A DNA stretch of 64,000 nucleotides. It comes from Bombella mellum. Lineage in GTDB: Bacteria > Pseudomonadota > Alphaproteobacteria > Acetobacterales > Acetobacteraceae. This document shows, one piece after another, positions 1 through 64,000 of this stretch; the stretch's first letter is position 1; every line of letters starts with the position of its first letter. The notes under the pieces were generated by a model. It worked only from the letters and a program-made list of their open reading frames with translations, did no database searches and was not told the origin of the DNA. The DNA lies in contig NZ_PDLY01000002.1 in NCBI RefSeq assembly GCF_014048465.1, positions 310,001 to 374,000 of the forward strand, given 5' to 3'. A program made the translations under genes and the position numbers.

Positions 1-1342
1 CGAGCAGCGGCACTATCCGCTGGGAAATGTCGCCGCCCAGATACTCGGCGGCGTGGACATCGACAACCGGGGGATCGCCGGTGTGGAGAAATTCTTCAAC
101 CAGCGTCTCATGCAGGATCATACGCCCCTCCGCCTCTCCATCGACGCCCGTGTCCAGGCGGCCGTCCGGGATGAACTCAACGAGGCGAAACTGCGCTTCC
201 GGGCCATCGGAGCCTCCGCCATCCTGATGGATGTCCATACCGGCGAAATCCTGGCCATGGTCAGCCTGCCGGACTACGACGCCAACAATTTTGCCCATGC
301 CGATGACGACGCCCGCTTCAACCGGGCCGTGACGGGCATGTATGAGCCAGGCTCCACCTTCAAGCTCCAGACGGCCGCCATGGCCCTCCAGCTGAAGGTG
401 GCCCATCCGTGGGACCAGTTCTCCACCACGCCCATCCATGTCGGCCGCTTCACGATTTCCGACCTGAAGACGGACCATTTCGCCCCGTGGCTGGCCCTGC
501 CTTCCGTCATGGCCTATTCCTCCAACCCGGCCTCGGCCCATATCGCCCTCGATGTCGGCAAGGACCGCCAGCATGAGTGGCTGAAAAACATGGGATTTCT
601 GGACCGTGTCCCGGTCGAGCTGCCCGAGGCCGGGCGTCCGCTGGTGCCGTCTCTCAAGAACTGGGGTGAAACCACCGTCATGACCGTCGGTTTCGGGCAC
701 GGCATAGCGGAATCACCCCTGGCCATTGTCCGGGGCACGGCCTGTACGGGCAATGGCGGCTATCTGGTCACGCCCACCCTTCTGGCCCGCGAGCATCTCA
801 ATGATGATGTCGTCATGGCCGAGGACCAGAAAGGCCCGCACCTCATCTCCACCGAGACATCCAGCCTGCTGCGGCGCATCCTGAGGCTTGTCGTCACCAA
901 GGGGATCGGCAAGAAAGCCGAAAGTCCCGGCTATCTCGTGGGCGGAAAAACGGGTACGGCTGAAAAGATCGGAGCGCATGGCGGATACCTGAAACATGTC
1001 AACATCACGGCCTTTACCGGCATGTTCCCCATGAATGACCCCAAGTATGCCCTCTATGTCATGCTTGATGCGCCACAGGGAACAGCAGAAACACATGGCT
1101 GGACGACCGCCGGGTGGATCGCCGCCCCGACCTTCTCCCGGATCGTGACACGGACGGCCCCCATGCTGGGCCTCTTCCCCATGGACCAGAACAGGGCGCA
1201 GCAGGTGGACGACCAGCTTGCCCTGGCCCTCACGCCAGCCGTGCCCGCCGGGGTCCGTCATCCGCTTGGCCCGGGGAATGACCCCGGAGCGGCCACCGTC
1301 AACCGTCTGGCCGCCAGACACGGGGCCCACCACGCCCACTGA
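1..1342 (+). CDS. ftsI: Peptidoglycan D,D-transpeptidase FtsI (PBP3), 5' end missing
   Basis: Class B penicillin-binding protein that cross-links septal peptidoglycan on the periplasmic side. The reading frame is open from base 2, so the N-terminal membrane anchor and part of the pedestal domain lie upstream of the window. The visible part holds the pedestal sequence RHYPLGNVAAQILGG and the three penicillin-binding motifs: STFK (active-site serine at nt 353-364), SSN, and KTGTAEK near nt 950. It heads the dcw cluster, with murE 24 bp downstream. The position before murE and the class B motif order favour FtsI over the elongation PBP2. The C-terminal tail is rich in Ala, Gly and His, with no recognised domain. 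Confidence 0.93.
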   Translation, partial: EQRHYPLGNVAAQILGGVDIDNRGIAGVEKFFNQRLMQDHTPLRLSIDARVQAAVRDELNEAKLRFRAIGASAILMDVHTGEILAMVSLPDYDANNFAHADDDARFNRAVTGMYEPGSTFKLQTAAMALQLKVAHPWDQFSTTPIHVGRFTISDLKTDHFAPWLALPSVMAYSSNPASAHIALDVGKDRQHEWLKNMGFLDRVPVELPEAGRPLVPSLKNWGETTVMTVGFGHGIAESPLAIVRGTACTGNGGYLVTPTLLAREHLNDDVVMAEDQKGPHLISTETSSLLRRILRLVVTKGIGKKAESPGYLVGGKTGTAEKIGAHGGYLKHVNITAFTGMFPMNDPKYALYVMLDAPQGTAETHGWTTAGWIAAPTFSRIVTRTAPMLGLFPMDQNRAQQVDDQLALALTPAVPAGVRHPLGPGNDPGAATVNRLAARHGAHHAH

Positions 1343-1366
1343 CGCCGACCACGCACTGCCCCCATC

Positions 1367-2869
1367 ATGAAGGCATCTCTCATGAAACTCTCCTCCCTGC
1401 TCCGCCATCACGGCCTTTCCCAGAACCTCGTCAGTGACCCGGACATCTCCAGCATCACCGCCGACAGCCGGAAAGCGGAAAAGGGCTGCCTTTTCGTGGC
1501 CCTGAAAGGCACGAAACAGGACGGACGGCAGTTCATCCCCCTGGCCATCGCCCAAGGGGCTGCCGCCATCGTGCTGGACGAAACGCCGGGCGAGCACCGG
1601 CCAGCAGAACAGAGCGAGAACGGCCACACGGCCCTCATCATCACCCTGCCTGATCCGGCCCGTTTCCTCGCCCGGACCGCAGCCCTGCTGGCCGGGCCAC
1701 AGCCGGAGCACATCGCCGCCATCACGGGAACGAACGGCAAGAGCAGCACGGCAGACTTCCTCCGTCAGCTCCACCAGCTGCGCCATGAGGAAGCCGCTAG
1801 CCTCGGCACGCTGGGGCTCATCAGTGACGTGGAACTGCCCCCGCTCCCCTCGCTGACCACACCGGATGCCGTCACCCTTGCCAACACCCTGGCGGCCCTG
1901 AAGGCCCGTGGCGTCAGCCATGTTGCCCTGGAGGCTTCCTCTCACGGGCTCCAGCAGCACCGGCTGGATGGCGTTGCCATCACGGCCGCCGCCTTCTCCA
2001 ACCTCACGCGGGACCATCTCGACTATCACCATACGCTGGAGGCCTACCGCCACGCCAAGCTGCATCTGTTCGAGGACCTGCTGCCCGAGGGTGGCCGTGC
2101 CGTCATCAACAGCGACATGGATGCCGAAAGCAGCAAGGCTCTCCGTGACATTGCCGCACGCCGCAGACTGGACCTCCGCACGGTCGGCACGACAGGCGAG
2201 ACCATCCGCATCGTCGAGGCCACCCCGACCCCTCAGGGGATGGACCTGACACTCCAGCTGCATGGGCGAACGCTGCCGTCACTCCATTTTCCACTCCCGG
2301 GCCGTTTTCAGGCAGAAAACGCCCTGCTGGCGGCGGCCCTCTGCTGGGACCATGATGACGACGCCGAATCCGTCATCGCCCTGCTGCCACGACTGAAGGG
2401 CGTGCCCGGCCGCTGCGAGCCTGTGGCCCACCTGCCGAACGGAGCCTGCGCCTACGTGGATTATGCCCACACGCCGGATGCGCTGGAGCACGTCCTGCTC
2501 AGCCTGCGCCCCCATGCCAGCGGGCGGCTGGTCGTGGTCTTCGGTGCGGGGGGGGACCGCGACAGGGGCAAACGTCCTCTCATGGGACAGATCGCCGCCC
2601 ATCTGGCCGATGAGGTCATCGTCACCGACGACAACCCCCGCAGCGAGGACCCGGCCACCATCCGGGCTGAAATCCTCGCCACGGCCCCGCAGGCGAAAGA
2701 AATTGGCGACCGTCGCCAGGCCATCCGTACCGCTCTGGAAGGTCTGAAGGAAGGCGATGTCCTGCTTGTCGCCGGGAAAGGCCATGAAACGGGCCAGATC
2801 ATCGGTGGCGAGACGCATCCGTTCGATGACCGTACCATCACGGCCACACTGGCCAGGGAACTTGCCTGA
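1367..2869 (+). CDS. murE: UDP-MurNAc-L-Ala-D-Glu:meso-DAP ligase MurE
   Basis: Cytoplasmic ATP-dependent Mur ligase that adds the third residue of the peptidoglycan stem peptide. It has the usual three Mur ligase domains in 500 residues. The ATP-binding loop ITGTNGKSS is near residue 120, and DNPRSEDP near residue 422 carries the DNPR motif that selects meso-diaminopimelate rather than lysine. This implies a DAP-type wall. The start is the first of two nearby ATGs (1367 and 1382); the second is possible. The stop overlaps the murF start by one base (TGATG), suggesting translational coupling. Confidence 0.96.
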   Translation: MKASLMKLSSLLRHHGLSQNLVSDPDISSITADSRKAEKGCLFVALKGTKQDGRQFIPLAIAQGAAAIVLDETPGEHRPAEQSENGHTALIITLPDPARFLARTAALLAGPQPEHIAAITGTNGKSSTADFLRQLHQLRHEEAASLGTLGLISDVELPPLPSLTTPDAVTLANTLAALKARGVSHVALEASSHGLQQHRLDGVAITAAAFSNLTRDHLDYHHTLEAYRHAKLHLFEDLLPEGGRAVINSDMDAESSKALRDIAARRRLDLRTVGTTGETIRIVEATPTPQGMDLTLQLHGRTLPSLHFPLPGRFQAENALLAAALCWDHDDDAESVIALLPRLKGVPGRCEPVAHLPNGACAYVDYAHTPDALEHVLLSLRPHASGRLVVVFGAGGDRDRGKRPLMGQIAAHLADEVIVTDDNPRSEDPATIRAEILATAPQAKEIGDRRQAIRTALEGLKEGDVLLVAGKGHETGQIIGGETHPFDDRTITATLARELA

Positions 2870-4284
2870 TGTCCGACACGACCATCCTCTGGACCCGCAA
2901 GGACCTTCAGGCCGCCACGGGAGGGCAGCTTGCCGGTGACGTAAAGGTCCACGGCGTCTGCATCGACACCCGTACCCTGAAAACCGGTGACCTCTTCATC
3001 GCCCTGATCGGCCATAATTCAGACGGTCACCGCTATCTGGGGCAGGCCCTGGAGGCCGGGGCCAGCTGCGTGATGGCCCATGATGAGGCCGCCATCAGCA
3101 CGGCGGGCCTGACGGATGATCCCCGCCTGCTGAAGGTCGATGACACCATGCAGGCCCTGGAGGCTCTGGGTCGCCACAGGCGGTCACGGTTCGGCGGCAG
3201 GGTCATCGCCGTTACCGGCAGCGTGGGCAAGACGACCACCAAGAACATGCTGGCCACGGCCCTTGCACCCTACGGACAGGTCCATGCCTCCGTGGCGTCC
3301 TTCAACAACCACTGGGGCGTCCCGCTGACGCTCGCCCGCCTGCCAGAGGAAGCCGCCTTCTGCATCAGTGAGGTGGGCATGAACCATCCCGGCGAGATCG
3401 CCCCGCTCGCCGCCCAGATACGCCCGGACATCGGCATCATCTCCACCATCGGCAACGCCCATCTGGGCCACATGGGCAGCATCGACGCCATTGCGAAGGA
3501 AAAGGCCACGCTGTTCGCCGTCCTCCCGTCATCCGGCATCGCTCTCTGCCCGGAGGCTCCGCAGGGTCTTGCCCTCCTGAACGAGGCCCTGCCGGAGGGT
3601 GTCCCGCTCTGGCAGGCCGGAACGGCAGACAGCTCCGCCATCCGGATGACCGGACTGGCCTGCACGGCAGAAGGCAGCCGGTTCCATCTGACCACGCCAC
3701 GGGGCGACACCGACGTGGAGCTGACGGCCCCCGGTCCCCATCTGGCCCGCAACGCCGCACTGGCCCTTGGTGCCATCGCCGCACTGGGGCTGGACCCGAA
3801 AGCCGGAGCCGAAGCCCTGTGCCATTTCCGGCCGGAAGCCGGACGGGGCCAGCAACGCCTGCTGCCCGGCAACGTCACCCTGCTGGATGAAAGCTACAAT
3901 GCCTCCGGCCCCAGCATATGCGCCGCCATAGAAACGATGGCCCTCATGCCCGCCAGACGCCATCTGGCCGCCCTGGGTGACATAAGGGAACTGGGCCAGT
4001 TTGCCGATGCCGAACACCGTGCCCTGGCAGGGCCGTTAACAGAGCATGACATTCTAACGTTCTGCTGCGGTTCGCACATGAAATCCCTTTACGAGGCCCT
4101 TCCTCGTTCCCTACAGGGAGGATATGCTGAAACCTCAGCCCAGCTTGCCTCCCTGCTGCGCCCCGCCCTTCAGGACGGAGACGTGCTACTCGTGAAGGGA
4201 AGCCTGGGCAGTAATATGCGTGCCCTCATTGCTCTGCTGGAGCAGCCTGTACCCACAACACCCCACGCCCCAGAGTCCGCCTGA
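2869..4284 (+). CDS. murF: UDP-MurNAc-tripeptide:D-Ala-D-Ala ligase MurF
   Basis: Adds the D-Ala-D-Ala dipeptide made by Ddl to UDP-MurNAc-tripeptide, completing the cytoplasmic precursor. The Mur ligase P-loop VTGSVGKTTTKN is near residue 116, followed by the central-domain sequence FNNHWGVPLTLAR and the C-terminal LDESYNASGPS, all usual for MurF. Length (471 aa) is normal. It overlaps both neighbours by one base at TGATG joints, so murE-murF-mraY are probably translated as a coupled unit. Confidence 0.96.
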   Translation: MSDTTILWTRKDLQAATGGQLAGDVKVHGVCIDTRTLKTGDLFIALIGHNSDGHRYLGQALEAGASCVMAHDEAAISTAGLTDDPRLLKVDDTMQALEALGRHRRSRFGGRVIAVTGSVGKTTTKNMLATALAPYGQVHASVASFNNHWGVPLTLARLPEEAAFCISEVGMNHPGEIAPLAAQIRPDIGIISTIGNAHLGHMGSIDAIAKEKATLFAVLPSSGIALCPEAPQGLALLNEALPEGVPLWQAGTADSSAIRMTGLACTAEGSRFHLTTPRGDTDVELTAPGPHLARNAALALGAIAALGLDPKAGAEALCHFRPEAGRGQQRLLPGNVTLLDESYNASGPSICAAIETMALMPARRHLAALGDIRELGQFADAEHRALAGPLTEHDILTFCCGSHMKSLYEALPRSLQGGYAETSAQLASLLRPALQDGDVLLVKGSLGSNMRALIALLEQPVPTTPHAPESA

Positions 4285-5375
4285 TGCTCTTCAATCTTCT
4301 TGCTGCACCTTCCTCTTCCCACGGCGGCCTTCTCAACCTGCTGCATTACATGACCTTCCGGGCCGGATGCGCTTGCCTGACGGCACTGGTGATCTCCCTG
4401 TTGCTCGGCAAGCCTTTCATCGCCCAGCTCAAGCGCATCCAGCGGCAGGGCCAGCCCATCCGTGCCCTCGGGCCGGAGCGGCACATACTGGAGAAGGCCG
4501 GTACCCCCACCATGGGCGGCGGCCTCATCCTGTTCTCCCTGACACTCTCCACCCTGCTCTGGGCGGACCTGTATGACGGTTTCATCTGGGCGGTCCTGCT
4601 GACGACGCTGGGGTTCGGAGCCATCGGCTTTGCGGATGACTATCTCAAGCTGGCCAAGGGCAACAGCCGGGGCGTGTCCAAGAAACTCCGGCTGGGTGGA
4701 GAGTTCCTGATCTCCTGCCTCGCAGGGATTGCCATGGAGGCCATGACACCGCCGGACCTGCGCAACGCCGTGGCCTTTCCCTTTGCAAAGACCTTCGTGC
4801 TGCATCTGGGCTACATCTTTCCGCTCTTCGCCATGATGACCATCACGGGGTTCGGCAATGCCGTGAACCTGACGGACGGGCTGGACGGACTGGCCACGGT
4901 GCCTTCCATCATTGCCGCCCTCGTCTTCGCCCTGATCGCCTATCTGGTCGGCAATCATGTCTTTGCCGACTATCTCCAGCTGCACCACGTCCCCGGCACG
5001 GGAGAACTCAGCATATTCTGTGCAGCCCTGATCGGGGCCGGACTGGGCTTCCTCTGGTTCAATGCGCCTCCTGCGGAAGTCTTCATGGGGGATACCGGGT
5101 CTCTGGCACTGGGCGGTGCCCTGGGGGCCGTGGCCGTAGCCGTGAAGCATGAGCTGGTCCTCTGCCTCGTGGGCGGGCTGTTCGTGGTGGAGACCGTCTC
5201 CGTCATCATCCAGGTCTTCTGGTTCCGCCGGACCGGGAAACGCATCTTCCTCATGGCCCCCCTGCATCACCATTTTGAGAAGATGGGCTGGCAGGAGCCG
5301 AAAATCGTCGTCCGGTTCTGGATCGTCGCCATCATTCTGGGACTGTGTGGCCTGGCCACGCTGAAGCTGCGCTGA
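4284..5375 (+). CDS. mraY: Phospho-MurNAc-pentapeptide transferase MraY
   Basis: Integral inner-membrane enzyme that moves phospho-MurNAc-pentapeptide to undecaprenyl phosphate, forming lipid I. About ten hydrophobic segments are visible. Family signatures are GTPTMGGG (about residue 73), FADDYLK (about residue 116), [10 protein letters not shown] (about residue 194) and the histidine motif [12 protein letters not shown] (about residue 328). Length (363 aa) is typical. The TGA stop overlaps the murD ATG. Confidence 0.97.
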
Positions 5376-6733
5376 TGACGGACGCAGCCTTCCCTTCCCC
5401 CCGTCCGACATGGCCCGCCACCCTTCTCGCCGGGCAACGTTTTGCCGTCTGCGGTCTGGGCCGCAACGGGGCTGCCGTCGTGCAGGCCCTGCTGGACATG
5501 GGAGCAACCGTACAGGCCTGGGATGACAGCAGGCCGGAGCTTCCGGCTCCCCTATCCTCACATCCCCGCCTGACCCTCGCCCCCCTTGCCGATCTCACCG
5601 GCATGGAAGCCCTGATCCTCTCTCCGGGCATCCCGCATCATCTGCCCCAGCCACATGCTGCCGCCCTTCTGGCACGGCAGCAGCATGTGCCCATCCTCTC
5701 GGATGCGGAGCTGCTCTGGCAGGTGGTCCGCAGGGCAGGATCACGGGCACGGTTCGTCTCCATCACGGGCACGAACGGGAAATCGACGACCACGGCCCTG
5801 CTGACCCACATCCTCACACAGGTAGGCATTCCCGCCTGCTGTGGCGGCAATTTCGGCACGGCCTCCCTAGCCCTGCCAGCTCTGGGGGATGATGGCGTCT
5901 ATGTCATCGAAATGTCGTCCTACATGCTGGAACGGCTGAAGGGCTATCACGCCTGTGCCGCAGCCCTGCTCAACCTGACGCCAGACCATCTGGACCGGCA
6001 CGGCTCCATGCAGGGCTATCTGGACGCCAAGGCGCACGTCTTTGACAACATGACCGCAGGCGATCTCGCCATTCTGGGCGAAAAGGCCGCCTGGACGGAC
6101 GGACTGCACCAGCGGCTTGAACGGCAGGGCGTGACGGTACGGACACTGTCCATCACCCAGCCTGTTCCAGAAGAGGATGCGCCCTTTCTGCCCGGACAGC
6201 ACAATGCCCAGAACATCGAGACCTGCCGGGCCATCGCCCGCCACCTCGGCCTCTCAGAGGAGCAGATCGCCCGGGGCATCAGAAGCTTCACCGGGCTGGA
6301 CCATCGTCTCCAGCTCGTGGCGCAGGTCGATGGCATCAGCTTCATCAATGACAGCAAGGCCACGAACGCCGAAGCCAGCTTCCATGCACTGCGGGCCTTT
6401 CCCCGGAGCCTGTGGATCGCCGGAGGGGTTGCCAAGGAAGGCGGCATAGCCAGCCTTGCTCCTCTCTTCGGTCACGTCCGCCAGGCCTTTCTCATCGGGA
6501 AGGATGCTCCCCTCCTGGCCGAGACGCTGGAAGCCCACGATGTACCCTTCGAAATGAGCGGAACGCTGGAACAGGCCGTGCGGGCCGCCTGGGCCTTCGC
6601 CCGGACGCAGGAGGCCCTGCCTGTCCTGCTGTCTCCGGCCTGTGCCAGTTTCGACCAGTTCCGCAACTTTGAGGAGCGGGGAACGGCCTTTGCCACACTC
6701 GCCCGCAGTCTCCAAGCGGAGGAATCCTGCTGA
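5375..6733 (+). CDS. murD: UDP-MurNAc-L-Ala:D-Glu ligase MurD
   Basis: Adds D-glutamate to UDP-MurNAc-L-Ala in the cytoplasm. The N-terminal Rossmann-like segment [19 protein letters not shown] binds the UDP substrate. The ATP loop [11 protein letters not shown] is near residue 130 and the C-terminal domain has [12 protein letters not shown]. The frame is open upstream to a GTG at 5345, but the ATG at 5375 is preferred: it overlaps the mraY stop in a TGATG joint like its neighbours and gives a normal length of 452 aa. The stop overlaps ftsW in the same way. Confidence 0.95.
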
Positions 6734-7932
6734 TGGCCCTCGCAGACCGTTCCGACAGCTCCCGGAAAGCCCAGTGGTGGCGCAGTCTCGACCGTGTCAG
6801 CCTGAGCTGCGTGGGCATTCTGATCGCCCTGGGCTACATCCTCATGCTGGCCGCCAGCCCTGCCGTGGCGCACCGCATCGGGGCCTCCCGGAACATGTTC
6901 ATCCTCAAGCAGGTGGTCTTTCTGGCCCTTGCCGGTTCGGTCGTCGTCCTGACATCCCGGCTCACCCCCCGCATGATCGGGCGGATTGCCGTCATGGGCG
7001 GCATCGTGGCCCTGGGGGCCACCTTCATGACCCTTGTCCACGGCATGGAGATCAAGGGAGCCAGACGCTGGATCGCCCTGCCCCTCATGTCCGTCCAGCC
7101 CTCCGAATTCCTGAAGCCCTGCTTCGCCGTCGTGACCGGCCTGCTGCTGAGCCTCCGCCACACGCTGAGGCTCGCCAATGGCTGGAGGTTCCCCGGTCGG
7201 CTGGTGGCCTGCGGGGTCTATGTCGTCATTGCCGCCCTGCTTCAGGCCCAGCCCGACATCGGGATGCTCTCGGTCATCAGCATGGTGTTCATCACCCAGC
7301 TTTTCATCGACGGCCTGCCCGTCGTCTTTTTCGGGATGCTCGTCACCGCGGCGATGGGTGCGTTCGGCGTGGCCTATCTGGTGTTCGACCATGTCCATTC
7401 CCGCGTGCAACGCTTCCTGCATCCCGATGTGGGGGACCATTATCAGATCGACACCTCCATGCGGGCCTTTGGCAACGGGGGGCTTCTGGGCCGGGGGCCG
7501 GGTGAAGGACGGGTGAAGGACCTGCTGCCCGATGCCCATGCCGACTTCGTCTTTTCGGTGGCGGGAGAGGAATATGGCTTCGTGATGTGCCTGTTCATCA
7601 TCGCCGTGTTCACCGTGCTGGTTTTCTCCACCCTCAACCGCCTGCTGGAAGAGAAAAATCCCTATGTCATCCTCTCGACAAGCGGACTGATCACCGGGTT
7701 CGGCCTTCAGGCCTTCGTCAACATGGGGTCGTCCCTCCATCTGATCCCCACCAAGGGCATGACGCTGCCCTTCATCTCCTACGGGGGCAGCTCGGCCATC
7801 TCCGTGGCCCTGACCATCGGCATGGCCCTCGCCCTGACCCGCCATCGTGTGGAAGGTGGCCTATTTACTCCTCCTTCCTCCTCTGCTGAAACAGCCCGGC
7901 CCCTGACCAGATCACTCCATAAGGATCACTGA
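6733..7932 (+). CDS. ftsW: Septal peptidoglycan glycosyltransferase FtsW (SEDS family)
   Basis: Polytopic SEDS-family membrane protein that polymerises lipid II at the septum with FtsI. The family sequences are ARRWIALPLMSVQPSEFLK, QAQPDIGMLSVIS, FGNGGLLGRGPGEG with LPDAHADFVFSVAGEE, and the C-terminal KGMTLPFISYGGSS. About ten membrane segments are visible in 399 residues. Its place between murD and murG in the dcw cluster favours FtsW over RodA. A short cytoplasmic N-terminus precedes the first helix. Confidence 0.96.
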   Translation: MALADRSDSSRKAQWWRSLDRVSLSCVGILIALGYILMLAASPAVAHRIGASRNMFILKQVVFLALAGSVVVLTSRLTPRMIGRIAVMGGIVALGATFMTLVHGMEIKGARRWIALPLMSVQPSEFLKPCFAVVTGLLLSLRHTLRLANGWRFPGRLVACGVYVVIAALLQAQPDIGMLSVISMVFITQLFIDGLPVVFFGMLVTAAMGAFGVAYLVFDHVHSRVQRFLHPDVGDHYQIDTSMRAFGNGGLLGRGPGEGRVKDLLPDAHADFVFSVAGEEYGFVMCLFIIAVFTVLVFSTLNRLLEEKNPYVILSTSGLITGFGLQAFVNMGSSLHLIPTKGMTLPFISYGGSSAISVALTIGMALALTRHRVEGGLFTPPSSSAETARPLTRSLHKDH

Positions 7933-7935
7933 GTA

Positions 7936-9045
7936 ATGAAACACGCATCCATCATCATCGCCGCCGGCGGCACGGGTGGCCATTTCTTCCCGGCCGAGGC
8001 ACTGGGTGCCGAACTGCAACGTCGTGGACACCAGACCATCCTCATCACGGATGCCCGCAACACCCGGGCAGACACGGGTGCGTTCGCGTTCAGTCCCCGT
8101 TTCGTCCTCAAGGGCAGTGGTGTGGTCGGCAAGAAACCCGTCGACAGGCTGAGGAGCCTGGCCCAGCTCGGCTGGAGTACCCTCGGTGCCCGCCAGATCA
8201 TGAAACGGTATCAGCCTGCCGCCGTTGTCGGCTTCGGTGGCTATCCATCAGTCCCCCTGCTGAGCAGCCGCCTGAAACTGGGCCACAAGCCCGCCCTCAT
8301 CATCCATGAGGGCAATGCCATCCTCGGGCAGGCCAACGCCCTTCTGGCCCGTTTCAGCGATGCGATCGCCACGTCCTATCCCAGGGTGGCCCGCCTGCCG
8401 AAAAGCCACAGGGTGGTGCAGACCGGGATGCCGGTCCGCCCCGCCATCGAAGCCCTGGCCGATGCGGGCTACACGGCCCCGGACATGTACAACCACACCG
8501 GCCCCATCAACCTGCTTGTCTGGGGCGGATCCCTCGGTGCTCAGATTTTCAGCTCCGTCGTGCCTCAGGCCCTCTGCAACCTGCCCCAGCACATACGGGT
8601 CCGCCTGCATGTGACCCAGCAAGCCCATGAGGACATGGTTCCCGTCCTCTCCGGCATCTACCAGCAGGTCGGCATCACGGCCACCGTGACCCCTTTCATT
8701 GATGATGTGGCCGGAGAGCTGGAAAAGGCCCATCTCGTCATCGGGCGGGCCGGTGGCTCCTCCGTTGCCGAGCTGGCCATGATCGGGCGACCCTCCATTC
8801 TCGTGCCCCTGCCCATCGCAGCCTCCGACGAGCAGGGCGTGAACGCCCAGGCCATGGAGCGGGCCGGTGGCGGCTGGATGGTCCGCCAGCGTGACTTCTC
8901 GCCGGAATCCCTGTGCAGACATCTGGTCCACCTCCTCACCCATCCCGAGGAGCTGACCCGGGCTGCCGAAGGGGCACACAATCTCCAGCAACGCCGTGCC
9001 GCCGAACGGCTGGCCGATCTGGTCGAAGCCTCCATCGAAGCCTGA
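7936..9045 (+). CDS. murG: Lipid II synthase MurG (GlcNAc transferase)
   Basis: Peripheral membrane GT28 enzyme that adds GlcNAc to lipid I, giving lipid II. The N-terminal glycine loop [12 protein letters not shown] (residues 9-20) and the donor-site sequence [20 protein letters not shown] are diagnostic. The sequence also has [13 protein letters not shown] and [12 protein letters not shown]. Length (369 aa) is normal. It starts 3 bp after the ftsW stop. Confidence 0.96.
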
Positions 9046-9091
9046 TCCATCCGCTCCCCATTCCCTCCATCCACAGCCGGAGTTCTCCCTG

Positions 9092-10510
9092 ATGCGTGCA
9101 TTACCCCTCAATCTTGGCCTGATCCACTTCGTTGGCATTGGCGGCATCGGCATGTCCGGCATTGCCGAGGTGCTGCACATGCTCGGCTACAAGGTTCAGG
9201 GGTCCGACATTGCCGAGAATGCCAACGTGAAGCGTCTGCGGAAATCAGGCATCCACGTTCATATCGGCCATGATGAGACCAATCTGGGGGAAGCACGGGT
9301 CGTCGTCATCTCCACCGCCGTAAAACGGGACAATCCGGAGGTCATGGCCGCCCGTGCCCGGCTCATCCCTGTCGTCCGGCGGGCGGAGATGCTGGCGGAG
9401 CTGATGCGCCTGCGCTGGGCCGTGGCCATCGGGGGGACTCACGGCAAGACCACCACGACCAGCCTCGTGGCCTGCGTGCTGGAACAGGCCAAGCTGGACC
9501 CGACCGTCATCAATGGTGGCATCATCGAGGCCTACGGAACGAATACCCGCATGGGGTCCGGAGACTGGATGGTCGTGGAAGCGGACGAGAGCGACGGCTC
9601 CTTCCTCCGTCTTCCCGCCATCATTGCCGTCGTCACCAACATGGACCCCGAGCATCTGGATCACTGGGGCTCCGATGAGGCGATGGAGGCCGGATACCGG
9701 CAGTTCGTCTCCAACATTCCCTTCTACGGCTTCGCCGTCCTTTGCGTGGATCATCCCCGGGTGCAACAGATGATCCCCCAGCTCTCCGATCACCGTGTCG
9801 TCACCTATGGTTTCAGCCCGCAGGCGGATGTCCGGGCGGAAATCACCGGCACGGACAGCCAGGGCGTGACCTTCAGCGTCACCATCACGGACCGGACAAC
9901 CAGCAGCCAGCGTCTGGCCGGACCGTTCCATCTGCCCATGTTCGGGCACCACAATGTCCTCAATGCCGTGGCGGCCATCGCCGTGGCGCAGGAAATGGAA
10001 ATCCCCGATCATGTCATCGCCGATGCGCTTGGCGGCTTCCGGGGCGTGCAGCGTCGCTTCACCCTGACCGGCACATGGAATGACGTGAAGATCATTGATG
10101 ATTACGGCCATCATCCCGTCGAGATCGCCGCCGTGCTGAAAGCGGCCCGGCAGGCCGGTGCCGGGCATGTCATTGCCGTCATCCAGCCGCACCGCTATTC
10201 CCGCCTCAGTGCACTGTTCAATGATTTCTGCACCTGCATGAATGATGCGGACACCGTCATCGTGGCGGACGTTTATGCCGCCGGAGAAAACCCGATCGAG
10301 GGCATCGGACGGGATCAGCTCGTCGAAGGGCTGCGGGACCGTGGGCACCGCCATGTCCTGTCCCTCGCCTCGCCGGATGATCTGGCCAGCGTCATCGCCG
10401 ACGTGGCCGTGCCGGGTGACTATGTCCTCTGTCTGGGGGCAGGGTCCATCACCCACTGGGCACAGGCTCTCCCCGAGCAGCTGGACAGCCTCAGAAAGGA
10501 CGCACCATGA
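9092..10510 (+). CDS. murC: UDP-MurNAc:L-alanine ligase MurC
   Basis: First Mur ligase, adding L-alanine to UDP-MurNAc. The N-terminus [17 protein letters not shown] is the UDP-binding Rossmann motif and [11 protein letters not shown] near residue 113 is the ATP loop. [11 protein letters not shown] and [10 protein letters not shown] are also MurC signatures. The frame extends back to 8996 inside murG, but the ATG at 9092 gives the usual MurC N-terminus and 472 aa. A 46-bp gap separates it from murG. The stop overlaps murB by four bases (ATGA). Confidence 0.95.
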
Positions 10511-11424
10511 CCACGGCTGCACCTTTCCAGCAGGCACGGGGACGGCTGAAGGAACAGGCCCCGCTGGCCGCCCGCAGCTGGTTCCGCACGGGCGGGGCCG
10601 CCGACTGGCTCTTCGTGCCGCAGGATGCCGAAGACCTCGCCACGGCCCTGCGCCAGTGCCCGTCCGACCTGCCCGTGACGGTCCTTGGAGCCTGCTCAAA
10701 CGTCATCATCCGTGATGGAGGGCTGCCCGGGCTGACCATCCGTCTGGCCGGTGGTTTTGCCAACATTGAAACGGATGGAGACGGGCTGATCGCCGGAGCC
10801 GCCGCACTGGACAGCAGCGTGGCAGAAACGGCGGCGCAGGCACGCATGGCCGGTTTCGCCTTCCTCTCCACCATTCCCGGCTCCATTGGTGGAGCCGTCT
10901 GCATGAATGCCGGAGCCTATGGGGATGACCTCTCCACCCTGCTCGACTGGGTGGAAATCCTCACCCGTGAGGGCACCATCCAGCGTCTGCCCGCCCCGGC
11001 ACTGGAGATGCGGTACCGTCACAGCTCCCTGCCGGAAGGCAGCATCGTGCTGCGTGCCCGCCTGAAAGCCCACGGTGCGGAAGACCCCGCCACCATCCAG
11101 CAGACAATGCAGGAGATGCGGGCCAGCCGTGAGGCCAGCCAGCCCCTGCGGGCCCGGACAGGCGGCTCCACCTTCCGCAACCCCGAAGGGCACAAGGCCT
11201 GGGAACTGATCGATGCCGCCGGGTGCCGGGGACTGCGGCACGGTGGTGCACAGATCAGCGAGAAGCACTGCAATTTCATGCTCAATACGGGCGACGCCAC
11301 CAGCACGGAGCTGGAAGAGCTGGGCGAGATGGTCCGTGCCCGTGTGCTGGACAGAAGCGGCATCACCCTGCACTGGGAGATCAGACGGCTGGGCCGTCCC
11401 CTTTCCCCCGCCTCCCCTTCCTGA
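10507..11424 (+). CDS. murB: UDP-N-acetylenolpyruvoylglucosamine reductase MurB
   Basis: FAD- and NADPH-dependent reductase that makes UDP-MurNAc. FAD-domain motifs are [25 protein letters not shown] and [27 protein letters not shown] near residue 219 should hold the serine proton donor, and [14 protein letters not shown] lies in the substrate domain. At 305 aa it has the size of the shorter type II MurB. The ATGA overlap with murC suggests coupled translation. Confidence 0.95.
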
Positions 11425-11441
11425 CAAGGAGACATCCGGGC

Positions 11442-12437
11442 ATGACAGACAAGACCATTCTTCCCACACCCACACCTCTTTCCATCGCCGTTCTGATGGG
11501 AGGAACCTCCAGCGAGCGCAGCGTCAGCCTGTCCAGCGGCAGGGCTGTCATGGAAGCCCTGAAGCAGGCCGGGCACCATGTCCATGCCATTGATGCCGGA
11601 CCGGACATCACCGCCACCATCGAGGCCCTGAAGGCCTGCAAACCGGATGCCGTCTTCAATGCCCTGCACGGTCCCGGCGGGGAAGACGGGGCCATTCAGG
11701 GCGTTCTGGAGTGGCTGGGCCTGCCCTATACCCATTCCGGAATTCTGGCTTCTGCCATCGCCATGAACAAGGCCAGCACCCGCATGGCCCTTCAGGCCGC
11801 CGGTCTCCCCGTTGCGGAAGGCTGCCTCATCACACCGGACGAACTGAAGGAACGGGCTCCCCTGTCGGCCCCTTATGTTCTGAAACCCGTGGCGGAAGGG
11901 TCATCCGTCGGTGTCCACATCCTCCATGAGGATGATGCCGAAAAACGCCGTGCCATTGCCAATTCATGGACCTTCGGCCCCCAGATTCTGGCCGAGCGTT
12001 TCATCCCCGGGCGTGAGCTGACCGTTGCGGTGCTGAGCGACGAGGCTCTGGCCGTCACGGAAATCCTCACACCGGAGAGCGGCGGTTTCTACGATTTTGC
12101 GGCCAAATACCAGGCCAATGGCTCCCGCCATGTCATTCCCGCCCCCCTGCCAGCGGACATCACGGACCAGGCACTCACACTGGCCCGCAGGGCCCATCAG
12201 GCACTGGGATGCCGGGGAGCCAGCCGGACCGACTACCGCTATGATGGCGACAGGGGCGAACTCGTCATTCTGGAGGTCAACACCCAGCCTGGCATGACGG
12301 CCACGTCCCTGCTGCCAGAACAGGCCGCAGCCCGTGGGGTAAGCTATCCTCTGCTCTGCCACTGGCTGGTGATGGACGCCTTGGGGCGGGCAGAGTCCCT
12401 CTCCCTCCATCCGGTTCCCCAGCCTGAAACCCGCTGA
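11442..12437 (+). CDS. ddl: D-alanine--D-alanine ligase
   Basis: ATP-grasp enzyme that joins two D-alanines for MurF. Seen are the N-terminal VLMGGTSSERSVSL, the ALHGPGGEDGAIQG loop, the ATP-grasp segment VLKPVAEGSSVGVHI and the metal-binding EVNTQPGMTATSLLPEQ. The open frame begins at 11223 inside murB. The ATG at 11442 has an AAGGAG Shine-Dalgarno about ten bases upstream and gives the usual 331 aa. It corresponds to the ddlB position of a classical dcw cluster. Confidence 0.94.
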   Translation: MTDKTILPTPTPLSIAVLMGGTSSERSVSLSSGRAVMEALKQAGHHVHAIDAGPDITATIEALKACKPDAVFNALHGPGGEDGAIQGVLEWLGLPYTHSGILASAIAMNKASTRMALQAAGLPVAEGCLITPDELKERAPLSAPYVLKPVAEGSSVGVHILHEDDAEKRRAIANSWTFGPQILAERFIPGRELTVAVLSDEALAVTEILTPESGGFYDFAAKYQANGSRHVIPAPLPADITDQALTLARRAHQALGCRGASRTDYRYDGDRGELVILEVNTQPGMTATSLLPEQAAARGVSYPLLCHWLVMDALGRAESLSLHPVPQPETR

Positions 12438-12443
12438 CGGCCC

Positions 12444-13334
12444 ATGATGTCCTTCTTCAGGAAACGCCCCCAGGAACCCGTGGACCCTTATGGGGACCGT
12501 CCCTCCAGCATGTCCCTCTTCTGGCAGCGGCAGAAGATCATCCTGCGGCGTCTGAGCATTCTCGCACTGGTCTGTCTCCTGCTGGCCGGAACGGGCTGGC
12601 TGGCCTGGAGCAGCCTGGGAGGACACAGGCTCACCGACAGCCTGCGGGTCCGGCTGGCGGCCCTCGACCCGCTCCGCATCCAGCACATCATCATCACGGG
12701 ACGCCGCCTGACCGATGAAAGCGAGATACTGGACGCCCTCGGCACGGGGCTGAACCATTCCCTCTTCAGCTTCTCCGTGGAGGCGGCACGCCAGCGCATC
12801 GATGAACTGCCTTTCATCGAGCACTCCACGGTCGAACGCCACCTGCCGGACACGATCAACATTACCGTGGAGGAGAAAAATCCCATCGCCATATGGCAGA
12901 TGGACGGACATTTTGTTCTCATCAACCAGAAAGGTGACACAGTTTCACGGCAGGAACTGACAGCACGCAACAGCTCAGTGTTCCGCAAGCTCCCCCTCGT
13001 CGTGGGAGCCGGGGCCAATCTGGAGGCCAGCACCATCATTTCCCTGCTGAACCAGTTCCCGGACATCAACAGCCACTCGCTGGCCCTGATCCGCATAGGG
13101 CAGCGACGCTGGAACATCCTCATGCAGAACGGCACGACCCTCATGCTGCCGGAAGGGGCCGAGGCTGCCGCCCTAGCCCGGCTGCACGGCTACCAGACCG
13201 ACTACCAGCTTCTGGACCGGCCCCTGAAGACGATCGACATGCGCCTGCCCGACCGCATGGTCATCCACCCTGCCGTTCCCGCCCCCAGCCCCGATCAGGA
13301 TGCCCCGCCTGCGGCTCCATCCGCCGGAGACTGA
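12444..13334 (+). CDS. ftsQ: Cell division protein FtsQ
   Basis: Bitopic divisome protein that links cytoplasmic and periplasmic division factors. A basic cytoplasmic tail of about 32 residues is followed by one membrane helix (about residues 33-51, LSILALVCLLLAGTGWLAW). A POTRA domain follows (IQHIIITGRRLTDESEIL) and then the FtsQ beta domain, with VEEKNPIAIWQMDGHFVLI. The C-terminus is proline-rich. Two adjacent ATGs (12444 and 12447) are possible starts. Its order between ddl and ftsA supports the call. Confidence 0.92.
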   Translation: MMSFFRKRPQEPVDPYGDRPSSMSLFWQRQKIILRRLSILALVCLLLAGTGWLAWSSLGGHRLTDSLRVRLAALDPLRIQHIIITGRRLTDESEILDALGTGLNHSLFSFSVEAARQRIDELPFIEHSTVERHLPDTINITVEEKNPIAIWQMDGHFVLINQKGDTVSRQELTARNSSVFRKLPLVVGAGANLEASTIISLLNQFPDINSHSLALIRIGQRRWNILMQNGTTLMLPEGAEAAALARLHGYQTDYQLLDRPLKTIDMRLPDRMVIHPAVPAPSPDQDAPPAAPSAGD

Positions 13335-13340
13335 CCCACC

Positions 13341-14672
13341 ATGCCGCGTCCCGTTCCCACCCCCCAACGCTCTCCGGCCGTGCTACAGAAAGGCCGAGCC
13401 GTTCTTCCCATCCTCCCGTCGGAAGAGCAGCAGGGATTCGCCTGGACACCGGGACTGAAGACCATACTGGACATCGGCTCCACCAAGACAACCTGTCTCA
13501 TCGGGCAGGGGCTGAAAAATGGCGGACTGCGGGTCCTCAGCTGGGGCTGGCGGCGTTCGGAAGGAATCAGCTCGGGGGCGGTGGTCGATGCCTTCCAGCT
13601 TGAACGGGTCATCCGTGCCACGGTCGGCGACGCCGAACGGAAGATCAGCCGCCGCATAAGGGACGTGACCGTCAATCTCGCCTGTGGAAACCCACGCAGC
13701 TACCACATGGATGCCTTCATGGCCCCGAACGGACGGGAAGTGACGGCGGAAGACATCCAGCATCTTTACGAACAGGCCCGCCACAATGCCGCCGAGCCGG
13801 ACCGCCGGATCGTGCAGGCCATGCCCCTCGGCTTCAGCATCGATGACAGCATCACCGTCCTGAATCCATGCGGGCAACGCTGCGAGAAGCTGATCGGCAA
13901 GTTCCACATCGTGGATGCACAGGTCAGTGCCCTTCACACGCTTGATGCCGTCCTGCGGAAGGCGGAGCTGCGGGCGGTCGGGATGCTGTCCAATCCCATC
14001 GCCTCCGGCCTTTCCGTGCTGGATCATGACGAGCGTGATCTGGGTGTCACGGTGGTCGACATGGGAGCAGGCACGACCACGCTGGCCGTCTTCGCCCGTG
14101 GGCGGGTCTTCTATACCCGGCACATCAGGGTCGGCGGCCATCACATCACCCGTGACATCGCCCAGTCCCTGTCCATTTCCATCGACATGGCGGAGCGGCT
14201 CAAGACACTATACGGCGTGGCCTATGCCTCCGCCAATGACGCTTCCATCCCCATCGCCCTGCCCCTCTCCCACCGCAACATGGTCCGGCAGATCACCAGG
14301 GCCGATCTCATCCGGGCCATCGCTCCCCGGGTCGAGGAGACGCTGGAGATGCTCCGCTACGAGCTGGACGTGGCAGGCCTCGGCCGCCCGGCGGAAGGCC
14401 GTGTCGTCCTGACCGGTGGCGGGGCACTGCTCAACGGCATTGATGCCGTGGCGGCCGAAATCCTCAACCGCCCGGTGCAGGTCCGCTCCCCGGCCGGGAT
14501 ACGGGGGCTTCCGGAGTCAGACCATCCCTCGATATGGGCCGGTTTTTCCACTGCCTCCGGCCTGCTGGCCTGGGCGGCGGGAGCCAGGGACCGCTTCTGC
14601 CTCCCCGAAAATGAAACCATGCCACGGGGGGTGGCGTGGCGTCTTGCAAATTTGTTACGAAGGAAGATTTAA
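13341..14672 (+). CDS. ftsA: Cell division protein FtsA
   Basis: Actin-like ATPase that tethers FtsZ to the membrane. The phosphate-1 motif ILDIGSTKTTCLIGQG begins near residue 47, later DMGAGTTTLAVFARGR (phosphate 2), and VLTGGGALLNGID (adenosine motif). The C-terminal GVAWRLANLLRRKI has the look of the amphipathic membrane-targeting helix. An extra N-terminal stretch of about 45 residues precedes the core; alphaproteobacterial FtsA proteins often have such extensions. It lies 6 bp after ftsQ. Confidence 0.95.
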   Translation: MPRPVPTPQRSPAVLQKGRAVLPILPSEEQQGFAWTPGLKTILDIGSTKTTCLIGQGLKNGGLRVLSWGWRRSEGISSGAVVDAFQLERVIRATVGDAERKISRRIRDVTVNLACGNPRSYHMDAFMAPNGREVTAEDIQHLYEQARHNAAEPDRRIVQAMPLGFSIDDSITVLNPCGQRCEKLIGKFHIVDAQVSALHTLDAVLRKAELRAVGMLSNPIASGLSVLDHDERDLGVTVVDMGAGTTTLAVFARGRVFYTRHIRVGGHHITRDIAQSLSISIDMAERLKTLYGVAYASANDASIPIALPLSHRNMVRQITRADLIRAIAPRVEETLEMLRYELDVAGLGRPAEGRVVLTGGGALLNGIDAVAAEILNRPVQVRSPAGIRGLPESDHPSIWAGFSTASGLLAWAAGARDRFCLPENETMPRGVAWRLANLLRRKI

Positions 14673-14796
14673 ACGCAGGTCCCACTTGATATTTAACGTT
14701 ACATCTCCATCTTCGAATGTTACCGTATAAGCAACATCTTTCTGCTAACTTCCCTCTGTAGCTACCCGTTTTCACCTTGGCCGGAGCAAACCCGTT

Positions 14797-16269
14797 ATGT
14801 CATTGAACCTGACCCCGACGACCCCTGGCGTAAGTGCTGTCAGCCCCCCGCGCATCACTGTCATCGGGGTTGGAGGCGGCGGGGTCAATGCCGTCAACAA
14901 CATGATTGACGGCAAGCTGCGTGGCGTGACCTTCATCGCCGCCAACACGGACGCCCAGCAGCTGGCCCTCTCCAAGGCCGAGACACGCCTCCAGCTCGGC
15001 CCGACCCTGACGAGGGGACTGGGAGCGGGCGCAAAGCCTGAGGTGGGCCGCCAGTCTGCCGAAGAAGTGGAAGCAGAAATCCGACAGCATCTGGAAGGGG
15101 TCGACCTCGTCTTCGTGACGGCTGGCATGGGAGGTGGCACCGGTACGGGGGCAGCCCCCGTCGTGGCCAGGATCGCCCATGAGTCGGGTGCCCTGACCAT
15201 CGGCGTCGTGTCCAAGCCGTTCGATTTCGAAGGGTCACGCCGCAGCCGGGCCGCAGCCGCCGGCATTGCGGAGCTGGAAAAGTACGTGGACACGCTTCTG
15301 GTCATTCCCAACCAGAACCTTTTCGGCAGTGCATCCCTGACGACCTCGCTGGTCGAGGCCTTCGCCATGGCTGATGACGTGCTGTACAGCGGCGTCCGCA
15401 GCGTGACGGACCTCATGGTGGAGGCCGGGTATCAGAACCTCGACTTCGCCGATGTCCGCACCGTCATGAGCGGCATGGGCAAGGCCATGATGGGCATTGG
15501 CACGGCCTCCGCCGACGAGGACGGCGAGGACTGGGCCGTGACCGCCGCCGAGCGGGCCATCTCCAACCCTCTGCTGGAGGAGACCTCCATCGCCGGTGCC
15601 CGTGCCCTGCTCGTGAACGTCACGCTCGGCCCGGACATGAGCCTGCTGGCCTACAACCAGATCATGAACCTCATCCGTGAGACGGCCAACTGTGAGGATG
15701 AGGAGATCAACAGCGGCTTCGTCGTCAATGAAGAGATGAAGGGCCGTGTCCAGGTCTCCGTCATCGCCACGGGGCTGGATGGCCGCACCCGTCAGGATGT
15801 GTCGGAGACCATTGCCACCGAGAAACAGGCTCAGGCCCCGGTCAGGGAAGCGGCCCCCGAGCCTGTCTCGAAAAATGACCAGCCCGAAAATGATCAGGAC
15901 TCTGCGACCATAAACACCCCTGAATATCAGGCCTTCCTCCAGAGGAACAATGAGCAGGCTCCGGCCCACGGGGCTGACCAGCCGTCCGAGACCACGCCGG
16001 ATGCTGCGCCGCAGCTGCCCAATTATGACCCTCATCTTGGCCCACAGCAGCAGGTTCCCAGCAGCGCACCGGAGCCGATCCGCCCACGGGAGGACACGGC
16101 ACAGACAGGCGGTGGCCTGTTCAGCCGCCTTTTCCGTGCCCGCCCGGAACATGAGACCCGGGGCCAGCAGCCCGCCGGAGAGCGGAAGCCGCAGCATGAC
16201 GGGCTGGCCGCACCGGCCGAGGATGACGAGCTGAGCATTCCGACCTATCTGCGCCGCGGTCCGAAATAA
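14797..16269 (+). CDS. ftsZ: Cell division GTPase FtsZ
   Basis: Tubulin homologue that forms the Z ring. The first GTP-binding loop is IGVGGGGVNAVNNM (about residue 22) and the tubulin signature GGGTGTGAAPVVA is near residue 110. A long disordered, Gln/Pro-rich linker spans roughly residues 325-475. The C-terminal peptide ELSIPTYLRR is the conserved site for FtsA and other partners. The 124-bp gap after ftsA is AT-richer than its surroundings and likely holds a separate ftsZ promoter, though no clear -35/-10 pair was fixed. A hairpin follows the stop. Confidence 0.97.
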   Translation: MSLNLTPTTPGVSAVSPPRITVIGVGGGGVNAVNNMIDGKLRGVTFIAANTDAQQLALSKAETRLQLGPTLTRGLGAGAKPEVGRQSAEEVEAEIRQHLEGVDLVFVTAGMGGGTGTGAAPVVARIAHESGALTIGVVSKPFDFEGSRRSRAAAAGIAELEKYVDTLLVIPNQNLFGSASLTTSLVEAFAMADDVLYSGVRSVTDLMVEAGYQNLDFADVRTVMSGMGKAMMGIGTASADEDGEDWAVTAAERAISNPLLEETSIAGARALLVNVTLGPDMSLLAYNQIMNLIRETANCEDEEINSGFVVNEEMKGRVQVSVIATGLDGRTRQDVSETIATEKQAQAPVREAAPEPVSKNDQPENDQDSATINTPEYQAFLQRNNEQAPAHGADQPSETTPDAAPQLPNYDPHLGPQQQVPSSAPEPIRPREDTAQTGGGLFSRLFRARPEHETRGQQPAGERKPQHDGLAAPAEDDELSIPTYLRRGPK

Positions 16270-16298
16270 ACGGTCCGATCCGACCCGTACGTCCTGTC

Positions 16299-16327
16299 AG
16301 CCCTCCTGACTTTTGGTCAGGGGGGCT
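16299..16327 (+). terminator. Hairpin terminator after ftsZ
   Basis: A 12-bp stem with one G-U pair (AGCCCTCCTGAC against GTCAGGGGGGCT) closes a 5-base loop, 30 bases after the ftsZ stop. There is no good T-run after it, so termination may be partial. Confidence 0.5.
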
Positions 16328-16396
16328 TCCCCATGCCCCACGACAGACGCTACACAGTGCTGGTCACAGCTCCAGCACGGAAGACCGTTTCCTACC

Positions 16397-17290
16397 ATGC
16401 AGACCACATTGCGACACCCCGTGCACTGCCACGGCATCGGCCTGCATGGCGGCAGACCGGCTACGCTGCATCTTCTTCCAGCCGCAGCCGACACGGGACT
16501 TCGCCTCCAGCGTCTGGACAGGCCGGAGACACCCTCATTCCGCCTCCTGCCAGACTGCATCATCTCCAGCCCTCTGGCAACGGTCGCCTCGTCGCCCCTC
16601 ACGCCTGACCTGACCGTGGCCACCATAGAACATCTCATGGCCACCCTTCATGCCTGTGAGATCGACAACCTGCTCATCCAGATCGACGGGCCGGAACTGC
16701 CCATTCTGGATGGCTGTGCGGAAACCTTCATGGCCCTGCTGGATGAGGCCGGTCATGAAAATCTGGGCGTCCCCCGCCGTTCCGTGGAGATACTCCGGCC
16801 AGTCCACGTCACGGGCAGGGATGGAGCCAAGGCCAGCCTGCTCCCCGGAACGGCAGGAACACTGGAACTTTCCCTGAGCATCGATTTTCCCGCCCCTGCC
16901 ATAGGCAGACAGACCTGCACGCTGGACCTCTCCCGAGACAGCTTCAGGAGCGAGCTGGCGGACTGCCGGACCTTCGTCAACCATCGTGACGTGGCCGCCC
17001 TCCAGGCACAGGGCCTTGCCCTGGGAGGCTCACTGGACAACGCTCTCGTCATACAGCATGACCGTGTCCTCAATCCCGGCGGCCTGAGACATGAAAACGA
17101 ATGCGCCAGACACAAGATGCTGGATACGGTCGGAGACCTCTACTGTGCCGGGTTCAGACTGTCAGGCCGGTTTGAAGGCCACAGGACGGGCCATGCCCTC
17201 AACAACCGGCTCCTGCGCACCCTCTTCTCTTCCCCGGAAAACTGGCGTTTCTCTGACGGAAGCCCGTCCGTTCTTCCCTCACCCGCCTGA
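16397..17290 (+). CDS. lpxC: UDP-3-O-acyl-GlcNAc deacetylase LpxC
   Basis: Zinc-dependent deacetylase, the committed step of lipid A synthesis. The sequence RHPVHCHGIGLHGG opens the protein. The zinc ligands fit TIEHLMATLH (His79) and ARHKMLDTVGDL (His and Asp near residues 239-243). The catalytic GH motif is in TGHALNN near the C-terminus. The open frame extends to 16313, but the ATG at 16397 gives the usual N-terminus and 297 aa. The linkage dcw-lpxC is common in proteobacteria. Confidence 0.94.
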   Translation: MQTTLRHPVHCHGIGLHGGRPATLHLLPAAADTGLRLQRLDRPETPSFRLLPDCIISSPLATVASSPLTPDLTVATIEHLMATLHACEIDNLLIQIDGPELPILDGCAETFMALLDEAGHENLGVPRRSVEILRPVHVTGRDGAKASLLPGTAGTLELSLSIDFPAPAIGRQTCTLDLSRDSFRSELADCRTFVNHRDVAALQAQGLALGGSLDNALVIQHDRVLNPGGLRHENECARHKMLDTVGDLYCAGFRLSGRFEGHRTGHALNNRLLRTLFSSPENWRFSDGSPSVLPSPA

Positions 17291-17353
17291 GAATATCAGG
17301 CCCGAGCGCAAGAACCCCCTTTTCCCAGAAACCTCCCATGCTATAAGAAAATC

Positions 17354-18376
17354 ATGGTCAGCAGCATCCTAAAATCCCACGTGGTTCCGTCCCGTTTCAG
17401 TCTCACGGTTTTCTGTGCTCCGGCTCTGCTCGGGCTTGCCCTTCTTTCCGGCTGTTCCAGCTCCGATGCCGACATCCAGGCAAAGCTGCCACGTTCGGCA
17501 GATGCTGAGACCCTCTACAATTACGGGATCGACGCCCTTCATGGCGGGCACTACAAGCTGGCCAGCAGCGAGTTCGAGCTTCTCCAGCAGAATTTCCCCT
17601 ATTCCGGCTATACCGGCAGTGCCGAGCTGATGGAGGGCTACGCCTACTACCTTCAGGGTGAGTATGCGCTTTCCGTCCAGCAGCTGGAACGCTACCTCCA
17701 GCTGCACCCCACCAGCCCGGATGCCGCCTACGCCTATTACCTGCGTGGCCTGTGCTATTATGAGCAGATCGGCGACGTGTCCCGTGACCAGCTCGGCACG
17801 CTGGAGGCCATGGATGCCCTTCAGGAAGTCATCACCCGTTTCCCCCAGACGTCCTATGCCCGTGACGCCCAGCTGAAGATCGACCTGTGCCGTGACCATC
17901 TGGCAGGCAAGGAAATGTATGTCGGCCGCTATTACCAGCGGGAGAAGGATTACCAGTCCGCCTATGGCCGCTACCAGCGTGTCGTGCAGGACTTCCAGAC
18001 GACCAACCATGTTCCGGAAGCCCTTGAACGTCTGGTGGAGGTCAGCCTGGACCTCGGCCTGCCGGACGAGGCCCGTCAGTCCGCCGCCGTGCTGGGCTAC
18101 AATGCGCCGGATAGCCGCTGGTACCGGCTGGCCTACAACAAGCTGAAAAACCACCACCAGCTGACTCCCCAGCTGCCCAGGCCGGCACAGGGCGAGAAAA
18201 AGCACGAACGTCGCTCCAGAAAACGCCATGCGATGTCGCCACCTCCCGCCCGGCAGGCCGCCCCGACATCTCCGGACTCCGTGATCGTCCAGCCTGTTTC
18301 CACGACACAGTCTGCTCCCATAGCATCCGTCGAAATCCCTCCGGCACCTGCTCCTGCCGGGAAGAAGTCACGGTAA
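17354..18376 (+). CDS. bamD: Outer-membrane assembly lipoprotein BamD
   Basis: TPR lipoprotein of the BAM complex that inserts outer-membrane beta-barrels. A signal peptide ends in the lipobox LLSGC (Cys at about residue 34). Five TPR-like repeats follow, with LYNYGIDALHGGHYKLASSE and DAAYAYYLRGLCYYEQIG. The last 65 or so residues are a basic and then Pro/Ser/Ala-rich tail not needed for the fold and longer than in model BamD proteins. The -lpxC-bamD-recN- order supports the call. Confidence 0.92.
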   Translation: MVSSILKSHVVPSRFSLTVFCAPALLGLALLSGCSSSDADIQAKLPRSADAETLYNYGIDALHGGHYKLASSEFELLQQNFPYSGYTGSAELMEGYAYYLQGEYALSVQQLERYLQLHPTSPDAAYAYYLRGLCYYEQIGDVSRDQLGTLEAMDALQEVITRFPQTSYARDAQLKIDLCRDHLAGKEMYVGRYYQREKDYQSAYGRYQRVVQDFQTTNHVPEALERLVEVSLDLGLPDEARQSAAVLGYNAPDSRWYRLAYNKLKNHHQLTPQLPRPAQGEKKHERRSRKRHAMSPPPARQAAPTSPDSVIVQPVSTTQSAPIASVEIPPAPAPAGKKSR

Positions 18377-18426
18377 TGATGCCCGGCCACATGGCCGCCA
18401 TCTCCTGACCATTTATGAAAAGTAAA

Positions 18427-18456
18427 ATGTGAGGCCAGAATTTTCTGGCTTCACAT
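18427..18456 (+). terminator. Hairpin terminator after bamD
   Basis: Fourteen-base arms (ATGTGAGGCCAGAA and TTCTGGCTTCACAT) pair with one G-U and are separated by two T's. The stem lies 50 bases after the bamD stop and is followed by a short T-rich stretch. Confidence 0.55.
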
Positions 18457-18589
18457 CGTTTATCCCACATTCCGCCAGTGTGACCTGTTGCGCTGGCCGC
18501 TTTTCTTCCTGAATATCTGGCACCGCATTTTCTGAAAACCTGCAGCAGGCACATCTGTCGTCGTCCTGCCCGGTTCTGGAGGCTGCATT

Positions 18590-22401
<3,812 letters not shown>

Positions 22402-22434
22402 ACAGAATCAGGCACAGAACGCCATGCAACATCC

Positions 22435-22472
22435 CCTGGCGGGCATGATGAAAATATATCATGCCCGCCAGG
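22435..22472. repeat. Perfect 15-bp inverted repeat after ligA
   Basis: Arms CCTGGCGGGCATGAT and ATCATGCCCGCCAGG are perfect complements with an 8-base AT-rich loop. No T-run follows on either strand. The right arm overlaps the AGG of an AGGAGG Shine-Dalgarno for a short ORF at 22484. It could terminate ligA transcripts, mask that ribosome site, or bind a dimeric regulator. Confidence 0.6.
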
Positions 22473-22483
22473 AGGTAGACGAC

Positions 22484-22558
22484 ATGGAAGAATATGGCAT
22501 TTTAACCAAAATTTATGAATCTTTTCCGGGACTCAATTTGGGAGAAAAACAAGTATAA
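22484..22558 (+). CDS. Putative 24-residue leader peptide
   Basis: A 24-codon ORF (begins MEEYGILTKIYESF, ends GEKQV) has a perfect AGGAGG Shine-Dalgarno eight bases before its ATG. Half of that ribosome site is in the right arm of the palindrome at 22435-22472, so pairing could hide it. It precedes the glycosyltransferase at 22696 by 137 AT-rich bases. No similarity is recognised, and a chance ORF cannot be excluded. Confidence 0.3.
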   Translation: MEEYGILTKIYESFPGLNLGEKQV

Positions 22559-22695
22559 ATTTACGAATCTTTTTCTTTTTCATATTTATTGACATATTAA
22601 ATAATATTTATATGGTTCATCCTTGCATCAACATCAAATGAATAGCCTCTCATATCTACCTGAAAAATAAATAGACTTTCTCAAACCTCTCTCTT
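22559..22695. other. AT-rich upstream region of the first glycosyltransferase
   Basis: About 137 bases far richer in A+T than the flanking genes, with runs such as TTGACATATTAAATAATATT. TTGACA at 22590 is a possible -35 element, but no convincing -10 at standard spacing was fixed. It probably holds the promoter of the gene at 22696. The base composition also marks the edge of the accessory region. Confidence 0.4.
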
Positions 22696-24066
22696 ATGTT
22701 AAATTTTGATAACAATTTCCCGGAGGTTCACGAGGTGGATGAGAAAAGATATTTCCTGACATGGAATTTTCAGATTCTTCGACAGAACTCCACAACCAGA
22801 ACACTTTATTGCTCCAAGCTGGGCAGCGAGTTTCCCGATGATGCCTTCGGCCTCACGCTGCCAGAAAACGACATTGCCGCACAATGTACATTCATCCCCC
22901 AGGGCGAGGAGATTGCGCCCTACCACGTTGACGACATCAAGATAACCTTTAACTCCGACATGCGGGTCTGGAATCTTCAGGACGGGAACGGGCTGTTTCT
23001 GTGTTTTGATTCCAAGATCCTGTCCTTTTCCAGAGAGCATGCCTCCTTCTGGGAAGGGTTCATCCTGCTGACACGCAACGAAATCGAAATGCTGACCCAT
23101 CTGCTCAACAACAGATGGGTCCTCCCCAAAACACAGAAAATCGTTGACGGCAGGGACTTCCAGTTCGTTGACGTCTTCAAGATGGCGATAGACGACTTCG
23201 ACGTCGACATGCGCTATCAGCTCTTCAAGTACTGGAACAAATATAACGTAACACTGTATTTCAATGGCTGGAAACGTGAGACCCTCTACCTCTACAATCC
23301 TGCCATATACATCACGGCCTACAGCAAAGACTCCATCATGCAGCAGTGCAGGATGTGCGTCACGTCACTGCGGAAAATGGGTGGTTTTACCGGTCCGATC
23401 ATCCTCATGACCGACAAGGACCAGAATTACATTGATGAACTTTTTGAAGGAAAGAAAGAATACACCGAAAACCTCATCATACATAACCTGTATCCAAAAG
23501 ACTTTCTTTCCTTTGTCTGCTCCAAATATGAAATAACGGACAAGGCCGACTTCGCAGGCTATCAGCCTCTCCTGTATCTGGACCCGGATATCATCATAGA
23601 CAGGCCGCTGGAGCCTCTCCTGATACGTGGTCTTTCAAGCGGCAAGATATGCTCCCCGGCGGAAGAGTTTCACCCCATACAGTCTCACATTCCGGCCGGT
23701 TCGTCCCTGTTCTCGATGGACGACATTCCGGGGCGTTTCACACCCGGCATCAATGGTGGCACCATCCTGTTTCCGAACACGGAAGATGACACGATCCGCC
23801 GCTTCATTGATGAAATACGGCACGAGGTCACGAACCTCGTCTTCAAGTTTGGCCGCTCCTTCAACGGCTGGGCCGATCAGGAGGCCTACAACTATCTGGC
23901 CATCAAGACCAATCTGGTCAATTCCAACGCCCTCACCTCATTCACGGCCTATCAGGGGCCCACGCATGACCGACGCCTCGGGCTGATCCATTTCTGGGGC
24001 TTCTCATCCGATGAGAAGGTGGAACGGATGCAGGACTACATGAAAGAGCTGGACTGTAATTTCTGA
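22696..24066 (+). CDS. Two-domain glycosyltransferase-like protein
   Basis: The C-terminal half (about residues 200-456) looks like a GT-A fold transferase distantly related to GT8: IYITAYSKDS opens it, YLDPDIIIDRP supplies the D-x-D metal motif (residues 296-298), INGGTILFPN and GWADQEAYNYL follow, and LIHFWGF is near the end. The N-terminal half is a separate beta-rich region ending FWEGFILLTRNE (residues 118-129), a signature shared with other proteins in this window. No signal peptide or membrane helix is seen, so it is probably cytoplasmic. The start is uncertain: an in-frame GTG at 22735 has a GGAGG eight bases upstream, whereas the ATG at 22696 has none. Donor and acceptor are unknown. 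Confidence 0.7.
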   Translation: MLNFDNNFPEVHEVDEKRYFLTWNFQILRQNSTTRTLYCSKLGSEFPDDAFGLTLPENDIAAQCTFIPQGEEIAPYHVDDIKITFNSDMRVWNLQDGNGLFLCFDSKILSFSREHASFWEGFILLTRNEIEMLTHLLNNRWVLPKTQKIVDGRDFQFVDVFKMAIDDFDVDMRYQLFKYWNKYNVTLYFNGWKRETLYLYNPAIYITAYSKDSIMQQCRMCVTSLRKMGGFTGPIILMTDKDQNYIDELFEGKKEYTENLIIHNLYPKDFLSFVCSKYEITDKADFAGYQPLLYLDPDIIIDRPLEPLLIRGLSSGKICSPAEEFHPIQSHIPAGSSLFSMDDIPGRFTPGINGGTILFPNTEDDTIRRFIDEIRHEVTNLVFKFGRSFNGWADQEAYNYLAIKTNLVNSNALTSFTAYQGPTHDRRLGLIHFWGFSSDEKVERMQDYMKELDCNF

Positions 24067-24073
24067 ACTTCTC

Positions 24074-24109
24074 ATGACGGTGGATCACTTCATGATGATC
24101 CACCGTCAT
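24074..24109 (+). terminator. Rho-independent terminator
   Basis: Perfect 14-bp stem (ATGACGGTGGATCA with TGATCCACCGTCAT), 8-base loop, followed by TTTTCT. It lies 8 bases after the glycosyltransferase stop and just before the 3' end of the convergent gene at 24116. Confidence 0.85.
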
Positions 24110-24115
24110 TTTCTG

Positions 24116-25024
24116 TCATGCCCTGTCAATTTTATTCCACATGAAGCCACAGACTATTTTTGGCAGCTGATTCCTCACTTCCTCTTTCACTTCCGCCACC
24201 AGCGCACGATATTCCAGCCTGTATTTGTTCCTTGTCCTGGGCTGGGGATGATCCCACGGTTTCGTATCTGCCACGAAATGATATATTGACGCATTCTCCT
24301 GGGCCTCTTTCACCTCCTCCTGCATGCTGTAGTCAAATTCGAGGCAGCTGGTCTTCAGGTGCTCGGCATAAAAATTCCAGCCCTGTGCAAAATGGTGGAG
24401 AGAGTCCTTGAAAACATGATTCAATATGGCCTCGTCATAAAATCTCCATTTTTTCTTTATGCACTCCACACAGTAGGACGCATCATCCTCCGTGATGGCC
24501 TCCATGTTGAAGAGGATCAGGCCACTGTTCACGTAAAGATAGGGATTGTTTATCCCCAGCATGTTTCTGCTGTATTTGTTGAAATCTCCAAAATCCTCAT
24601 ATTTCCTGTGGTTCCGTATCAGGCAACGGACGCCACCCAATTTCTTGTCATGAGGTATCTGGTTGATGATCTTCAGGACATCATCTCTCACGAGCATGTC
24701 GACATCAATGCTCAGAACCCGGTCATATTCCCTGAAGATCGTAGGAATGAACAGAGGAAAGTAGGTTTCCAGCGGCCTGTTCTCATCATTCGCAAAATTC
24801 ATGTTTTCCAGAAAGGAAGAACAGTCAACAAACGAAATGAGGCTTCCAAAGGCAGCGACCGTACGCTCCGCGATCTGGATTACGGTCTGATCAAGCTCCC
24901 TGTACAGTACGAAGAACTCAATCCTGCTGACGTCCGAACAATTGTCTATTATTGACTTGATCGTAACCAGTGCTGGCAGCAAATATTTTTTATTGAAGGA
25001 AACAACTATCGGAAAGGTATCCAT
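24116..25024 (-). CDS. GT8-family glycosyltransferase
   Basis: Retaining-type glycosyltransferase with the GT8 layout: N-terminal IVVSFNKKYLLPALVTIKSI, the metal motif SIDVDMLVRDDV (D-V-D at residues 107-109), YLYVNSGLILFN and ILNHVF, and a C-terminal His in IYHFVADTKPW. It is a close paralogue of the gene at 33020-33946. The metal motif falls at the same residue number when this start is used. The open frame extends to 25120, but the second ATG of an ATGATG pair (25024) has AGAGG five bases upstream and matches the paralogue's N-terminus. The substrate is unknown; a surface glycan is likely. Confidence 0.82.
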   Translation of the reverse strand: MDTFPIVVSFNKKYLLPALVTIKSIIDNCSDVSRIEFFVLYRELDQTVIQIAERTVAAFGSLISFVDCSSFLENMNFANDENRPLETYFPLFIPTIFREYDRVLSIDVDMLVRDDVLKIINQIPHDKKLGGVRCLIRNHRKYEDFGDFNKYSRNMLGINNPYLYVNSGLILFNMEAITEDDASYCVECIKKKWRFYDEAILNHVFKDSLHHFAQGWNFYAEHLKTSCLEFDYSMQEEVKEAQENASIYHFVADTKPWDHPQPRTRNKYRLEYRALVAEVKEEVRNQLPKIVCGFMWNKIDRA

Positions 25025-25256
25025 CATGCCCTCTTCTGACCAGACTGTCCGCTTCATAAAGGTTTTTACAATCTTTTCCAAGAAGCTTCTCCAGCACTGG
25101 TCAAGCCTCCCGTATGACATTCACTGTTAAACAGTCTCCATATGCTCATGGCAAAATTAATTGCTGTCGGCTTCACAAAGCGATTGAAACCTCTTCCAAC
25201 TCCACTATCATGCCGTCAATAATTGCTGCCCTGACAGGCAGCGACAGAGAGAGCGC

Positions 25257-26624
25257 ATGCCCACCACATCACCCAGTCACCATCCCCTCATCATGCTGAT
25301 CGTCGGCCTTCTGGTCACGGCCGTACTCATCGGCATCTCCATTCTCATTTCCCTGTCCGAAATCTCTTTTGCCGCAGCACGGGAAACCCGCATGCGGGCA
25401 CTGGCCAAGGAAGGTGACAAACGGGCACGGGCCTTCCTGCGTCTCCGCCGGAACAGCGGGCAGGTCATGACGGCCATCCAGATATGCCTCAATGCCGTCG
25501 GCATTCTTGGCGGTGTGGTGGGTGATGCCCTGCTGAGCGAACCCTTCGCCGCAGGCCTGCATTGCATGGGCCTTTCCACGCCTCTGGCTGACAAGATCGG
25601 GTCCCTGAGTTCCTTCATTCTCGTGACGGGGCTGTTCGTCCTTTTTGCCGACCTGCTGCCCAAACGTACGGCCATGAACGCCCCGGACAGGATCGCCCTG
25701 GCCGTGGGCTGGTTCCCTGCCCTCACCCTGCGCCTGCTCTATCCGGCCGTATGGATTTTCTCCCACATTGCCGACCTCATACTGAAACTGCTCCGCATCC
25801 CCGCCACGGCCACGGTGGAGGCCGTGACACCGGAAGACCTCCGGGCCATTCTGGCAGCGGGAACGGCCTCCGGTGTCCTGCTGGAGCAGGAACACCAGAT
25901 GATCCAGAACGTCATGGCTCTTCAGAACCGGTCCGTCACCTCCGCCATGACGCCACGGGACGAGATCGTCTATCTGGATGTCAATGAAAGTCTGGAAAGC
26001 CAGCGCGACAAGGTGAGGGTCCGTCCCTATTCCCGCTATCCATTCTGCGACGGGTCGCTGGACAAGGTCGTCGGGTCCATCCGGGCGGAAGACGTGCTGG
26101 TGGCCGTCGTGGATGAACCCGCCACGCTGACCAACCCGCAGAAAGCTCCCCCAAAGCAGATCTTCAACATGCGACGGGACGTGCTGTCCCTCCCTGACAC
26201 GCTGAACCTCTGGGAAACCCTGGCCCAGTTTGACACGCACGGGGCCGGTTTTGCGCTCATCTTCAATGAATATGGCCTGATTGTCGGCCTGATCACCTAC
26301 AAGGACATCATGGGGGCCCTGATGGACGGTCTGGCCAATCCTTTCGAGGAACAGGCCATCGTCCGCCGTGATGATGACTCATGGCTCATTGACGGGGCGG
26401 CTCCCATACTGGATGTCATCAGGGAACTGGACATCCCCCTCTTCCACGACAATGCCGAGTTTGACACGATCGCCGGTTTCATCACCCATCGCCTGCGCCG
26501 CATGGCCCGTAAGACGGACCGTGTAGAAGTGGCGGGGTTCCGTTTCGAGGTGGTGGACGTCGAACGGTTCCGCATCAACCAGCTTCTTGTCACCCGCATG
26601 AAACCTTCCCAGAAGACGGCATGA
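25257..26624 (+). CDS. CNNM/CorC-family membrane protein with CBS domains
   Basis: Integral membrane protein with an N-terminal DUF21/CNNM domain (about residues 13-190, three or four helices, including SLSEISFAAARE), a pair of CBS domains (about residues 205-345, MTPRDEIVYLDV onward and FALIFNEYGLIVGLITYKDI) and a C-terminal CorC/HlyC domain (WLIDGAAPILDVIRELDI). The family is linked to magnesium or cobalt efflux and is often misnamed hemolysin. GT genes flank it with no obvious functional link. A GCTGCC/GGCAGC hairpin lies in its leader. The ATG at 25293 is an alternative start. It is 4 bp from the next gene. Confidence 0.88.
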   Translation: MPTTSPSHHPLIMLIVGLLVTAVLIGISILISLSEISFAAARETRMRALAKEGDKRARAFLRLRRNSGQVMTAIQICLNAVGILGGVVGDALLSEPFAAGLHCMGLSTPLADKIGSLSSFILVTGLFVLFADLLPKRTAMNAPDRIALAVGWFPALTLRLLYPAVWIFSHIADLILKLLRIPATATVEAVTPEDLRAILAAGTASGVLLEQEHQMIQNVMALQNRSVTSAMTPRDEIVYLDVNESLESQRDKVRVRPYSRYPFCDGSLDKVVGSIRAEDVLVAVVDEPATLTNPQKAPPKQIFNMRRDVLSLPDTLNLWETLAQFDTHGAGFALIFNEYGLIVGLITYKDIMGALMDGLANPFEEQAIVRRDDDSWLIDGAAPILDVIRELDIPLFHDNAEFDTIAGFITHRLRRMARKTDRVEVAGFRFEVVDVERFRINQLLVTRMKPSQKTA

Positions 26625-26628
26625 CATC

Positions 26629-27225
26629 ATGACCATGAACGGCACGCAGTTCCGGACTGGAGACATCACCCCGCAGGATGCCCTGCTCATCATCGACATG
26701 CAGAATGACTTCATGCCGGGTGGAGCCCTGCCCGTTCCCGATGGCCCGGCCCTGCTTCCTGTCATCAACCAGCTGTCCCGGGCCGGTTTCCGGGCCGTCA
26801 TCGCCTCACAGGACTGGCACCCGGCCGGACACTGTTCCTTCAGGGAACAGGGAGGCCTATGGCCGATACACTGTCTGGCAGGAAGCCACGGTGCCGCCCT
26901 GCTGGATGGGCTGGACCAGGCCCATGTCACGCATGTCATCCGCAAGGGCCTGGCCCCTACGGCTGATTCCAACTCAGCTTTTTATGATGATGCCGGAACG
27001 GCCACCGGCCTGACCTCCCTGCTGCAAGGACTGGGGATCAGGCGGGTTTTTCTGTGCGGCGTTGCGCTGGAAGTCTGTGTCCTTGCCACGGCCCGCCATG
27101 CCGTACGGGATGGCTTTGAAACCTTCATCATCAGGAATGCCACGGCTGGCATCAAGTCCCCTTCAGCCTCCCTCACCGGTCAGGCCGAGCATATTGCCTT
27201 TCCTGAGTTCAGGGAGGCACCCTGA
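26629..27225 (+). CDS. pncA: Nicotinamidase
   Basis: Hydrolyses nicotinamide to nicotinate for NAD salvage. Isochorismatase-fold motifs are complete: the catalytic Asp in LLIIDMQNDFMPGGAL, metal ligands in SQDWHPAGHCSF, the catalytic Lys in VIRKGL and the nucleophile in GVALEVCV. Length (198 aa) is normal. It follows the CorC-like gene closely and is probably cotranscribed. An ATG two codons downstream (26635) is an alternative start. It converges on the next gene with only 4 bp between stops. Confidence 0.9.
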   Translation: MTMNGTQFRTGDITPQDALLIIDMQNDFMPGGALPVPDGPALLPVINQLSRAGFRAVIASQDWHPAGHCSFREQGGLWPIHCLAGSHGAALLDGLDQAHVTHVIRKGLAPTADSNSAFYDDAGTATGLTSLLQGLGIRRVFLCGVALEVCVLATARHAVRDGFETFIIRNATAGIKSPSASLTGQAEHIAFPEFREAP

Positions 27226-27229
27226 ACCG

Positions 27230-28612
27230 TTACTGCACCTCCTCTTCTTTCTCGGCTTCTGCGGGGATGGCCTGCTGCTGCTCTGCCTTCACGACAGACT
27301 GGACATAGTCGAAATAGGCCTTGACCCCTTCTTCCTTGGTCTCGAAGTTGCCGATCAGATTTCCATGGCCGCAGAAATGCACGATACCTGCACGGGCGAT
27401 CTTGCTGAAATCACTGTCTGGCCATGTGATGACAATGTCATTCAGATAAAAACAGTCATACTCACAGAACTTTATGAGAAGATAGTTCAGTGAGGACTGG
27501 TCTAGGACATTGTTATTGAACCCTTCCAGCTTGATGATGTTATGTGCGATCATCTGCATGGCCTGGCTGATGAAGCTGAATTCCTGAAATGACCGGAAGG
27601 CGAAAAAGCCTGAGTTGACGGGCCTTACATCATCCTCCGAGAGGCTCTTGTCCCGTAGGAGGAACGAACCGATGAACCAGCCGGACCGCAGGACAAAGTC
27701 CTTTGTCCGTCTTCCACACTCACAGGCGATGAAGAACCTGTTGCTGGCATGGACCGTGCGCAGCATGTCCGTAATGTCATTGTTGCAGATGATGTCGGCA
27801 TCCGAATACACGATGGGGCTGTATTCACGGAAATATTCGGCAATCTCCGGGCTGTATCTTTTATAATACCGGCTGTTCATGGCCACGGAAGGCATCCTGA
27901 TGATCCTGACGGGCGCATATTTGAGATCAGGCGGCAGGTCGACATCGTAAATGTTCGTGAAAATGAGAAAATTCAGGTTCGCCTTGGAGAACATCATGTA
28001 AGACCGTATGGAGGTGAACAGGGTCTCAAGATACCCCTCACCTCCAAAGGCACAGAAATAGACAAGGGGACGATATTTCTCGATCTCGATCAGGAAAACT
28101 TCTTCCGTGAGAAGCACGATCCGCTCGTCATGCAGGGATACCTTGATATTGGCTTCCAGACTGAAACGGTTCTCACCATCATCAATGACGAAGTCATGAA
28201 CCTTGACCTCTCTCTTTTCCGTCTCACCCGCATAGGTGAGGCCATTCTGGAAAAAATGCGCCAGAAGCGTGAAGGTATTTTCCGGGACGAGAAAAAATCT
28301 TGCCTCAAGGATTTTCTGATGCGTCAGCCGGATGGTGCCTTCAGCATCAGCGGCAAAAAGGATGCCATAGGAATATATGTGAAGGAACGAACTGGCCGTC
28401 TCGAAAACGATGTCATCATTGGGCAGGTCTCCGATTATGAACCGGCCTCCTGCCTCATCAAGATAACATTCACGCCCCTTGTGAAAGAGATTCCCTGTTC
28501 TGGGTGAGAAATAAACGGCCTCATCACCTAAAATGGATCTCAGCAACCTGAATGACAGCCGCTCGCCATCAAATATTAGAACCTTCCCGAACCGATCCAT
28601 TATATAATGCAC
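27230..28612 (-). CDS. Two-domain glycosyltransferase-like protein
   Basis: The C-terminal half (about residues 180-460) resembles GT8-like transferases: PLVYFCAFGGEGYLETLFTS, the metal motif VYSDADIICNND (D-A-D at 271-273), VNSGFFAF, LDQSSLNYLL and a late GIVHFCGHGN. The N-terminal half begins IMDRFGKVLIFDGE, which matches the opening of two stand-alone proteins encoded upstream (LDCFGHVIS and MDWFGHIIS), and later has ARFFLVPENTF where relatives have W-E-x-F. A GTG at 28612 with AGGAG seven bases upstream is the best start; an ATG at 28600 is the alternative. It ends a minus-strand series of glycan genes. Substrate unknown. Confidence 0.7.
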   Translation of the reverse strand: MHYIMDRFGKVLIFDGERLSFRLLRSILGDEAVYFSPRTGNLFHKGRECYLDEAGGRFIIGDLPNDDIVFETASSFLHIYSYGILFAADAEGTIRLTHQKILEARFFLVPENTFTLLAHFFQNGLTYAGETEKREVKVHDFVIDDGENRFSLEANIKVSLHDERIVLLTEEVFLIEIEKYRPLVYFCAFGGEGYLETLFTSIRSYMMFSKANLNFLIFTNIYDVDLPPDLKYAPVRIIRMPSVAMNSRYYKRYSPEIAEYFREYSPIVYSDADIICNNDITDMLRTVHASNRFFIACECGRRTKDFVLRSGWFIGSFLLRDKSLSEDDVRPVNSGFFAFRSFQEFSFISQAMQMIAHNIIKLEGFNNNVLDQSSLNYLLIKFCEYDCFYLNDIVITWPDSDFSKIARAGIVHFCGHGNLIGNFETKEEGVKAYFDYVQSVVKAEQQQAIPAEAEKEEEVQ

Positions 28613-28630
28613 AGAAAAACTCCTGATCAA

Positions 28631-28671
28631 CGTCAGGTCGTGCTGATAACCATGGCGTGCTGCACCTGACG
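28631..28671 (-). repeat. Inverted repeat in the leader of the glycosyltransferase at 27230
   Basis: CGTCAGGT and ACCTGACG form an 8-bp stem about 20 bases before the proposed GTG start, with a 25-base loop. It could be a leader hairpin or an operator. It is too long-looped for a classical terminator and has no T-run. Confidence 0.35.
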
Positions 28672-28755
28672 ATAGAGGAGTTTTTACCAGTCATTAACAA
28701 ATCATTCAAAAATTATCTTTCATCTCTCCCAGAAATGTCACGGCCACTGATCTGC

Positions 28756-30210
28756 CTATCTGCCGCACGTCCCCTGACAGAGCCATCCCCCCGTAAAACC
28801 TGCCTTCAGAAGGCCGGAGCGGATATAGGGGTTCTTCTTCATCACGTTCCAGACGAATTCACTTCGCAGATTTTCGCTCATCAGCAGGATCGGCCCCTGA
28901 TCAATCCCCAGCTGCTGGCCATCCACCCAGAAACCGTCATTGACACGGTAACTGGGGTTGAACGCATCAACAAACCCGTACCGATTGTAAATGACATTGC
29001 CATAACGGCGTTTCATCTCTTCCAGGGACGGCAGGGCAATTTCCGGGGCAAAGGCCACGGAGCCGCCAACAGCCGTCGGGGCGATGGTGCCATCATCCAG
29101 CACATAATCCTTCCCAGCACCCCGGGCACTGTAGGCCAGGAAATGACGTTTTTCCCCATCCACTTCCTGCACGCTGTCTCCAGGACCATCCGATGCCGTC
29201 AGTCCCCAGACCGATCCGTCATAGCCTTTCCAGTGACCGGGATTACGCACTGCGTACTCCCTCTGTGCATAGACGGCCTCCCGGCTGTTCTGGAAATAGT
29301 CATACCCCCGCTGAAGACTGGCCTTGTCCTGAATGTGCCGGAAATCCACCCAGCACTCGCTGTACTGGTGCCCGAACAGGGGGGCGAAATTCAGGAAATT
29401 ATGGCCGTAGAAGCTGCCCTGCTGCCCCCGCTGCGTCTCCGTCCAGCGGTCCCACAACCCTTCCGGCAGACCGTGTTCCGGTGCTCCAAGAGCCATGATG
29501 TAAAGCAGCATTCCTTCATTATAGCCCTTCCACTGGGAAGACAGGAAATGACCCGGTGGCATCCAGCCCATGCTCAGCCACTCGCTGTCATCACCCCGCA
29601 TCCAACGCCAGTCCACCCGACGGTAGAGCCGATCCGCCAGCCTCCTTATCTCCTGCTCACGGGCATCCTGACGGTCATAGTAAGACTGGGCGAACAGCAC
29701 GCCGCCCATCAGCAGGGCCGTGTCTATGCTGGAAAGTTCGGACCAGTCAGCAACCCTCAGGCCGGTGTTGGGGTCCAGAAAATGATAGAAAAAACCGTGC
29801 GACCCGGCCGTGCCCCTGACAGCCTCCCCCTGGGGCAGTCCTTCCAGAAAACGCAGCGTCACCAGCGTACGCTCCACGGCCTGCTGCCGGGTTATGTAGC
29901 CCCGCTCCACGCCAATGCCATAGGCTGTCAGACCGAACCCCACACTGGCAATGCTGGCGGCTCCATTCATCAGGGGAGCCCTGTCCGGGACCAGACCATT
30001 TTTGGGGTTGGCCGTGTCCCAGAACCAGCTGAAGGTACGCTGTTCCAGATCATCCAGAAACGCCAGATGCTTCTGGTCATTCAGGGAAAAAGAAACGTCC
30101 GCCTTTCCCGGGACAGGTCCCTTTTCCTGGGACAGGGCCGGAACGGCCGTCACGAAGAGAGACGCCAGAACCAGCGAAAAGCATGACGTAAATTTCACCC
30201 TGTTTTTCAT
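28756..30210 (-). CDS. Secreted glucoamylase-like protein (Glycoamylase family)
   Basis: The protein starts with a signal peptide (MKNRVKFTSCFSLVLASLF, cleavage likely after ALS or nearby). An all-alpha toroid of the type named putative glucoamylase (PF10091) follows: LEQRTFSWFWDTANP near residue 55, GYNEGMLLYIMALG, HQYSECWVDFRHIQD, WGLTASDGP and the C-terminal MSENLRSEFVWNVMKK. The members probably act on periplasmic or surface glucans; few have been characterised. The open frame starts at 30291, but the ATG at 30210 gives a proper signal peptide. Its place among GT genes suggests trimming or remodelling of the glycan they make. Confidence 0.82.
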   Translation of the reverse strand: MKNRVKFTSCFSLVLASLFVTAVPALSQEKGPVPGKADVSFSLNDQKHLAFLDDLEQRTFSWFWDTANPKNGLVPDRAPLMNGAASIASVGFGLTAYGIGVERGYITRQQAVERTLVTLRFLEGLPQGEAVRGTAGSHGFFYHFLDPNTGLRVADWSELSSIDTALLMGGVLFAQSYYDRQDAREQEIRRLADRLYRRVDWRWMRGDDSEWLSMGWMPPGHFLSSQWKGYNEGMLLYIMALGAPEHGLPEGLWDRWTETQRGQQGSFYGHNFLNFAPLFGHQYSECWVDFRHIQDKASLQRGYDYFQNSREAVYAQREYAVRNPGHWKGYDGSVWGLTASDGPGDSVQEVDGEKRHFLAYSARGAGKDYVLDDGTIAPTAVGGSVAFAPEIALPSLEEMKRRYGNVIYNRYGFVDAFNPSYRVNDGFWVDGQQLGIDQGPILLMSENLRSEFVWNVMKKNPYIRSGLLKAGFTGGWLCQGTCGR

Positions 30211-30377
30211 GATGACTGTCGCCTTCTTCCTGAGAGCAAACATCCCACTGTCCGGACATGACGGAGCCGTCATCCTGAGGACAGGAAGCACCTGCCCTCA
30301 CCACAGCGGGCTATAGGAAGGCTACCATACGCCCCTTCATCGTCAAGGAGAGATTAAAGCCCCATGAACGGGTCGGG

Positions 30378-31436
30378 TCAGTCCGCCCAGGGGAAATACC
30401 CGTCTGTCACTATGGGCGTATCCCGCCTGTAATAGTGCTTCTCTCCCAGCTGATGCTTGTGGTGGTCGTCATGATTTCTGAAAATGCTGTACTGGATACC
30501 GTTTGACCAGCTGTGGATGTTCCTGACGATGTCCTCGCAGCCCTTCCTGTATTCATGGACAATCATTGAATACATCAGGGGGCCAATGAACCGCAGCACG
30601 CCGTAAGACCCTGTCCCATTGAGGAATGGCCTGTACACCCTGATGTTGCACAGGGCCTGCTGGATGATTCTCCTCATCAGCGGATGGCCGGCTGCACAGA
30701 TGATGTAATACTGCTCGTACTCACCATAGGGCATGTGCTCTATTTCCAGATGCACCTGTGCCCCATGATACCAGCGGGACAGGAGGAAACGGTCGCCCGG
30801 ACGGATGGTCGTGTCCAGAGAATGGGTGAAGGACGTCTTCAGGTCAAAATAGACACCACCAACAGCATAGAGGCACAGATACCTGAAAAAATCAGCACGG
30901 GCCGCCGGGTAATCCGGGCTGATGGCCTCATAATAGTCAAGGATTTCCTCACCGTAATGTTCCTTGATGAACTCCTTGATCTCGTAGAAACCACCCTCTG
31001 ACCAGAAGTAATATTCATAACTCTGGTTCATGGAGACGACGGTGTTCCTGTTCTCCACATAGGCCTCCGGATAGCTTCCCGGCTTGTCCCTGAAAATTCC
31101 CACCTGATGGATTTTCTTCGAGATATGTTCCGCTTCCTTGATGTACGGAAGGGGCGGAGGAAGGATGGCCTGGTCAATGTCCCGGAAGGTCTCGCAACGA
31201 TCCACGCCCGGCATGTGGTACAGGGCCAGGCTGGGAGAAGAGGAGAGGAAACCCGCATCATTCCGGAAGAAGGTCACGATGTCATGGTCACGCCGTTCGA
31301 TGCCGTAACCTGCCTTCACGAGGTCCCTTGCCGTTGCGGGCGGAGGAGTGTCATCATCGTAAAAGGCGCACAGAAAACGCTGTTCCAGACCATCCTGACC
31401 AACAACCAGATAACTGCCATGAGCAGAAATAAACAT
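30378..31436 (-). CDS. GT32-like (OCH1-type) glycosyltransferase with N-terminal module
   Basis: The catalytic part starts near residue 105 with the GT32 opening ISKKIHQVG. ARADFFRYLCLYAVGGVYFD is the family core (residues 179-198), with the metal motif in the variant form D-L-K. Homologues transfer sugars in capsule or LPS synthesis. The first 100 residues are a separate region with GSYLVVGQDG and GFLSSSPSLALYH...CETF (about 62-84), comparable to the W-E-x-F modules of neighbouring proteins with Trp replaced. It lies between the two small paralogous proteins and the glucoamylase-like gene on the same strand. Confidence 0.75.
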   Translation of the reverse strand: MFISAHGSYLVVGQDGLEQRFLCAFYDDDTPPPATARDLVKAGYGIERRDHDIVTFFRNDAGFLSSSPSLALYHMPGVDRCETFRDIDQAILPPPLPYIKEAEHISKKIHQVGIFRDKPGSYPEAYVENRNTVVSMNQSYEYYFWSEGGFYEIKEFIKEHYGEEILDYYEAISPDYPAARADFFRYLCLYAVGGVYFDLKTSFTHSLDTTIRPGDRFLLSRWYHGAQVHLEIEHMPYGEYEQYYIICAAGHPLMRRIIQQALCNIRVYRPFLNGTGSYGVLRFIGPLMYSMIVHEYRKGCEDIVRNIHSWSNGIQYSIFRNHDDHHKHQLGEKHYYRRDTPIVTDGYFPWAD

Positions 31437-31454
31437 GCCTAACCCTTCCAGACC

Positions 31455-32096
31455 TTAAAAATCAACCTGCCCGCATCGTGTAACAACCAGATCATATTTT
31501 CGGCCTGGCCTGAATCCGGCAAACGTGACGGAAACGCTCTCCCCTGTTTTCAGCTGCCCGATACGGGAAAACGCCTCCATGTTCTCACGCACGGCAATCC
31601 GCTTCCGGCCAAAGCCGGCCGTGAACAGCTTCTGCTCATGCGCCTGGACGAAGTGCAGGCTGTCCAGTGTCTCCCCCTCTTCTGTCCTGATCTTCCCCAT
31701 CAGAGGGTCCGTCAGCACCAGAAGCCCCTCGAAGGCGTCCCGTGTGAAAGGAAGGAATTTCTCCCATTCGGCTGCATGAGCAGACCATGTCGTCTTGTTG
31801 GTCCCGGGGTCAATCGCCGTGTAGGCCTTGTTCTCTTCGCAATAGAACGACACCAGACCATCCGGCCATGATATCAGGCTCATCTGGGGCAGCTTCACGA
31901 TGCCGCCAAAAATGTCCCAGAACTTCATCTGAAAATGCTCGGGAGCCGGATGCGGCATGACGCTGTACCCGCTCACCAGAAACCCCTGAAGGGGGATGCG
32001 GACAAGCTCATGCCAGTAATTGTTGTAACTTATTACATGACCGAAACAGTCAAGAAACCACATCTGTTCAAATGAATAAGGATGTTTCTTTACCAC
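31455..32096 (-). CDS. Protein of unknown function, paralogue of 32253-32885
   Basis: No known family is recognised. The 213-residue protein has no signal peptide or membrane helix and is probably cytoplasmic. It lines up along its length with the next upstream protein: MWFLDCFGHVIS (residues 12-23), AIDPGTNKTTW (94-104), WEKFLPFTRDAF (111-122) and a beta-rich end ESVSVTFAGF. The start is a GTG at 32096, with a GAAGGG about ten bases upstream. It sits between GT genes on the same strand, which suggests a role in the same glycan process. A stand-alone beta-trefoil-like fold is my inference from the pattern. Confidence 0.7.
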   Translation of the reverse strand: MVKKHPYSFEQMWFLDCFGHVISYNNYWHELVRIPLQGFLVSGYSVMPHPAPEHFQMKFWDIFGGIVKLPQMSLISWPDGLVSFYCEENKAYTAIDPGTNKTTWSAHAAEWEKFLPFTRDAFEGLLVLTDPLMGKIRTEEGETLDSLHFVQAHEQKLFTAGFGRKRIAVRENMEAFSRIGQLKTGESVSVTFAGFRPGRKYDLVVTRCGQVDF

Positions 32097-32184
32097 GCTT
32101 CAAATACCCTTCCCGCTCCGCGCAAACCCGAGGCCCTGCACCAACCAGACGACAGGAGCCATCATCCCCCTGTCATTTCATAAA

Positions 32185-32221
32185 AAATACCGCCCTTCTT
32201 CAGAAAAGAAGGACGGTATTT
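32185..32221 (-). terminator. Rho-independent terminator (minus strand)
   Basis: A 16-bp stem with one mismatch (AAATACCGCCCTTCTT against AAGAAGGACGGTATTT) and a short loop, followed on the minus strand by a run of T's. It lies about 30 bases after the stop of the gene at 32253 and before the gene at 31455, so it may separate two transcription units. Confidence 0.8.
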
Positions 32222-32252
32222 CAACAGCCTCACTCGTCTAAAGTCAGTCTTT

Positions 32253-32885
32253 TCAGTCGAATGACTTCTCGGTACGGACGATCGTGAGACGAGCCACGTC
32301 CCCAAAGTTGCTGACCAGCGTGACCTCAACGGACGCACCGGCCGGTGTCTGGCCGATCTTCTCGAGGTTCTGCAGGTTCCGGGAAATGGAGAAGGCAAAA
32401 CCGCCCAGCCAGGCGAAGTTGCCGACATTCTCGGCAACGGAAGGCCACATCAGGGTCGGGGCCGGGTGGCCGCTCATCTTCACGTCACCATAGGCATGGT
32501 CCAGAAGCACGGAAAGACCATCCATCATCCCTTTCGTCAGCGGAATGAAACGCTCCCAGTCATACATGGCCACCGAGTTCCAGTGGGTGTCATTGTTGCG
32601 GGGATCGATGGAGAAATATGTGCCCGTGTCCTGATCTTCCAGAGCGACGAGGTTCTCACCGGCTTCCACGAACTCGGCGTCGGGCAGCCCTTCCGCAATG
32701 GAGGACGTGTGCCGGAAGGTGACGCGTGACGGCGTCTTGACAGGCCAGGAACCCAGCACGAACGTGTCAGGATAGTCCCCCGGATGCATATAATGACGCT
32801 GCAGCATGCCACCCTGCGTCGGCTGGCTGATGATGTGACCAAACCAGTCCATGATCCACAGACGCTGTAACCGATCCCCGCTCAT
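32253..32885 (-). CDS. Protein of unknown function, paralogue of 31455-32096
   Basis: A 210-residue protein of no recognised family. Shared blocks with its paralogue are LWIMDWFGHIIS (9-20), SIDPRNNDTHW (92-102), WERFIPLTKGMM (110-121) and ASVEVTLVSNF near the end. No signal peptide or membrane helix is seen. The ATG at 32885 has GAGGGG seven bases upstream and is preferred to a TTG at 32900. A strong terminator follows, so it may be expressed separately or at a different level from its paralogue. Context suggests a role in glycan assembly; a sugar-binding or scaffold role is inference only. Confidence 0.72.
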   Translation of the reverse strand: MSGDRLQRLWIMDWFGHIISQPTQGGMLQRHYMHPGDYPDTFVLGSWPVKTPSRVTFRHTSSIAEGLPDAEFVEAGENLVALEDQDTGTYFSIDPRNNDTHWNSVAMYDWERFIPLTKGMMDGLSVLLDHAYGDVKMSGHPAPTLMWPSVAENVGNFAWLGGFAFSISRNLQNLEKIGQTPAGASVEVTLVSNFGDVARLTIVRTEKSFD

Positions 32886-33019
32886 GGGCTTTCCCCTCAA
32901 AAGTTAAAACATGTTCGCCATAGCGAAATCAAAACATTACCAGAACACTTCCAAACCATTTACGGTTTCAGATTCATGCTTTGGATACCAGAGCCGTAAA
33001 AGAAAAGGCAAGCCCTCTC

Positions 33020-33946
33020 TCACGCCTCCTGCCAGTCGACCCTGTTCATCTGCCGCCACATGGACCCGCAGAGCGTCTCAGCGGCCATTTTCTCCACCGC
33101 TGCCTTCACGTCCCGCCACAGGGCACCATACTCTTTCATGTAGCGGTTTTCGACACTGGGACCAGAACTCAGCCACGGCTTGTACCTGCCCAGAAAATGC
33201 ACGATCGAGAACTCGCCGTCTGCCTTCAGGAGATCACTGCTGACGGGAGGCGTGAAATGCAGCGCATTCTCGTCCATGAAGAACACGTCCATGTTCCATT
33301 TCGCCGGGAAGAGATGCAGGTGATCCTGGAAAACGTGATTGAGGATGCCCTCGTCGTGATGCTCCCATCTTTTCTGTATCAGATCAACGCATCTGTGCCT
33401 GTCTTCGGTCGTGATGTTCCGGTTGTTGAACACGACGACACCAGAATTGAAATAATCATACGGGTTTCTGACTTTCAGGACATCATGTGCATAGGCCCTG
33501 AACCCGTGATAGTCGTCGCCGTATTTGGTATAGTTCCTGTACATACAGCGCACGGCCCCGACCTTTCTGTCATCGGCCAGCTCATCCACCATGGTCAGAA
33601 CATCATCCCGGACAAGAAGGTCCACGTCCAGATAGAGCGTCCGGAGGTATCGTGAAAAAATTGACGGTATCAGCAGCGTGTTGAATGTCTCGCTGGAATG
33701 ATGGCCCGCATTGGGATTGTAGACACCTTCGATGTCATCCCGGCAGTCCACGAAAGTGATGATCCCGCCCCATGATGCGACGAGCTTTTCACACAGCAGG
33801 ACGATGTATCTGTCCAGCCCGTTATGAAGGGCGAAAAACTCCAGCCGACCGGGAGAGGCCGAACTCCTGATGACGGAAAGGATCGTGATGAGGGCGGGAA
33901 TCGTATATTTTTTATTGAAAGAAACGACGACAGGAACAGTATTCAT
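33020..33946 (-). CDS. GT8-family glycosyltransferase
   Basis: Clear paralogue of 24116-25024. VVVSFNKKYTIPALITIL opens the protein, YLDVDLLVRDDVL carries the D-V-D metal motif at residues 107-109, and YFNSGVVVFN, ILNHVFQDHLH and IVHFLGRYKPW follow. The two end alike with CGSMWRQMNRVD and CGFMWNKIDRA. The frame is open to 34012, which would run into tRNA-Arg; the ATG at 33946 fits the paralogue. It is the first gene of the minus-strand glycan series. Acceptor unknown. Confidence 0.83.
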   Translation of the reverse strand: MNTVPVVVSFNKKYTIPALITILSVIRSSASPGRLEFFALHNGLDRYIVLLCEKLVASWGGIITFVDCRDDIEGVYNPNAGHHSSETFNTLLIPSIFSRYLRTLYLDVDLLVRDDVLTMVDELADDRKVGAVRCMYRNYTKYGDDYHGFRAYAHDVLKVRNPYDYFNSGVVVFNNRNITTEDRHRCVDLIQKRWEHHDEGILNHVFQDHLHLFPAKWNMDVFFMDENALHFTPPVSSDLLKADGEFSIVHFLGRYKPWLSSGPSVENRYMKEYGALWRDVKAAVEKMAAETLCGSMWRQMNRVDWQEA

Positions 33947-33977
33947 CTTCTGCTCTGTGATACCGATGAAAACATGC

Positions 33978-34054
33978 TGGTGCGCCCTGCTGGATTCGAA
34001 CCAGCGACCCACAGCTTAGAAGGCTGTTGCTCTATCCAGCTGAGCTAAGGGCGC
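33978..34054 (-). tRNA. tRNA-Arg(TCT)
   Basis: A 77-base cloverleaf with acceptor stem GCGCCCT/AGGGCGC and encoded CCA. The anticodon stem ACAGC/GCTGT closes the loop CTTCTAA, whose centre is TCT. The T arm contains GGTTCGAATCC. Confidence 0.96.
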
Positions 34055-34075
34055 TCCTGGCCGTGCTGTGCAACG

Positions 34076-34152
34076 TGGTCGGGGCGCCCGGACTCGAACC
34101 GGGGGCCTCCTGTACCCAAAACAGGCGCGCTACCAGGCTGCGCCACGCCCCG
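34076..34152 (-). tRNA. tRNA-Pro(TGG)
   Basis: A 77-base cloverleaf with acceptor stem CGGGGCG/CGCCCCG and encoded CCA. Anticodon stem CCTGT/ACAGG closes TTTGGGT, giving TGG. It lies 21 bases upstream of tRNA-Arg and is probably cotranscribed with it. Confidence 0.96.
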
Positions 34153-34233
34153 ACGACGTGAGGCCCTTCTTAAAGGGACTCCCCCTTTCAGGCAAGTCTC
34201 TTTCTCCCGGGGAAAAAGAGTTTTTTCAAAAAA

Positions 34234-34749
34234 CTACGCCTCTTCTCTCCGGCTCAGTGGCGCAATAAACTGCGGGGCCATGTCCCACGGAAACAGGACC
34301 CATGTATCCTGTGGAAATTCAGTCACGAAATGATCCGTGCAGGGCCGCCCCCTCGGTTTGGCATACAGGCAGGCAAAGACGGCCTTCGGCAGCAGGCTGC
34401 GCACATACTGCGCCGTCACGCCTGAATCCACGAGATCATCCACGATGAGGAACCCTTCACCATCACCGGCAGCCTCGGCCGCTTTCAGCAGCTCGGGGTC
34501 CCGCTGTGTCCCCGCCTCGCCCTCATAGCTGGCAACGGAAATACTTTCGATCAGCCGACAGCCCAGCTCCCGCGCCAGAATGGCCGCCGGAATCAGCCCG
34601 CCCCTCGTGATGGCCACGATGCCACGGAACGGCCGATGGCTCCGCATCAGCTCCATTGCCAGAAGGCGGGCATCCCGGTGCATCTGGTCCCATGTCACCG
34701 TGGCGTAACTGATGCTCTCCGTACCCCGTGCCGGTGTACCGTCTGTCAT
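34234..34749 (-). CDS. gpt: Xanthine-guanine phosphoribosyltransferase
   Basis: Salvages xanthine and guanine with PRPP. The PRPP-binding motif FLIVDDLVDSG and the hood-side sequence VAITRGGLIPAAILAREL match XPRTase; the late WVLFPWDMAPQF is also usual. The frame opens at 34824, but the ATG at 34749 gives MTDGTPARG and a 171-residue protein close to the usual length. It lies between tRNA genes on the same strand. Confidence 0.88.
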   Translation of the reverse strand: MTDGTPARGTESISYATVTWDQMHRDARLLAMELMRSHRPFRGIVAITRGGLIPAAILARELGCRLIESISVASYEGEAGTQRDPELLKAAEAAGDGEGFLIVDDLVDSGVTAQYVRSLLPKAVFACLYAKPRGRPCTDHFVTEFPQDTWVLFPWDMAPQFIAPLSRREEA

Positions 34750-34806
34750 GACCTGTCCGTTTCCTTCTCCGAGACCGTCGCTCTCCCGCCCCCATGAAGC
34801 GGACAC

Positions 34807-34849
34807 AAAAAAAGCCCGTACCACGATGGCCGGACTTGCAGAAAGGGCT
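34807..34849 (-). terminator. Terminator of tRNA-Asn copy 1
   Basis: On the minus strand AGCCC pairs with GGGCT around a large partly paired loop, followed by seven T's, directly after the tRNA 3' end. Confidence 0.6.
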
Positions 34850-34924
34850 GGCTCCCGAAGTAGGACTCGAACCTACGACCCAGCGATTAACAGTCGCTTG
34901 CTCTACCAACTGAGCTATTCGGGA
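34849..34924 (-). tRNA. tRNA-Asn(GTT), copy 1
   Basis: A 76-base cloverleaf with acceptor stem TCCCGAA/TTCGGGA and encoded CCA. Stem AGCGA/TCGCT closes CTGTTAA, giving GTT. Identical to copy 2. Confidence 0.96.
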
Positions 34925-34936
34925 TCAGCTGGGCAC

Positions 34937-34965
34937 TGTCTACCCAAACTCCCCGAAAACGTAAA
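34937..34965 (-). promoter_or_regulatory. Promoter of tRNA-Asn copy 1
   Basis: On the minus strand TTTACG and TAGACA are separated by 17 bases. The -10 element ends 12 bases before the tRNA 5' end. An identical pair precedes copy 2. Confidence 0.55.
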
Positions 34966-35024
34966 GCCCCTTTTTTCAGGAAACGGAAAAATATGCCCGC
35001 ACGTCCCTGACAGACGAAAAGCAT

Positions 35025-35068
35025 AAAAAAAAGCCCGCACCATGATGGCCGGACTTGCAGAAAGGGCT
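35025..35068 (-). terminator. Terminator of tRNA-Asn copy 2
   Basis: Same arrangement as for copy 1: AGCCC/GGGCT stem on the minus strand followed by eight T's. Confidence 0.6.
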
Positions 35069-35143
35069 GGCTCCCGAAGTAGGACTCGAACCTACGACCC
35101 AGCGATTAACAGTCGCTTGCTCTACCAACTGAGCTATTCGGGA
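35068..35143 (-). tRNA. tRNA-Asn(GTT), copy 2
   Basis: Identical in sequence to the copy 219 bp away, with the same acceptor stem, anticodon GTT and encoded CCA. Confidence 0.96.
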
Positions 35144-35155
35144 TCAGCTGGGCAC

Positions 35156-35184
35156 TGTCTACCCAAACTCCCCGAAAACGTAAA
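35156..35184 (-). promoter_or_regulatory. Promoter of tRNA-Asn copy 2
   Basis: TTTACG and TAGACA on the minus strand, 17 bases apart, at the same distance from the tRNA as in copy 1. Confidence 0.55.
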
Positions 35185-35201
35185 GCCCCTTTTTCAGGAA
35201 T

Positions 35202-35681
35202 CTACATCCCCGCTTCCAGCTCTTCCCGTCCTTCGGTGGCCAGCCGGTCCACACGGTCATTCTCTTCATGACCGGAGTGCCCCTTCACCCAGTGCCACTC
35301 CACCCTATGCCGCTTGGCCGCCTCCAGAATCCGTCGCCACAGATCCATGTTGGCCACAGGGTCACCCGCCGTGTTGCGCCAGTTGCGGCGCACCCAGCCC
35401 GTATGCCAGCGTGTGATGCCATTCCGCAGGTAGGCACTGTCCGTATAGAGATTGACCACACAGGGACGTGTCAGCGTCTCCAGAGCCACGGCTGCTGCCG
35501 TCAGCTCCATCCGGTTGTTCGTCGTCTCGGCCTCACCGCCCTTCATGGTCCGTTCATGTCCCCGACAGCGGAAGAGGACGCCCCAGCCCCCCGGACCCGG
35601 ATTGGGCTTGCAGCCGCCATCCGTCCATATGTCCACCTGTGTCGTGGGTTCCCGCTCCTCTTCCTCCACGGCCTCAGACAT
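35202..35681 (-). CDS. rnhA: Ribonuclease HI
   Basis: Degrades RNA in RNA-DNA hybrids. The four acidic active-site residues are visible in WTDGGCKPNPGPGGWG, NNRMELTAA, YTDSAYLRNGI and ENDRVDRLA. The basic region WVRRNWRNTAG and the HWVKGHSGH loop are also typical. Length 159 aa. The start overlaps the end of thrB by 8 bp, so the two are probably cotranscribed from the ispH side. Confidence 0.95.
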   Translation of the reverse strand: MSEAVEEEEREPTTQVDIWTDGGCKPNPGPGGWGVLFRCRGHERTMKGGEAETTNNRMELTAAAVALETLTRPCVVNLYTDSAYLRNGITRWHTGWVRRNWRNTAGDPVANMDLWRRILEAAKRHRVEWHWVKGHSGHEENDRVDRLATEGREELEAGM

Positions 35682-36624
35682 GAGACACCTTCCTGAAATG
35701 GAGCAGCCGCCGCTGATAGGCCCACGGGTCCTTCCGGGTCACAAGGGCACCTGCAGGAGTATGCACCCAGTCATAGAGACGGGTCAGCAGGAAACGCATG
35801 GCAGCTCCCTGGCAGAGAAGCGGCAGAGCCTCACGCTCCGCCACAGTCAGTGGGCGGACCTGCTCATACCCCCTCAGAAGGGCCTCGGCCATGTCCTGCC
35901 GATAGTGCCGGTCCTGCTCGAAGCACCAGGCATTCAGGCAGATGGCCAGATCATAGGCGAGGAAATCCGTGCAGGCGAAATAGAAGTCGATGATGCCGGA
36001 GAGACGGCCTTCATCGAAAAACACGTTGTCCATGAACAGGTCGGCATGGATCTGCCCACGGGGCAGGCTGTCAGCGGCAGGCCATGCCTTCACGATGGAG
36101 GTCAGGGCCGTTTCCGTCTCGGCGATCAGGGCGGCCACCCTGTCATCCCCCCCATCCGTGCAGCGGGAAAACAGCTCGACCCAGCCCGCCGGTGCCAGAG
36201 CATTGGCCCGCTCCTCACGGTAACTGCGCCCCGCCTCGTGCAGACGTGCCAGATGACGCCCGACCTGCTCGCAGGCTTCCGGCGTGGCCTCATTCAGGGA
36301 ACGGCCCTCAAGAAAACTGACCATGATGGCCGGACGCCCCGCCAGATGACGCAGGGCCACGCCATCCCTCGCCACGACCGGCTCGGGACAGGTGATGCCC
36401 TGCTCCGCCAGATGCGCCATGAGACCGAGGAACCAGGGAAGTTCCGCAGGGTCCATGCGCTTCTCGAACAGCGTCAGGATGAAACGGCTCCGGGTCGTCT
36501 CGACAAGAAAATTGCTGTTCTCGATCCCTTCCGCAATACCAGCGAAGAAACGGAGTTCCCCCACCTCGTACAGGGAGAGGAAATCCTTCAGAGCCTCCTC
36601 TTTCAGGTCCGTATAAACGGCCAT
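35674..36624 (-). CDS. thrB: Homoserine kinase (ThrB type II)
   Basis: Phosphorylates homoserine for threonine synthesis. It belongs to the aminoglycoside-phosphotransferase-like fold: IENSNFLVETTRSRFILTLF near residue 33, the catalytic loop QIHADLFMDNVFFDEGR and the metal-binding GIIDFYFACTDF. The N-terminus MAVYTDLKEEALKDFLSLY is usual for this type. Neighbours ispH and rnhA match the ispH-thrB-rnhA order seen in many alphaproteobacteria. Confidence 0.93.
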   Translation of the reverse strand: MAVYTDLKEEALKDFLSLYEVGELRFFAGIAEGIENSNFLVETTRSRFILTLFEKRMDPAELPWFLGLMAHLAEQGITCPEPVVARDGVALRHLAGRPAIMVSFLEGRSLNEATPEACEQVGRHLARLHEAGRSYREERANALAPAGWVELFSRCTDGGDDRVAALIAETETALTSIVKAWPAADSLPRGQIHADLFMDNVFFDEGRLSGIIDFYFACTDFLAYDLAICLNAWCFEQDRHYRQDMAEALLRGYEQVRPLTVAEREALPLLCQGAAMRFLLTRLYDWVHTPAGALVTRKDPWAYQRRLLHFRKVSHV

Positions 36625-36630
36625 GACAGG

Positions 36631-37653
36631 TCAGACCGCATCGGAGAGCGGGTGCGGAAGGCGGAAATTGATGTTTTCCTCCTTCACGATACGCTCCTCG
36701 ATCGTGACGTCATAGCGGACGGAAAGCTGCTCGATCATTTCCTGCACGAGGCTCTCCGGGGCGGAGGCCCCAGCACTCATGCCCAGCGTCCTGACCCCTT
36801 CCAGCTCACTCCAATCCATGTCCGACACCTTGGGCACCAGCAGGGCACGCTTGGCCAGAGACCGCTCGGCCACCTCACGCAGACGCTGGGAATTGGACGA
36901 GTTCGGCGAGCCGATGACGATCACCAGATCACACTCGGCCGCCAGCTCCTTGACCGCCATCTGACGGTTGGTCGTGGCATAGCAGATGTCTTCCCGGCGT
37001 GGTCCCACGATGTTGGGGAAACGGGAACGCAGGATGTCCACGATCTCCGCCGTGTCATCAACGGACAGGGTCGTCTGCGTGATGAAGGCCAGACGGTCCA
37101 CGTCCTTCGGCTGGACCTCGGACGCCTCCTTCGCATCATTGATCAGCGTGACGGCTCCCGGCGGCAGCTGCCCCATCGTGCCGACCACCTCGGGATGTCC
37201 GGCATGGCCGATCATGAGGATGTGACGCTGCTCCGGGCCACCACCGGCAAAATGACGTTCAGCCTCCCTATGGACCTTGGAGACGAGCGGGCATGTGGCA
37301 TCAAGATAAAGCAGGTTGCGCCGCTGCGCCTCGGCCGGAACGGACTTGGGCACGCCATGGGCGGAGAACACCACATGACCATCGGGCGGAACCTCGTCCA
37401 GCTCCTCCACGAAAATGGCCCCCTTGGCTTCCAGCCCTTCCACGACCGTGCGGTTGTGCACGATCTCGTGGCGGACATAGACGGGTGCCCCATAACGGCG
37501 CAGTGCCTCCTCGACCACTCGGATGGCCCTGTCGACCCCGGCGCAGAAACCACGCGGCCCCGCCAGAAGAATCTTCAGCGGCTGCTTCCCGGCTGCTGAA
37601 TCTGCTCCGGGGACGGCAGAGTTGGAGGTTACAGGCGTCGTCTGTTCTGACAT
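36631..37653 (-). CDS. ispH: 4-hydroxy-3-methylbut-2-enyl diphosphate reductase
   Basis: Last enzyme of the MEP isoprenoid pathway, a [4Fe-4S] protein making IPP and DMAPP. The three cluster cysteines lie in [25 protein letters not shown] and [21 protein letters not shown] and the late [12 protein letters not shown] are also characteristic. About 25 residues of low-complexity N-terminus precede the core. It begins the ispH-thrB-rnhA run. Confidence 0.95.
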
Positions 37654-37818
37654 AATCTTCCCCAGGCAGGCGATGAACGATACGATGTTGAACGGTCCGG
37701 TGATGCTCCATGCAAGGCCATGGCCTCTTCCGCATCACCGCTCTGGGCCTCTATATCGTCCGTATTGCCGTCTGCTGCAATGTCCTGCACCATTTTCTTG
37801 TGGAGTTTTCTGAGTCCG

Positions 37819-38421
37819 ATGCCCGCATTCTCCCTCTCCCCCCGCATCTTTTCCCGCCTTGCAGCGGGCCTCGGCTCCCTCATGCTGGCTGGTCTGCTGA
37901 GCGGATGTGAAGAGGCGGACACCACGCACACCTTTGCTCCCGCCTGTCCCAGATTTGACGTCCCCGGCCAGGTGGCGGACCGCATCACCTATGATGGAAA
38001 AGGACTTGATGCCGCCCACCGCCTGACCTCGACCCACATACTGGGCGTGCAGGGCGACTGCCGCAACGGCCCGAGGGACGAGCAGAAACGCCCCATGACC
38101 CGTGTCCGCGTCAGCCTGAACCTCCAGCTGGAGCGTGGCCCTGCCGCCAGTGCGGACACGGTGACGGTTCCCTATTTCGTCGCCATCCTTCAGGATGGGG
38201 CCATCGTCGACAAGAAAATCTTCACGGAGACCATCAGGCTGCCACCGACCGTCTCCATCAGCCACAGCAGCACGCCCCTGCGTTTCATCGACGTGCCGAC
38301 CGGAAACAACCCGCAGATCAGCCCCTATACGATGGAGATCGGCCTCCAGCTCAACCATTCCGAACTGGACTACAACCGCAGCCACCTGCGCACGGCCCAG
38401 TTCCACGAGCATGTGCAGTAA
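37819..38421 (+). CDS. Putative lipoprotein
   Basis: The first 30 residues from the ATG at 37819 form a lipoprotein signal (ends LMLAGLLSGC, lipobox L-S-G-C). The mature part (about 170 residues) is beta-rich, with RVRVSLNLQLERGP and VPYFVAILQDGAIVDKK. No known domain is named with certainty. It is divergent from ispH, with a 165-bp shared upstream region, and ends at a strong bidirectional terminator. The frame is open upstream to 37720, but that start would put 33 residues before the signal. Confidence 0.82.
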   Translation: MPAFSLSPRIFSRLAAGLGSLMLAGLLSGCEEADTTHTFAPACPRFDVPGQVADRITYDGKGLDAAHRLTSTHILGVQGDCRNGPRDEQKRPMTRVRVSLNLQLERGPAASADTVTVPYFVAILQDGAIVDKKIFTETIRLPPTVSISHSSTPLRFIDVPTGNNPQISPYTMEIGLQLNHSELDYNRSHLRTAQFHEHVQ

Positions 38422-38459
38422 GTCCACCCCTGCGGGGTGAAGCCTGTCCCCGACATGAA

Positions 38460-38488
38460 AAAGGCCCCTCCGAAATGGAGGGGCCTTT
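38460..38488. terminator. Bidirectional terminator
   Basis: Perfect 12-bp stem (AAAGGCCCCTCC with GGAGGGGCCTTT) and a 5-base loop GAAAT. A T-rich stretch follows on both strands. It sits between the convergent lipoprotein gene and the glycosyltransferase ending at 38495. Confidence 0.9.
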
Positions 38489-38494
38489 CTTCTG

Positions 38495-40414
38495 TCATAT
38501 CTGATGCAGGGGAATGCTGCCTTTTTTCTCCTCGACCAGAGGATCAAGCACGTAACGCCATTCCTCTTTCAGACGGGAGGCGACATCAGCTTCCTCCACC
38601 ATGTCCAGCAGGGCCAGAAGACGTTCCTGCCAGGTTTCACGCACGACGTTCTCGGCCCGGGCGATGCTGTCAATGCTCCGCAGTCTGGTCAGTTCATCCA
38701 GCAGGTCCTCGGAGCGGCTCATGATCCTGTCATTCCGCCCTTCATGCGGGTCATTCATCTGGCAAATGAAGGCATTGGCCCAGTAATCGGCGTAGCGTTC
38801 CACACCGAAGGACATGGCTCCGTCCAGCCCACTGTTGCGGGCATATTTCCAGACCCATTCGATGATCGACTTGTAGTAATAATGGGAGATGTAAATGTCC
38901 TCATAATTACCATGGTCGGCAAAGGCCGGATCAGCCCCGATGCCCGGCGGCGGATTGCGGTACCCATGAACGGCCCCGTCGGTCAGCCTGTAGGTGAAAC
39001 TCTCCGCACCCACCCAGACCGGGTGATGAGGCCGCGACTGGATGGCACGCCCCGGACGGACCGCCGACTTGACGAGACGCCAGCCCTCGCCGATCCCCCC
39101 CTGCGAGACGATCTTCTGGTTGCGCTGTGTCAGCGGCATGGTCAGGTCAGCCAGCCCGCCCCTGTTGACCTCCGAGGCCACGAACTTCCAGTTCAGGGCG
39201 ATGGCGTCACTCTCCCAGCGGGAAAAGGCCTGAAGGTAGTCGCCCACGGTGCGGTAGGACGGTGACAGGGTGATGAACTCGTCGCCATCCAGAATGAAGC
39301 ACCATTCATAGTCCAGAATGTTCGGCAGGATGTTCAGCCCATGTCCGTAGGCTTTCGTCTGGGCGGACATGCCCGGCTCGACCGGGTTCTCGATGAAGGT
39401 GATGATCCCCTCGTCATGCAGGGCCTTCAGCAGCAGGTCGGAGCGGTCGTTGTTGTCATTGCTGTAGATGAAGAAATGCTCGACCCCGATGCTCCGGTGA
39501 TAGGCCAGCCACTCCAGAATGTAGATGCCCTCATTGCGGATGGTGGACATCAGGCAGACCTTCCTGCGTGGCTTCACGCTGGCCCGGGCCGTATGCAAAG
39601 TTGCCTGGGCAAAGCCGGCAGGGGCATCAAGCTGCCCGTAGGTCAGGACGGCATCCCCCAGAGGGCAGCCCCGCTCCTCCGCCGGGTAGCTGTCCCTGTC
39701 TTCCACCCAGCGGGCCAGACAGTCCCAGCCATCCCGCCAGGGGGCCTTCCCGGCACGACGGAGGAAGGTCTCACGCAGCGTCGCATCCTCCAGAAGCCTC
39801 CGGCCCATGTCCCGGATGACGGACCATGCGGCCACGGGCACCATGGCGTCCAGCAGCCAGCCCAGATAAGGCCCCTCGTGACGGCTGATCAGGTTTTCGA
39901 AATGCTCAACGGACGGGAAGGCCGTGAAGAATGTGGCCATGTCCTCACCGAACTGGCGCAGCTCCTCGGTGGCCGCAACCTCGTGCAGCTGGAACTGCTC
40001 CCAGCCCAGCATGTGGCTACAGTCACCGATGAATTCGTTGACACCGCTGCTGCTGTTCCAGGGCTGGGCCGTGCAGCAGTGACTTGGCCGCAGAAGGTTC
40101 CGGAGACCGATGCGCCCCTCATATCCGAGGATGTCAACACGGCGGAACGGCAGCACGGCCCCCTTGTAGGAGAAATGCTTGACCCAGAGGGCGGGAGGTT
40201 CCGTCTCCCCCGCCCGTGGGGCAGCCAGCAGGAACACGTAGTCAGGCTGCCCGGCCAGGGTCATGGCCAGAAGGGGAACATAAAGAGGCTCGTTCTCTTC
40301 GTCCCGACGGGCCATCTCGTCAGAACGGACATGGCATACCCCATGGTCCTCACACCGGACGGCCAGCCACCCCTGGTGCCCTGTTTCCAGATAATGAAAA
40401 GTGGCTTCAGCCAT
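38495..40414 (-). CDS. Glycosyltransferase, GT2/GT92-like, with N-terminal module
   Basis: Catalytic domain from about residue 283 to 540: KVCLMSTIRNEGIYILEWLA, HFFIYSNDNNDRSD, CFILDGDEFI (the D-x-D motif at 376-378) and a His-rich YISHYYYKSIIEW. This is the pattern of the Glyco_tranf_2_4/GT92 group. The first 145 residues are a beta-rich region ending HMLGWEQFQL (W138), which shares the W-E-x-F signature with other proteins of the GT blocks. Residues 150-280 are mainly helical. No membrane segment is visible. Substrate unknown. Confidence 0.8.
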   Translation of the reverse strand: MAEATFHYLETGHQGWLAVRCEDHGVCHVRSDEMARRDEENEPLYVPLLAMTLAGQPDYVFLLAAPRAGETEPPALWVKHFSYKGAVLPFRRVDILGYEGRIGLRNLLRPSHCCTAQPWNSSSGVNEFIGDCSHMLGWEQFQLHEVAATEELRQFGEDMATFFTAFPSVEHFENLISRHEGPYLGWLLDAMVPVAAWSVIRDMGRRLLEDATLRETFLRRAGKAPWRDGWDCLARWVEDRDSYPAEERGCPLGDAVLTYGQLDAPAGFAQATLHTARASVKPRRKVCLMSTIRNEGIYILEWLAYHRSIGVEHFFIYSNDNNDRSDLLLKALHDEGIITFIENPVEPGMSAQTKAYGHGLNILPNILDYEWCFILDGDEFITLSPSYRTVGDYLQAFSRWESDAIALNWKFVASEVNRGGLADLTMPLTQRNQKIVSQGGIGEGWRLVKSAVRPGRAIQSRPHHPVWVGAESFTYRLTDGAVHGYRNPPPGIGADPAFADHGNYEDIYISHYYYKSIIEWVWKYARNSGLDGAMSFGVERYADYWANAFICQMNDPHEGRNDRIMSRSEDLLDELTRLRSIDSIARAENVVRETWQERLLALLDMVEEADVASRLKEEWRYVLDPLVEEKKGSIPLHQI

Positions 40415-40499
40415 CTCTGCGCCTCTCCTGCATAATGTTGCCTACCTCCCCGGAACCTTCTATAATCCTCGAACATCTGTTAAATAATCTGGCCTGTTT

Positions 40500-41396
40500 A
40501 TGCAAATCGTTCCTCCACCGCCTGCAGGTTTCATACCGCTTGTTCTGCCCCTTACCGAGCATAACGCACCCAACGCTTACGCTACCATCCTTTCGGGGCT
40601 CAACAACCTGTTGCCGGGCGTGAGGCTTGCCCTCTACATGCTGCATGAAACCCTGCCAGAGACAACGAAGGACGTAGGCCGTCGGCTCTTTGACGGCAGG
40701 CGGTCCCAGATACACTTCGTTGACGTGTCGGAATGGATGCAGGCCCATGATCCGACCCATCTCGAAACGACGGACCGCACGACATTCTACCGGCTGGCCA
40801 TTCCGACACTTTTTGCCAGCTTTCCCCGTGTCGTCTACCTGAATGACGACATCCTCCTGCGGGCCTGCCCCAGCCTGCTCTATTACAGCATCCCCAACAC
40901 GGCCCAGCTCGGCACGACACGGGACCTGCTCCTGATCCCGGCACAGACGAACGGCTTCCGTGTTCCCCAGTCCATCGCCGGTGGTGCCCAGCTGGTGGAC
41001 TATCACCGTGGTGCCCTGGGGGTTCTTGATTCCAACAACTATTTCCAGGATGGCGTGCTGGTCTTCAACATCGCCAAGATATCGCCCTCCCAGGCAGAGG
41101 AATGCGGCCAGCTCTGCAACACGCTGTTCTGGATGAACGACCAGGACATCCTGAACCGCATCTTCTACGGTCATGTCCATTTCATCCATCAGAACTGGAA
41201 CGTCTGCTGGGGCCCCGGCTGTGTCGAGGCCAGCGAGGCCCTGCCAGCCGAATGGAAGAAAATCTACGATGACGGGCTGTCCAACCCCTTTGCGGTCCAC
41301 TTCACCGGCTTCCCCAAACCGTGGACCGGCTGGGACGGCCCCTATACGGAAGATTTCCGCCGCCTGCTCAATGAGGTCCTGAAAGCTTTTCCATAA
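40500..41396 (+). CDS. GT8-family glycosyltransferase with altered metal motif
   Basis: GT8 layout: FIPLVLPLTEHNAPNAYATI, TTFYRLAIPTLF, RVVYLNDDILL, FQDGVLVFNIAKIS, MNDQDILNRIF and VHFTGFPKPW. The usual D-x-D metal motif is N-D-D here (residues 115-117), so the first Asp is replaced by Asn while the second is kept. It may bind metal weakly or differently. It is more distant from the GT8 pair at 24116 and 33020. It is divergent from the gene at 38495 (85 bp between starts) and followed by another GT on the same strand. Confidence 0.82.
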   Translation: MQIVPPPPAGFIPLVLPLTEHNAPNAYATILSGLNNLLPGVRLALYMLHETLPETTKDVGRRLFDGRRSQIHFVDVSEWMQAHDPTHLETTDRTTFYRLAIPTLFASFPRVVYLNDDILLRACPSLLYYSIPNTAQLGTTRDLLLIPAQTNGFRVPQSIAGGAQLVDYHRGALGVLDSNNYFQDGVLVFNIAKISPSQAEECGQLCNTLFWMNDQDILNRIFYGHVHFIHQNWNVCWGPGCVEASEALPAEWKKIYDDGLSNPFAVHFTGFPKPWTGWDGPYTEDFRRLLNEVLKAFP

Positions 41397-41455
41397 GCCC
41401 CTCACCATATTTTCATCATCCATTCACCTGCAATCCACATCTGGCGAGGCATTTC

Positions 41456-42892
41456 ATGGCTGGGACACTGGGCATCGGCATCATCACCTACAACCGCAAG
41501 GACACTCTCAGAGGTGTTGTTGACAGCATCCTGCGCCACACCAGCACGGATTTTGAGTTTGTCGTGGCGGATGACGGGTCCACGGATGGCACGCCCGACC
41601 TGCTGAGACAGCTGAATGTCCCCTGCATCACCGGGCGCAACAAGGGCATTTCATGGAACCGCAACCGCATCCTCTGGTACCTGAAGGAAGAGAAGCGGTG
41701 CGACTGGATCATCATTCTGGAAGATGACTGCTTCCCTACCGTCTTCGGCTGGGAACGCCCCTGGATCGACGCCATCGAGCGTTACGGCCATGTCAACTTC
41801 ATGCCGGAACTCACCATCGAGATCGACAATGACATCTCCTCCGGCCGTGGCACCCCCGAGGACCCTTTCATCGCTCCCATGCATCAGGCCTTCTGCATCG
41901 GGTATCACGCCAAGGCCCTCTCCTATGTCGGGTATCTGGACACCCGGTTTGAAAAATACGGGGAAGAGCATGTCGAGCACACACAGCGTTTCCTGCGGGC
42001 CGGCTATGGCGGACTGTCCCAGCATCTCAGCCCCGAGCGTGGGCAGCTTTTCTACCTGAGAGGCGGGCTTGATACCCTGCCCTCCCACAGCCACGGCAGC
42101 CATGAGCTGGCCATGCGCAACAAGACCATACACGACGCCATCCGCCACGAACCGCTCTACCGCCACCCCTGGCGGAATGATGAGGAGATGTTCGAGTTCC
42201 GGGAAGAGATCGCCCGGGTCCTGCCCGGTCCCGCTCCCGAGCCGGAAGGCGAGCCGCAGCTCTTTGACAGCATCATCTCGCTGGGCGGCGACGAGCTTGT
42301 CAATCAGGCCATCAGGAACCATTTCGGACGCCCCGGCCCCGGTCTCTTTGACCAGTTCATCGCCCCGTTCCACACGCTGGTCTCACTGTTCCGGCATGAC
42401 TTTTCCGGCCTGCTCTCCACGAACTGCCTCTACGGCTATCATGATGCCCTGCGCTGCCGTGACACGCTGCTCATCTACCATAACTGTCTGGAAAAACAGC
42501 CCGGAGAACATGCGTCCGTGGAAATGTTCCACGCCCAGCTTCCTCTTCTCCGCCACCGTTTCCACACCATGATCCAGGAAATTGACAGCCTCTGTCACCG
42601 GTCACGGCGGGTCCTCTTTGTCCGCAGCTGGCGGGACGGCTTCCTGTATGCCGGGCAGCACCGCCCCGCCCATGTCGCCAGTGTCGACTTCCAGGCTCTG
42701 GTGGATGCCCTGGCGGCCCGTTATCCCTCGCTGGATTTCAGGGTCATGTTCGTCAATTTCGGCAAAGCCCATGCGACCGACAGCCGCATGATGTTCGCCA
42801 ATACGGACACCCCGGATACATGCCCCAGGGACGAGGAACTGGCCGGATGGAGCCGCCTGTTCTCGACCTACAGGATCGGCCTGCACACCTGA
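41456..42892 (+). CDS. GT2 glycosyltransferase fused to a DUF1796-like domain
   Basis: Residues 1-235 are a GT2 family catalytic domain: GIGIITYNRKDTLRGVVDSI, VVADDGSTDGTPDLL, and the metal motif WIIILEDDCFP (89-91). From about residue 269 a second domain begins FDSIISLGGDE and continues with LFDQFIAPFHTLVSLF and RRVLFVRSWRD. This resembles DUF1796 (putative papain-like peptidase family, PF08795), but the position where that family has Asn-Cys holds Asp-Glu, so protease-like catalysis is unlikely. The ATG has GAGG about seven bases upstream. It probably forms an operon with the GT8 gene before it. Confidence 0.75.
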   Translation: MAGTLGIGIITYNRKDTLRGVVDSILRHTSTDFEFVVADDGSTDGTPDLLRQLNVPCITGRNKGISWNRNRILWYLKEEKRCDWIIILEDDCFPTVFGWERPWIDAIERYGHVNFMPELTIEIDNDISSGRGTPEDPFIAPMHQAFCIGYHAKALSYVGYLDTRFEKYGEEHVEHTQRFLRAGYGGLSQHLSPERGQLFYLRGGLDTLPSHSHGSHELAMRNKTIHDAIRHEPLYRHPWRNDEEMFEFREEIARVLPGPAPEPEGEPQLFDSIISLGGDELVNQAIRNHFGRPGPGLFDQFIAPFHTLVSLFRHDFSGLLSTNCLYGYHDALRCRDTLLIYHNCLEKQPGEHASVEMFHAQLPLLRHRFHTMIQEIDSLCHRSRRVLFVRSWRDGFLYAGQHRPAHVASVDFQALVDALAARYPSLDFRVMFVNFGKAHATDSRMMFANTDTPDTCPRDEELAGWSRLFSTYRIGLHT

Positions 42893-42905
42893 GAAACACC
42901 CGATC

Positions 42906-44009
42906 CTAAAGACCCGTCAGATGACGCCACGCATGAACGTCCTCTGACAGGGTCCCCAGCATCTGGCCCACGATGTAATGCGCCACGGCACATTCATTGA
43001 ACAGGGCGTGATAACGCTGCCACCCCGCCCGGGCGGCTTCCCTGCGGGCCTTCGGGGCCTTGTGATACTGGCCGATCAGCTCGACAAGTTCATCCAGACT
43101 GCTGAAGAAGACCATCTCCTGATCGGAGAACAGGCAGTCATACCCCGTCTGACGCTCCATGAAGACGAGCTGCCCGTTCCCGATCATCTGGGCCAGACGG
43201 TCGGAACTGTACAGATAATGATCCGCCCGGCGGCTGATGTTCAGGCCCATGGCCGTCTGCTCCAGCAGGGCAGCATAGGCGGCCCCGCTGACATAAGGCT
43301 GCCCTCTCACCCCGGCATAAGCAAAACGCACCGAAGGCGGGAGCCGCTCCTCCAGAAGCTCACAGAATTCGTCCATGTGCCATTCCTGCCCACAGATGGT
43401 CCTCAAACGGACCGGGTTTCCACAGGAATAGAAAATGTCGGCCTCGGGACAGGCCAGGGCGAACACCTGCCCTCTCTCGACGCTGCGATCCACGGGGTTG
43501 GGCAGGAAAGCCACCCGCCCCCTGTCTCCCACCACCTGCCGCACGACCGGCCCTGCCGTGGAAATGAAGCTGATGTCCACGACCTGATGGCGGGCCGCAA
43601 AATCCGCCGCATTCTCCTCAACAAACAGGGCATCAACATTCCACTGGGCAACGGTCATGCCCGGCTGCTGCTGACGCAGCTCTTCGATGACGGAAGGAGG
43701 AATCATGTAGCCATGCCCCAGCAGCAGGATATCCGGCGCAGTGAACGCCAGAAACTCCTTCAGGGCACGAAAGAGATGATGACGCCCCATGTTGCGGCTG
43801 CCGAACAGGCTACCGGCACGGGCAACGTCCCTGTAGGAAAAATCAATGACGTGATGGCCATTCCGTATCAGCCCGTTGGAGAGCTTGCCTCCCACGCTGA
43901 ACTGGCTTGGAGCCTTCCTCTTCAGGCTGAAGAAAAAGTCCCCGACATGAACGATCTTCAGCGGGCGGGATGTCTGCCATTCTCTCCCATGCCAGAGACC
44001 ATCAACCAT
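42906..44009 (-). CDS. Glycosyltransferase of the CgeB/GT1-like group
   Basis: A GT-B fold transferase with two Rossmann-like halves. The N-terminal part has KIVHVGDFFFSLKRKAPSQF and GGKLSNGLIRNGH; the C-terminal part has IFYSCGNPVRL, MGLNISRRADHYLYSSDRL and GNGQLVFMER, matching the Glyco_trans_1_2 pattern found in CgeB-like proteins. Length about 367 aa, no signal peptide. The ATG at 44009 is used; a GTG at 44018 is possible. It is convergent with the preceding GT2 gene (13 bp apart) and follows the coiled-coil gene at 44082 on the same strand. Confidence 0.75.
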   Translation of the reverse strand: MVDGLWHGREWQTSRPLKIVHVGDFFFSLKRKAPSQFSVGGKLSNGLIRNGHHVIDFSYRDVARAGSLFGSRNMGRHHLFRALKEFLAFTAPDILLLGHGYMIPPSVIEELRQQQPGMTVAQWNVDALFVEENAADFAARHQVVDISFISTAGPVVRQVVGDRGRVAFLPNPVDRSVERGQVFALACPEADIFYSCGNPVRLRTICGQEWHMDEFCELLEERLPPSVRFAYAGVRGQPYVSGAAYAALLEQTAMGLNISRRADHYLYSSDRLAQMIGNGQLVFMERQTGYDCLFSDQEMVFFSSLDELVELIGQYHKAPKARREAARAGWQRYHALFNECAVAHYIVGQMLGTLSEDVHAWRHLTGL

Positions 44010-44081
44010 TCCGGACACCCCGCCATCCCTGCTGTCAGATCCTTTCCATGACCGGGAGTGCCGCCGTCGGTACGCTGCCGG

Positions 44082-44684
44082 TCAGTCCGTCCACCATTGC
44101 ACAGGTGTCGGCTCCTGACCATCATCATCTGCATCGGCGGCCACCGTCTTCAGTCTGGCGGAGGCAGCCACACGGCGGCTCTTCTGCTCCCGGACCTGAT
44201 GCAGCTCCGCCCGAAGGCGCAGGATGCTGTCATCACGCTGCTGGATGGCCTTCCTGCCCTCTTCCACCTGAAGGCGCAGATGGGTCATCTGCGTATTCAC
44301 GGCACGGATGCGCTCATTCAGGACCGCCAGTTCAGTTTCCGCATCATGCGCCCGACGCCGCTCCCTCTGGAGGCTCTGTTTCAGCCTCTCCTGCTCCTGC
44401 CCGACCTCCGCCGTGACGACCGCCCGGCCCGCATTCCTCTTCTGGGAGGGACGGCCAAGAGACTGATGCTCCACGACGACCGTGTCATCTCCGGCAAAAC
44501 GACGGCGACGAACCGTTGGCTGGAGGGGCCTTCCACGGGTGGCGGAACGCCCCCTGCCACCCTGGCCATGATGTGGCGGAGCGTTCAGGCCATCACCGGC
44601 CGCCACTCCCTTCCTGCTGCCCATTCCCATCCTGTCCAATGCTTCACGGAGGGAATGTTCATTCAGATAAGACTCATCCTGCAT
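44082..44684 (-). CDS. Hypothetical coiled-coil protein
   Basis: No known family is recognised. The first 100 residues are basic and Gly/Arg-rich (RRRRFAGDDTVVVEH near residue 58). Residues about 95-170 form a strongly predicted coiled coil (EQERLKQSLQRERRRAHDAE onward). The protein ends with an acidic stretch and PVQWWTD, a short aromatic tail that looks like a conserved motif. The start is uncertain because no Shine-Dalgarno precedes the ATG at 44684. It is followed on the same strand by the CgeB-like GT, suggesting an operon. Confidence 0.65.
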   Translation of the reverse strand: MQDESYLNEHSLREALDRMGMGSRKGVAAGDGLNAPPHHGQGGRGRSATRGRPLQPTVRRRRFAGDDTVVVEHQSLGRPSQKRNAGRAVVTAEVGQEQERLKQSLQRERRRAHDAETELAVLNERIRAVNTQMTHLRLQVEEGRKAIQQRDDSILRLRAELHQVREQKSRRVAASARLKTVAADADDDGQEPTPVQWWTD

Positions 44685-44934
44685 TTTCTATAATTCAACA
44701 ATCGTAACAAAGCGACACAACACGAAACCTGACTCTCTTCTGCTCCCGAACACCCTCTCCTCTTTCACCATGAAAATGAAATGGAGAGGATATTTGTAGA
44801 AAAAGACAGAATGACAGGCTTTTTACTCCCGATGACTATGTTCTGTATCACACTATCAAGAAACCGTCAAAATCATGACAGGAGCATGGTCCATGAAGAA
44901 CTGTTCTTTTTATCTCTGTTTATCCTTCTGAAAT
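44685..44934. other. Intergenic region without a recognised gene
   Basis: AT-richer than its surroundings. It separates two minus-strand genes and should hold the promoter of the coiled-coil gene. TTATAG occurs about ten bases before that gene's ATG, which would leave almost no leader, so the promoter is not assigned. An open frame on the plus strand (44781-45065) has no supporting features. Confidence 0.4.
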
Positions 44935-45489
44935 TCAATGATTCTTTAGCCCATTTCCCTGCACCCGGCTCCGCTCCAGCAGCTCGAGCATGGCTCCCGC
45001 CAGAGTTTTCATATCTGCCGTGCTTCCATTTTTCTTTGCATCCGCCAGTGCAGTTCTTTCCTTGACCGTAGAAGCATGCATCAGCGCATACAGGAACTTC
45101 CTGTTGAAAGAACGGCCATACAGTCTGCCCAGTGTCGCCAGCTGTTTCTTCTCGGCATCAGACTGCGTGTCCGCCAGTGAAAGCGTATAGATGCCTGCCA
45201 TCTTCTGGGCGGCCGTATATGTCTTGTCGTAATCCTTGACCTGCTGGGCCGCAAATCCCTTGATCAGCCCATCATCACTATGCAGGGCCGCCAGATCGGT
45301 CATGGCCTTCATGTAGGCGGAACGGGCACTGATCTGCTGCAGAAGGCACGCATCCCCGGCCGCCAGTTTCGGCGTCGGCGGAGAGACCGGCCCCTTGGGC
45401 AGCGGCGGCACCGGTGGTGCCGGTGGCGGGGTGAGACCACAGCCTCCCAGGGACAGGAACACGGCACAGGCCACATAACGCACTTTCAT
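44935..45489 (-). CDS. Putative lipoprotein of unknown function
   Basis: Signal peptide with lipobox LGGC (Cys17), then a Pro-rich stretch (PPPAPPVPPLPKGP) that could span the periplasm. A helical domain of about 140 residues follows and resembles DUF4142-type proteins: SARSAYMKAMTDLAALHSDD, QVKDYDKTYTAAQKMAGIYT. AGAGGG seven bases before the ATG supports the start. Function unknown; an envelope location is well supported. Confidence 0.75.
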   Translation of the reverse strand: MKVRYVACAVFLSLGGCGLTPPPAPPVPPLPKGPVSPPTPKLAAGDACLLQQISARSAYMKAMTDLAALHSDDGLIKGFAAQQVKDYDKTYTAAQKMAGIYTLSLADTQSDAEKKQLATLGRLYGRSFNRKFLYALMHASTVKERTALADAKKNGSTADMKTLAGAMLELLERSRVQGNGLKNH

Positions 45490-45557
45490 ACGGCTTCCCT
45501 CTTCTCATCTTCCCAGACAACTGGAACAATGACCCCCGACTTTCACCAAGCCGGGTT

Positions 45558-45995
45558 ATGATCAACATGCTGCCCCATGACAGACCAGTTTCCTCCCGCA
45601 CGGGCACCTGCCTGAAAGCCCTCTTTGCCCTCGGGGCTGTCTATGCAGGTCTGGCCGTGGCCTGTCAGGCCGCCGCCACGCACCTGCCGGACGTCCATTT
45701 TCCCGTCCCCGGTGGTCGGCAGATGATGCACATGGCCGCCGACATCGCCCTCTGGCACGGCATCGCCCTGTGCGCCCTGACCCTGGGGAGCAGACAGCTC
45801 CACCCCCTGCGCCTCGTCATCGGCTGCATCGGGCTGGCCACGGGCACGGCCCTTTTCAGCATTCCCGTCACACTGCACGGATTCGGCATCCTGTTCCCGG
45901 CCCGGCTGGCTCCCTCCGGCGGCACCCTGATCATCCTGTCATGGTTCTGCGTCGCCTCGGCGGCCCTTTTCCGCTCCCGGCGGTCCCGGCCTTAA
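45558..45995 (+). CDS. DUF423-like small membrane protein
   Basis: Four hydrophobic segments in 145 residues: LKALFALGAVYAGLAVA, ADIALWHGIALCALTLG, LVIGCIGLATGTALFS and GGTLIILSWFCVASAALF. The fit is with DUF423 inner-membrane proteins (conserved APSGGT and the preceding GIL-F), whose role is unknown. The stop codon overlaps that of the convergent gene at 45992 (shared TTAA). An ATG at 45567 is an alternative start. Confidence 0.72.
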   Translation: MINMLPHDRPVSSRTGTCLKALFALGAVYAGLAVACQAAATHLPDVHFPVPGGRQMMHMAADIALWHGIALCALTLGSRQLHPLRLVIGCIGLATGTALFSIPVTLHGFGILFPARLAPSGGTLIILSWFCVASAALFRSRRSRP

Positions 45996-46318
45996 CGCCG
46001 GAACTGCCGCAGGAACCACAGCCCCAGAATCTGGATCAGCAGGGCCAGACAGAAGCAGGACAGGACAATGCCCACCAGAATCAGCTGCTCACGTCCCAAG
46101 GCCGTCTCGACATGGAACAGGCCATAAAGCCGCTGCCAGACCGAAGTGCCCACGACATGCTGCATGAGGCGGGTGGCCGGAGGATAGAATCGGACCAGCA
46201 CGAGAAAGATGAACGTAAGCCCGAGCAGAACGACCATCCGTCCCAGCGTCGACAGGACTGATATCTCCTTCCGTGAAGAGTTGGAAAAAATTGGCCGTTT
46301 CCGTTTCACCACAAGCAC
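45992..46318 (-). CDS. Hypothetical membrane protein
   Basis: Two strongly hydrophobic segments (RMVVLLGLTFIFLVLVRF and LILVGIVLSCFCLALLIQI) flank a soluble loop. The N-terminus is basic. No family is recognised. The start is unclear: an AAGGA precedes a GTG at 46318 and others just after it, and the frame is open to a TTG at 46372. It converges on the DUF423-like gene with overlapping stop codons. Confidence 0.55.
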   Translation of the reverse strand: MLVVKRKRPIFSNSSRKEISVLSTLGRMVVLLGLTFIFLVLVRFYPPATRLMQHVVGTSVWQRLYGLFHVETALGREQLILVGIVLSCFCLALLIQILGLWFLRQFRR

Positions 46319-46475
46319 ACCATCCTTCTTAGATCGAGTGCATACCCTAATCAGGAGATTGCCGGTTATCAAGAACAGCTCACTCAGTGTGCCTCTTTTA
46401 ACGTCATATTGTTACCTTTCAGCTAATGATGGAAAGAAATCTTTTCCGCAATCCATCCCACAGGAGACATGCCTC

Positions 46476-46991
46476 ATGCGTTTTCCTCTTTCCGCCCTTG
46501 CCCTCATCGGCCTGATGACCTGCCTGCCCGCCAGGGCGGCCCCGACAGCACCCGCTCCCCTGCCGGACATCAGCAGAATGACCACCATCACTCCCGCCCA
46601 TGAGCCTTACCCACCGGCTGACCTGGCCGCCAAACAGGTTCATGAAGCCTTCCTGACCGCTGCCAGAACCAACCGGCGTGTCCTTCTGGATTTCGGAGGG
46701 AACTGGTGCCCGGACTGCCGCATTCTTGCAGGCATCTTTGCCGTTCCCTCCGTCAGCCAGTGGCTGGACGAGCATTTCGTGATCGTCCCCGTCAATGTCG
46801 GGCATCTTGATACCAACATGGAGCTGGCCCAGCAGTACGGCGTGACCATCAAGGCCGTCCCGACGGTCCTGATCCTCACGCCCCAGGGCCGCCTGCTGAA
46901 CCCTGATGGCACCCTCGCCCTCGGTTCGGCCCGCCAGATGGCTCCACAATCCGTCATCACCCTGCTGAATGAGTGGAACCAGCGTCCCTGA
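46476..46991 (+). CDS. Secreted thioredoxin-like protein
   Basis: Signal peptide (MRFPLSALALIGLMTCLPARA) followed by a thioredoxin fold with the active-site motif WCPDC (Cys78 and Cys81) in DFGGNWCPDCRILAG, and the cis-proline in KAVPTVLIL. Probably a periplasmic dithiol reductase or a protein thiol chaperone. AGGAGA eight bases before the ATG fixes the start; the open frame upstream to 46209 is not used. The CxxC with a preceding FGGNW places it in the DUF255/thioredoxin_7-like group. Confidence 0.86.
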   Translation: MRFPLSALALIGLMTCLPARAAPTAPAPLPDISRMTTITPAHEPYPPADLAAKQVHEAFLTAARTNRRVLLDFGGNWCPDCRILAGIFAVPSVSQWLDEHFVIVPVNVGHLDTNMELAQQYGVTIKAVPTVLILTPQGRLLNPDGTLALGSARQMAPQSVITLLNEWNQRP

Positions 46992-47040
46992 AAATGAAGG
47001 GAGCCACTCTTTGCCAGAGGAGGAATGGCTCCCGTCTCTG

Positions 47041-48245
47041 TCAGTCCGTGATTCCCTGCACGAAGCCTGCCAGCCGTCGGCAGGCTTCTTCCAGCTCTTC
47101 GTCAGATGCCGCAAAGGACAGACGCAGATGCGGCCCATAACCGAAGGCTGAACCCGGTACGGTCGCCACATGAGCCTCCTCCAGCAGGGCCTCCGCAAAG
47201 GCCACGTCATCACCCAGCAGACGTCCCCCGGCAGACTTCCGCCCGATCAGGGCAGACAGCCCCGGATAGGCATAGAAGGCACCCTGCGGCAGGGCGCAGC
47301 TCAGCCCCTCGATCCGCCTCAAGGCATCAACCACAAGCCCACGCCGCCGTTCGTAGGTCTCACGCATGGCCCGGACCGCGGCAACATCCTCTTTCAGAGC
47401 TGCCACAGCACCGCCCTGCGCCAGCGTGCAGATGCCTGATGTCGTATTGCCCTGCACCTTGATCATCGCCCTGATGAGGGGCACCGGGCCGCAGGCAAAC
47501 CCGACCCGCCAGCCTGTCATGGCATAAGCCTTGCTCATGCCATTGATGATGAGGATACGGTCGGCAAGGTCCGGGGCGACATTGAGCAGGGAGAGATGAT
47601 GCCTGCCATCAAAGGTCAGGTGCTCATAAATCTCATCACTCATCACCATGACATGCGGAGCTTCCCGCAGGACGGCAGCAATGGCCTCCAGATCGTCCCG
47701 CTCCAGAATGGCACCGGTCGGATTGTTGGGGAAATTCAGCACGAGCCAGCGGGTCCGGGGCGTGATGGCCTTGCGGATGGCCTCGGCCCGGGGCCGGAAA
47801 CCGTCCTCCTCCCGGCAGGCGATCTCCACCGGCACGCCACCGAACATCCGGGCGATGAGCGGATAGCTGACCCAGTATGGTGCCGGAACGATGACCTCAT
47901 CCCCATCATCAAGCGAGGCCATGAACGCGTTGAAAATGGCCTGCTTGCCACCATTGCAGACCATGATCTGGTCCAGCGAGACGTCCAGCCCGTTGTCCCG
48001 CCGGAACTTCCCGGCAACGGCCTCCAGCAGCGGCTTCTGCCCCGGAATGGGCGGATAGCCGGTATGACCAGCCTTCACTTCCGCCACGGCTCCATCAAGA
48101 GCCGCCGCAGGAGATGGAAAATCGGGCTGACCCAGAGCCAGAGAAATGACCGGTTTGCCCTGCGCTTTCAGTTCACGGGCACGGGCCGCCATGGCGATCG
48201 TCGCTGGCGTGGGCAATGTGGCGAGACGCCGGGACGGTCTGAACA

Positions 48246-48246
<1 letters not shown>
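47041..48246 (-). CDS. Class I aminotransferase (aspartate aminotransferase-like), copy 1
   Basis: PLP-dependent fold type I enzyme. The PLP lysine is K239 in [16 protein letters not shown]. The substrate Arg site is RLSFAAS near the C-terminus, and NFPNNPTG, VMSDEIYEHL and CNGGKQAIFNA are the usual cofactor motifs. This pattern is that of subgroup Ib aspartate aminotransferases; exact substrate is not certain. The start overlaps the stop of the second copy by one base (TGATG), so the two are a coupled tandem pair, likely from an old duplication. Confidence 0.88.
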
Positions 48247-49532
<1,286 letters not shown>

Positions 49533-50642
49533 TCAGGCGAGTTTCTGAAGTTCCTTCAGCACAGCCTCTCCCATCTCCGCCGTGCTGACACGGCTCTCAC
49601 CAGCAGCAGCGATGTCCGCCGTCCGCAGCCCGGAAGCCAGAACGTTGGAAACGGCCTGCTCGATCAGCTCGGAATCCGCACCACGATCCAGCGAGTAACG
49701 CAGCATCATGGCCAGAGACAGGATCTGCGCCAGCGGATTGGCAATGCCCTTCCCGGCAATATCCGGCGCACTGCCATGAATCGGCTCATACAGGGCAGCC
49801 TGCCTGTCCGACCCTTCCGGCGTGCCCAACGTGGCAGAAGGCAGCATCCCCAGAGACCCGGTCAGCATGGAGGCGAGGTCTGACAGAAGATCGCCAAAGA
49901 GGTTGCCCGTGATCATCACGTCAAACTGGCGAGGATCACGCACGAGCTGCATGGCGCAGTTATCCGCCAGCATGTGCGTCAGCGTCACATCAGAATACTC
50001 ACGCTTGTGCAGGTCCGTGACCACCTCACGCCAGAGCAGGCCGCTCTCCATGACGTTGCCTTTCTCCACGGAGCAGACACGGCCACTGCGCAGACGGGCG
50101 AGGTCGAAAGCCACACGGGCCACACGTTCGATCTCGGCGGTCGTATAGACTTCCGTATTCACGCCACGCTTCGTGCCATCCGGCAGGGTCTCGATTCCAC
50201 GAGGCTCCCCGAAATAGACGCCACCGACCGTCTCCCGTACGATCATCAGGTCCAGCCCACGCACGACGTCCGGCTTCAGCGCAGAGGCGGAAAGCAGCGG
50301 GTCGAACAGCTTGGCCGGACGCAGGTTGGCGTACAGGTTCAGCTCCTTGCGGAGGCGCAGGATGGCCACCTCCGGCCGACGGTCAAACGGCACGTCCTTC
50401 CACGCAGGATCACCGACAGAGCCGAACAGTACGGCATCAGCAGCCTTGGCCTTGGCGATCACCTCATCCCGGATGGGCACATCATGCTTCGCCAATGAGG
50501 CCCCACCGACGAGGTCTTCCGACAGGTCAACATCGAGGCCACGTTCGGCCTTCAGCCAGTCGATGATCCTGACGGCCTGCTCCATGATCTCCGGACCGAT
50601 TCCGTCACCCGGCAGCAGCAGGATTTTCTGTCTTGCGCTCAT
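49533..50642 (-). CDS. leuB: 3-isopropylmalate dehydrogenase
   Basis: Oxidative decarboxylation in leucine synthesis. [18 protein letters not shown] opens it; [27 protein letters not shown] and the metal/substrate site [20 protein letters not shown] follow. [19 protein letters not shown] is the NAD-binding loop. Length 369 aa. The start overlaps the stop of leuD by four bases. Confidence 0.96.
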
Positions 50643-51301
50643 GCCTGCTCTCCCTTGCCACCAATGACACTCTGCGGGCGACCCGGCTGTTTCGTGGACG
50701 GCACCCAGGCACGGGATGGACGGGCCTCGAACTCACGGATGGCCTGCTCATGGTTCTTCAGTGTCTGGGCCACATCATCCAGCCCTTCCAGAAGAACCTG
50801 GCGACGGAACGGGTCCATCTCGAAAGACATGACCTCACCATCCGGGCGATGGATCTCCTGCTTTTCCAGATCAACCGTCAGGCGGGCATTCTCGCCGTGG
50901 CTGGCATCCTCCATCAGGGCAAGACACTGCTCACGGGGAAGACGGATGGGCAGGATGCCGTTCTTGAAGCAGTTATTATAGAAAATATCCGCAAAGCTGG
51001 GCGCAATCACACAGCGTATGCCGAAATCCAGCAAGGCCCAGGGGGCATGCTCACGGGATGAACCGCAGCCGAGATTGTCCAGCGTGATCAGGATGCCGGC
51101 CTTGCGATAGGCCGGCTTGTTGAGCACGAAGTCCGGATTCTCCCGGCCATCAGCATCGTAACGCTGGCCTGCAAAAAGATGCTCGCCCAGACCGGTACGG
51201 CGGATGGTCTTGAGGAAACGGGCCGGGATGATCTGGTCCGTATCCACGTTCTCCTGCGGCAGGGCAGCGGCGACGCTTGTCAGACGGGTGAATTTTTCCA
51301 T
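50639..51301 (-). CDS. leuD: 3-isopropylmalate dehydratase small subunit
   Basis: Swivelling domain subunit paired with Leu[20 protein letters not shown] and [13 protein letters not shown] start the protein, and [20 protein letters not shown] is the family loop. [17 protein letters not shown] follows. The ATG at 51301 lies two bases after the leuC stop. Length 220 aa is near the usual 200-215, with a short extra C-terminus. Confidence 0.95.
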
Positions 51302-51303
51302 GA

Positions 51304-52746
51304 TCAGGCGGCTCCTTCTGCCATTGTCGACTCCAGCAGGTCCCGTGCATCGCACAGCGTCCCCGTCACGGCAGCGGCAGCGGCCATTGTCGGAGAACAG
51401 AGATGGGTGCGGCCATCAGGCCCCTGACGCCCCTCAAAATTGCGGTTGGAGGTGGAGGCGGAACGCTGTCCTGCACTCAGCCTGTCAGGATTCATGCCCA
51501 AGCACATGGAGCAGCCCGCCTCACGCCATTCAAAGCCGGCATCACGGAAAATCCTGTCCAGCCCCTCCTGCTCCGCCGCATGACGGACCAGACCGGACCC
51601 CGGCACGACCATGGCCCGTACACCATCCGCCACCTTGCGCCCCTTCAGCACGGCCGCAGCGGCCCGGAGGTCCTCGATGCGGCTGTTCGTGCAGGACCCG
51701 ATGAAGACGACATCCACCGGCGTACCGGCAATCTTCTGACCTGCTTCCAGCCCCATATAGGCCAGCGTGCGGCGGATGCGCTCGGCCCTGGCCGGGTCAG
51801 CAAAATCTTCGGGACGGGGCACGGTGCCGGTAATGGGCAGGACATCCTCGGGGCTGGTGCCCCATGTGACGGACGGACTGATCTCGGCGGCATCCAGCAC
51901 CACTTCCTCATCAAAGTGGGCACCTTCATCCGTGGCGAGGGTCTTCCAGTACGCCACGGCCTGCTCGAAAGCCTCACCCTGCGGCGCAAAAGGACGACCC
52001 CTGACATACTCGAACGTCGTCTCATCCGGAGCCACCATGCCAGCACGGGCACCGGCCTCGATGGACATGTTGCAGAGCGTCATGCGCCCGGCCATGTCCA
52101 GCCTGCGGATGGCCGAACCGGCAAACTCGATCACATGACCGGTGCCGCCTGCCGTACCGATACGGCCGATGATGCTGAGCATGATGTCCTTGGCCGTCAC
52201 ACCGGGAGCGATCTCACCCTCGACCCGCACACGCATATTCTTACTGCGCTTCTGGAGCAGGGTCTGGGTAGCCAGGACATGCTCCACCTCGGACGTGCCG
52301 ATGCCGAACGCCAGCGAGCCAAAGGCCCCATGTGTGGAGGTATGGCTGTCCCCGCAGACGATCGTCATGCCCGGCAGGGAGACGCCCTGCTCCGGTCCGA
52401 CAACATGCACGATGCCCTGCTGGCGGGAACGCAACGGGAAATAGGGAACGCCGAACTCCTTGACGTTCGCTTCCAGCGTTTCGATCTGGAGGCGGCTCTG
52501 CGGGTCTTCCACCGGCTGGGAGCGGTCGGAGGTCGGGACGTTGTGGTCTGCCACGGCCATCGTGGCATCAGGACGCCGCACCGGGCGGCCTGCGGCCCGC
52601 AGACTCTCAAAAGCCTGCGGGCTGGTCACCTCATGAAGGAGGTGGCGGTCGATGTAGAGAAGGCTTGTTCCGTCCTCAAGGGCTTTCACCACATGATCGT
52701 CCCAGATCTTGTCGTACAAGGTTCTAGGGGTAACCGGATTCTGCAT
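51304..52746 (-). CDS. leuC: 3-isopropylmalate dehydratase large subunit
   Basis: Aconitase-family subunit with a [4Fe-4S] cluster. The ligand cysteines are in [14 protein letters not shown] and [54 protein letters not shown] and [11 protein letters not shown] are characteristic. Length 480 aa. It begins 30 bp after rplS on the same strand, so it is either read through from the ribosomal operon or has its own short leader. Its AAGGAG ribosome site is in a hairpin loop. Confidence 0.96.
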
Positions 52747-52749
52747 TCT

Positions 52750-52769
52750 CTCTCATCTCCTTATGAGAG
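52750..52769 (-). promoter_or_regulatory. Hairpin presenting the leuC ribosome-binding site
   Basis: On the minus strand CTCTCAT pairs with ATGAGAG, and the six-base loop between them is exactly AAGGAG, the Shine-Dalgarno ten bases before the leuC ATG. The loop may present or constrain the site. No leucine-codon leader is visible. Confidence 0.45.
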
Positions 52770-52776
52770 CTGAAAA

Positions 52777-53154
52777 TCAGCCCTCCTTTTTGACATCACG
52801 CGGACGCTCGGCAATACGGGCGGACTTACCGGAGCGGCCACGCAGGTAGTATAGCTTCGCACGGCGAACCTTACCACGGCGAACAACCGTAATATCAGCA
52901 ATCGCCGGAGAGAAAAGCGGGAAAACACGCTCCACGCCCTCACCGTTGGAGACCTTGCGCACCGTGAAGCTGCTACCCAGACCACGATTTGAGCGGGCAA
53001 TCACCACGCCCTCGAAGACCTGTACACGTTCGCGTGTACCTTCAACGACGCGCACGCCGACACGCACGGTATCACCGGCGGCGAACTCAGGAACGCTGCG
53101 GATGGCGGAAAGACGCTCCATTTCGCGCGCCTCGTACTGCTGAATGATGTTCAT
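52777..53154 (-). CDS. rplS: Ribosomal protein L19
   Basis: Large-subunit protein at the subunit interface. [14 protein letters not shown] and [20 protein letters not shown] are typical, as are [20 protein letters not shown] and [11 protein letters not shown]. Length 125 aa. It follows trmD in the rpsP-rimM-trmD-rplS order and is linked to leuC downstream. Confidence 0.97.
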
Positions 53155-53177
53155 GCTTCAAACTCCCGAAAAAAAAC

Positions 53178-53882
53178 TCAACTCTGTTGCTGCTGTTCAT
53201 ACATGGCCCAGAGGTCCGGGCGGCGTGTACGGGTAACAGCGATGGATTTCTCATCTCGCCAGCGGGCGATCTCCCCATGATTGCCAGAAAGCAGGACGGG
53301 CGGAACATCCCTCCCCTCCCATGTGGCAGGCCGCGTGTACTGGGGGTATTCCAGCAGTCCGGCGGAGAAGCTTTCCTCCTCCCCGCTCAGGGCTGACCCC
53401 ATCACACCCGGCAGAAGTCTCACACAGCCATCAAGGAGTGCCAGTGCCGGTATCTCGCCCCCGGAGAGGACAAAATCCCCCATGCAGACCTGTTCGACCG
53501 CATGTTTCTCCAGCACCCGCTCATCAACCCCTTCAAACCGTCCACAGAGAATGACAACGCCCTCTCCCTGAACGTACCGTGCGATATCCTTCTGCTCCAG
53601 ACGGTGGCCCCGTGGTGTCGGATAGATCACCGGGCGGTCATCATCTGTCTGCCTCACGCTGGTCAGGGCATCATCCAGCACGTCCGGCCGCATGACCATC
53701 CCTGCGCCCCCGCCAAATGGCGCATCATCCAGGGCCTTGTGCACACCCCGCCCGAACGGACGAAGGTCATGCGGCCTGCAGGCCCACAGGTTCCGCTCCA
53801 GGGCACGTCCCGCAAGGGAGCAGCCCAGCGGACCGGGGAACATCTCCGGAAAGAGGGTCAGGATGTCAGCCTGCCATGTCAT
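53178..53882 (-). CDS. trmD: tRNA (guanine-37-N1)-methyltransferase
   Basis: SPOUT-class enzyme that prevents frameshifting. [15 protein letters not shown] opens it; [36 protein letters not shown] and LLPGVMG form the trefoil knot AdoMet site. [13 protein letters not shown] lies in the C-terminal domain. Length 234 aa. The start overlaps rimM by four bases. Confidence 0.96.
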
Positions 53883-54421
53883 GAGCGGACTTCCACCTCA
53901 CCAGCCAGATCCCCTTCCACTTCCACGGCTTCCGGCGGGACGACCACGAGGCGTTTCGCCTTCATGTCCACCTCCGGCACGCAGGCCATGGTGAAAGGAA
54001 CCAGCTGCCCCGCTTCCAGCTCCAGACTGGTGCCAGCCCCATAGTCATGGACACTGACAACACGCCCCACAGTCTCCCCGGAAGCAAGGACGGCTTCCAT
54101 ACCGATCAGGTCGATATGATAGAACTCGTCCTCTTCCACATCCGGCAGAGCCTCACGGGCAACATAGAGCTTACGGTTCACCAGCTTTTCTGCCGCTGTC
54201 CGGTCCGGCAGGGGCTGTCCATCCTGTCCCAGGACGGCAGCGATGCCGGGTGCCTTCCAGCGTATCTGCCACACGCTGCCCGTCTCATCATGAAGAGGCC
54301 CGAGTTCCTCGAGCGTCTCGGGATGCTCCGTTGCCGGGTGCAGGCGCACGAGCCCCCGCACGCCATGCGGACGCCCTATCGTGGCGACCAGAACATCCTG
54401 ATGTGAAGGACGGTGTGACAA
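53879..54421 (-). CDS. rimM: Ribosome maturation factor RimM
   Basis: Assists 30S subunit maturation by binding S19. It has the RimM fold: [18 protein letters not shown] (N-terminal), and the PRC-barrel half with [14 protein letters not shown] and [16 protein letters not shown], then [19 protein letters not shown]. Length 180 aa. Context between rpsP and trmD is the standard one. Confidence 0.94.
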
Positions 54422-54446
54422 GAAGAAATCTCCCGCTCAGGCCTGA

Positions 54447-54800
54447 TCAGGCCTCGGCTGCCTTGGCGGCTTCAGCAGCCTTGGCAGCACGCTCCTGAGC
54501 CTTCTTCTTCGGAGCGGACTTCTTGGGCTGCTCACGGAAGGCCGGCTTCGGTGCCAGACCGGCATGGCCGAGGAAACGGGCCACACGGTCGGTTGCCTGG
54601 GCACCCTGCTCCAGCCAGTGCTTGATGCGCTCGTCGTTCAGACGCACGCGGTCGGCATGGTCGGACGGCAGCATCGGGTTGTAGGCACCCACCTTCTCAA
54701 CAAAGCGGCCATCACGCGGGCTGCGGCTGTCGGCAACCACGATGTGGTAGTACGGACGCTTCTTCGCACCTGCGCGGGACAGACGGATCTTCAGGCTCAT
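54447..54800 (-). CDS. rpsP: Ribosomal protein S16
   Basis: Small-subunit protein. [20 protein letters not shown] and [20 protein letters not shown] are diagnostic. The C-terminus is extended by an Ala/Lys-rich low-complexity stretch of about 30 residues (ends [11 protein letters not shown]), common in alphaproteobacterial S16. Length 117 aa. Confidence 0.97.
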
Positions 54801-54854
54801 AACAACTCCTGCATCATCAGAACATTACAAAAAGACAGACAGCCAAGAGGACAC

Positions 54855-56276
54855 TCAGCCAAAAGGTGGACGGCCTCCCGGACCTCCCATCCCCTTGAAC
54901 ATATCGCCCAGACCACCGGCACCCCCCATGCCACGCATCAGACCAGACAGGCCGCCCATCTTGTTGAGCCGCTTCATCATGGTGGACATCTCACTGAACT
55001 GCTTGAGCAGCCGGTTGACCTCCGGAACGCTCGTGCCGGACCCAAGGGCGATACGCTTTTTGCGTGACGCCTTGATGATCTCCGGTGCGCTGCGCTCCTG
55101 TGCCGTCATGGAGGAAATGATCGCCTTGTGACGGTTGAAGATGGACGTGTCCAGATCCTTCCCCGCCAGCTTATCCTTCAGCTTGCCCATGCCCGGCAGC
55201 ATGCCAAGAATGCCGGAAATGGAGCCAAGGCGATTGATCTGATTGATCTGCGAGACATAGTCATTCAGATCAAACTTGCCGGCGAGCATCCGCTTGGCAA
55301 CACGCTCACCTTCTTCCTGATCGAGCTGCTCGGACGCCTTTTCCACCAGCCCGGCGACATCGCCCAGCCCCAGAATGCGCCCGGCAACACGCTCGGGATG
55401 AAACTCTTCGAGAGCCTCCATCTTCTCACCGGACCCGGTGAACTTGATGGGCTCCCCTGTCACGGCCTTCATGGAGAGGGCGGCACCACCGCGGGCATCA
55501 CCATCCATGCGGCTCATGATGACGCCGGTCAGGCCGATCTGGTCCTTGAAGGACTGTGCGGTATTGACGGCGTCCTGCCCGGTCATGGCATCGACGACCA
55601 GCAGCGTCTCCACAGGCTTCGCCACGTCACGGACCTGACGGACCTCATCCATCAGGGCCTCGTCAATGGCCAGACGCCCTGCGGTGTCGAGAATGACGAT
55701 GTCGAAGCCTTCACGACGCCCCGTATCCAGCGCACGGCGGGCGATCTCGACCGGCCCCTGCCCCTGTTCGATCGGCAGGGAGGTGACCAGCCCGTTCGTG
55801 CGTCCACCCACCTGCTCGGCGATCTGCTGGAGCTGGAGCTGGGCCGCCGGACGCTGCACGTCCAGACTGGCGAGCAGCACCTTCTTCCGCTCACGGCTGG
55901 CGAGACGGAGGGCCAGCTTGCCAGCGGTCGTGGTCTTTCCCGCCCCCTGAAGGCCGACCAGAAGATAAGGAACAGGTGCCGGAGCCGACAGGTTCAGCGG
56001 CACTGCACCAGCACCGCCCAGAGCCTCGATCAGCGCATCATTGACGATCTTCGCCACGGCCTGACCGGGCGAGACGCCATCCAGCACCTCACCGCCGACA
56101 GCACGCTCCTTCACCTTGCTGACGAAGCTGCGCACCACCGGCAGGGCCACGTCGGCCTCCAGCATGGCCAGACGGACCTCGCGCATGGCCTCGGTGACGT
56201 CACCCTCCGAAAGCCTCTCCCCACGGGAAAGACCTTCGAAAACTTTCGACATTCTGCCAGAGAGCTGCTCGAACAC
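54855..56276 (-). CDS. ffh: Signal recognition particle GTPase Ffh
   Basis: Binds signal sequences and SRP RNA and targets ribosomes to FtsY. N domain from residue 1. The G domain has GLQGAGKTTTAGKLALRL (G1), LDTAGRLAIDEALMDEV (G3) and GVIMSRMDGDARGGAALS (G4 region). The M domain ends in a Gly/Met-rich tail (MGGAGGLGDMFKGMGG). Length 473 aa. It heads the minus-strand operon, and the 213-bp region to 56490 is shared with a divergent gene. Confidence 0.97.
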   Translation of the reverse strand: MFEQLSGRMSKVFEGLSRGERLSEGDVTEAMREVRLAMLEADVALPVVRSFVSKVKERAVGGEVLDGVSPGQAVAKIVNDALIEALGGAGAVPLNLSAPAPVPYLLVGLQGAGKTTTAGKLALRLASRERKKVLLASLDVQRPAAQLQLQQIAEQVGGRTNGLVTSLPIEQGQGPVEIARRALDTGRREGFDIVILDTAGRLAIDEALMDEVRQVRDVAKPVETLLVVDAMTGQDAVNTAQSFKDQIGLTGVIMSRMDGDARGGAALSMKAVTGEPIKFTGSGEKMEALEEFHPERVAGRILGLGDVAGLVEKASEQLDQEEGERVAKRMLAGKFDLNDYVSQINQINRLGSISGILGMLPGMGKLKDKLAGKDLDTSIFNRHKAIISSMTAQERSAPEIIKASRKKRIALGSGTSVPEVNRLLKQFSEMSTMMKRLNKMGGLSGLMRGMGGAGGLGDMFKGMGGPGGRPPFG

Positions 56277-56489
56277 GGGCTATCCTTAATTCCATGACAA
56301 ACGCGCCACTGCGCGAACCCTCGCGGAGTGACGTGTCCGTAAACTCCCTACGCCTTTACGGCCTCCACCGCCCTCCGTCAAGCAGATTGTGCGGAAACGG
56401 AACCAGGCCCTGGGCCGTTGCCTCCTCCCGCACGGGAGCGTAGCCTGCCGGGAAACGGTTTTGCCGAACGAAGCAGAAAGGTCCATGCC

Positions 56490-57242
56490 ATGAATGTCCT
56501 TCTCGTCCTCGCCCATCCTGAACGCCACTCCCTCAACGGAACCCTGGTGGACATCGCCACCCGTGAGCTGACCTCCCTCGGTCATGACGTCCAGCTTTCC
56601 GACCTGTACCGGATGGACTGGAAGGCGACCGTCGACCAGGCCGATTTTCCGCATGGTGCGACCGACCCCCTGAATGTCGCCGCCGCCTCCGCCCGGGCCT
56701 ATGAAACGGGACAGCTGACGGATGACGTGAAGGCGGAGCAGGAAAAACTCCGTTGGGCCGATACCGTCATCTTCCAGTTTCCCCTCTGGTGGTTCTCGGC
56801 CCCGGCCATCCTGAAAGGCTGGATCGAGCGCGTCTTCTCAGCCGGGTTCGCCTACGGCACGGGCAGAAGCTACGGCGATGGCTGCATGAAAGGCAAACGG
56901 GCCATGCTGAGCGTGACGATCGGCGGCACGGAGCATGACTACTCCGCCCGGGGCATCTGCGGCCCCATTGAAGACCTCCTCTTCCCCCTCACGCACGGCA
57001 CGCTCTTCTATACCGGCTTTGCGACCCTGCCCTCTTTCCTCGTGTACAGTGCCGACCGGCTGGAAGAACGTGGCGAAGGCTTCTCGGAGCTTGTGGACCG
57101 CTACCGGGAGCGTCTTGCCACGCTGGAGACAACAGCCCCCATCCCGTTCCGTTCGGCCGCCAGTGGCGACTACGACCTCAGGACGAGAGAGCTGCGCCCG
57201 GCCTGGAGGCTCCGAACACGGACGGCTTCAGGCTGCATCTGA
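56490..57242 (+). CDS. NAD(P)H dehydrogenase (quinone)-like flavoprotein
   Basis: Flavodoxin-like fold of the NQO1/MdaB/KefF group: VLLVLAHPERHSLNGTLVD at the N-terminus, FPLWWFSAPAILKGWIERVF and FAYGTGRSYGDGCMKGKRAM around the flavin, with LSVTIGGTEHDYSARG. These enzymes reduce quinones by two electrons using FAD or FMN. The ATG at 56490 has AAAGG eight bases upstream; the upstream in-frame stretch from 56418 is not used. The C-terminal 40 residues are longer than in minimal members. It is divergent from ffh. Confidence 0.88.
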   Translation: MNVLLVLAHPERHSLNGTLVDIATRELTSLGHDVQLSDLYRMDWKATVDQADFPHGATDPLNVAAASARAYETGQLTDDVKAEQEKLRWADTVIFQFPLWWFSAPAILKGWIERVFSAGFAYGTGRSYGDGCMKGKRAMLSVTIGGTEHDYSARGICGPIEDLLFPLTHGTLFYTGFATLPSFLVYSADRLEERGEGFSELVDRYRERLATLETTAPIPFRSAASGDYDLRTRELRPAWRLRTRTASGCI

Positions 57243-57309
57243 AAACGACGCCCTGAATCCGCCTCCTGAGCCACTCTTTCCTTCCCGCTTCTTCCCGAAA
57301 GGCACCAGC

Positions 57310-58620
57310 GTGAACAAACACGACATCACCTGCCCCCACTGTCACAAGTCATTCTCGCTCGACAATGCAGGCTATGCCGACATCGTCAGGCAGGTCCGGG
57401 ACAGGGAGTTCGCCCGGCAGGTTCAGGAAAAGCTGGAGGCGGCGGCACAGGAAGAGCAGCTTGCCGCAGAACGGGCCAAATTTGCCCATGAACAGGAAAT
57501 GCATCAGGCCCTCCACGCCCGTGACGCTGAAATACAGGCCCTGAAAAATCAGATCGAGCGGCACGAGGCGGACCGGCAGGCCGCCGCCTGCCTCGCCGAA
57601 GCTGAAAGGAAAGCCCAGCTACAGGAAGCCATGCAGGCCAAGGAGACGGAGATCCACCAGCTTCAGGCCCGGCTGGCGGCCGGTACGGCGGAAAAGGAAC
57701 TGGCCGTCACCAAAGCGGTTGAGGCTGTCCAGAAGGAGCGGGACACCCTGCAAAACACGCTGAAAGAGGCGGAACTGAAAAATACTCTCGCCGCCTCCCG
57801 GCTGAAAGAGCATTACGAACTTCAGCTGAAGGACCGTGATGAGCACATCGAACGGCTGAAAGACATGAAAGCCCGCCTCTCCACCAAGATGGTTGGTGAG
57901 ACGCTGGAGCAACATTGCGAGGTGGAGTTCAACCGGGCACGGGCGATGGCTTTCCCACGGGCCTATTTCGAGAAGGACAATGACGCCCGCTCCGGCAGCA
58001 AGGGGGATTACATCTTTCGGGATGCGGATGAAGGCGGAACGGAAATCATCTCCATCATGTTCGAGATGAAGAACGAGGCTGACGGCACCGCCACCAAGAA
58101 GAAGAACGAAGACTTCCTGAAGGAGCTGGACAGGGACCGCACGGAGAAGAAGTGCGAATATGCCGTGCTTGTCTCCCTGCTGGAACCCGAGAGCGAGCTG
58201 TACAATACGGGCATCGTGGACGTGTCACACCGCTATCCGAAGATGTACGTCATCCGCCCGCAGTTCTTCCTTCAGATCATCTCCCTGCTCCGCAATGCCT
58301 CCACCAATGCGCTGTCCTACAAGCGGGAACTGGAGCTGACACGCCAGCAGAATATCGACGTGACCAACTTTGAGGAGAAGCTGGAGACGTTCAAGACCGG
58401 CTTCGCCCGCAACTATGACCTCGCCCAGCGGCAGTTCGGGAAGGCCATCGAGGAGATCGACAAGTCCATCTCCCATCTCCAGAAAATCAAGGAGAACCTG
58501 CTCAGTTCAGGCAACAATCTGCGACTGGCCAACGACAAGGCCCAGGACGTCACAATCAAGCGGCTTACCCGGGGAAATGCGACGATGAAAAGAGCTTTCA
58601 AAGCCCTTGATACCCCCTGA
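57310..58620 (+). CDS. DUF2130 coiled-coil protein
   Basis: The N-terminus has a small zinc-ribbon-like motif (ITCPHCHKSF). Residues about 35-190 are a long coiled coil (VQEKLEAAAQEEQLAAERAK onward). The conserved DUF2130 domain follows: KMVGETLEQHCEVEFNRAR, RSGSKGDYIFRD, VLVSLLEPESELYNTG and MYVIRPQFFLQIISLLR. The D-[GS]-x-KGDYIFRD and later E-M-K-NE resemble the D-(x)n-E-x-K pattern of PD-(D/E)xK nucleases, which is inference. The GTG at 57310 has AAAGG seven bases upstream. The family has no settled function. Confidence 0.82.
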   Translation: MNKHDITCPHCHKSFSLDNAGYADIVRQVRDREFARQVQEKLEAAAQEEQLAAERAKFAHEQEMHQALHARDAEIQALKNQIERHEADRQAAACLAEAERKAQLQEAMQAKETEIHQLQARLAAGTAEKELAVTKAVEAVQKERDTLQNTLKEAELKNTLAASRLKEHYELQLKDRDEHIERLKDMKARLSTKMVGETLEQHCEVEFNRARAMAFPRAYFEKDNDARSGSKGDYIFRDADEGGTEIISIMFEMKNEADGTATKKKNEDFLKELDRDRTEKKCEYAVLVSLLEPESELYNTGIVDVSHRYPKMYVIRPQFFLQIISLLRNASTNALSYKRELELTRQQNIDVTNFEEKLETFKTGFARNYDLAQRQFGKAIEEIDKSISHLQKIKENLLSSGNNLRLANDKAQDVTIKRLTRGNATMKRAFKALDTP

Positions 58621-58709
58621 AAGCACAAACAAGAAGTTGAACACTGTTTCAGAACTTGCCTTCTCTCAAGCTAGGTTGTATACCTCGAATTCAGACAACG
58701 ACCCTGCTG

Positions 58710-58750
58710 AAAAAAACGGCAGGCTAGGAACTGGTACTTCCTAGCCTGCC
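58710..58750 (-). terminator. Orphan rho-independent terminator (minus strand)
   Basis: Perfect 13-bp stem (GGCAGGCTAGGAA with TTCCTAGCCTGCC), 7-base loop, followed on the minus strand by a run of seven T's one base or so after the stem. No minus-strand gene lies between it and tRNA-Ser, so it may end a small RNA. Confidence 0.7.
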
Positions 58751-58921
58751 AACGTGAGGAACACTCTACATGCCCACACCTAGCACACCACGCCAGCATA
58801 CAGCGAGCACTTTCATCATAATAATGCTAATGTTGCTTCCTACCCATTTTTCGTGGGAACCACCGCATCCAGCTGTATGGATTAATCTTCCCATCACCGT
58901 CACGCTAAATCTCTAAACTGT

Positions 58922-59011
58922 CTTTACCCCGCCCTTGCGGGGATGGCCCGTTGAACACTGTTTCTATCGGGTTAGCTAGAAACTGTTCCTCGCCCTAGCG
59001 GGGATTAGAAA
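58922..59011 (+). CRISPR. Two-repeat CRISPR-like relic (type I-E-like)
   Basis: Two 29-base units (58922-58950 and 58983-59011) flank a 32-base interval (58951-58982), a 61-base period. The first 23 bases of the units agree at 19 positions. Both have the palindromic core CCCCGC-N4-GCGGGG (one change in unit 2) and GCGGGGAT, as in type I-E repeats recalled from memory. The second unit decays at its 3' end, as terminal repeats often do. No cas gene is in the window. A chance pair of hairpins cannot be excluded. Confidence 0.35.
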
Positions 59012-59044
59012 GGGCCGCTCCACCAATGGGGCGGCCTCTCCTTT
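59009..59044 (+). terminator. Hairpin terminator (plus strand)
   Basis: GGCCGCTCC pairs with GGGGCGGCC (one G-U) around ACCAAT; AAAG and CTTT extend the stem past a small bulge. The TTTT after it suits termination of plus-strand transcripts from the repeat region. Confidence 0.55.
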
Positions 59045-59082
59045 TCACGACCCGCCATCAGCATCAATCGCTGCTCCACCGC

Positions 59083-59111
59083 TTGACGCCTTACAGCTGA
59101 ATCAGTATCAG
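59083..59111 (+). promoter_or_regulatory. Probable promoter of tRNA-Ser
   Basis: TTGACG and TATCAG are separated by 17 bases. The predicted start is about 52 bases before tRNA-Ser. Confidence 0.4.
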
Positions 59112-59171
59112 GAACCGTCTGCACATTCTTACGGGAAGGTAGACGGTGCCCCTGCTTGGGGAACAGACGAC

Positions 59172-59261
59172 GGATGGGTGTCCGAGCGGTTTAAGGAACT
59201 GGTCTTGAAAACCAGCGTGCGTGGAAGCGTACCGTGGGTTCGAATCCCACCCCATCCGCCA
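59172..59261 (+). tRNA. tRNA-Ser(TGA)
   Basis: A 90-base class II tRNA with acceptor stem GGATGGG/CCCATCC and encoded CCA. Stem CTGGT/ACCAG closes CTTGAAA, giving anticodon TGA. It has a long variable arm (GTGCGTGGAAGCGTAC) and T loop TTCGAAT. Confidence 0.96.
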
Positions 59262-59411
59262 CAAGGCAGACTTCTCACAAGATCATCTTTTCACCGCTGA
59301 TGAGAACTGGCCCGCTGGGGCGTGCCTTTCGTGCTGACCTCCTCTTTGAGGCCGGTCAGGCAGGCACTACGGAGGCTCAGCCGGGGGCCTCGATTGCACC
59401 TTGAAAGCATC

Positions 59412-59444
59412 AAAAAGCCTGCCCTCCCTCAGGGGATGGCAGGC
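59412..59444 (-). terminator. Rho-independent terminator (minus strand)
   Basis: A 12-bp stem with one mismatch (GCCTGCCCTCCC with GGGATGGCAGGC) and four-base loop; the minus strand then has five T's. It lies about 28 bases after the stop of the small gene at 59473. Confidence 0.8.
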
Positions 59445-59472
59445 CCGTGACAGTCTTCATGTATGGAACCAG

Positions 59473-59736
59473 TCAGCCCCGGTGATCGTGTTCGGCCCGT
59501 CTGCCCAGAGCCGTGATGTGGGAGGCTTCCAGCCCGTCGGGGTTGTGATGGGCCTTACGGGCAATGTCACGTTCCTCATCCGTGGCGTGTTCGCCACTCT
59601 TCAGAACATGGTCCGCCAGTCGGATGACCTCATCCTTCGTCAGCAGCTTCGGTGTATGGATGGCCTTGCGGGCCAGTTCATGCAGGGAGCTGCTGGCATG
59701 AGGTGCCTTGTGCTCGTGAGATGCTGTTGTCGGCAT
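59473..59736 (-). CDS. Small hypothetical protein
   Basis: An 87-residue, His-rich, highly charged and mostly helical protein (LTKDEVIRLADHVLKSGEHA, ARKAHHNPDGLEASHI). No family is recognised. Support for a real gene: AAAGG eight bases before the ATG and a good terminator just after the stop. No signal peptide. A nucleic-acid or stress role would be guesswork. Confidence 0.65.
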   Translation of the reverse strand: MPTTASHEHKAPHASSSLHELARKAIHTPKLLTKDEVIRLADHVLKSGEHATDEERDIARKAHHNPDGLEASHITALGRRAEHDHRG

Positions 59737-59878
59737 GGTCTCAGCCTTTCATCATGAAGACCCTGCCGGAACAGGGTCCGTTATCCCCTGCTGGAGAGAG
59801 ACATCATCAGTCCCACCTCCACGGTGAAAGTTTGCCATCCAGACAGCAAGCGCACTTCATGCAGGGCTGACCTGCGTT

Positions 59879-60355
59879 TCAGCCGGGCATCCGGCCAAGC
59901 AGCGTGAGCATCCCTGCCGTACGGTCTGCTGGTGGCACACGGCCCACAACACGCCCGGTCACATCCGTCAGGGTTCCATCCCGGGCAATGGACCCGACCG
60001 AATTACCGGCGGGACCATAGACACGCCCGCCATCATCAATCGAACCAATGACGTCGCCACGGGCATCAAACAGGCGGCCGTCCCGACTGACATGCCCGAC
60101 AGACCGCCCACGCACGTCATACAGGCCCCCATGTTCGTCCATGTGGCCGACCATCCTGCCATGACCATCGGTGAGATAACCGTCCCGGCTCACATAGCCG
60201 ACTGTCCTGCCTCCGACACCATAAACGTCACCGGCCCGCTCCGCCCCGGCCTCCGCAGGGTTCTGGTAATCATACGTGGTCGCAACGGCATCGTGAAAAG
60301 GCAGGCCCACGACGCCCAGCCAGGCCGCCATCACCAGCACTCCAAAATACTTCAT
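59879..60355 (-). CDS. Secreted protein of 17-residue repeats, paralogue of 60391-60894
   Basis: A signal peptide (MKYFGVLVMAAWLGVVGLPF, cleaved near VAT) is followed by about five repeats of 17 residues with the pattern hydrophobic-x-D-x-x-G-x-x-V-G-x-hydrophobic-x-x-D-G-x, for example LYDVRGRSVGHVSRDGR. The repeat recalls the '4-fold beta flower' type of small beta domain. The last 20 residues (ADRTAGMLTLLGRMPG) also match the end of the paralogue. The ATG at 60355 with AGGGAG a few bases upstream is preferred to the frame start at 60379. Function unknown; export is likely. Confidence 0.75.
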   Translation of the reverse strand: MKYFGVLVMAAWLGVVGLPFHDAVATTYDYQNPAEAGAERAGDVYGVGGRTVGYVSRDGYLTDGHGRMVGHMDEHGGLYDVRGRSVGHVSRDGRLFDARGDVIGSIDDGGRVYGPAGNSVGSIARDGTLTDVTGRVVGRVPPADRTAGMLTLLGRMPG

Positions 60356-60390
60356 GAAAGACTCCCTGACATGGACCATATGAAAATCAG

Positions 60391-60894
60391 TCAGCGTGGC
60401 AGGCGGTGCAGAAGGATAAGCGCACCCGTCATCCGGTCCGTGCCGGAGAGCCGCCCCCCCGGACCGTCCTGATCGATACGGCCGATGGATGAGCCATCAC
60501 GGTCCCGCAGGGTGCCGTCACTGTCGATTCTGCCAACCCAAGACCCATCACGGTCCCGCACGGTTCCATCATCCTCCAGACGCCCGACAGACAAGCCATC
60601 ACGGTCCCGCACGATCCCGTCCCTGTCCATGCTGCCGACCGAAGACCCGTTACGGTCCCGCACGGTTCCATCATCAAGACGCCCGACAGACGAACCATCA
60701 CGGTCCCGCAGGGTGCCGTCCCCGTCGATGCTCCCCACGAGAGTCCCGTCCCGGTCCCGTACGTCACTGGCCTGCCAGATGTGAGCGGCAAGACCTAGCC
60801 CGCCATCACCGGCCACGGCCTGCGCCCCTGCGGAACCCGCCATGCCGACGGCCCCCAGCCATCCCATGACCATCACGATACCCGCACGGCTCAT
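60391..60894 (-). CDS. Secreted protein of 17-residue repeats (VRDRDGSxVGRxDxDGT)
   Basis: A signal peptide (about 25 residues, ending SAGAQA) is followed by six near-identical 17-residue repeats, residues about 44-145, typified by VRDRDGSSVGRLDDDGT. They are rich in Asp, Arg and Gly, so the mature protein is highly charged and could bind a divalent cation; that is inference. The repeats at the DNA level are about 51 bp and may vary in number between strains. The C-terminus (GTDRMTGALILLHRLPR) matches its neighbour, so the two genes are tandem paralogues. Confidence 0.75.
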   Translation of the reverse strand: MSRAGIVMVMGWLGAVGMAGSAGAQAVAGDGGLGLAAHIWQASDVRDRDGTLVGSIDGDGTLRDRDGSSVGRLDDGTVRDRNGSSVGSMDRDGIVRDRDGLSVGRLEDDGTVRDRDGSWVGRIDSDGTLRDRDGSSIGRIDQDGPGGRLSGTDRMTGALILLHRLPR

Positions 60895-61015
60895 TGTCTG
60901 CTCCCCTGAACAAATGACTGTCTCTTTCCCTCACTACAGCACTCCACATGAGGCGCATGTTGCCACCCCATGAAGAGTGCGTAATGATCATGCATGATCC
61001 GTTACCGGACCAGCC

Positions 61016-61573
61016 TCACCCCAGCAGTGCGGCCCACTCCTCGACGGACTGTCCGCTCTGGAAGCGGTCATCCACGGCCCCATCCAGCATGACGGTCGGG
61101 GAGACATGGATGCCATTCTCCCTTGCATGGCGGGCATGTGCCTTCATCGCCTCCGTCACGCCCGACAGCCGGAAGGGCCGTGCCAGATCAAGCCGGGCAT
61201 ATACTTCCAGACGGACGATCAGTTCATCTGGCGTGGTCTGCATGTTCAGCCCCTCGCAGTGCTGGGAGAACTCGAACTCCTCCCTGTGATCACCAATCGT
61301 CCGCAGGGTATGCCACGCCCTGTCCCGTCCGTCCGGCAGGGCGGCGGCAGCCAGAATGCAGCGTGTCAGAATCCCCGAAAACAGATGCCACGGCTGGGAA
61401 TGGAGATGGACCTGAAGTGTCAGCCTCTCCTCCCCCACATGGGCCAGAAGCGGCATAAGCTTGCGTGAGGCCCGGACGCTGAAAGGGCATGTCGGCTCCA
61501 GAAAAACCTCCAGTTTCTGCGGCCCATGTCCCCAGACCAGTTCGGCCGGTTTCGCCCTGTCTGCATCATTCAT
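61016..61573 (-). CDS. DsbA-like thioredoxin-fold protein, CPFS active site
   Basis: Thioredoxin fold with an inserted helical domain (DsbA/thioredoxin_4 group). The active site is CPFS (Cys29, Ser32) in VFLEPTCPFSVRAS, so one cysteine of the usual pair is missing. The cis-proline loop is HVSPTVMLDG. No signal peptide is seen, so it is probably cytoplasmic. A monothiol transferase or isomerase role is likely. It lies just before a terminator. Confidence 0.8.
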   Translation of the reverse strand: MNDADRAKPAELVWGHGPQKLEVFLEPTCPFSVRASRKLMPLLAHVGEERLTLQVHLHSQPWHLFSGILTRCILAAAALPDGRDRAWHTLRTIGDHREEFEFSQHCEGLNMQTTPDELIVRLEVYARLDLARPFRLSGVTEAMKAHARHARENGIHVSPTVMLDGAVDDRFQSGQSVEEWAALLG

Positions 61574-61626
61574 GAAATCGCTCCTCTTCCAGAAATCCGT
61601 TCACCCACTTTATGGAAGACTTCATA

Positions 61627-61656
61627 CGAAAACAGCCCCGCATGATGCGGGGCTGT
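61627..61656 (-). terminator. Rho-independent terminator of rhlE
   Basis: ACAGCCCCGCAT pairs with ATGCGGGGCTGT almost without a loop, and the minus strand continues with TTTT. It lies 30 bases after the rhlE stop. Confidence 0.85.
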
Positions 61657-61686
61657 CTGTCCGTGCGGGCATGTCTGCCAGACCGT

Positions 61687-63003
61687 TCAGGAAGAACGCC
61701 GCCTCCTGTTTCTGGCAGCTCCCTGACCTGATGCGGCTGGACGGGAGGCAGCCTGCGGCCGGGGCGAACGCCCCCGCCCGCCTGCATGGCCACCGCCGCC
61801 ACGGCCACCACGACCGCCCCGTCCACCACCAAGAACGGGCGGCGGCAGGGTGGAGTTCTGCGCCTCCGCAGAATGGTAGGGATGGTCCGTGATCACCGGC
61901 ACGGCCTTGCTGATCCGCTTCTCGATCTCCCGCAGCCAGGCACGCTGCTCGGCATCACAGAGCGACACGGCCCAGCCTTCACGACCGGCACGGGCCGTAC
62001 GGCCGATGCGATGGACATAGGCTTCCGGAACGTTCGGCAGGTCGTAATTGAAGACATGCGACACTTCATCCACGTCGATGCCACGGGCGGCAATGTCCGT
62101 CGCCACCAGCACACGGATCGTGCCATCACGGAAACCCTGCATGGCCCGTTCCCGTGCCCCCTGGGACTTGTTGCCATGAATGGCCGCTGCCGGGATGCCG
62201 TTCCTGTTCAGGAACTCGGCCACCTTGTTGGCCTCATGCTTCATCAGGGTGAAGACCACAGCCCGCACGACCCGGTCATTATTGACCAGCATCATCAGGG
62301 CTTCTTTCTTCGCCGTTGAATCCACGAACAGGACGGCCTGCCGGATGCGGTCCACCGTGCTGGATTCCGGCGTGACCTGCACCGTTTCCGGGTTCTTCAG
62401 CAGGGAATGGGCCAGATCACGGATGGAGGGCGGCATGGTGGCGGAGAACAGCAGGGTCTGCCGCTTCTCCGGCAGGCGGGCCACGATGCGCCGGATGTCA
62501 TGGACAAAGCCCATGTCCAGCATACGGTCCGCCTCATCCAGCACCACGATCTCCAGCGTGGAAAGGTCGATATGTCCCTGCCCCACGAGGTCCAGAAGAC
62601 GGCCGGGAGCGGCAACCATGACATCCACGCCACGCTTCATCGCTTCGACCTGCCGGTTCTGCCCCACGCCACCGAAGATCACGGCATGGGAGAACTTCAT
62701 ATGCCGGGCATAGGCGGCAAAATTGTCACCAATCTGCGCCACAAGCTCCCGGGTCGGTGCCAGAACCAGCACACGGGCACCCCGGGGGGACGGCCGGCGG
62801 GGATGCTCCAGAAGATGGTTAAGGATCGGCAGGGCAAAGGCGGCCGTTTTCCCTGTCCCTGTCTGGGCAAGCCCCAGAAGATCTTTCCCTTTCAGAAGAT
62901 GGGGAATTGCCCCGGCCTGAATGGGGGTTGGCGTTGTGTAGCCTTCTCCATCTAGGGCCTGCAAAATGGGGGCCGCCAGACCGAGAGCTTGAAAACTGCT
63001 CAT
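61687..63003 (-). CDS. rhlE: DEAD-box RNA helicase, RhlE-like
   Basis: ATP-dependent RNA helicase of ribosome assembly or RNA decay. Motifs in order: Q motif TPIQAGAIP, Walker A AQTGTGKT (about residue 41), PTRELVAQ, VLDEADRMLDMGF (DEAD near residue 155), SATMP, VATDIAARGIDVD and HRIGRTARAGREG. The C-terminal 60 residues are Gly/Arg-rich (GGRGGRGGRGGGGHAGGRG), a disordered RNA-binding tail. Length 438 aa. A 273-bp upstream region, without a clear promoter, may be a long regulatory leader. Confidence 0.93.
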   Translation of the reverse strand: MSSFQALGLAAPILQALDGEGYTTPTPIQAGAIPHLLKGKDLLGLAQTGTGKTAAFALPILNHLLEHPRRPSPRGARVLVLAPTRELVAQIGDNFAAYARHMKFSHAVIFGGVGQNRQVEAMKRGVDVMVAAPGRLLDLVGQGHIDLSTLEIVVLDEADRMLDMGFVHDIRRIVARLPEKRQTLLFSATMPPSIRDLAHSLLKNPETVQVTPESSTVDRIRQAVLFVDSTAKKEALMMLVNNDRVVRAVVFTLMKHEANKVAEFLNRNGIPAAAIHGNKSQGARERAMQGFRDGTIRVLVATDIAARGIDVDEVSHVFNYDLPNVPEAYVHRIGRTARAGREGWAVSLCDAEQRAWLREIEKRISKAVPVITDHPYHSAEAQNSTLPPPVLGGGRGGRGGRGGGGHAGGRGRSPRPQAASRPAASGQGAARNRRRRSS

Positions 63004-63276
63004 GATTTTTCCTCAAAACCGGCGTCACTCCAGCAATCCATCTGGCAACACCGCATAAAATGGACGTTCGAGCCTCCCACTGATAAGAGGTTCCTGCTCG
63101 TCCTGCCCACAAATAGGACTATGTTTGTCTTATAACAAGGGGAAAATCGTCCTGCTCCCCCGATGACCCCTTTCCCACGCCAGACAGATCGCCCCATGAC
63201 CGTTCCAAAAAGACGAAAAAACAGGTCGTTACATGATGACGGCCCGTTCCATGAAGTCTCTGTAATCCGGCTCTTT
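63004..63276. other. Region upstream of rhlE without a recognised gene
   Basis: The gap between metW and rhlE on the same strand. It is AT-richer in the middle, with TATAAGAC and GTTATAAG on the minus strand that could hold a -10 element about 130 bases before rhlE. No coding frame was supported. Cold-shock-type helicases often have long leaders, but no known leader motif was identified. Confidence 0.35.
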
Positions 63277-63882
63277 CTATCGTGTCCTGCGGCGCAGGAG
63301 GAACAGGCCCTGCTCACCAAACAGATTGGCAAGATGAGGTGAGCACCCTGCCAGACGAGACTGCCTGTTGCCGTTGACAACCATCCACCGGCAGACCTCA
63401 TACCCGTCTTCCTCGCACAGGGCGAAGAAGTCGTAAATCGTGCAGGGATGGATGTTGGCCGTCTCATACCAGGGGGTCGGCCATACGGACGTCATGGGCA
63501 TCCGACCCGTCCGCAGCAGATGCCAGCGCAGACGCCAGTGCCCGAAATTGGGAAACGACACCAGAGCCGAACGGCCGATCCGCAGCATGTGCCGCAGGAC
63601 ATCCCGTGGATGTTCCACGGCCTGAAGCGTCCGCTGAAGCACGACATAATCAAACGTGTCATCCGGATAGTCAGCCAGCATGGCATCAGCATCACCATGC
63701 ATGACGGGCAGCCCATGAGCCACGGACTGCGTGACAGCCTTCATGTCCAGCTCCAGCCCCTGGGCATCGCAGCCTTTCTCCTGCGAGAGATGACCGATCA
63801 GGCTGCCATCTCCACAGCCAATATCCAGCACACGGCTGTTGGGGGCAACCATGCTGGCAATCAGTTCCTGGTCAAACCGCAT
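63277..63882 (-). CDS. metW: Methionine biosynthesis protein MetW
   Basis: Methyltransferase-fold protein that works with MetX in methionine synthesis. [15 protein letters not shown] is the AdoMet motif [17 protein letters not shown] motif II/III, and [16 protein letters not shown] with [15 protein letters not shown] are MetW signatures. The ATG at 63882 overlaps the end of metX by 11 bp, so the two are translated together. The frame extends upstream to 63927 but into metX. Confidence 0.94.
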
Positions 63883-64000
63883 TGGCCTGCCTCCCCTCCG
63901 GCAGACCGGCATGGCGGGCCGCACCATTCAGGAAGCCACGCACGGTCCGGTCGAAATCAGGTTCTTCCAGCAGGAAGGCGTCATGCCCCCGGTCGCTGTC
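63872..64000 (-). CDS. metX: Homoserine O-acetyltransferase MetX, C-terminal end only
   Basis: The window ends inside this gene; 42 codons are seen. The sequence [19 protein letters not shown] is the C-terminal end of MetX, where the His of the catalytic triad sits in the GHDAFL motif. The stop is 11 bp inside metW. The N-terminal part lies beyond 64000. Confidence 0.88.

Follow-up and report, generated by a model that had tools for sequence, protein, structure and literature searches.

Do neighbouring proteins of a glycan cluster that otherwise differ carry one shared domain and, if so, what does this domain do? The question arises from a 64,000-nucleotide stretch of DNA (hereafter, the window) of Bombella mellum, a bee-associated acetic acid bacterium, in which an earlier note had described a common W-E-x-F (WExF) module in six proteins: A (22696-24066, +), C (27230-28612, -), E (30378-31436, -), F (31455-32096, -), G (32253-32885, -) and I (38495-40414, -). 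F and G are stand-alone proteins, and the other four are glycosyltransferases (GTs). All the motifs listed in that note were located: DCFGHVIS (residues 16-23), AIDP (94) and WEKF (111) in F; DWFGHIIS (13-20), SIDP (92) and WERF (110) in G; WEGF (119) in A, WEQF (138) in I and DRFGKV (6) in C; and the weaker versions EARF (103) in C and CETF (81) in E. Exact WExF occurs in 4 of 57 window ORFs (19,793 aa in all; at least 100 aa each, picked in greedy order of length and overlapping little), compared with 0.52 matches expected from composition; all four belong to the six proteins and carry the motif at residues 110-138. When all 193 ORFs, overlaps included, are considered, a fifth with exact WExF appears, 62180-62713 (+), which is not one of the six. 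Feature coordinates are collected in Table 1.

Table 1. Positions of the modules, their extensions and a neighbouring gene within the window.
Feature	Residues	Positions	Strand	Remarks
A N-terminal trefoil module	18-130	22747..23085	+	GT8-like; WEGF 23050-23061; fold via homology
A extension linking trefoil to catalytic domain	131-195	23086..23280	+	Aligns with stand-alone extension
C degenerate N-terminal trefoil module	2-125	28238..28609	-	GT8-like; EARF 28295-28306, in WExF register
D, PF10091 glucoamylase-like neighbour		28756..30291	-	No module detected; Pfam E-value 1.5e-77
E compact N-terminal module	1-92	31161..31436	-	GT32-type; CETF 31185-31196, in WExF register
F C-terminal extension	120-213	31458..31739	-	Alignment to G
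F trefoil module	10-119	31740..32069	-	Stand-alone protein; WEKF 31755-31766, DCFGHVIS 32028-32051; fold via homology to G
G C-terminal alpha/beta extension	119-210	32256..32531	-	Partly common with GT A
G trefoil module	5-118	32532..32873	-	Stand-alone protein; WERF 32547-32558, DWFGHIIS 32826-32849
I N-terminal trefoil module	5-149	39968..40402	-	Glyco_tranf_2_4/GT92-like; WEQF 39992-40003

The module is homologous across all six proteins, as the earlier note had claimed, on the evidence of all-against-all profile alignment and a search with a combined profile. F and G align as homologues along 196 columns with 27% identity (E-value 7e-22), and the profile alignments link the stand-alone, A, C, E and I modules while the controls remain at background. 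The A module matched the stand-alone family at 98.2% (E-value 5e-14); the modules of C (97.0%, 9e-11), E (97.0%, 1e-10, 92 columns) and I (96.9%) matched the A N-terminus, and I also matched the stand-alone family (96.6%), for which C scored 54% only. The C and I profiles did not match each other (0.4%). For these alignments, 20 of 30 ORFs were kept for A (430-510 aa), 22 of 30 for I (600-680 aa), 13 of 29 for E (330-380 aa; one duplicate pair, L106/L120, with L117 removed by hand) and 1 of 27 for C (L074, the sole one with an N-terminal match); the window protein was added to each, its self hit was removed and rows with letters in less than 40% of the segment were dropped. An A-family profile, A5, which includes A and none of the other five, recovered A (7e-54), C (3.3e-5), G (1.1e-4), F (4.9e-4) and E (0.16) among the 193 ORFs, but not I; the next ORF stood at 1.3 and the best reversed ORF at 2.6. 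The combined profile, A7, built from F, G and relatives of A, E and I without C, placed the six on top (G, F, A and I at 1e-9, E at 0.19 and C at 0.31; next ORF 0.70, best reversed 0.57). Since E is insignificant in both single-profile tests and C is significant with A5 only, the membership of these two rests on the profile-profile results. The C module reached an E-value of 6.1e-4 in a whole-genome search, and every hit of two whole-genome searches at E-values up to 10 was a GT or a stand-alone member (5 of 5 and 8 of 8); 2 and 3 of these, respectively, are rows of the profiles, and some of the others are close kin of such rows.

The earlier note had placed the catalytic domains in different GT groups. 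Three groups were indeed found, but A and C have a common catalytic domain (homologous at 99.3%), so that the groups number three and not four. C exceeds the cut-off for GT8 (PF01501, 33.5 bits), for which A gave no hit; E is a GT32-type Gly_transf_sug protein (PF04488, 45.6 bits, cut-off 23); and I is Glyco_tranf_2_4/GT92-like (PF13704, 61.7 bits; PF01697, 40.9 bits; both above cut-off). F and G matched no enzyme family in Pfam or NCBIfam.

The suggestion of a fascin-type trefoil was borne out by the model of G, a beta-trefoil with fascin among its top matches (and the first by VIA Z), and the fold is predicted for the other members by homology; of the GT N-termini, that of E gave a failed model (pLDDT 42). 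Almost all of the 50 Foldseek matches listed for the G model are trefoils or contain one, none having an E-value of 1e-3 or lower, and the matches in a viral structure library were weak, none at or below 0.001, and include several trefoils, FGF among them. The extension of G is defined by the secondary structure of the model and by the profile alignment of the stand-alone family with the A N-terminus, which reaches into it (162 columns). The fascin (PF06268) and DUF7910 (PF25490) families have the same fold as the module, and neither hit the six window proteins at E-values up to 1 or the 31 stand-alone rows at up to 0.1. F has a sub-threshold Pfam match (PF22057, 0.17), two A2 rows have chance-level ones, and the single PHROGs match among the six is to a family of unknown function in E (residues 106-266), outside the module. 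Among relatives, L197 matches DUF7910, and L199 carries a related C-terminal module with a below-threshold fascin match (0.039). A profile search of the PDB retrieved CBM92 (7zoh) with A5 (5e-10) and A2 (9e-7), both values being summed over repeats and no single repeat reaching 0.01 with A5, as well as fascin with A5 (1.6e-7). Thus, the description of the domain as new stands insofar as the module has no above-cut-off Pfam or NCBIfam match, but it is not wholly undescribed, because by sequence it is a divergent single-site relative of CBM92 and bacterial fascin-like domains, with CBM92 the closest characterised one.

The likeness to CBM92 (CpCBM92A/B; PDB 7ZOI/7ZOH) comprises the beta-trefoil, a WExF in register that ends a repeat, the best sequence match in the PDB and, in many A-type modules, an Arg six residues before the Trp. 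Passages of the paper on CBM92, a family that binds beta-1,6-glucan, describe how the Trp of WExF stacks on glucose while the Glu binds O3/O4 with assistance from the Arg, and how Trp-to-Ala variants bind more weakly (PMC11039641). According to the same passages, three WExF sites are common, some members lack the Trp in at least one site and the founder lacks it in all of them, and a natural CBM92 whose sole Trp lies in the third (gamma) site retains binding, albeit the weakest; the partners are glycoside hydrolases, and about half of those proteins are predicted to be secreted by one route. Unlike CBM92, the window modules have one WExF site, in the third repeat, and an alpha/beta extension in A, F and G, and their partners are GTs or none; the words "glycosyltransferase" and "transferase" are absent from the main text of that paper. 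Eukaryotic polypeptide GalNAc-transferases, GnT-IVa and the MIR domains of PMT, as described in parts of the respective papers, likewise combine a transferase with a separate domain of the carbohydrate-binding (lectin) type, which is a trefoil in the PMT MIR domains (PMC4432651, PMC9296478, PMC7759382). Here, unlike in those enzymes, one module type spans three GT groups and also occurs in free copies. The lectin domain of GalNAc-transferases is itself a trefoil, and the trefoils known from these eukaryotic enzymes belong to other families. The fascin-related trefoils of Hydra PPOD proteins, of bacterial origin, have a conserved surface Trp and bind glycans, but unlike the present module they are secreted and tandem, with three predicted sites per domain (parts of PMC3531485).

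How far the motif is kept differs among the families. The stand-alone family conserves W, E and F at 90% or more each, with exact WExF in 27 of 31 rows and the Trp in 30 (read off the alignment); 18 of the 21 A rows carry WExF in the aligned column, the stricter figure, since the WExF of L058 falls off this column, and 7 of 14 E-family rows have a WExF (e.g. GWERF and GWEEF). In the profile alignments, EARF of C and CETF of E lie in the register of WEGF, so that W is replaced by E and E by A in C, and W by C in E; the Trp-Glu pair is kept in F, G, A and I, whereas the Trp is missing from window C and from the Bombella and Saccharibacter E proteins. Among the 91 rows of the five alignments, no protein has more than one exact WExF. 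Because the A7 rows were picked for carrying WExF, its invariance in that profile is by choice. An Arg at -6 from the Trp occurs in 12 of 21 rows for A (window A among them), 6 of 23 for I, 1 of 14 for E and 1 of 2 for C; none of the 31 stand-alone rows has it, and window I lacks it too. By eye, L150, a relative of I, has HETF in its apparent first repeat.

Four Bombella genomes, counting that of the window, and one Saccharibacter have the gene order G-F-E-D, and the window cluster, like each of the four others compared with it, retains F and G as free modules. A domain confined to this cluster, as the earlier note had envisaged, is rejected, because relatives adjoin mutY, sit on GTs elsewhere in the genome and occur on glycan enzymes in other bacteria of the class. 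Within the host's family, 25 of 200 genomes contain stand-alone members, mostly next to mutY: MutY lies upstream of the stand-alone member on the same strand in 18 of 20 regions, outside glycan clusters. These 20 regions represent 21 of the 36 match places of the search; the remainder, which was left out, consists of ten copies in the cluster, three places in genus g85 and a single place each in G158 and G046. MutY was identified by HhH-GPD and NUDIX_4 in one protein (L036) and by BLAST matches to it; a MutY-like frame was seen by eye just upstream at loci L032, L036, L039 and L040. In the stand-alone family tree, where the mutY label of one row, L027, is provisional, the F group and the G group both have full support, whereas their deeper order has none.

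Taken together, the six proteins share a fascin-like/CBM92 trefoil with WExF kept in the third repeat only, and we consider it most likely, with a probability of about 0.6, that on the GTs this is a built-in single-site carbohydrate-binding module. Sugar binding is plausible because CBM92, the closest characterised relative, binds glucans through WExF (passages of PMC11039641). The Trp would stack and the Glu would hydrogen-bond, with help from the Arg in many A-type proteins, and the site would hold the terminal sugar of the growing acceptor glycan beside the catalytic domain in the cytosol, thereby setting acceptor specificity or retention. F and G, each a free module with an extension, may act in trans by binding either this glycan or the same partners. 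C and E may not bind sugar because the Trp is lost; in C and Bombella E the site has decayed and the module is probably structural.

Three other explanations were weighed. Chance sharing of a motif among unrelated proteins draws on the shortness of a four-letter motif, on the weak versions in C and E and on the marginal outcome of comparing the window GTs with no profile other than the stand-alone one (A 0.013, C 0.55, I 0.67, no match for E); the profile-profile links with clean controls, the recovery of the six among 193 ORFs and the excess of WExF over expectation led us to reject it as scarcely credible. Rather unlikely is a role in protein-protein docking, in which the module would bring the GTs of the cluster together, with F and G as adaptors and a WExF that is mostly structural, like the E-x-F of fascin. 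E-x-F without the Trp persists in fascin repeats and in E, the Arg is lost throughout the stand-alone rows and F and G lack an enzyme family match, but the strong retention of WExF in stand-alone and A rows, together with the role of the Trp at this site as a binding residue in CBM92 (passages of PMC11039641), argues against such a role.

We find it still less probable that the GTs have inherited the module as a structural cap that no longer binds, left over from the degeneration of a CBM92-like ancestor with three sites. This would fit the single site left of three, the loss of the Trp in C and in Bombella and Saccharibacter E and the state of the C gene, which is reduced to a remnant of 61 aa in Bombella dulcis and went undetected in two further Bombella genomes; the persistence of F and G as free modules and the conservation of W, E and F in the stand-alone family speak against it.

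Six neighbours carrying one trefoil related to a glucan-binding domain suggest a single reusable sugar-recognition part for building surface glycans. We tentatively consider it possible, at most, that an interchangeable single-site CBM92-like trefoil serves acetic acid bacteria and some others of the class as a plug-in acceptor reader inside the cell; it would be fused N- or C-terminally to GT8-like, GT32, GT2_4/GT92-like and GT4-like transferases and FkbM methyltransferases, or supplied in trans as F and G, and would allow enzymes of one pathway that are themselves unrelated to read a common nascent glycan. Most known carbohydrate-binding modules come from secreted hydrolases, and most lectin domains known on transferases come from eukaryotes. 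Our search of open-licence PMC papers found none joining fascin-like domains with bacterial glycosyltransferases. A single-site CBM92-like module on three bacterial GT groups and on free proteins would supply annotators with a missing domain model, and acceptor recognition in bacterial polysaccharide assembly would become testable through one residue, the Trp of WExF.

Outside the host's family, the module is also carried by FkbM methyltransferases and by GT2_4, GT32 and GT4/GT25-like proteins. Copies that can be detected there are nevertheless rare, given that a class-wide search with the A-type profile matched 3 of 385 genomes, including the host and one more of its family, and a phylum-wide search with the combined profile matched 7 of 398, three of them from the host's family. 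The third class-wide genome (L187) contains a 170-aa frame with three WExF motifs. A plasmid search with G gave no match, and one with A matched one Acetobacter aceti plasmid.

The W-E-x-F module that an earlier note had observed in six otherwise different proteins of the cluster (A, C, E, F, G and I; table) is real, with every motif quoted there present where it was placed. We regard it as a divergent single-site branch of a known carbohydrate-binding fold, of moderate novelty, which has been reused on glycosyltransferases (GTs) and as free proteins. The small proteins F and G are homologs, identical at 52 of 196 positions (E 7e-22). Of 57 little-overlapping window ORFs, 4 contain an exact WExF (0.52 expected), and these are F, G, A and I, each with the motif within residues 110-138; the full set of 193 window ORFs of at least 100 aa contains a fifth. 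The catalytic domains, previously assigned to different GT groups, do differ in E and I, but A and C are of one catalytic type.

When 200 genomes sampled from the host's family were searched with an F+G profile, 25 contained relatives of F and G, mostly stand-alone proteins of about 200 aa. Their 31-row alignment has a single invariant Gly and at least 90% conservation at Asp13, Pro68, Trp110, Glu111, Phe113, Leu127 and Asn170 of G, and the family tree fully supports an F group and a G group, with the deeper order lacking support. Pfam searches with the 31 rows turned up nothing beyond two single-row matches at chance level (E 0.08 and 0.086), and none of the four members searched against NCBIfam matched.

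The profile of this alignment matched N-terminal segments, mostly the WExF region, in homologs of the four GTs, with best scores of 1.3e-7 for an I homolog, 3.9e-7 and 5.5e-7 for A homologs (the latter match spanning residues 3-168) and 3e-3 to 4e-3 for E homologs. With this profile the window proteins taken alone are marginal (A 0.013, C 0.55, I 0.67; E unlisted). In profile-profile comparisons, the stand-alone family was related to A at 98.2%, I at 96.6%, E at 85.2% and C at 53.7%; A was related to C and E at 97.0% each and to I at 96.9%, and the remaining pairs gave 69% (E-I), 51% (C-E) and 0.4% (C-I). A is therefore the hub, and the C-I pair is without direct support. In the 45 control comparisons, made with reversed or catalytic profiles, the one value above 1.1% was the 22.6% of C, whose profile has two rows, against its own reverse. 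Among the 193 ORFs in all frames, an A-type profile, containing none of the other five proteins, ranked A, C, G, F and E (E at 0.16) at the top and missed I; a combined profile, with F and G among its rows, ranked all six first, E and C at only 0.19 and 0.31. Whole-genome searches (E up to 10) returned 5 and 8 matches, every one a GT or a stand-alone member, and four fall outside the window. The module is C-terminal on GT2_4 and GT2 proteins in the host (L195) and in two genomes of its family (L203, L204), and also on L199 and L205, which have no Pfam match over the cut-off.

Module-bearing proteins and neighbouring features (window numbering unless otherwise indicated)
Feature	Position	Strand	Description
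A	22696-24066	+	GT8-like
C	27230-28612	-	GT8-like
D	28756-30291	-	PF10091 glucoamylase-like protein
E	30378-31436	-	GT32-type
F	31455-32096	-	stand-alone
G	32253-32885	-	stand-alone
I	38495-40414	-	Glyco_tranf_2_4/GT92-like
Fifth exact WExF	62180-62713		
GT8 protein	33020-34012		
GT2 protein	41456-42892		
tRNA-Arg	33978-34054		
tRNA-Arg/tRNA-Pro	33978-34152		
Low-G+C stretch	22000-34000		
C remnant	L034:14110-14292		61 aa, B. dulcis
Paralog of A	host genome, outside window		GT8-like
Paralog of E	host genome, outside window		GT32-type
L195	host genome, outside window		GT2_4; C-terminal module, WECF at 443 of 525
mutY-linked copy	G000:C6:248816-249385 (host genome, outside window)		stand-alone
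L196	outside host's family		module, GT2_4, FkbM methyltransferase
L200	outside host's family		module, FkbM methyltransferase
L201	outside host's family		module, GT32-type
L202	outside host's family		module, GT4/GT25-like

The guess of a fascin-type beta-trefoil was a good one where testable. Against the PDB, the A-type profile matched the bacterial fascin-like module CBM92 (5e-10) and fascin (1.6e-7), each summed over repeats, and the stand-alone profile matched CBM92 (9e-7) and designed trefoils. No public family model of the domain was found in Pfam or NCBIfam; its fold has already been described as carbohydrate-binding. According to the CBM92 study (PMC11039641), each repeat ends in a highly conserved WExF motif, whose Trp stacks on a glucosyl unit while its Glu contacts O3 and O4 of that unit; one site has a further contact from an Arg, Trp-to-Ala variants bind more weakly, and a natural member with Trp in the gamma site only is the weakest binder. 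CBM92 sequences carry an Arg six residues before the Trp, which from its spacing would be Arg955 of that study. This Arg occurs in 12 of 21 A rows, 6 of 23 I, 1 of 14 E, 1 of 2 C and 0 of 31 stand-alone rows, and therefore the full site is kept in many A-type modules; Trp-Glu is kept in F, G and the window I, and Trp is lost in the window C and E. We infer a putative one-site carbohydrate-binding module that may serve the GT's acceptor.

Linkage to MutY argues against the stand-alone family acting in glycans alone: of 20 regions read, 18 have MutY upstream on the same strand, immediately next to the member in 14 and at a distance of about 2.7 kb in the four Bombella genomes. In many acetic acid bacteria, single-copy F/G relatives adjoin the DNA-repair gene mutY and lie opposite a DciA-like gene (L161-L169, L172-L180).

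Bombella is an acetic acid bacterium of the Alphaproteobacteria associated with honeybees, and the host genome is 2.07 Mb. Between ligA and the tRNA-Arg/tRNA-Pro genes, G+C falls to 51-57% (22-34 kb) versus 62-67% upstream. This stretch also contains a CNNM/CBS-like and a nicotinamidase-like gene, both kept in all four other clusters compared. The order G-F-E-D is common to the window, Bombella dulcis, two further Bombella genomes and Saccharibacter sp. 17.LH.SD; C, intact in the window, is a remnant in B. dulcis and had no match in two other Bombella genomes. In all the clusters compared E is adjoined by the PF10091 protein D; PF10091 has a link with beta-1,2-glucanases (GH144), which would fit a glucan theme. 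In the GT2 protein, C-terminal residues 273-436 match DUF1796 below threshold (E 2.7e-4). The GT8 protein has an open frame that runs into the tRNA-Arg gene, and the protein's true start probably lies further inside, near MNTVPVV.
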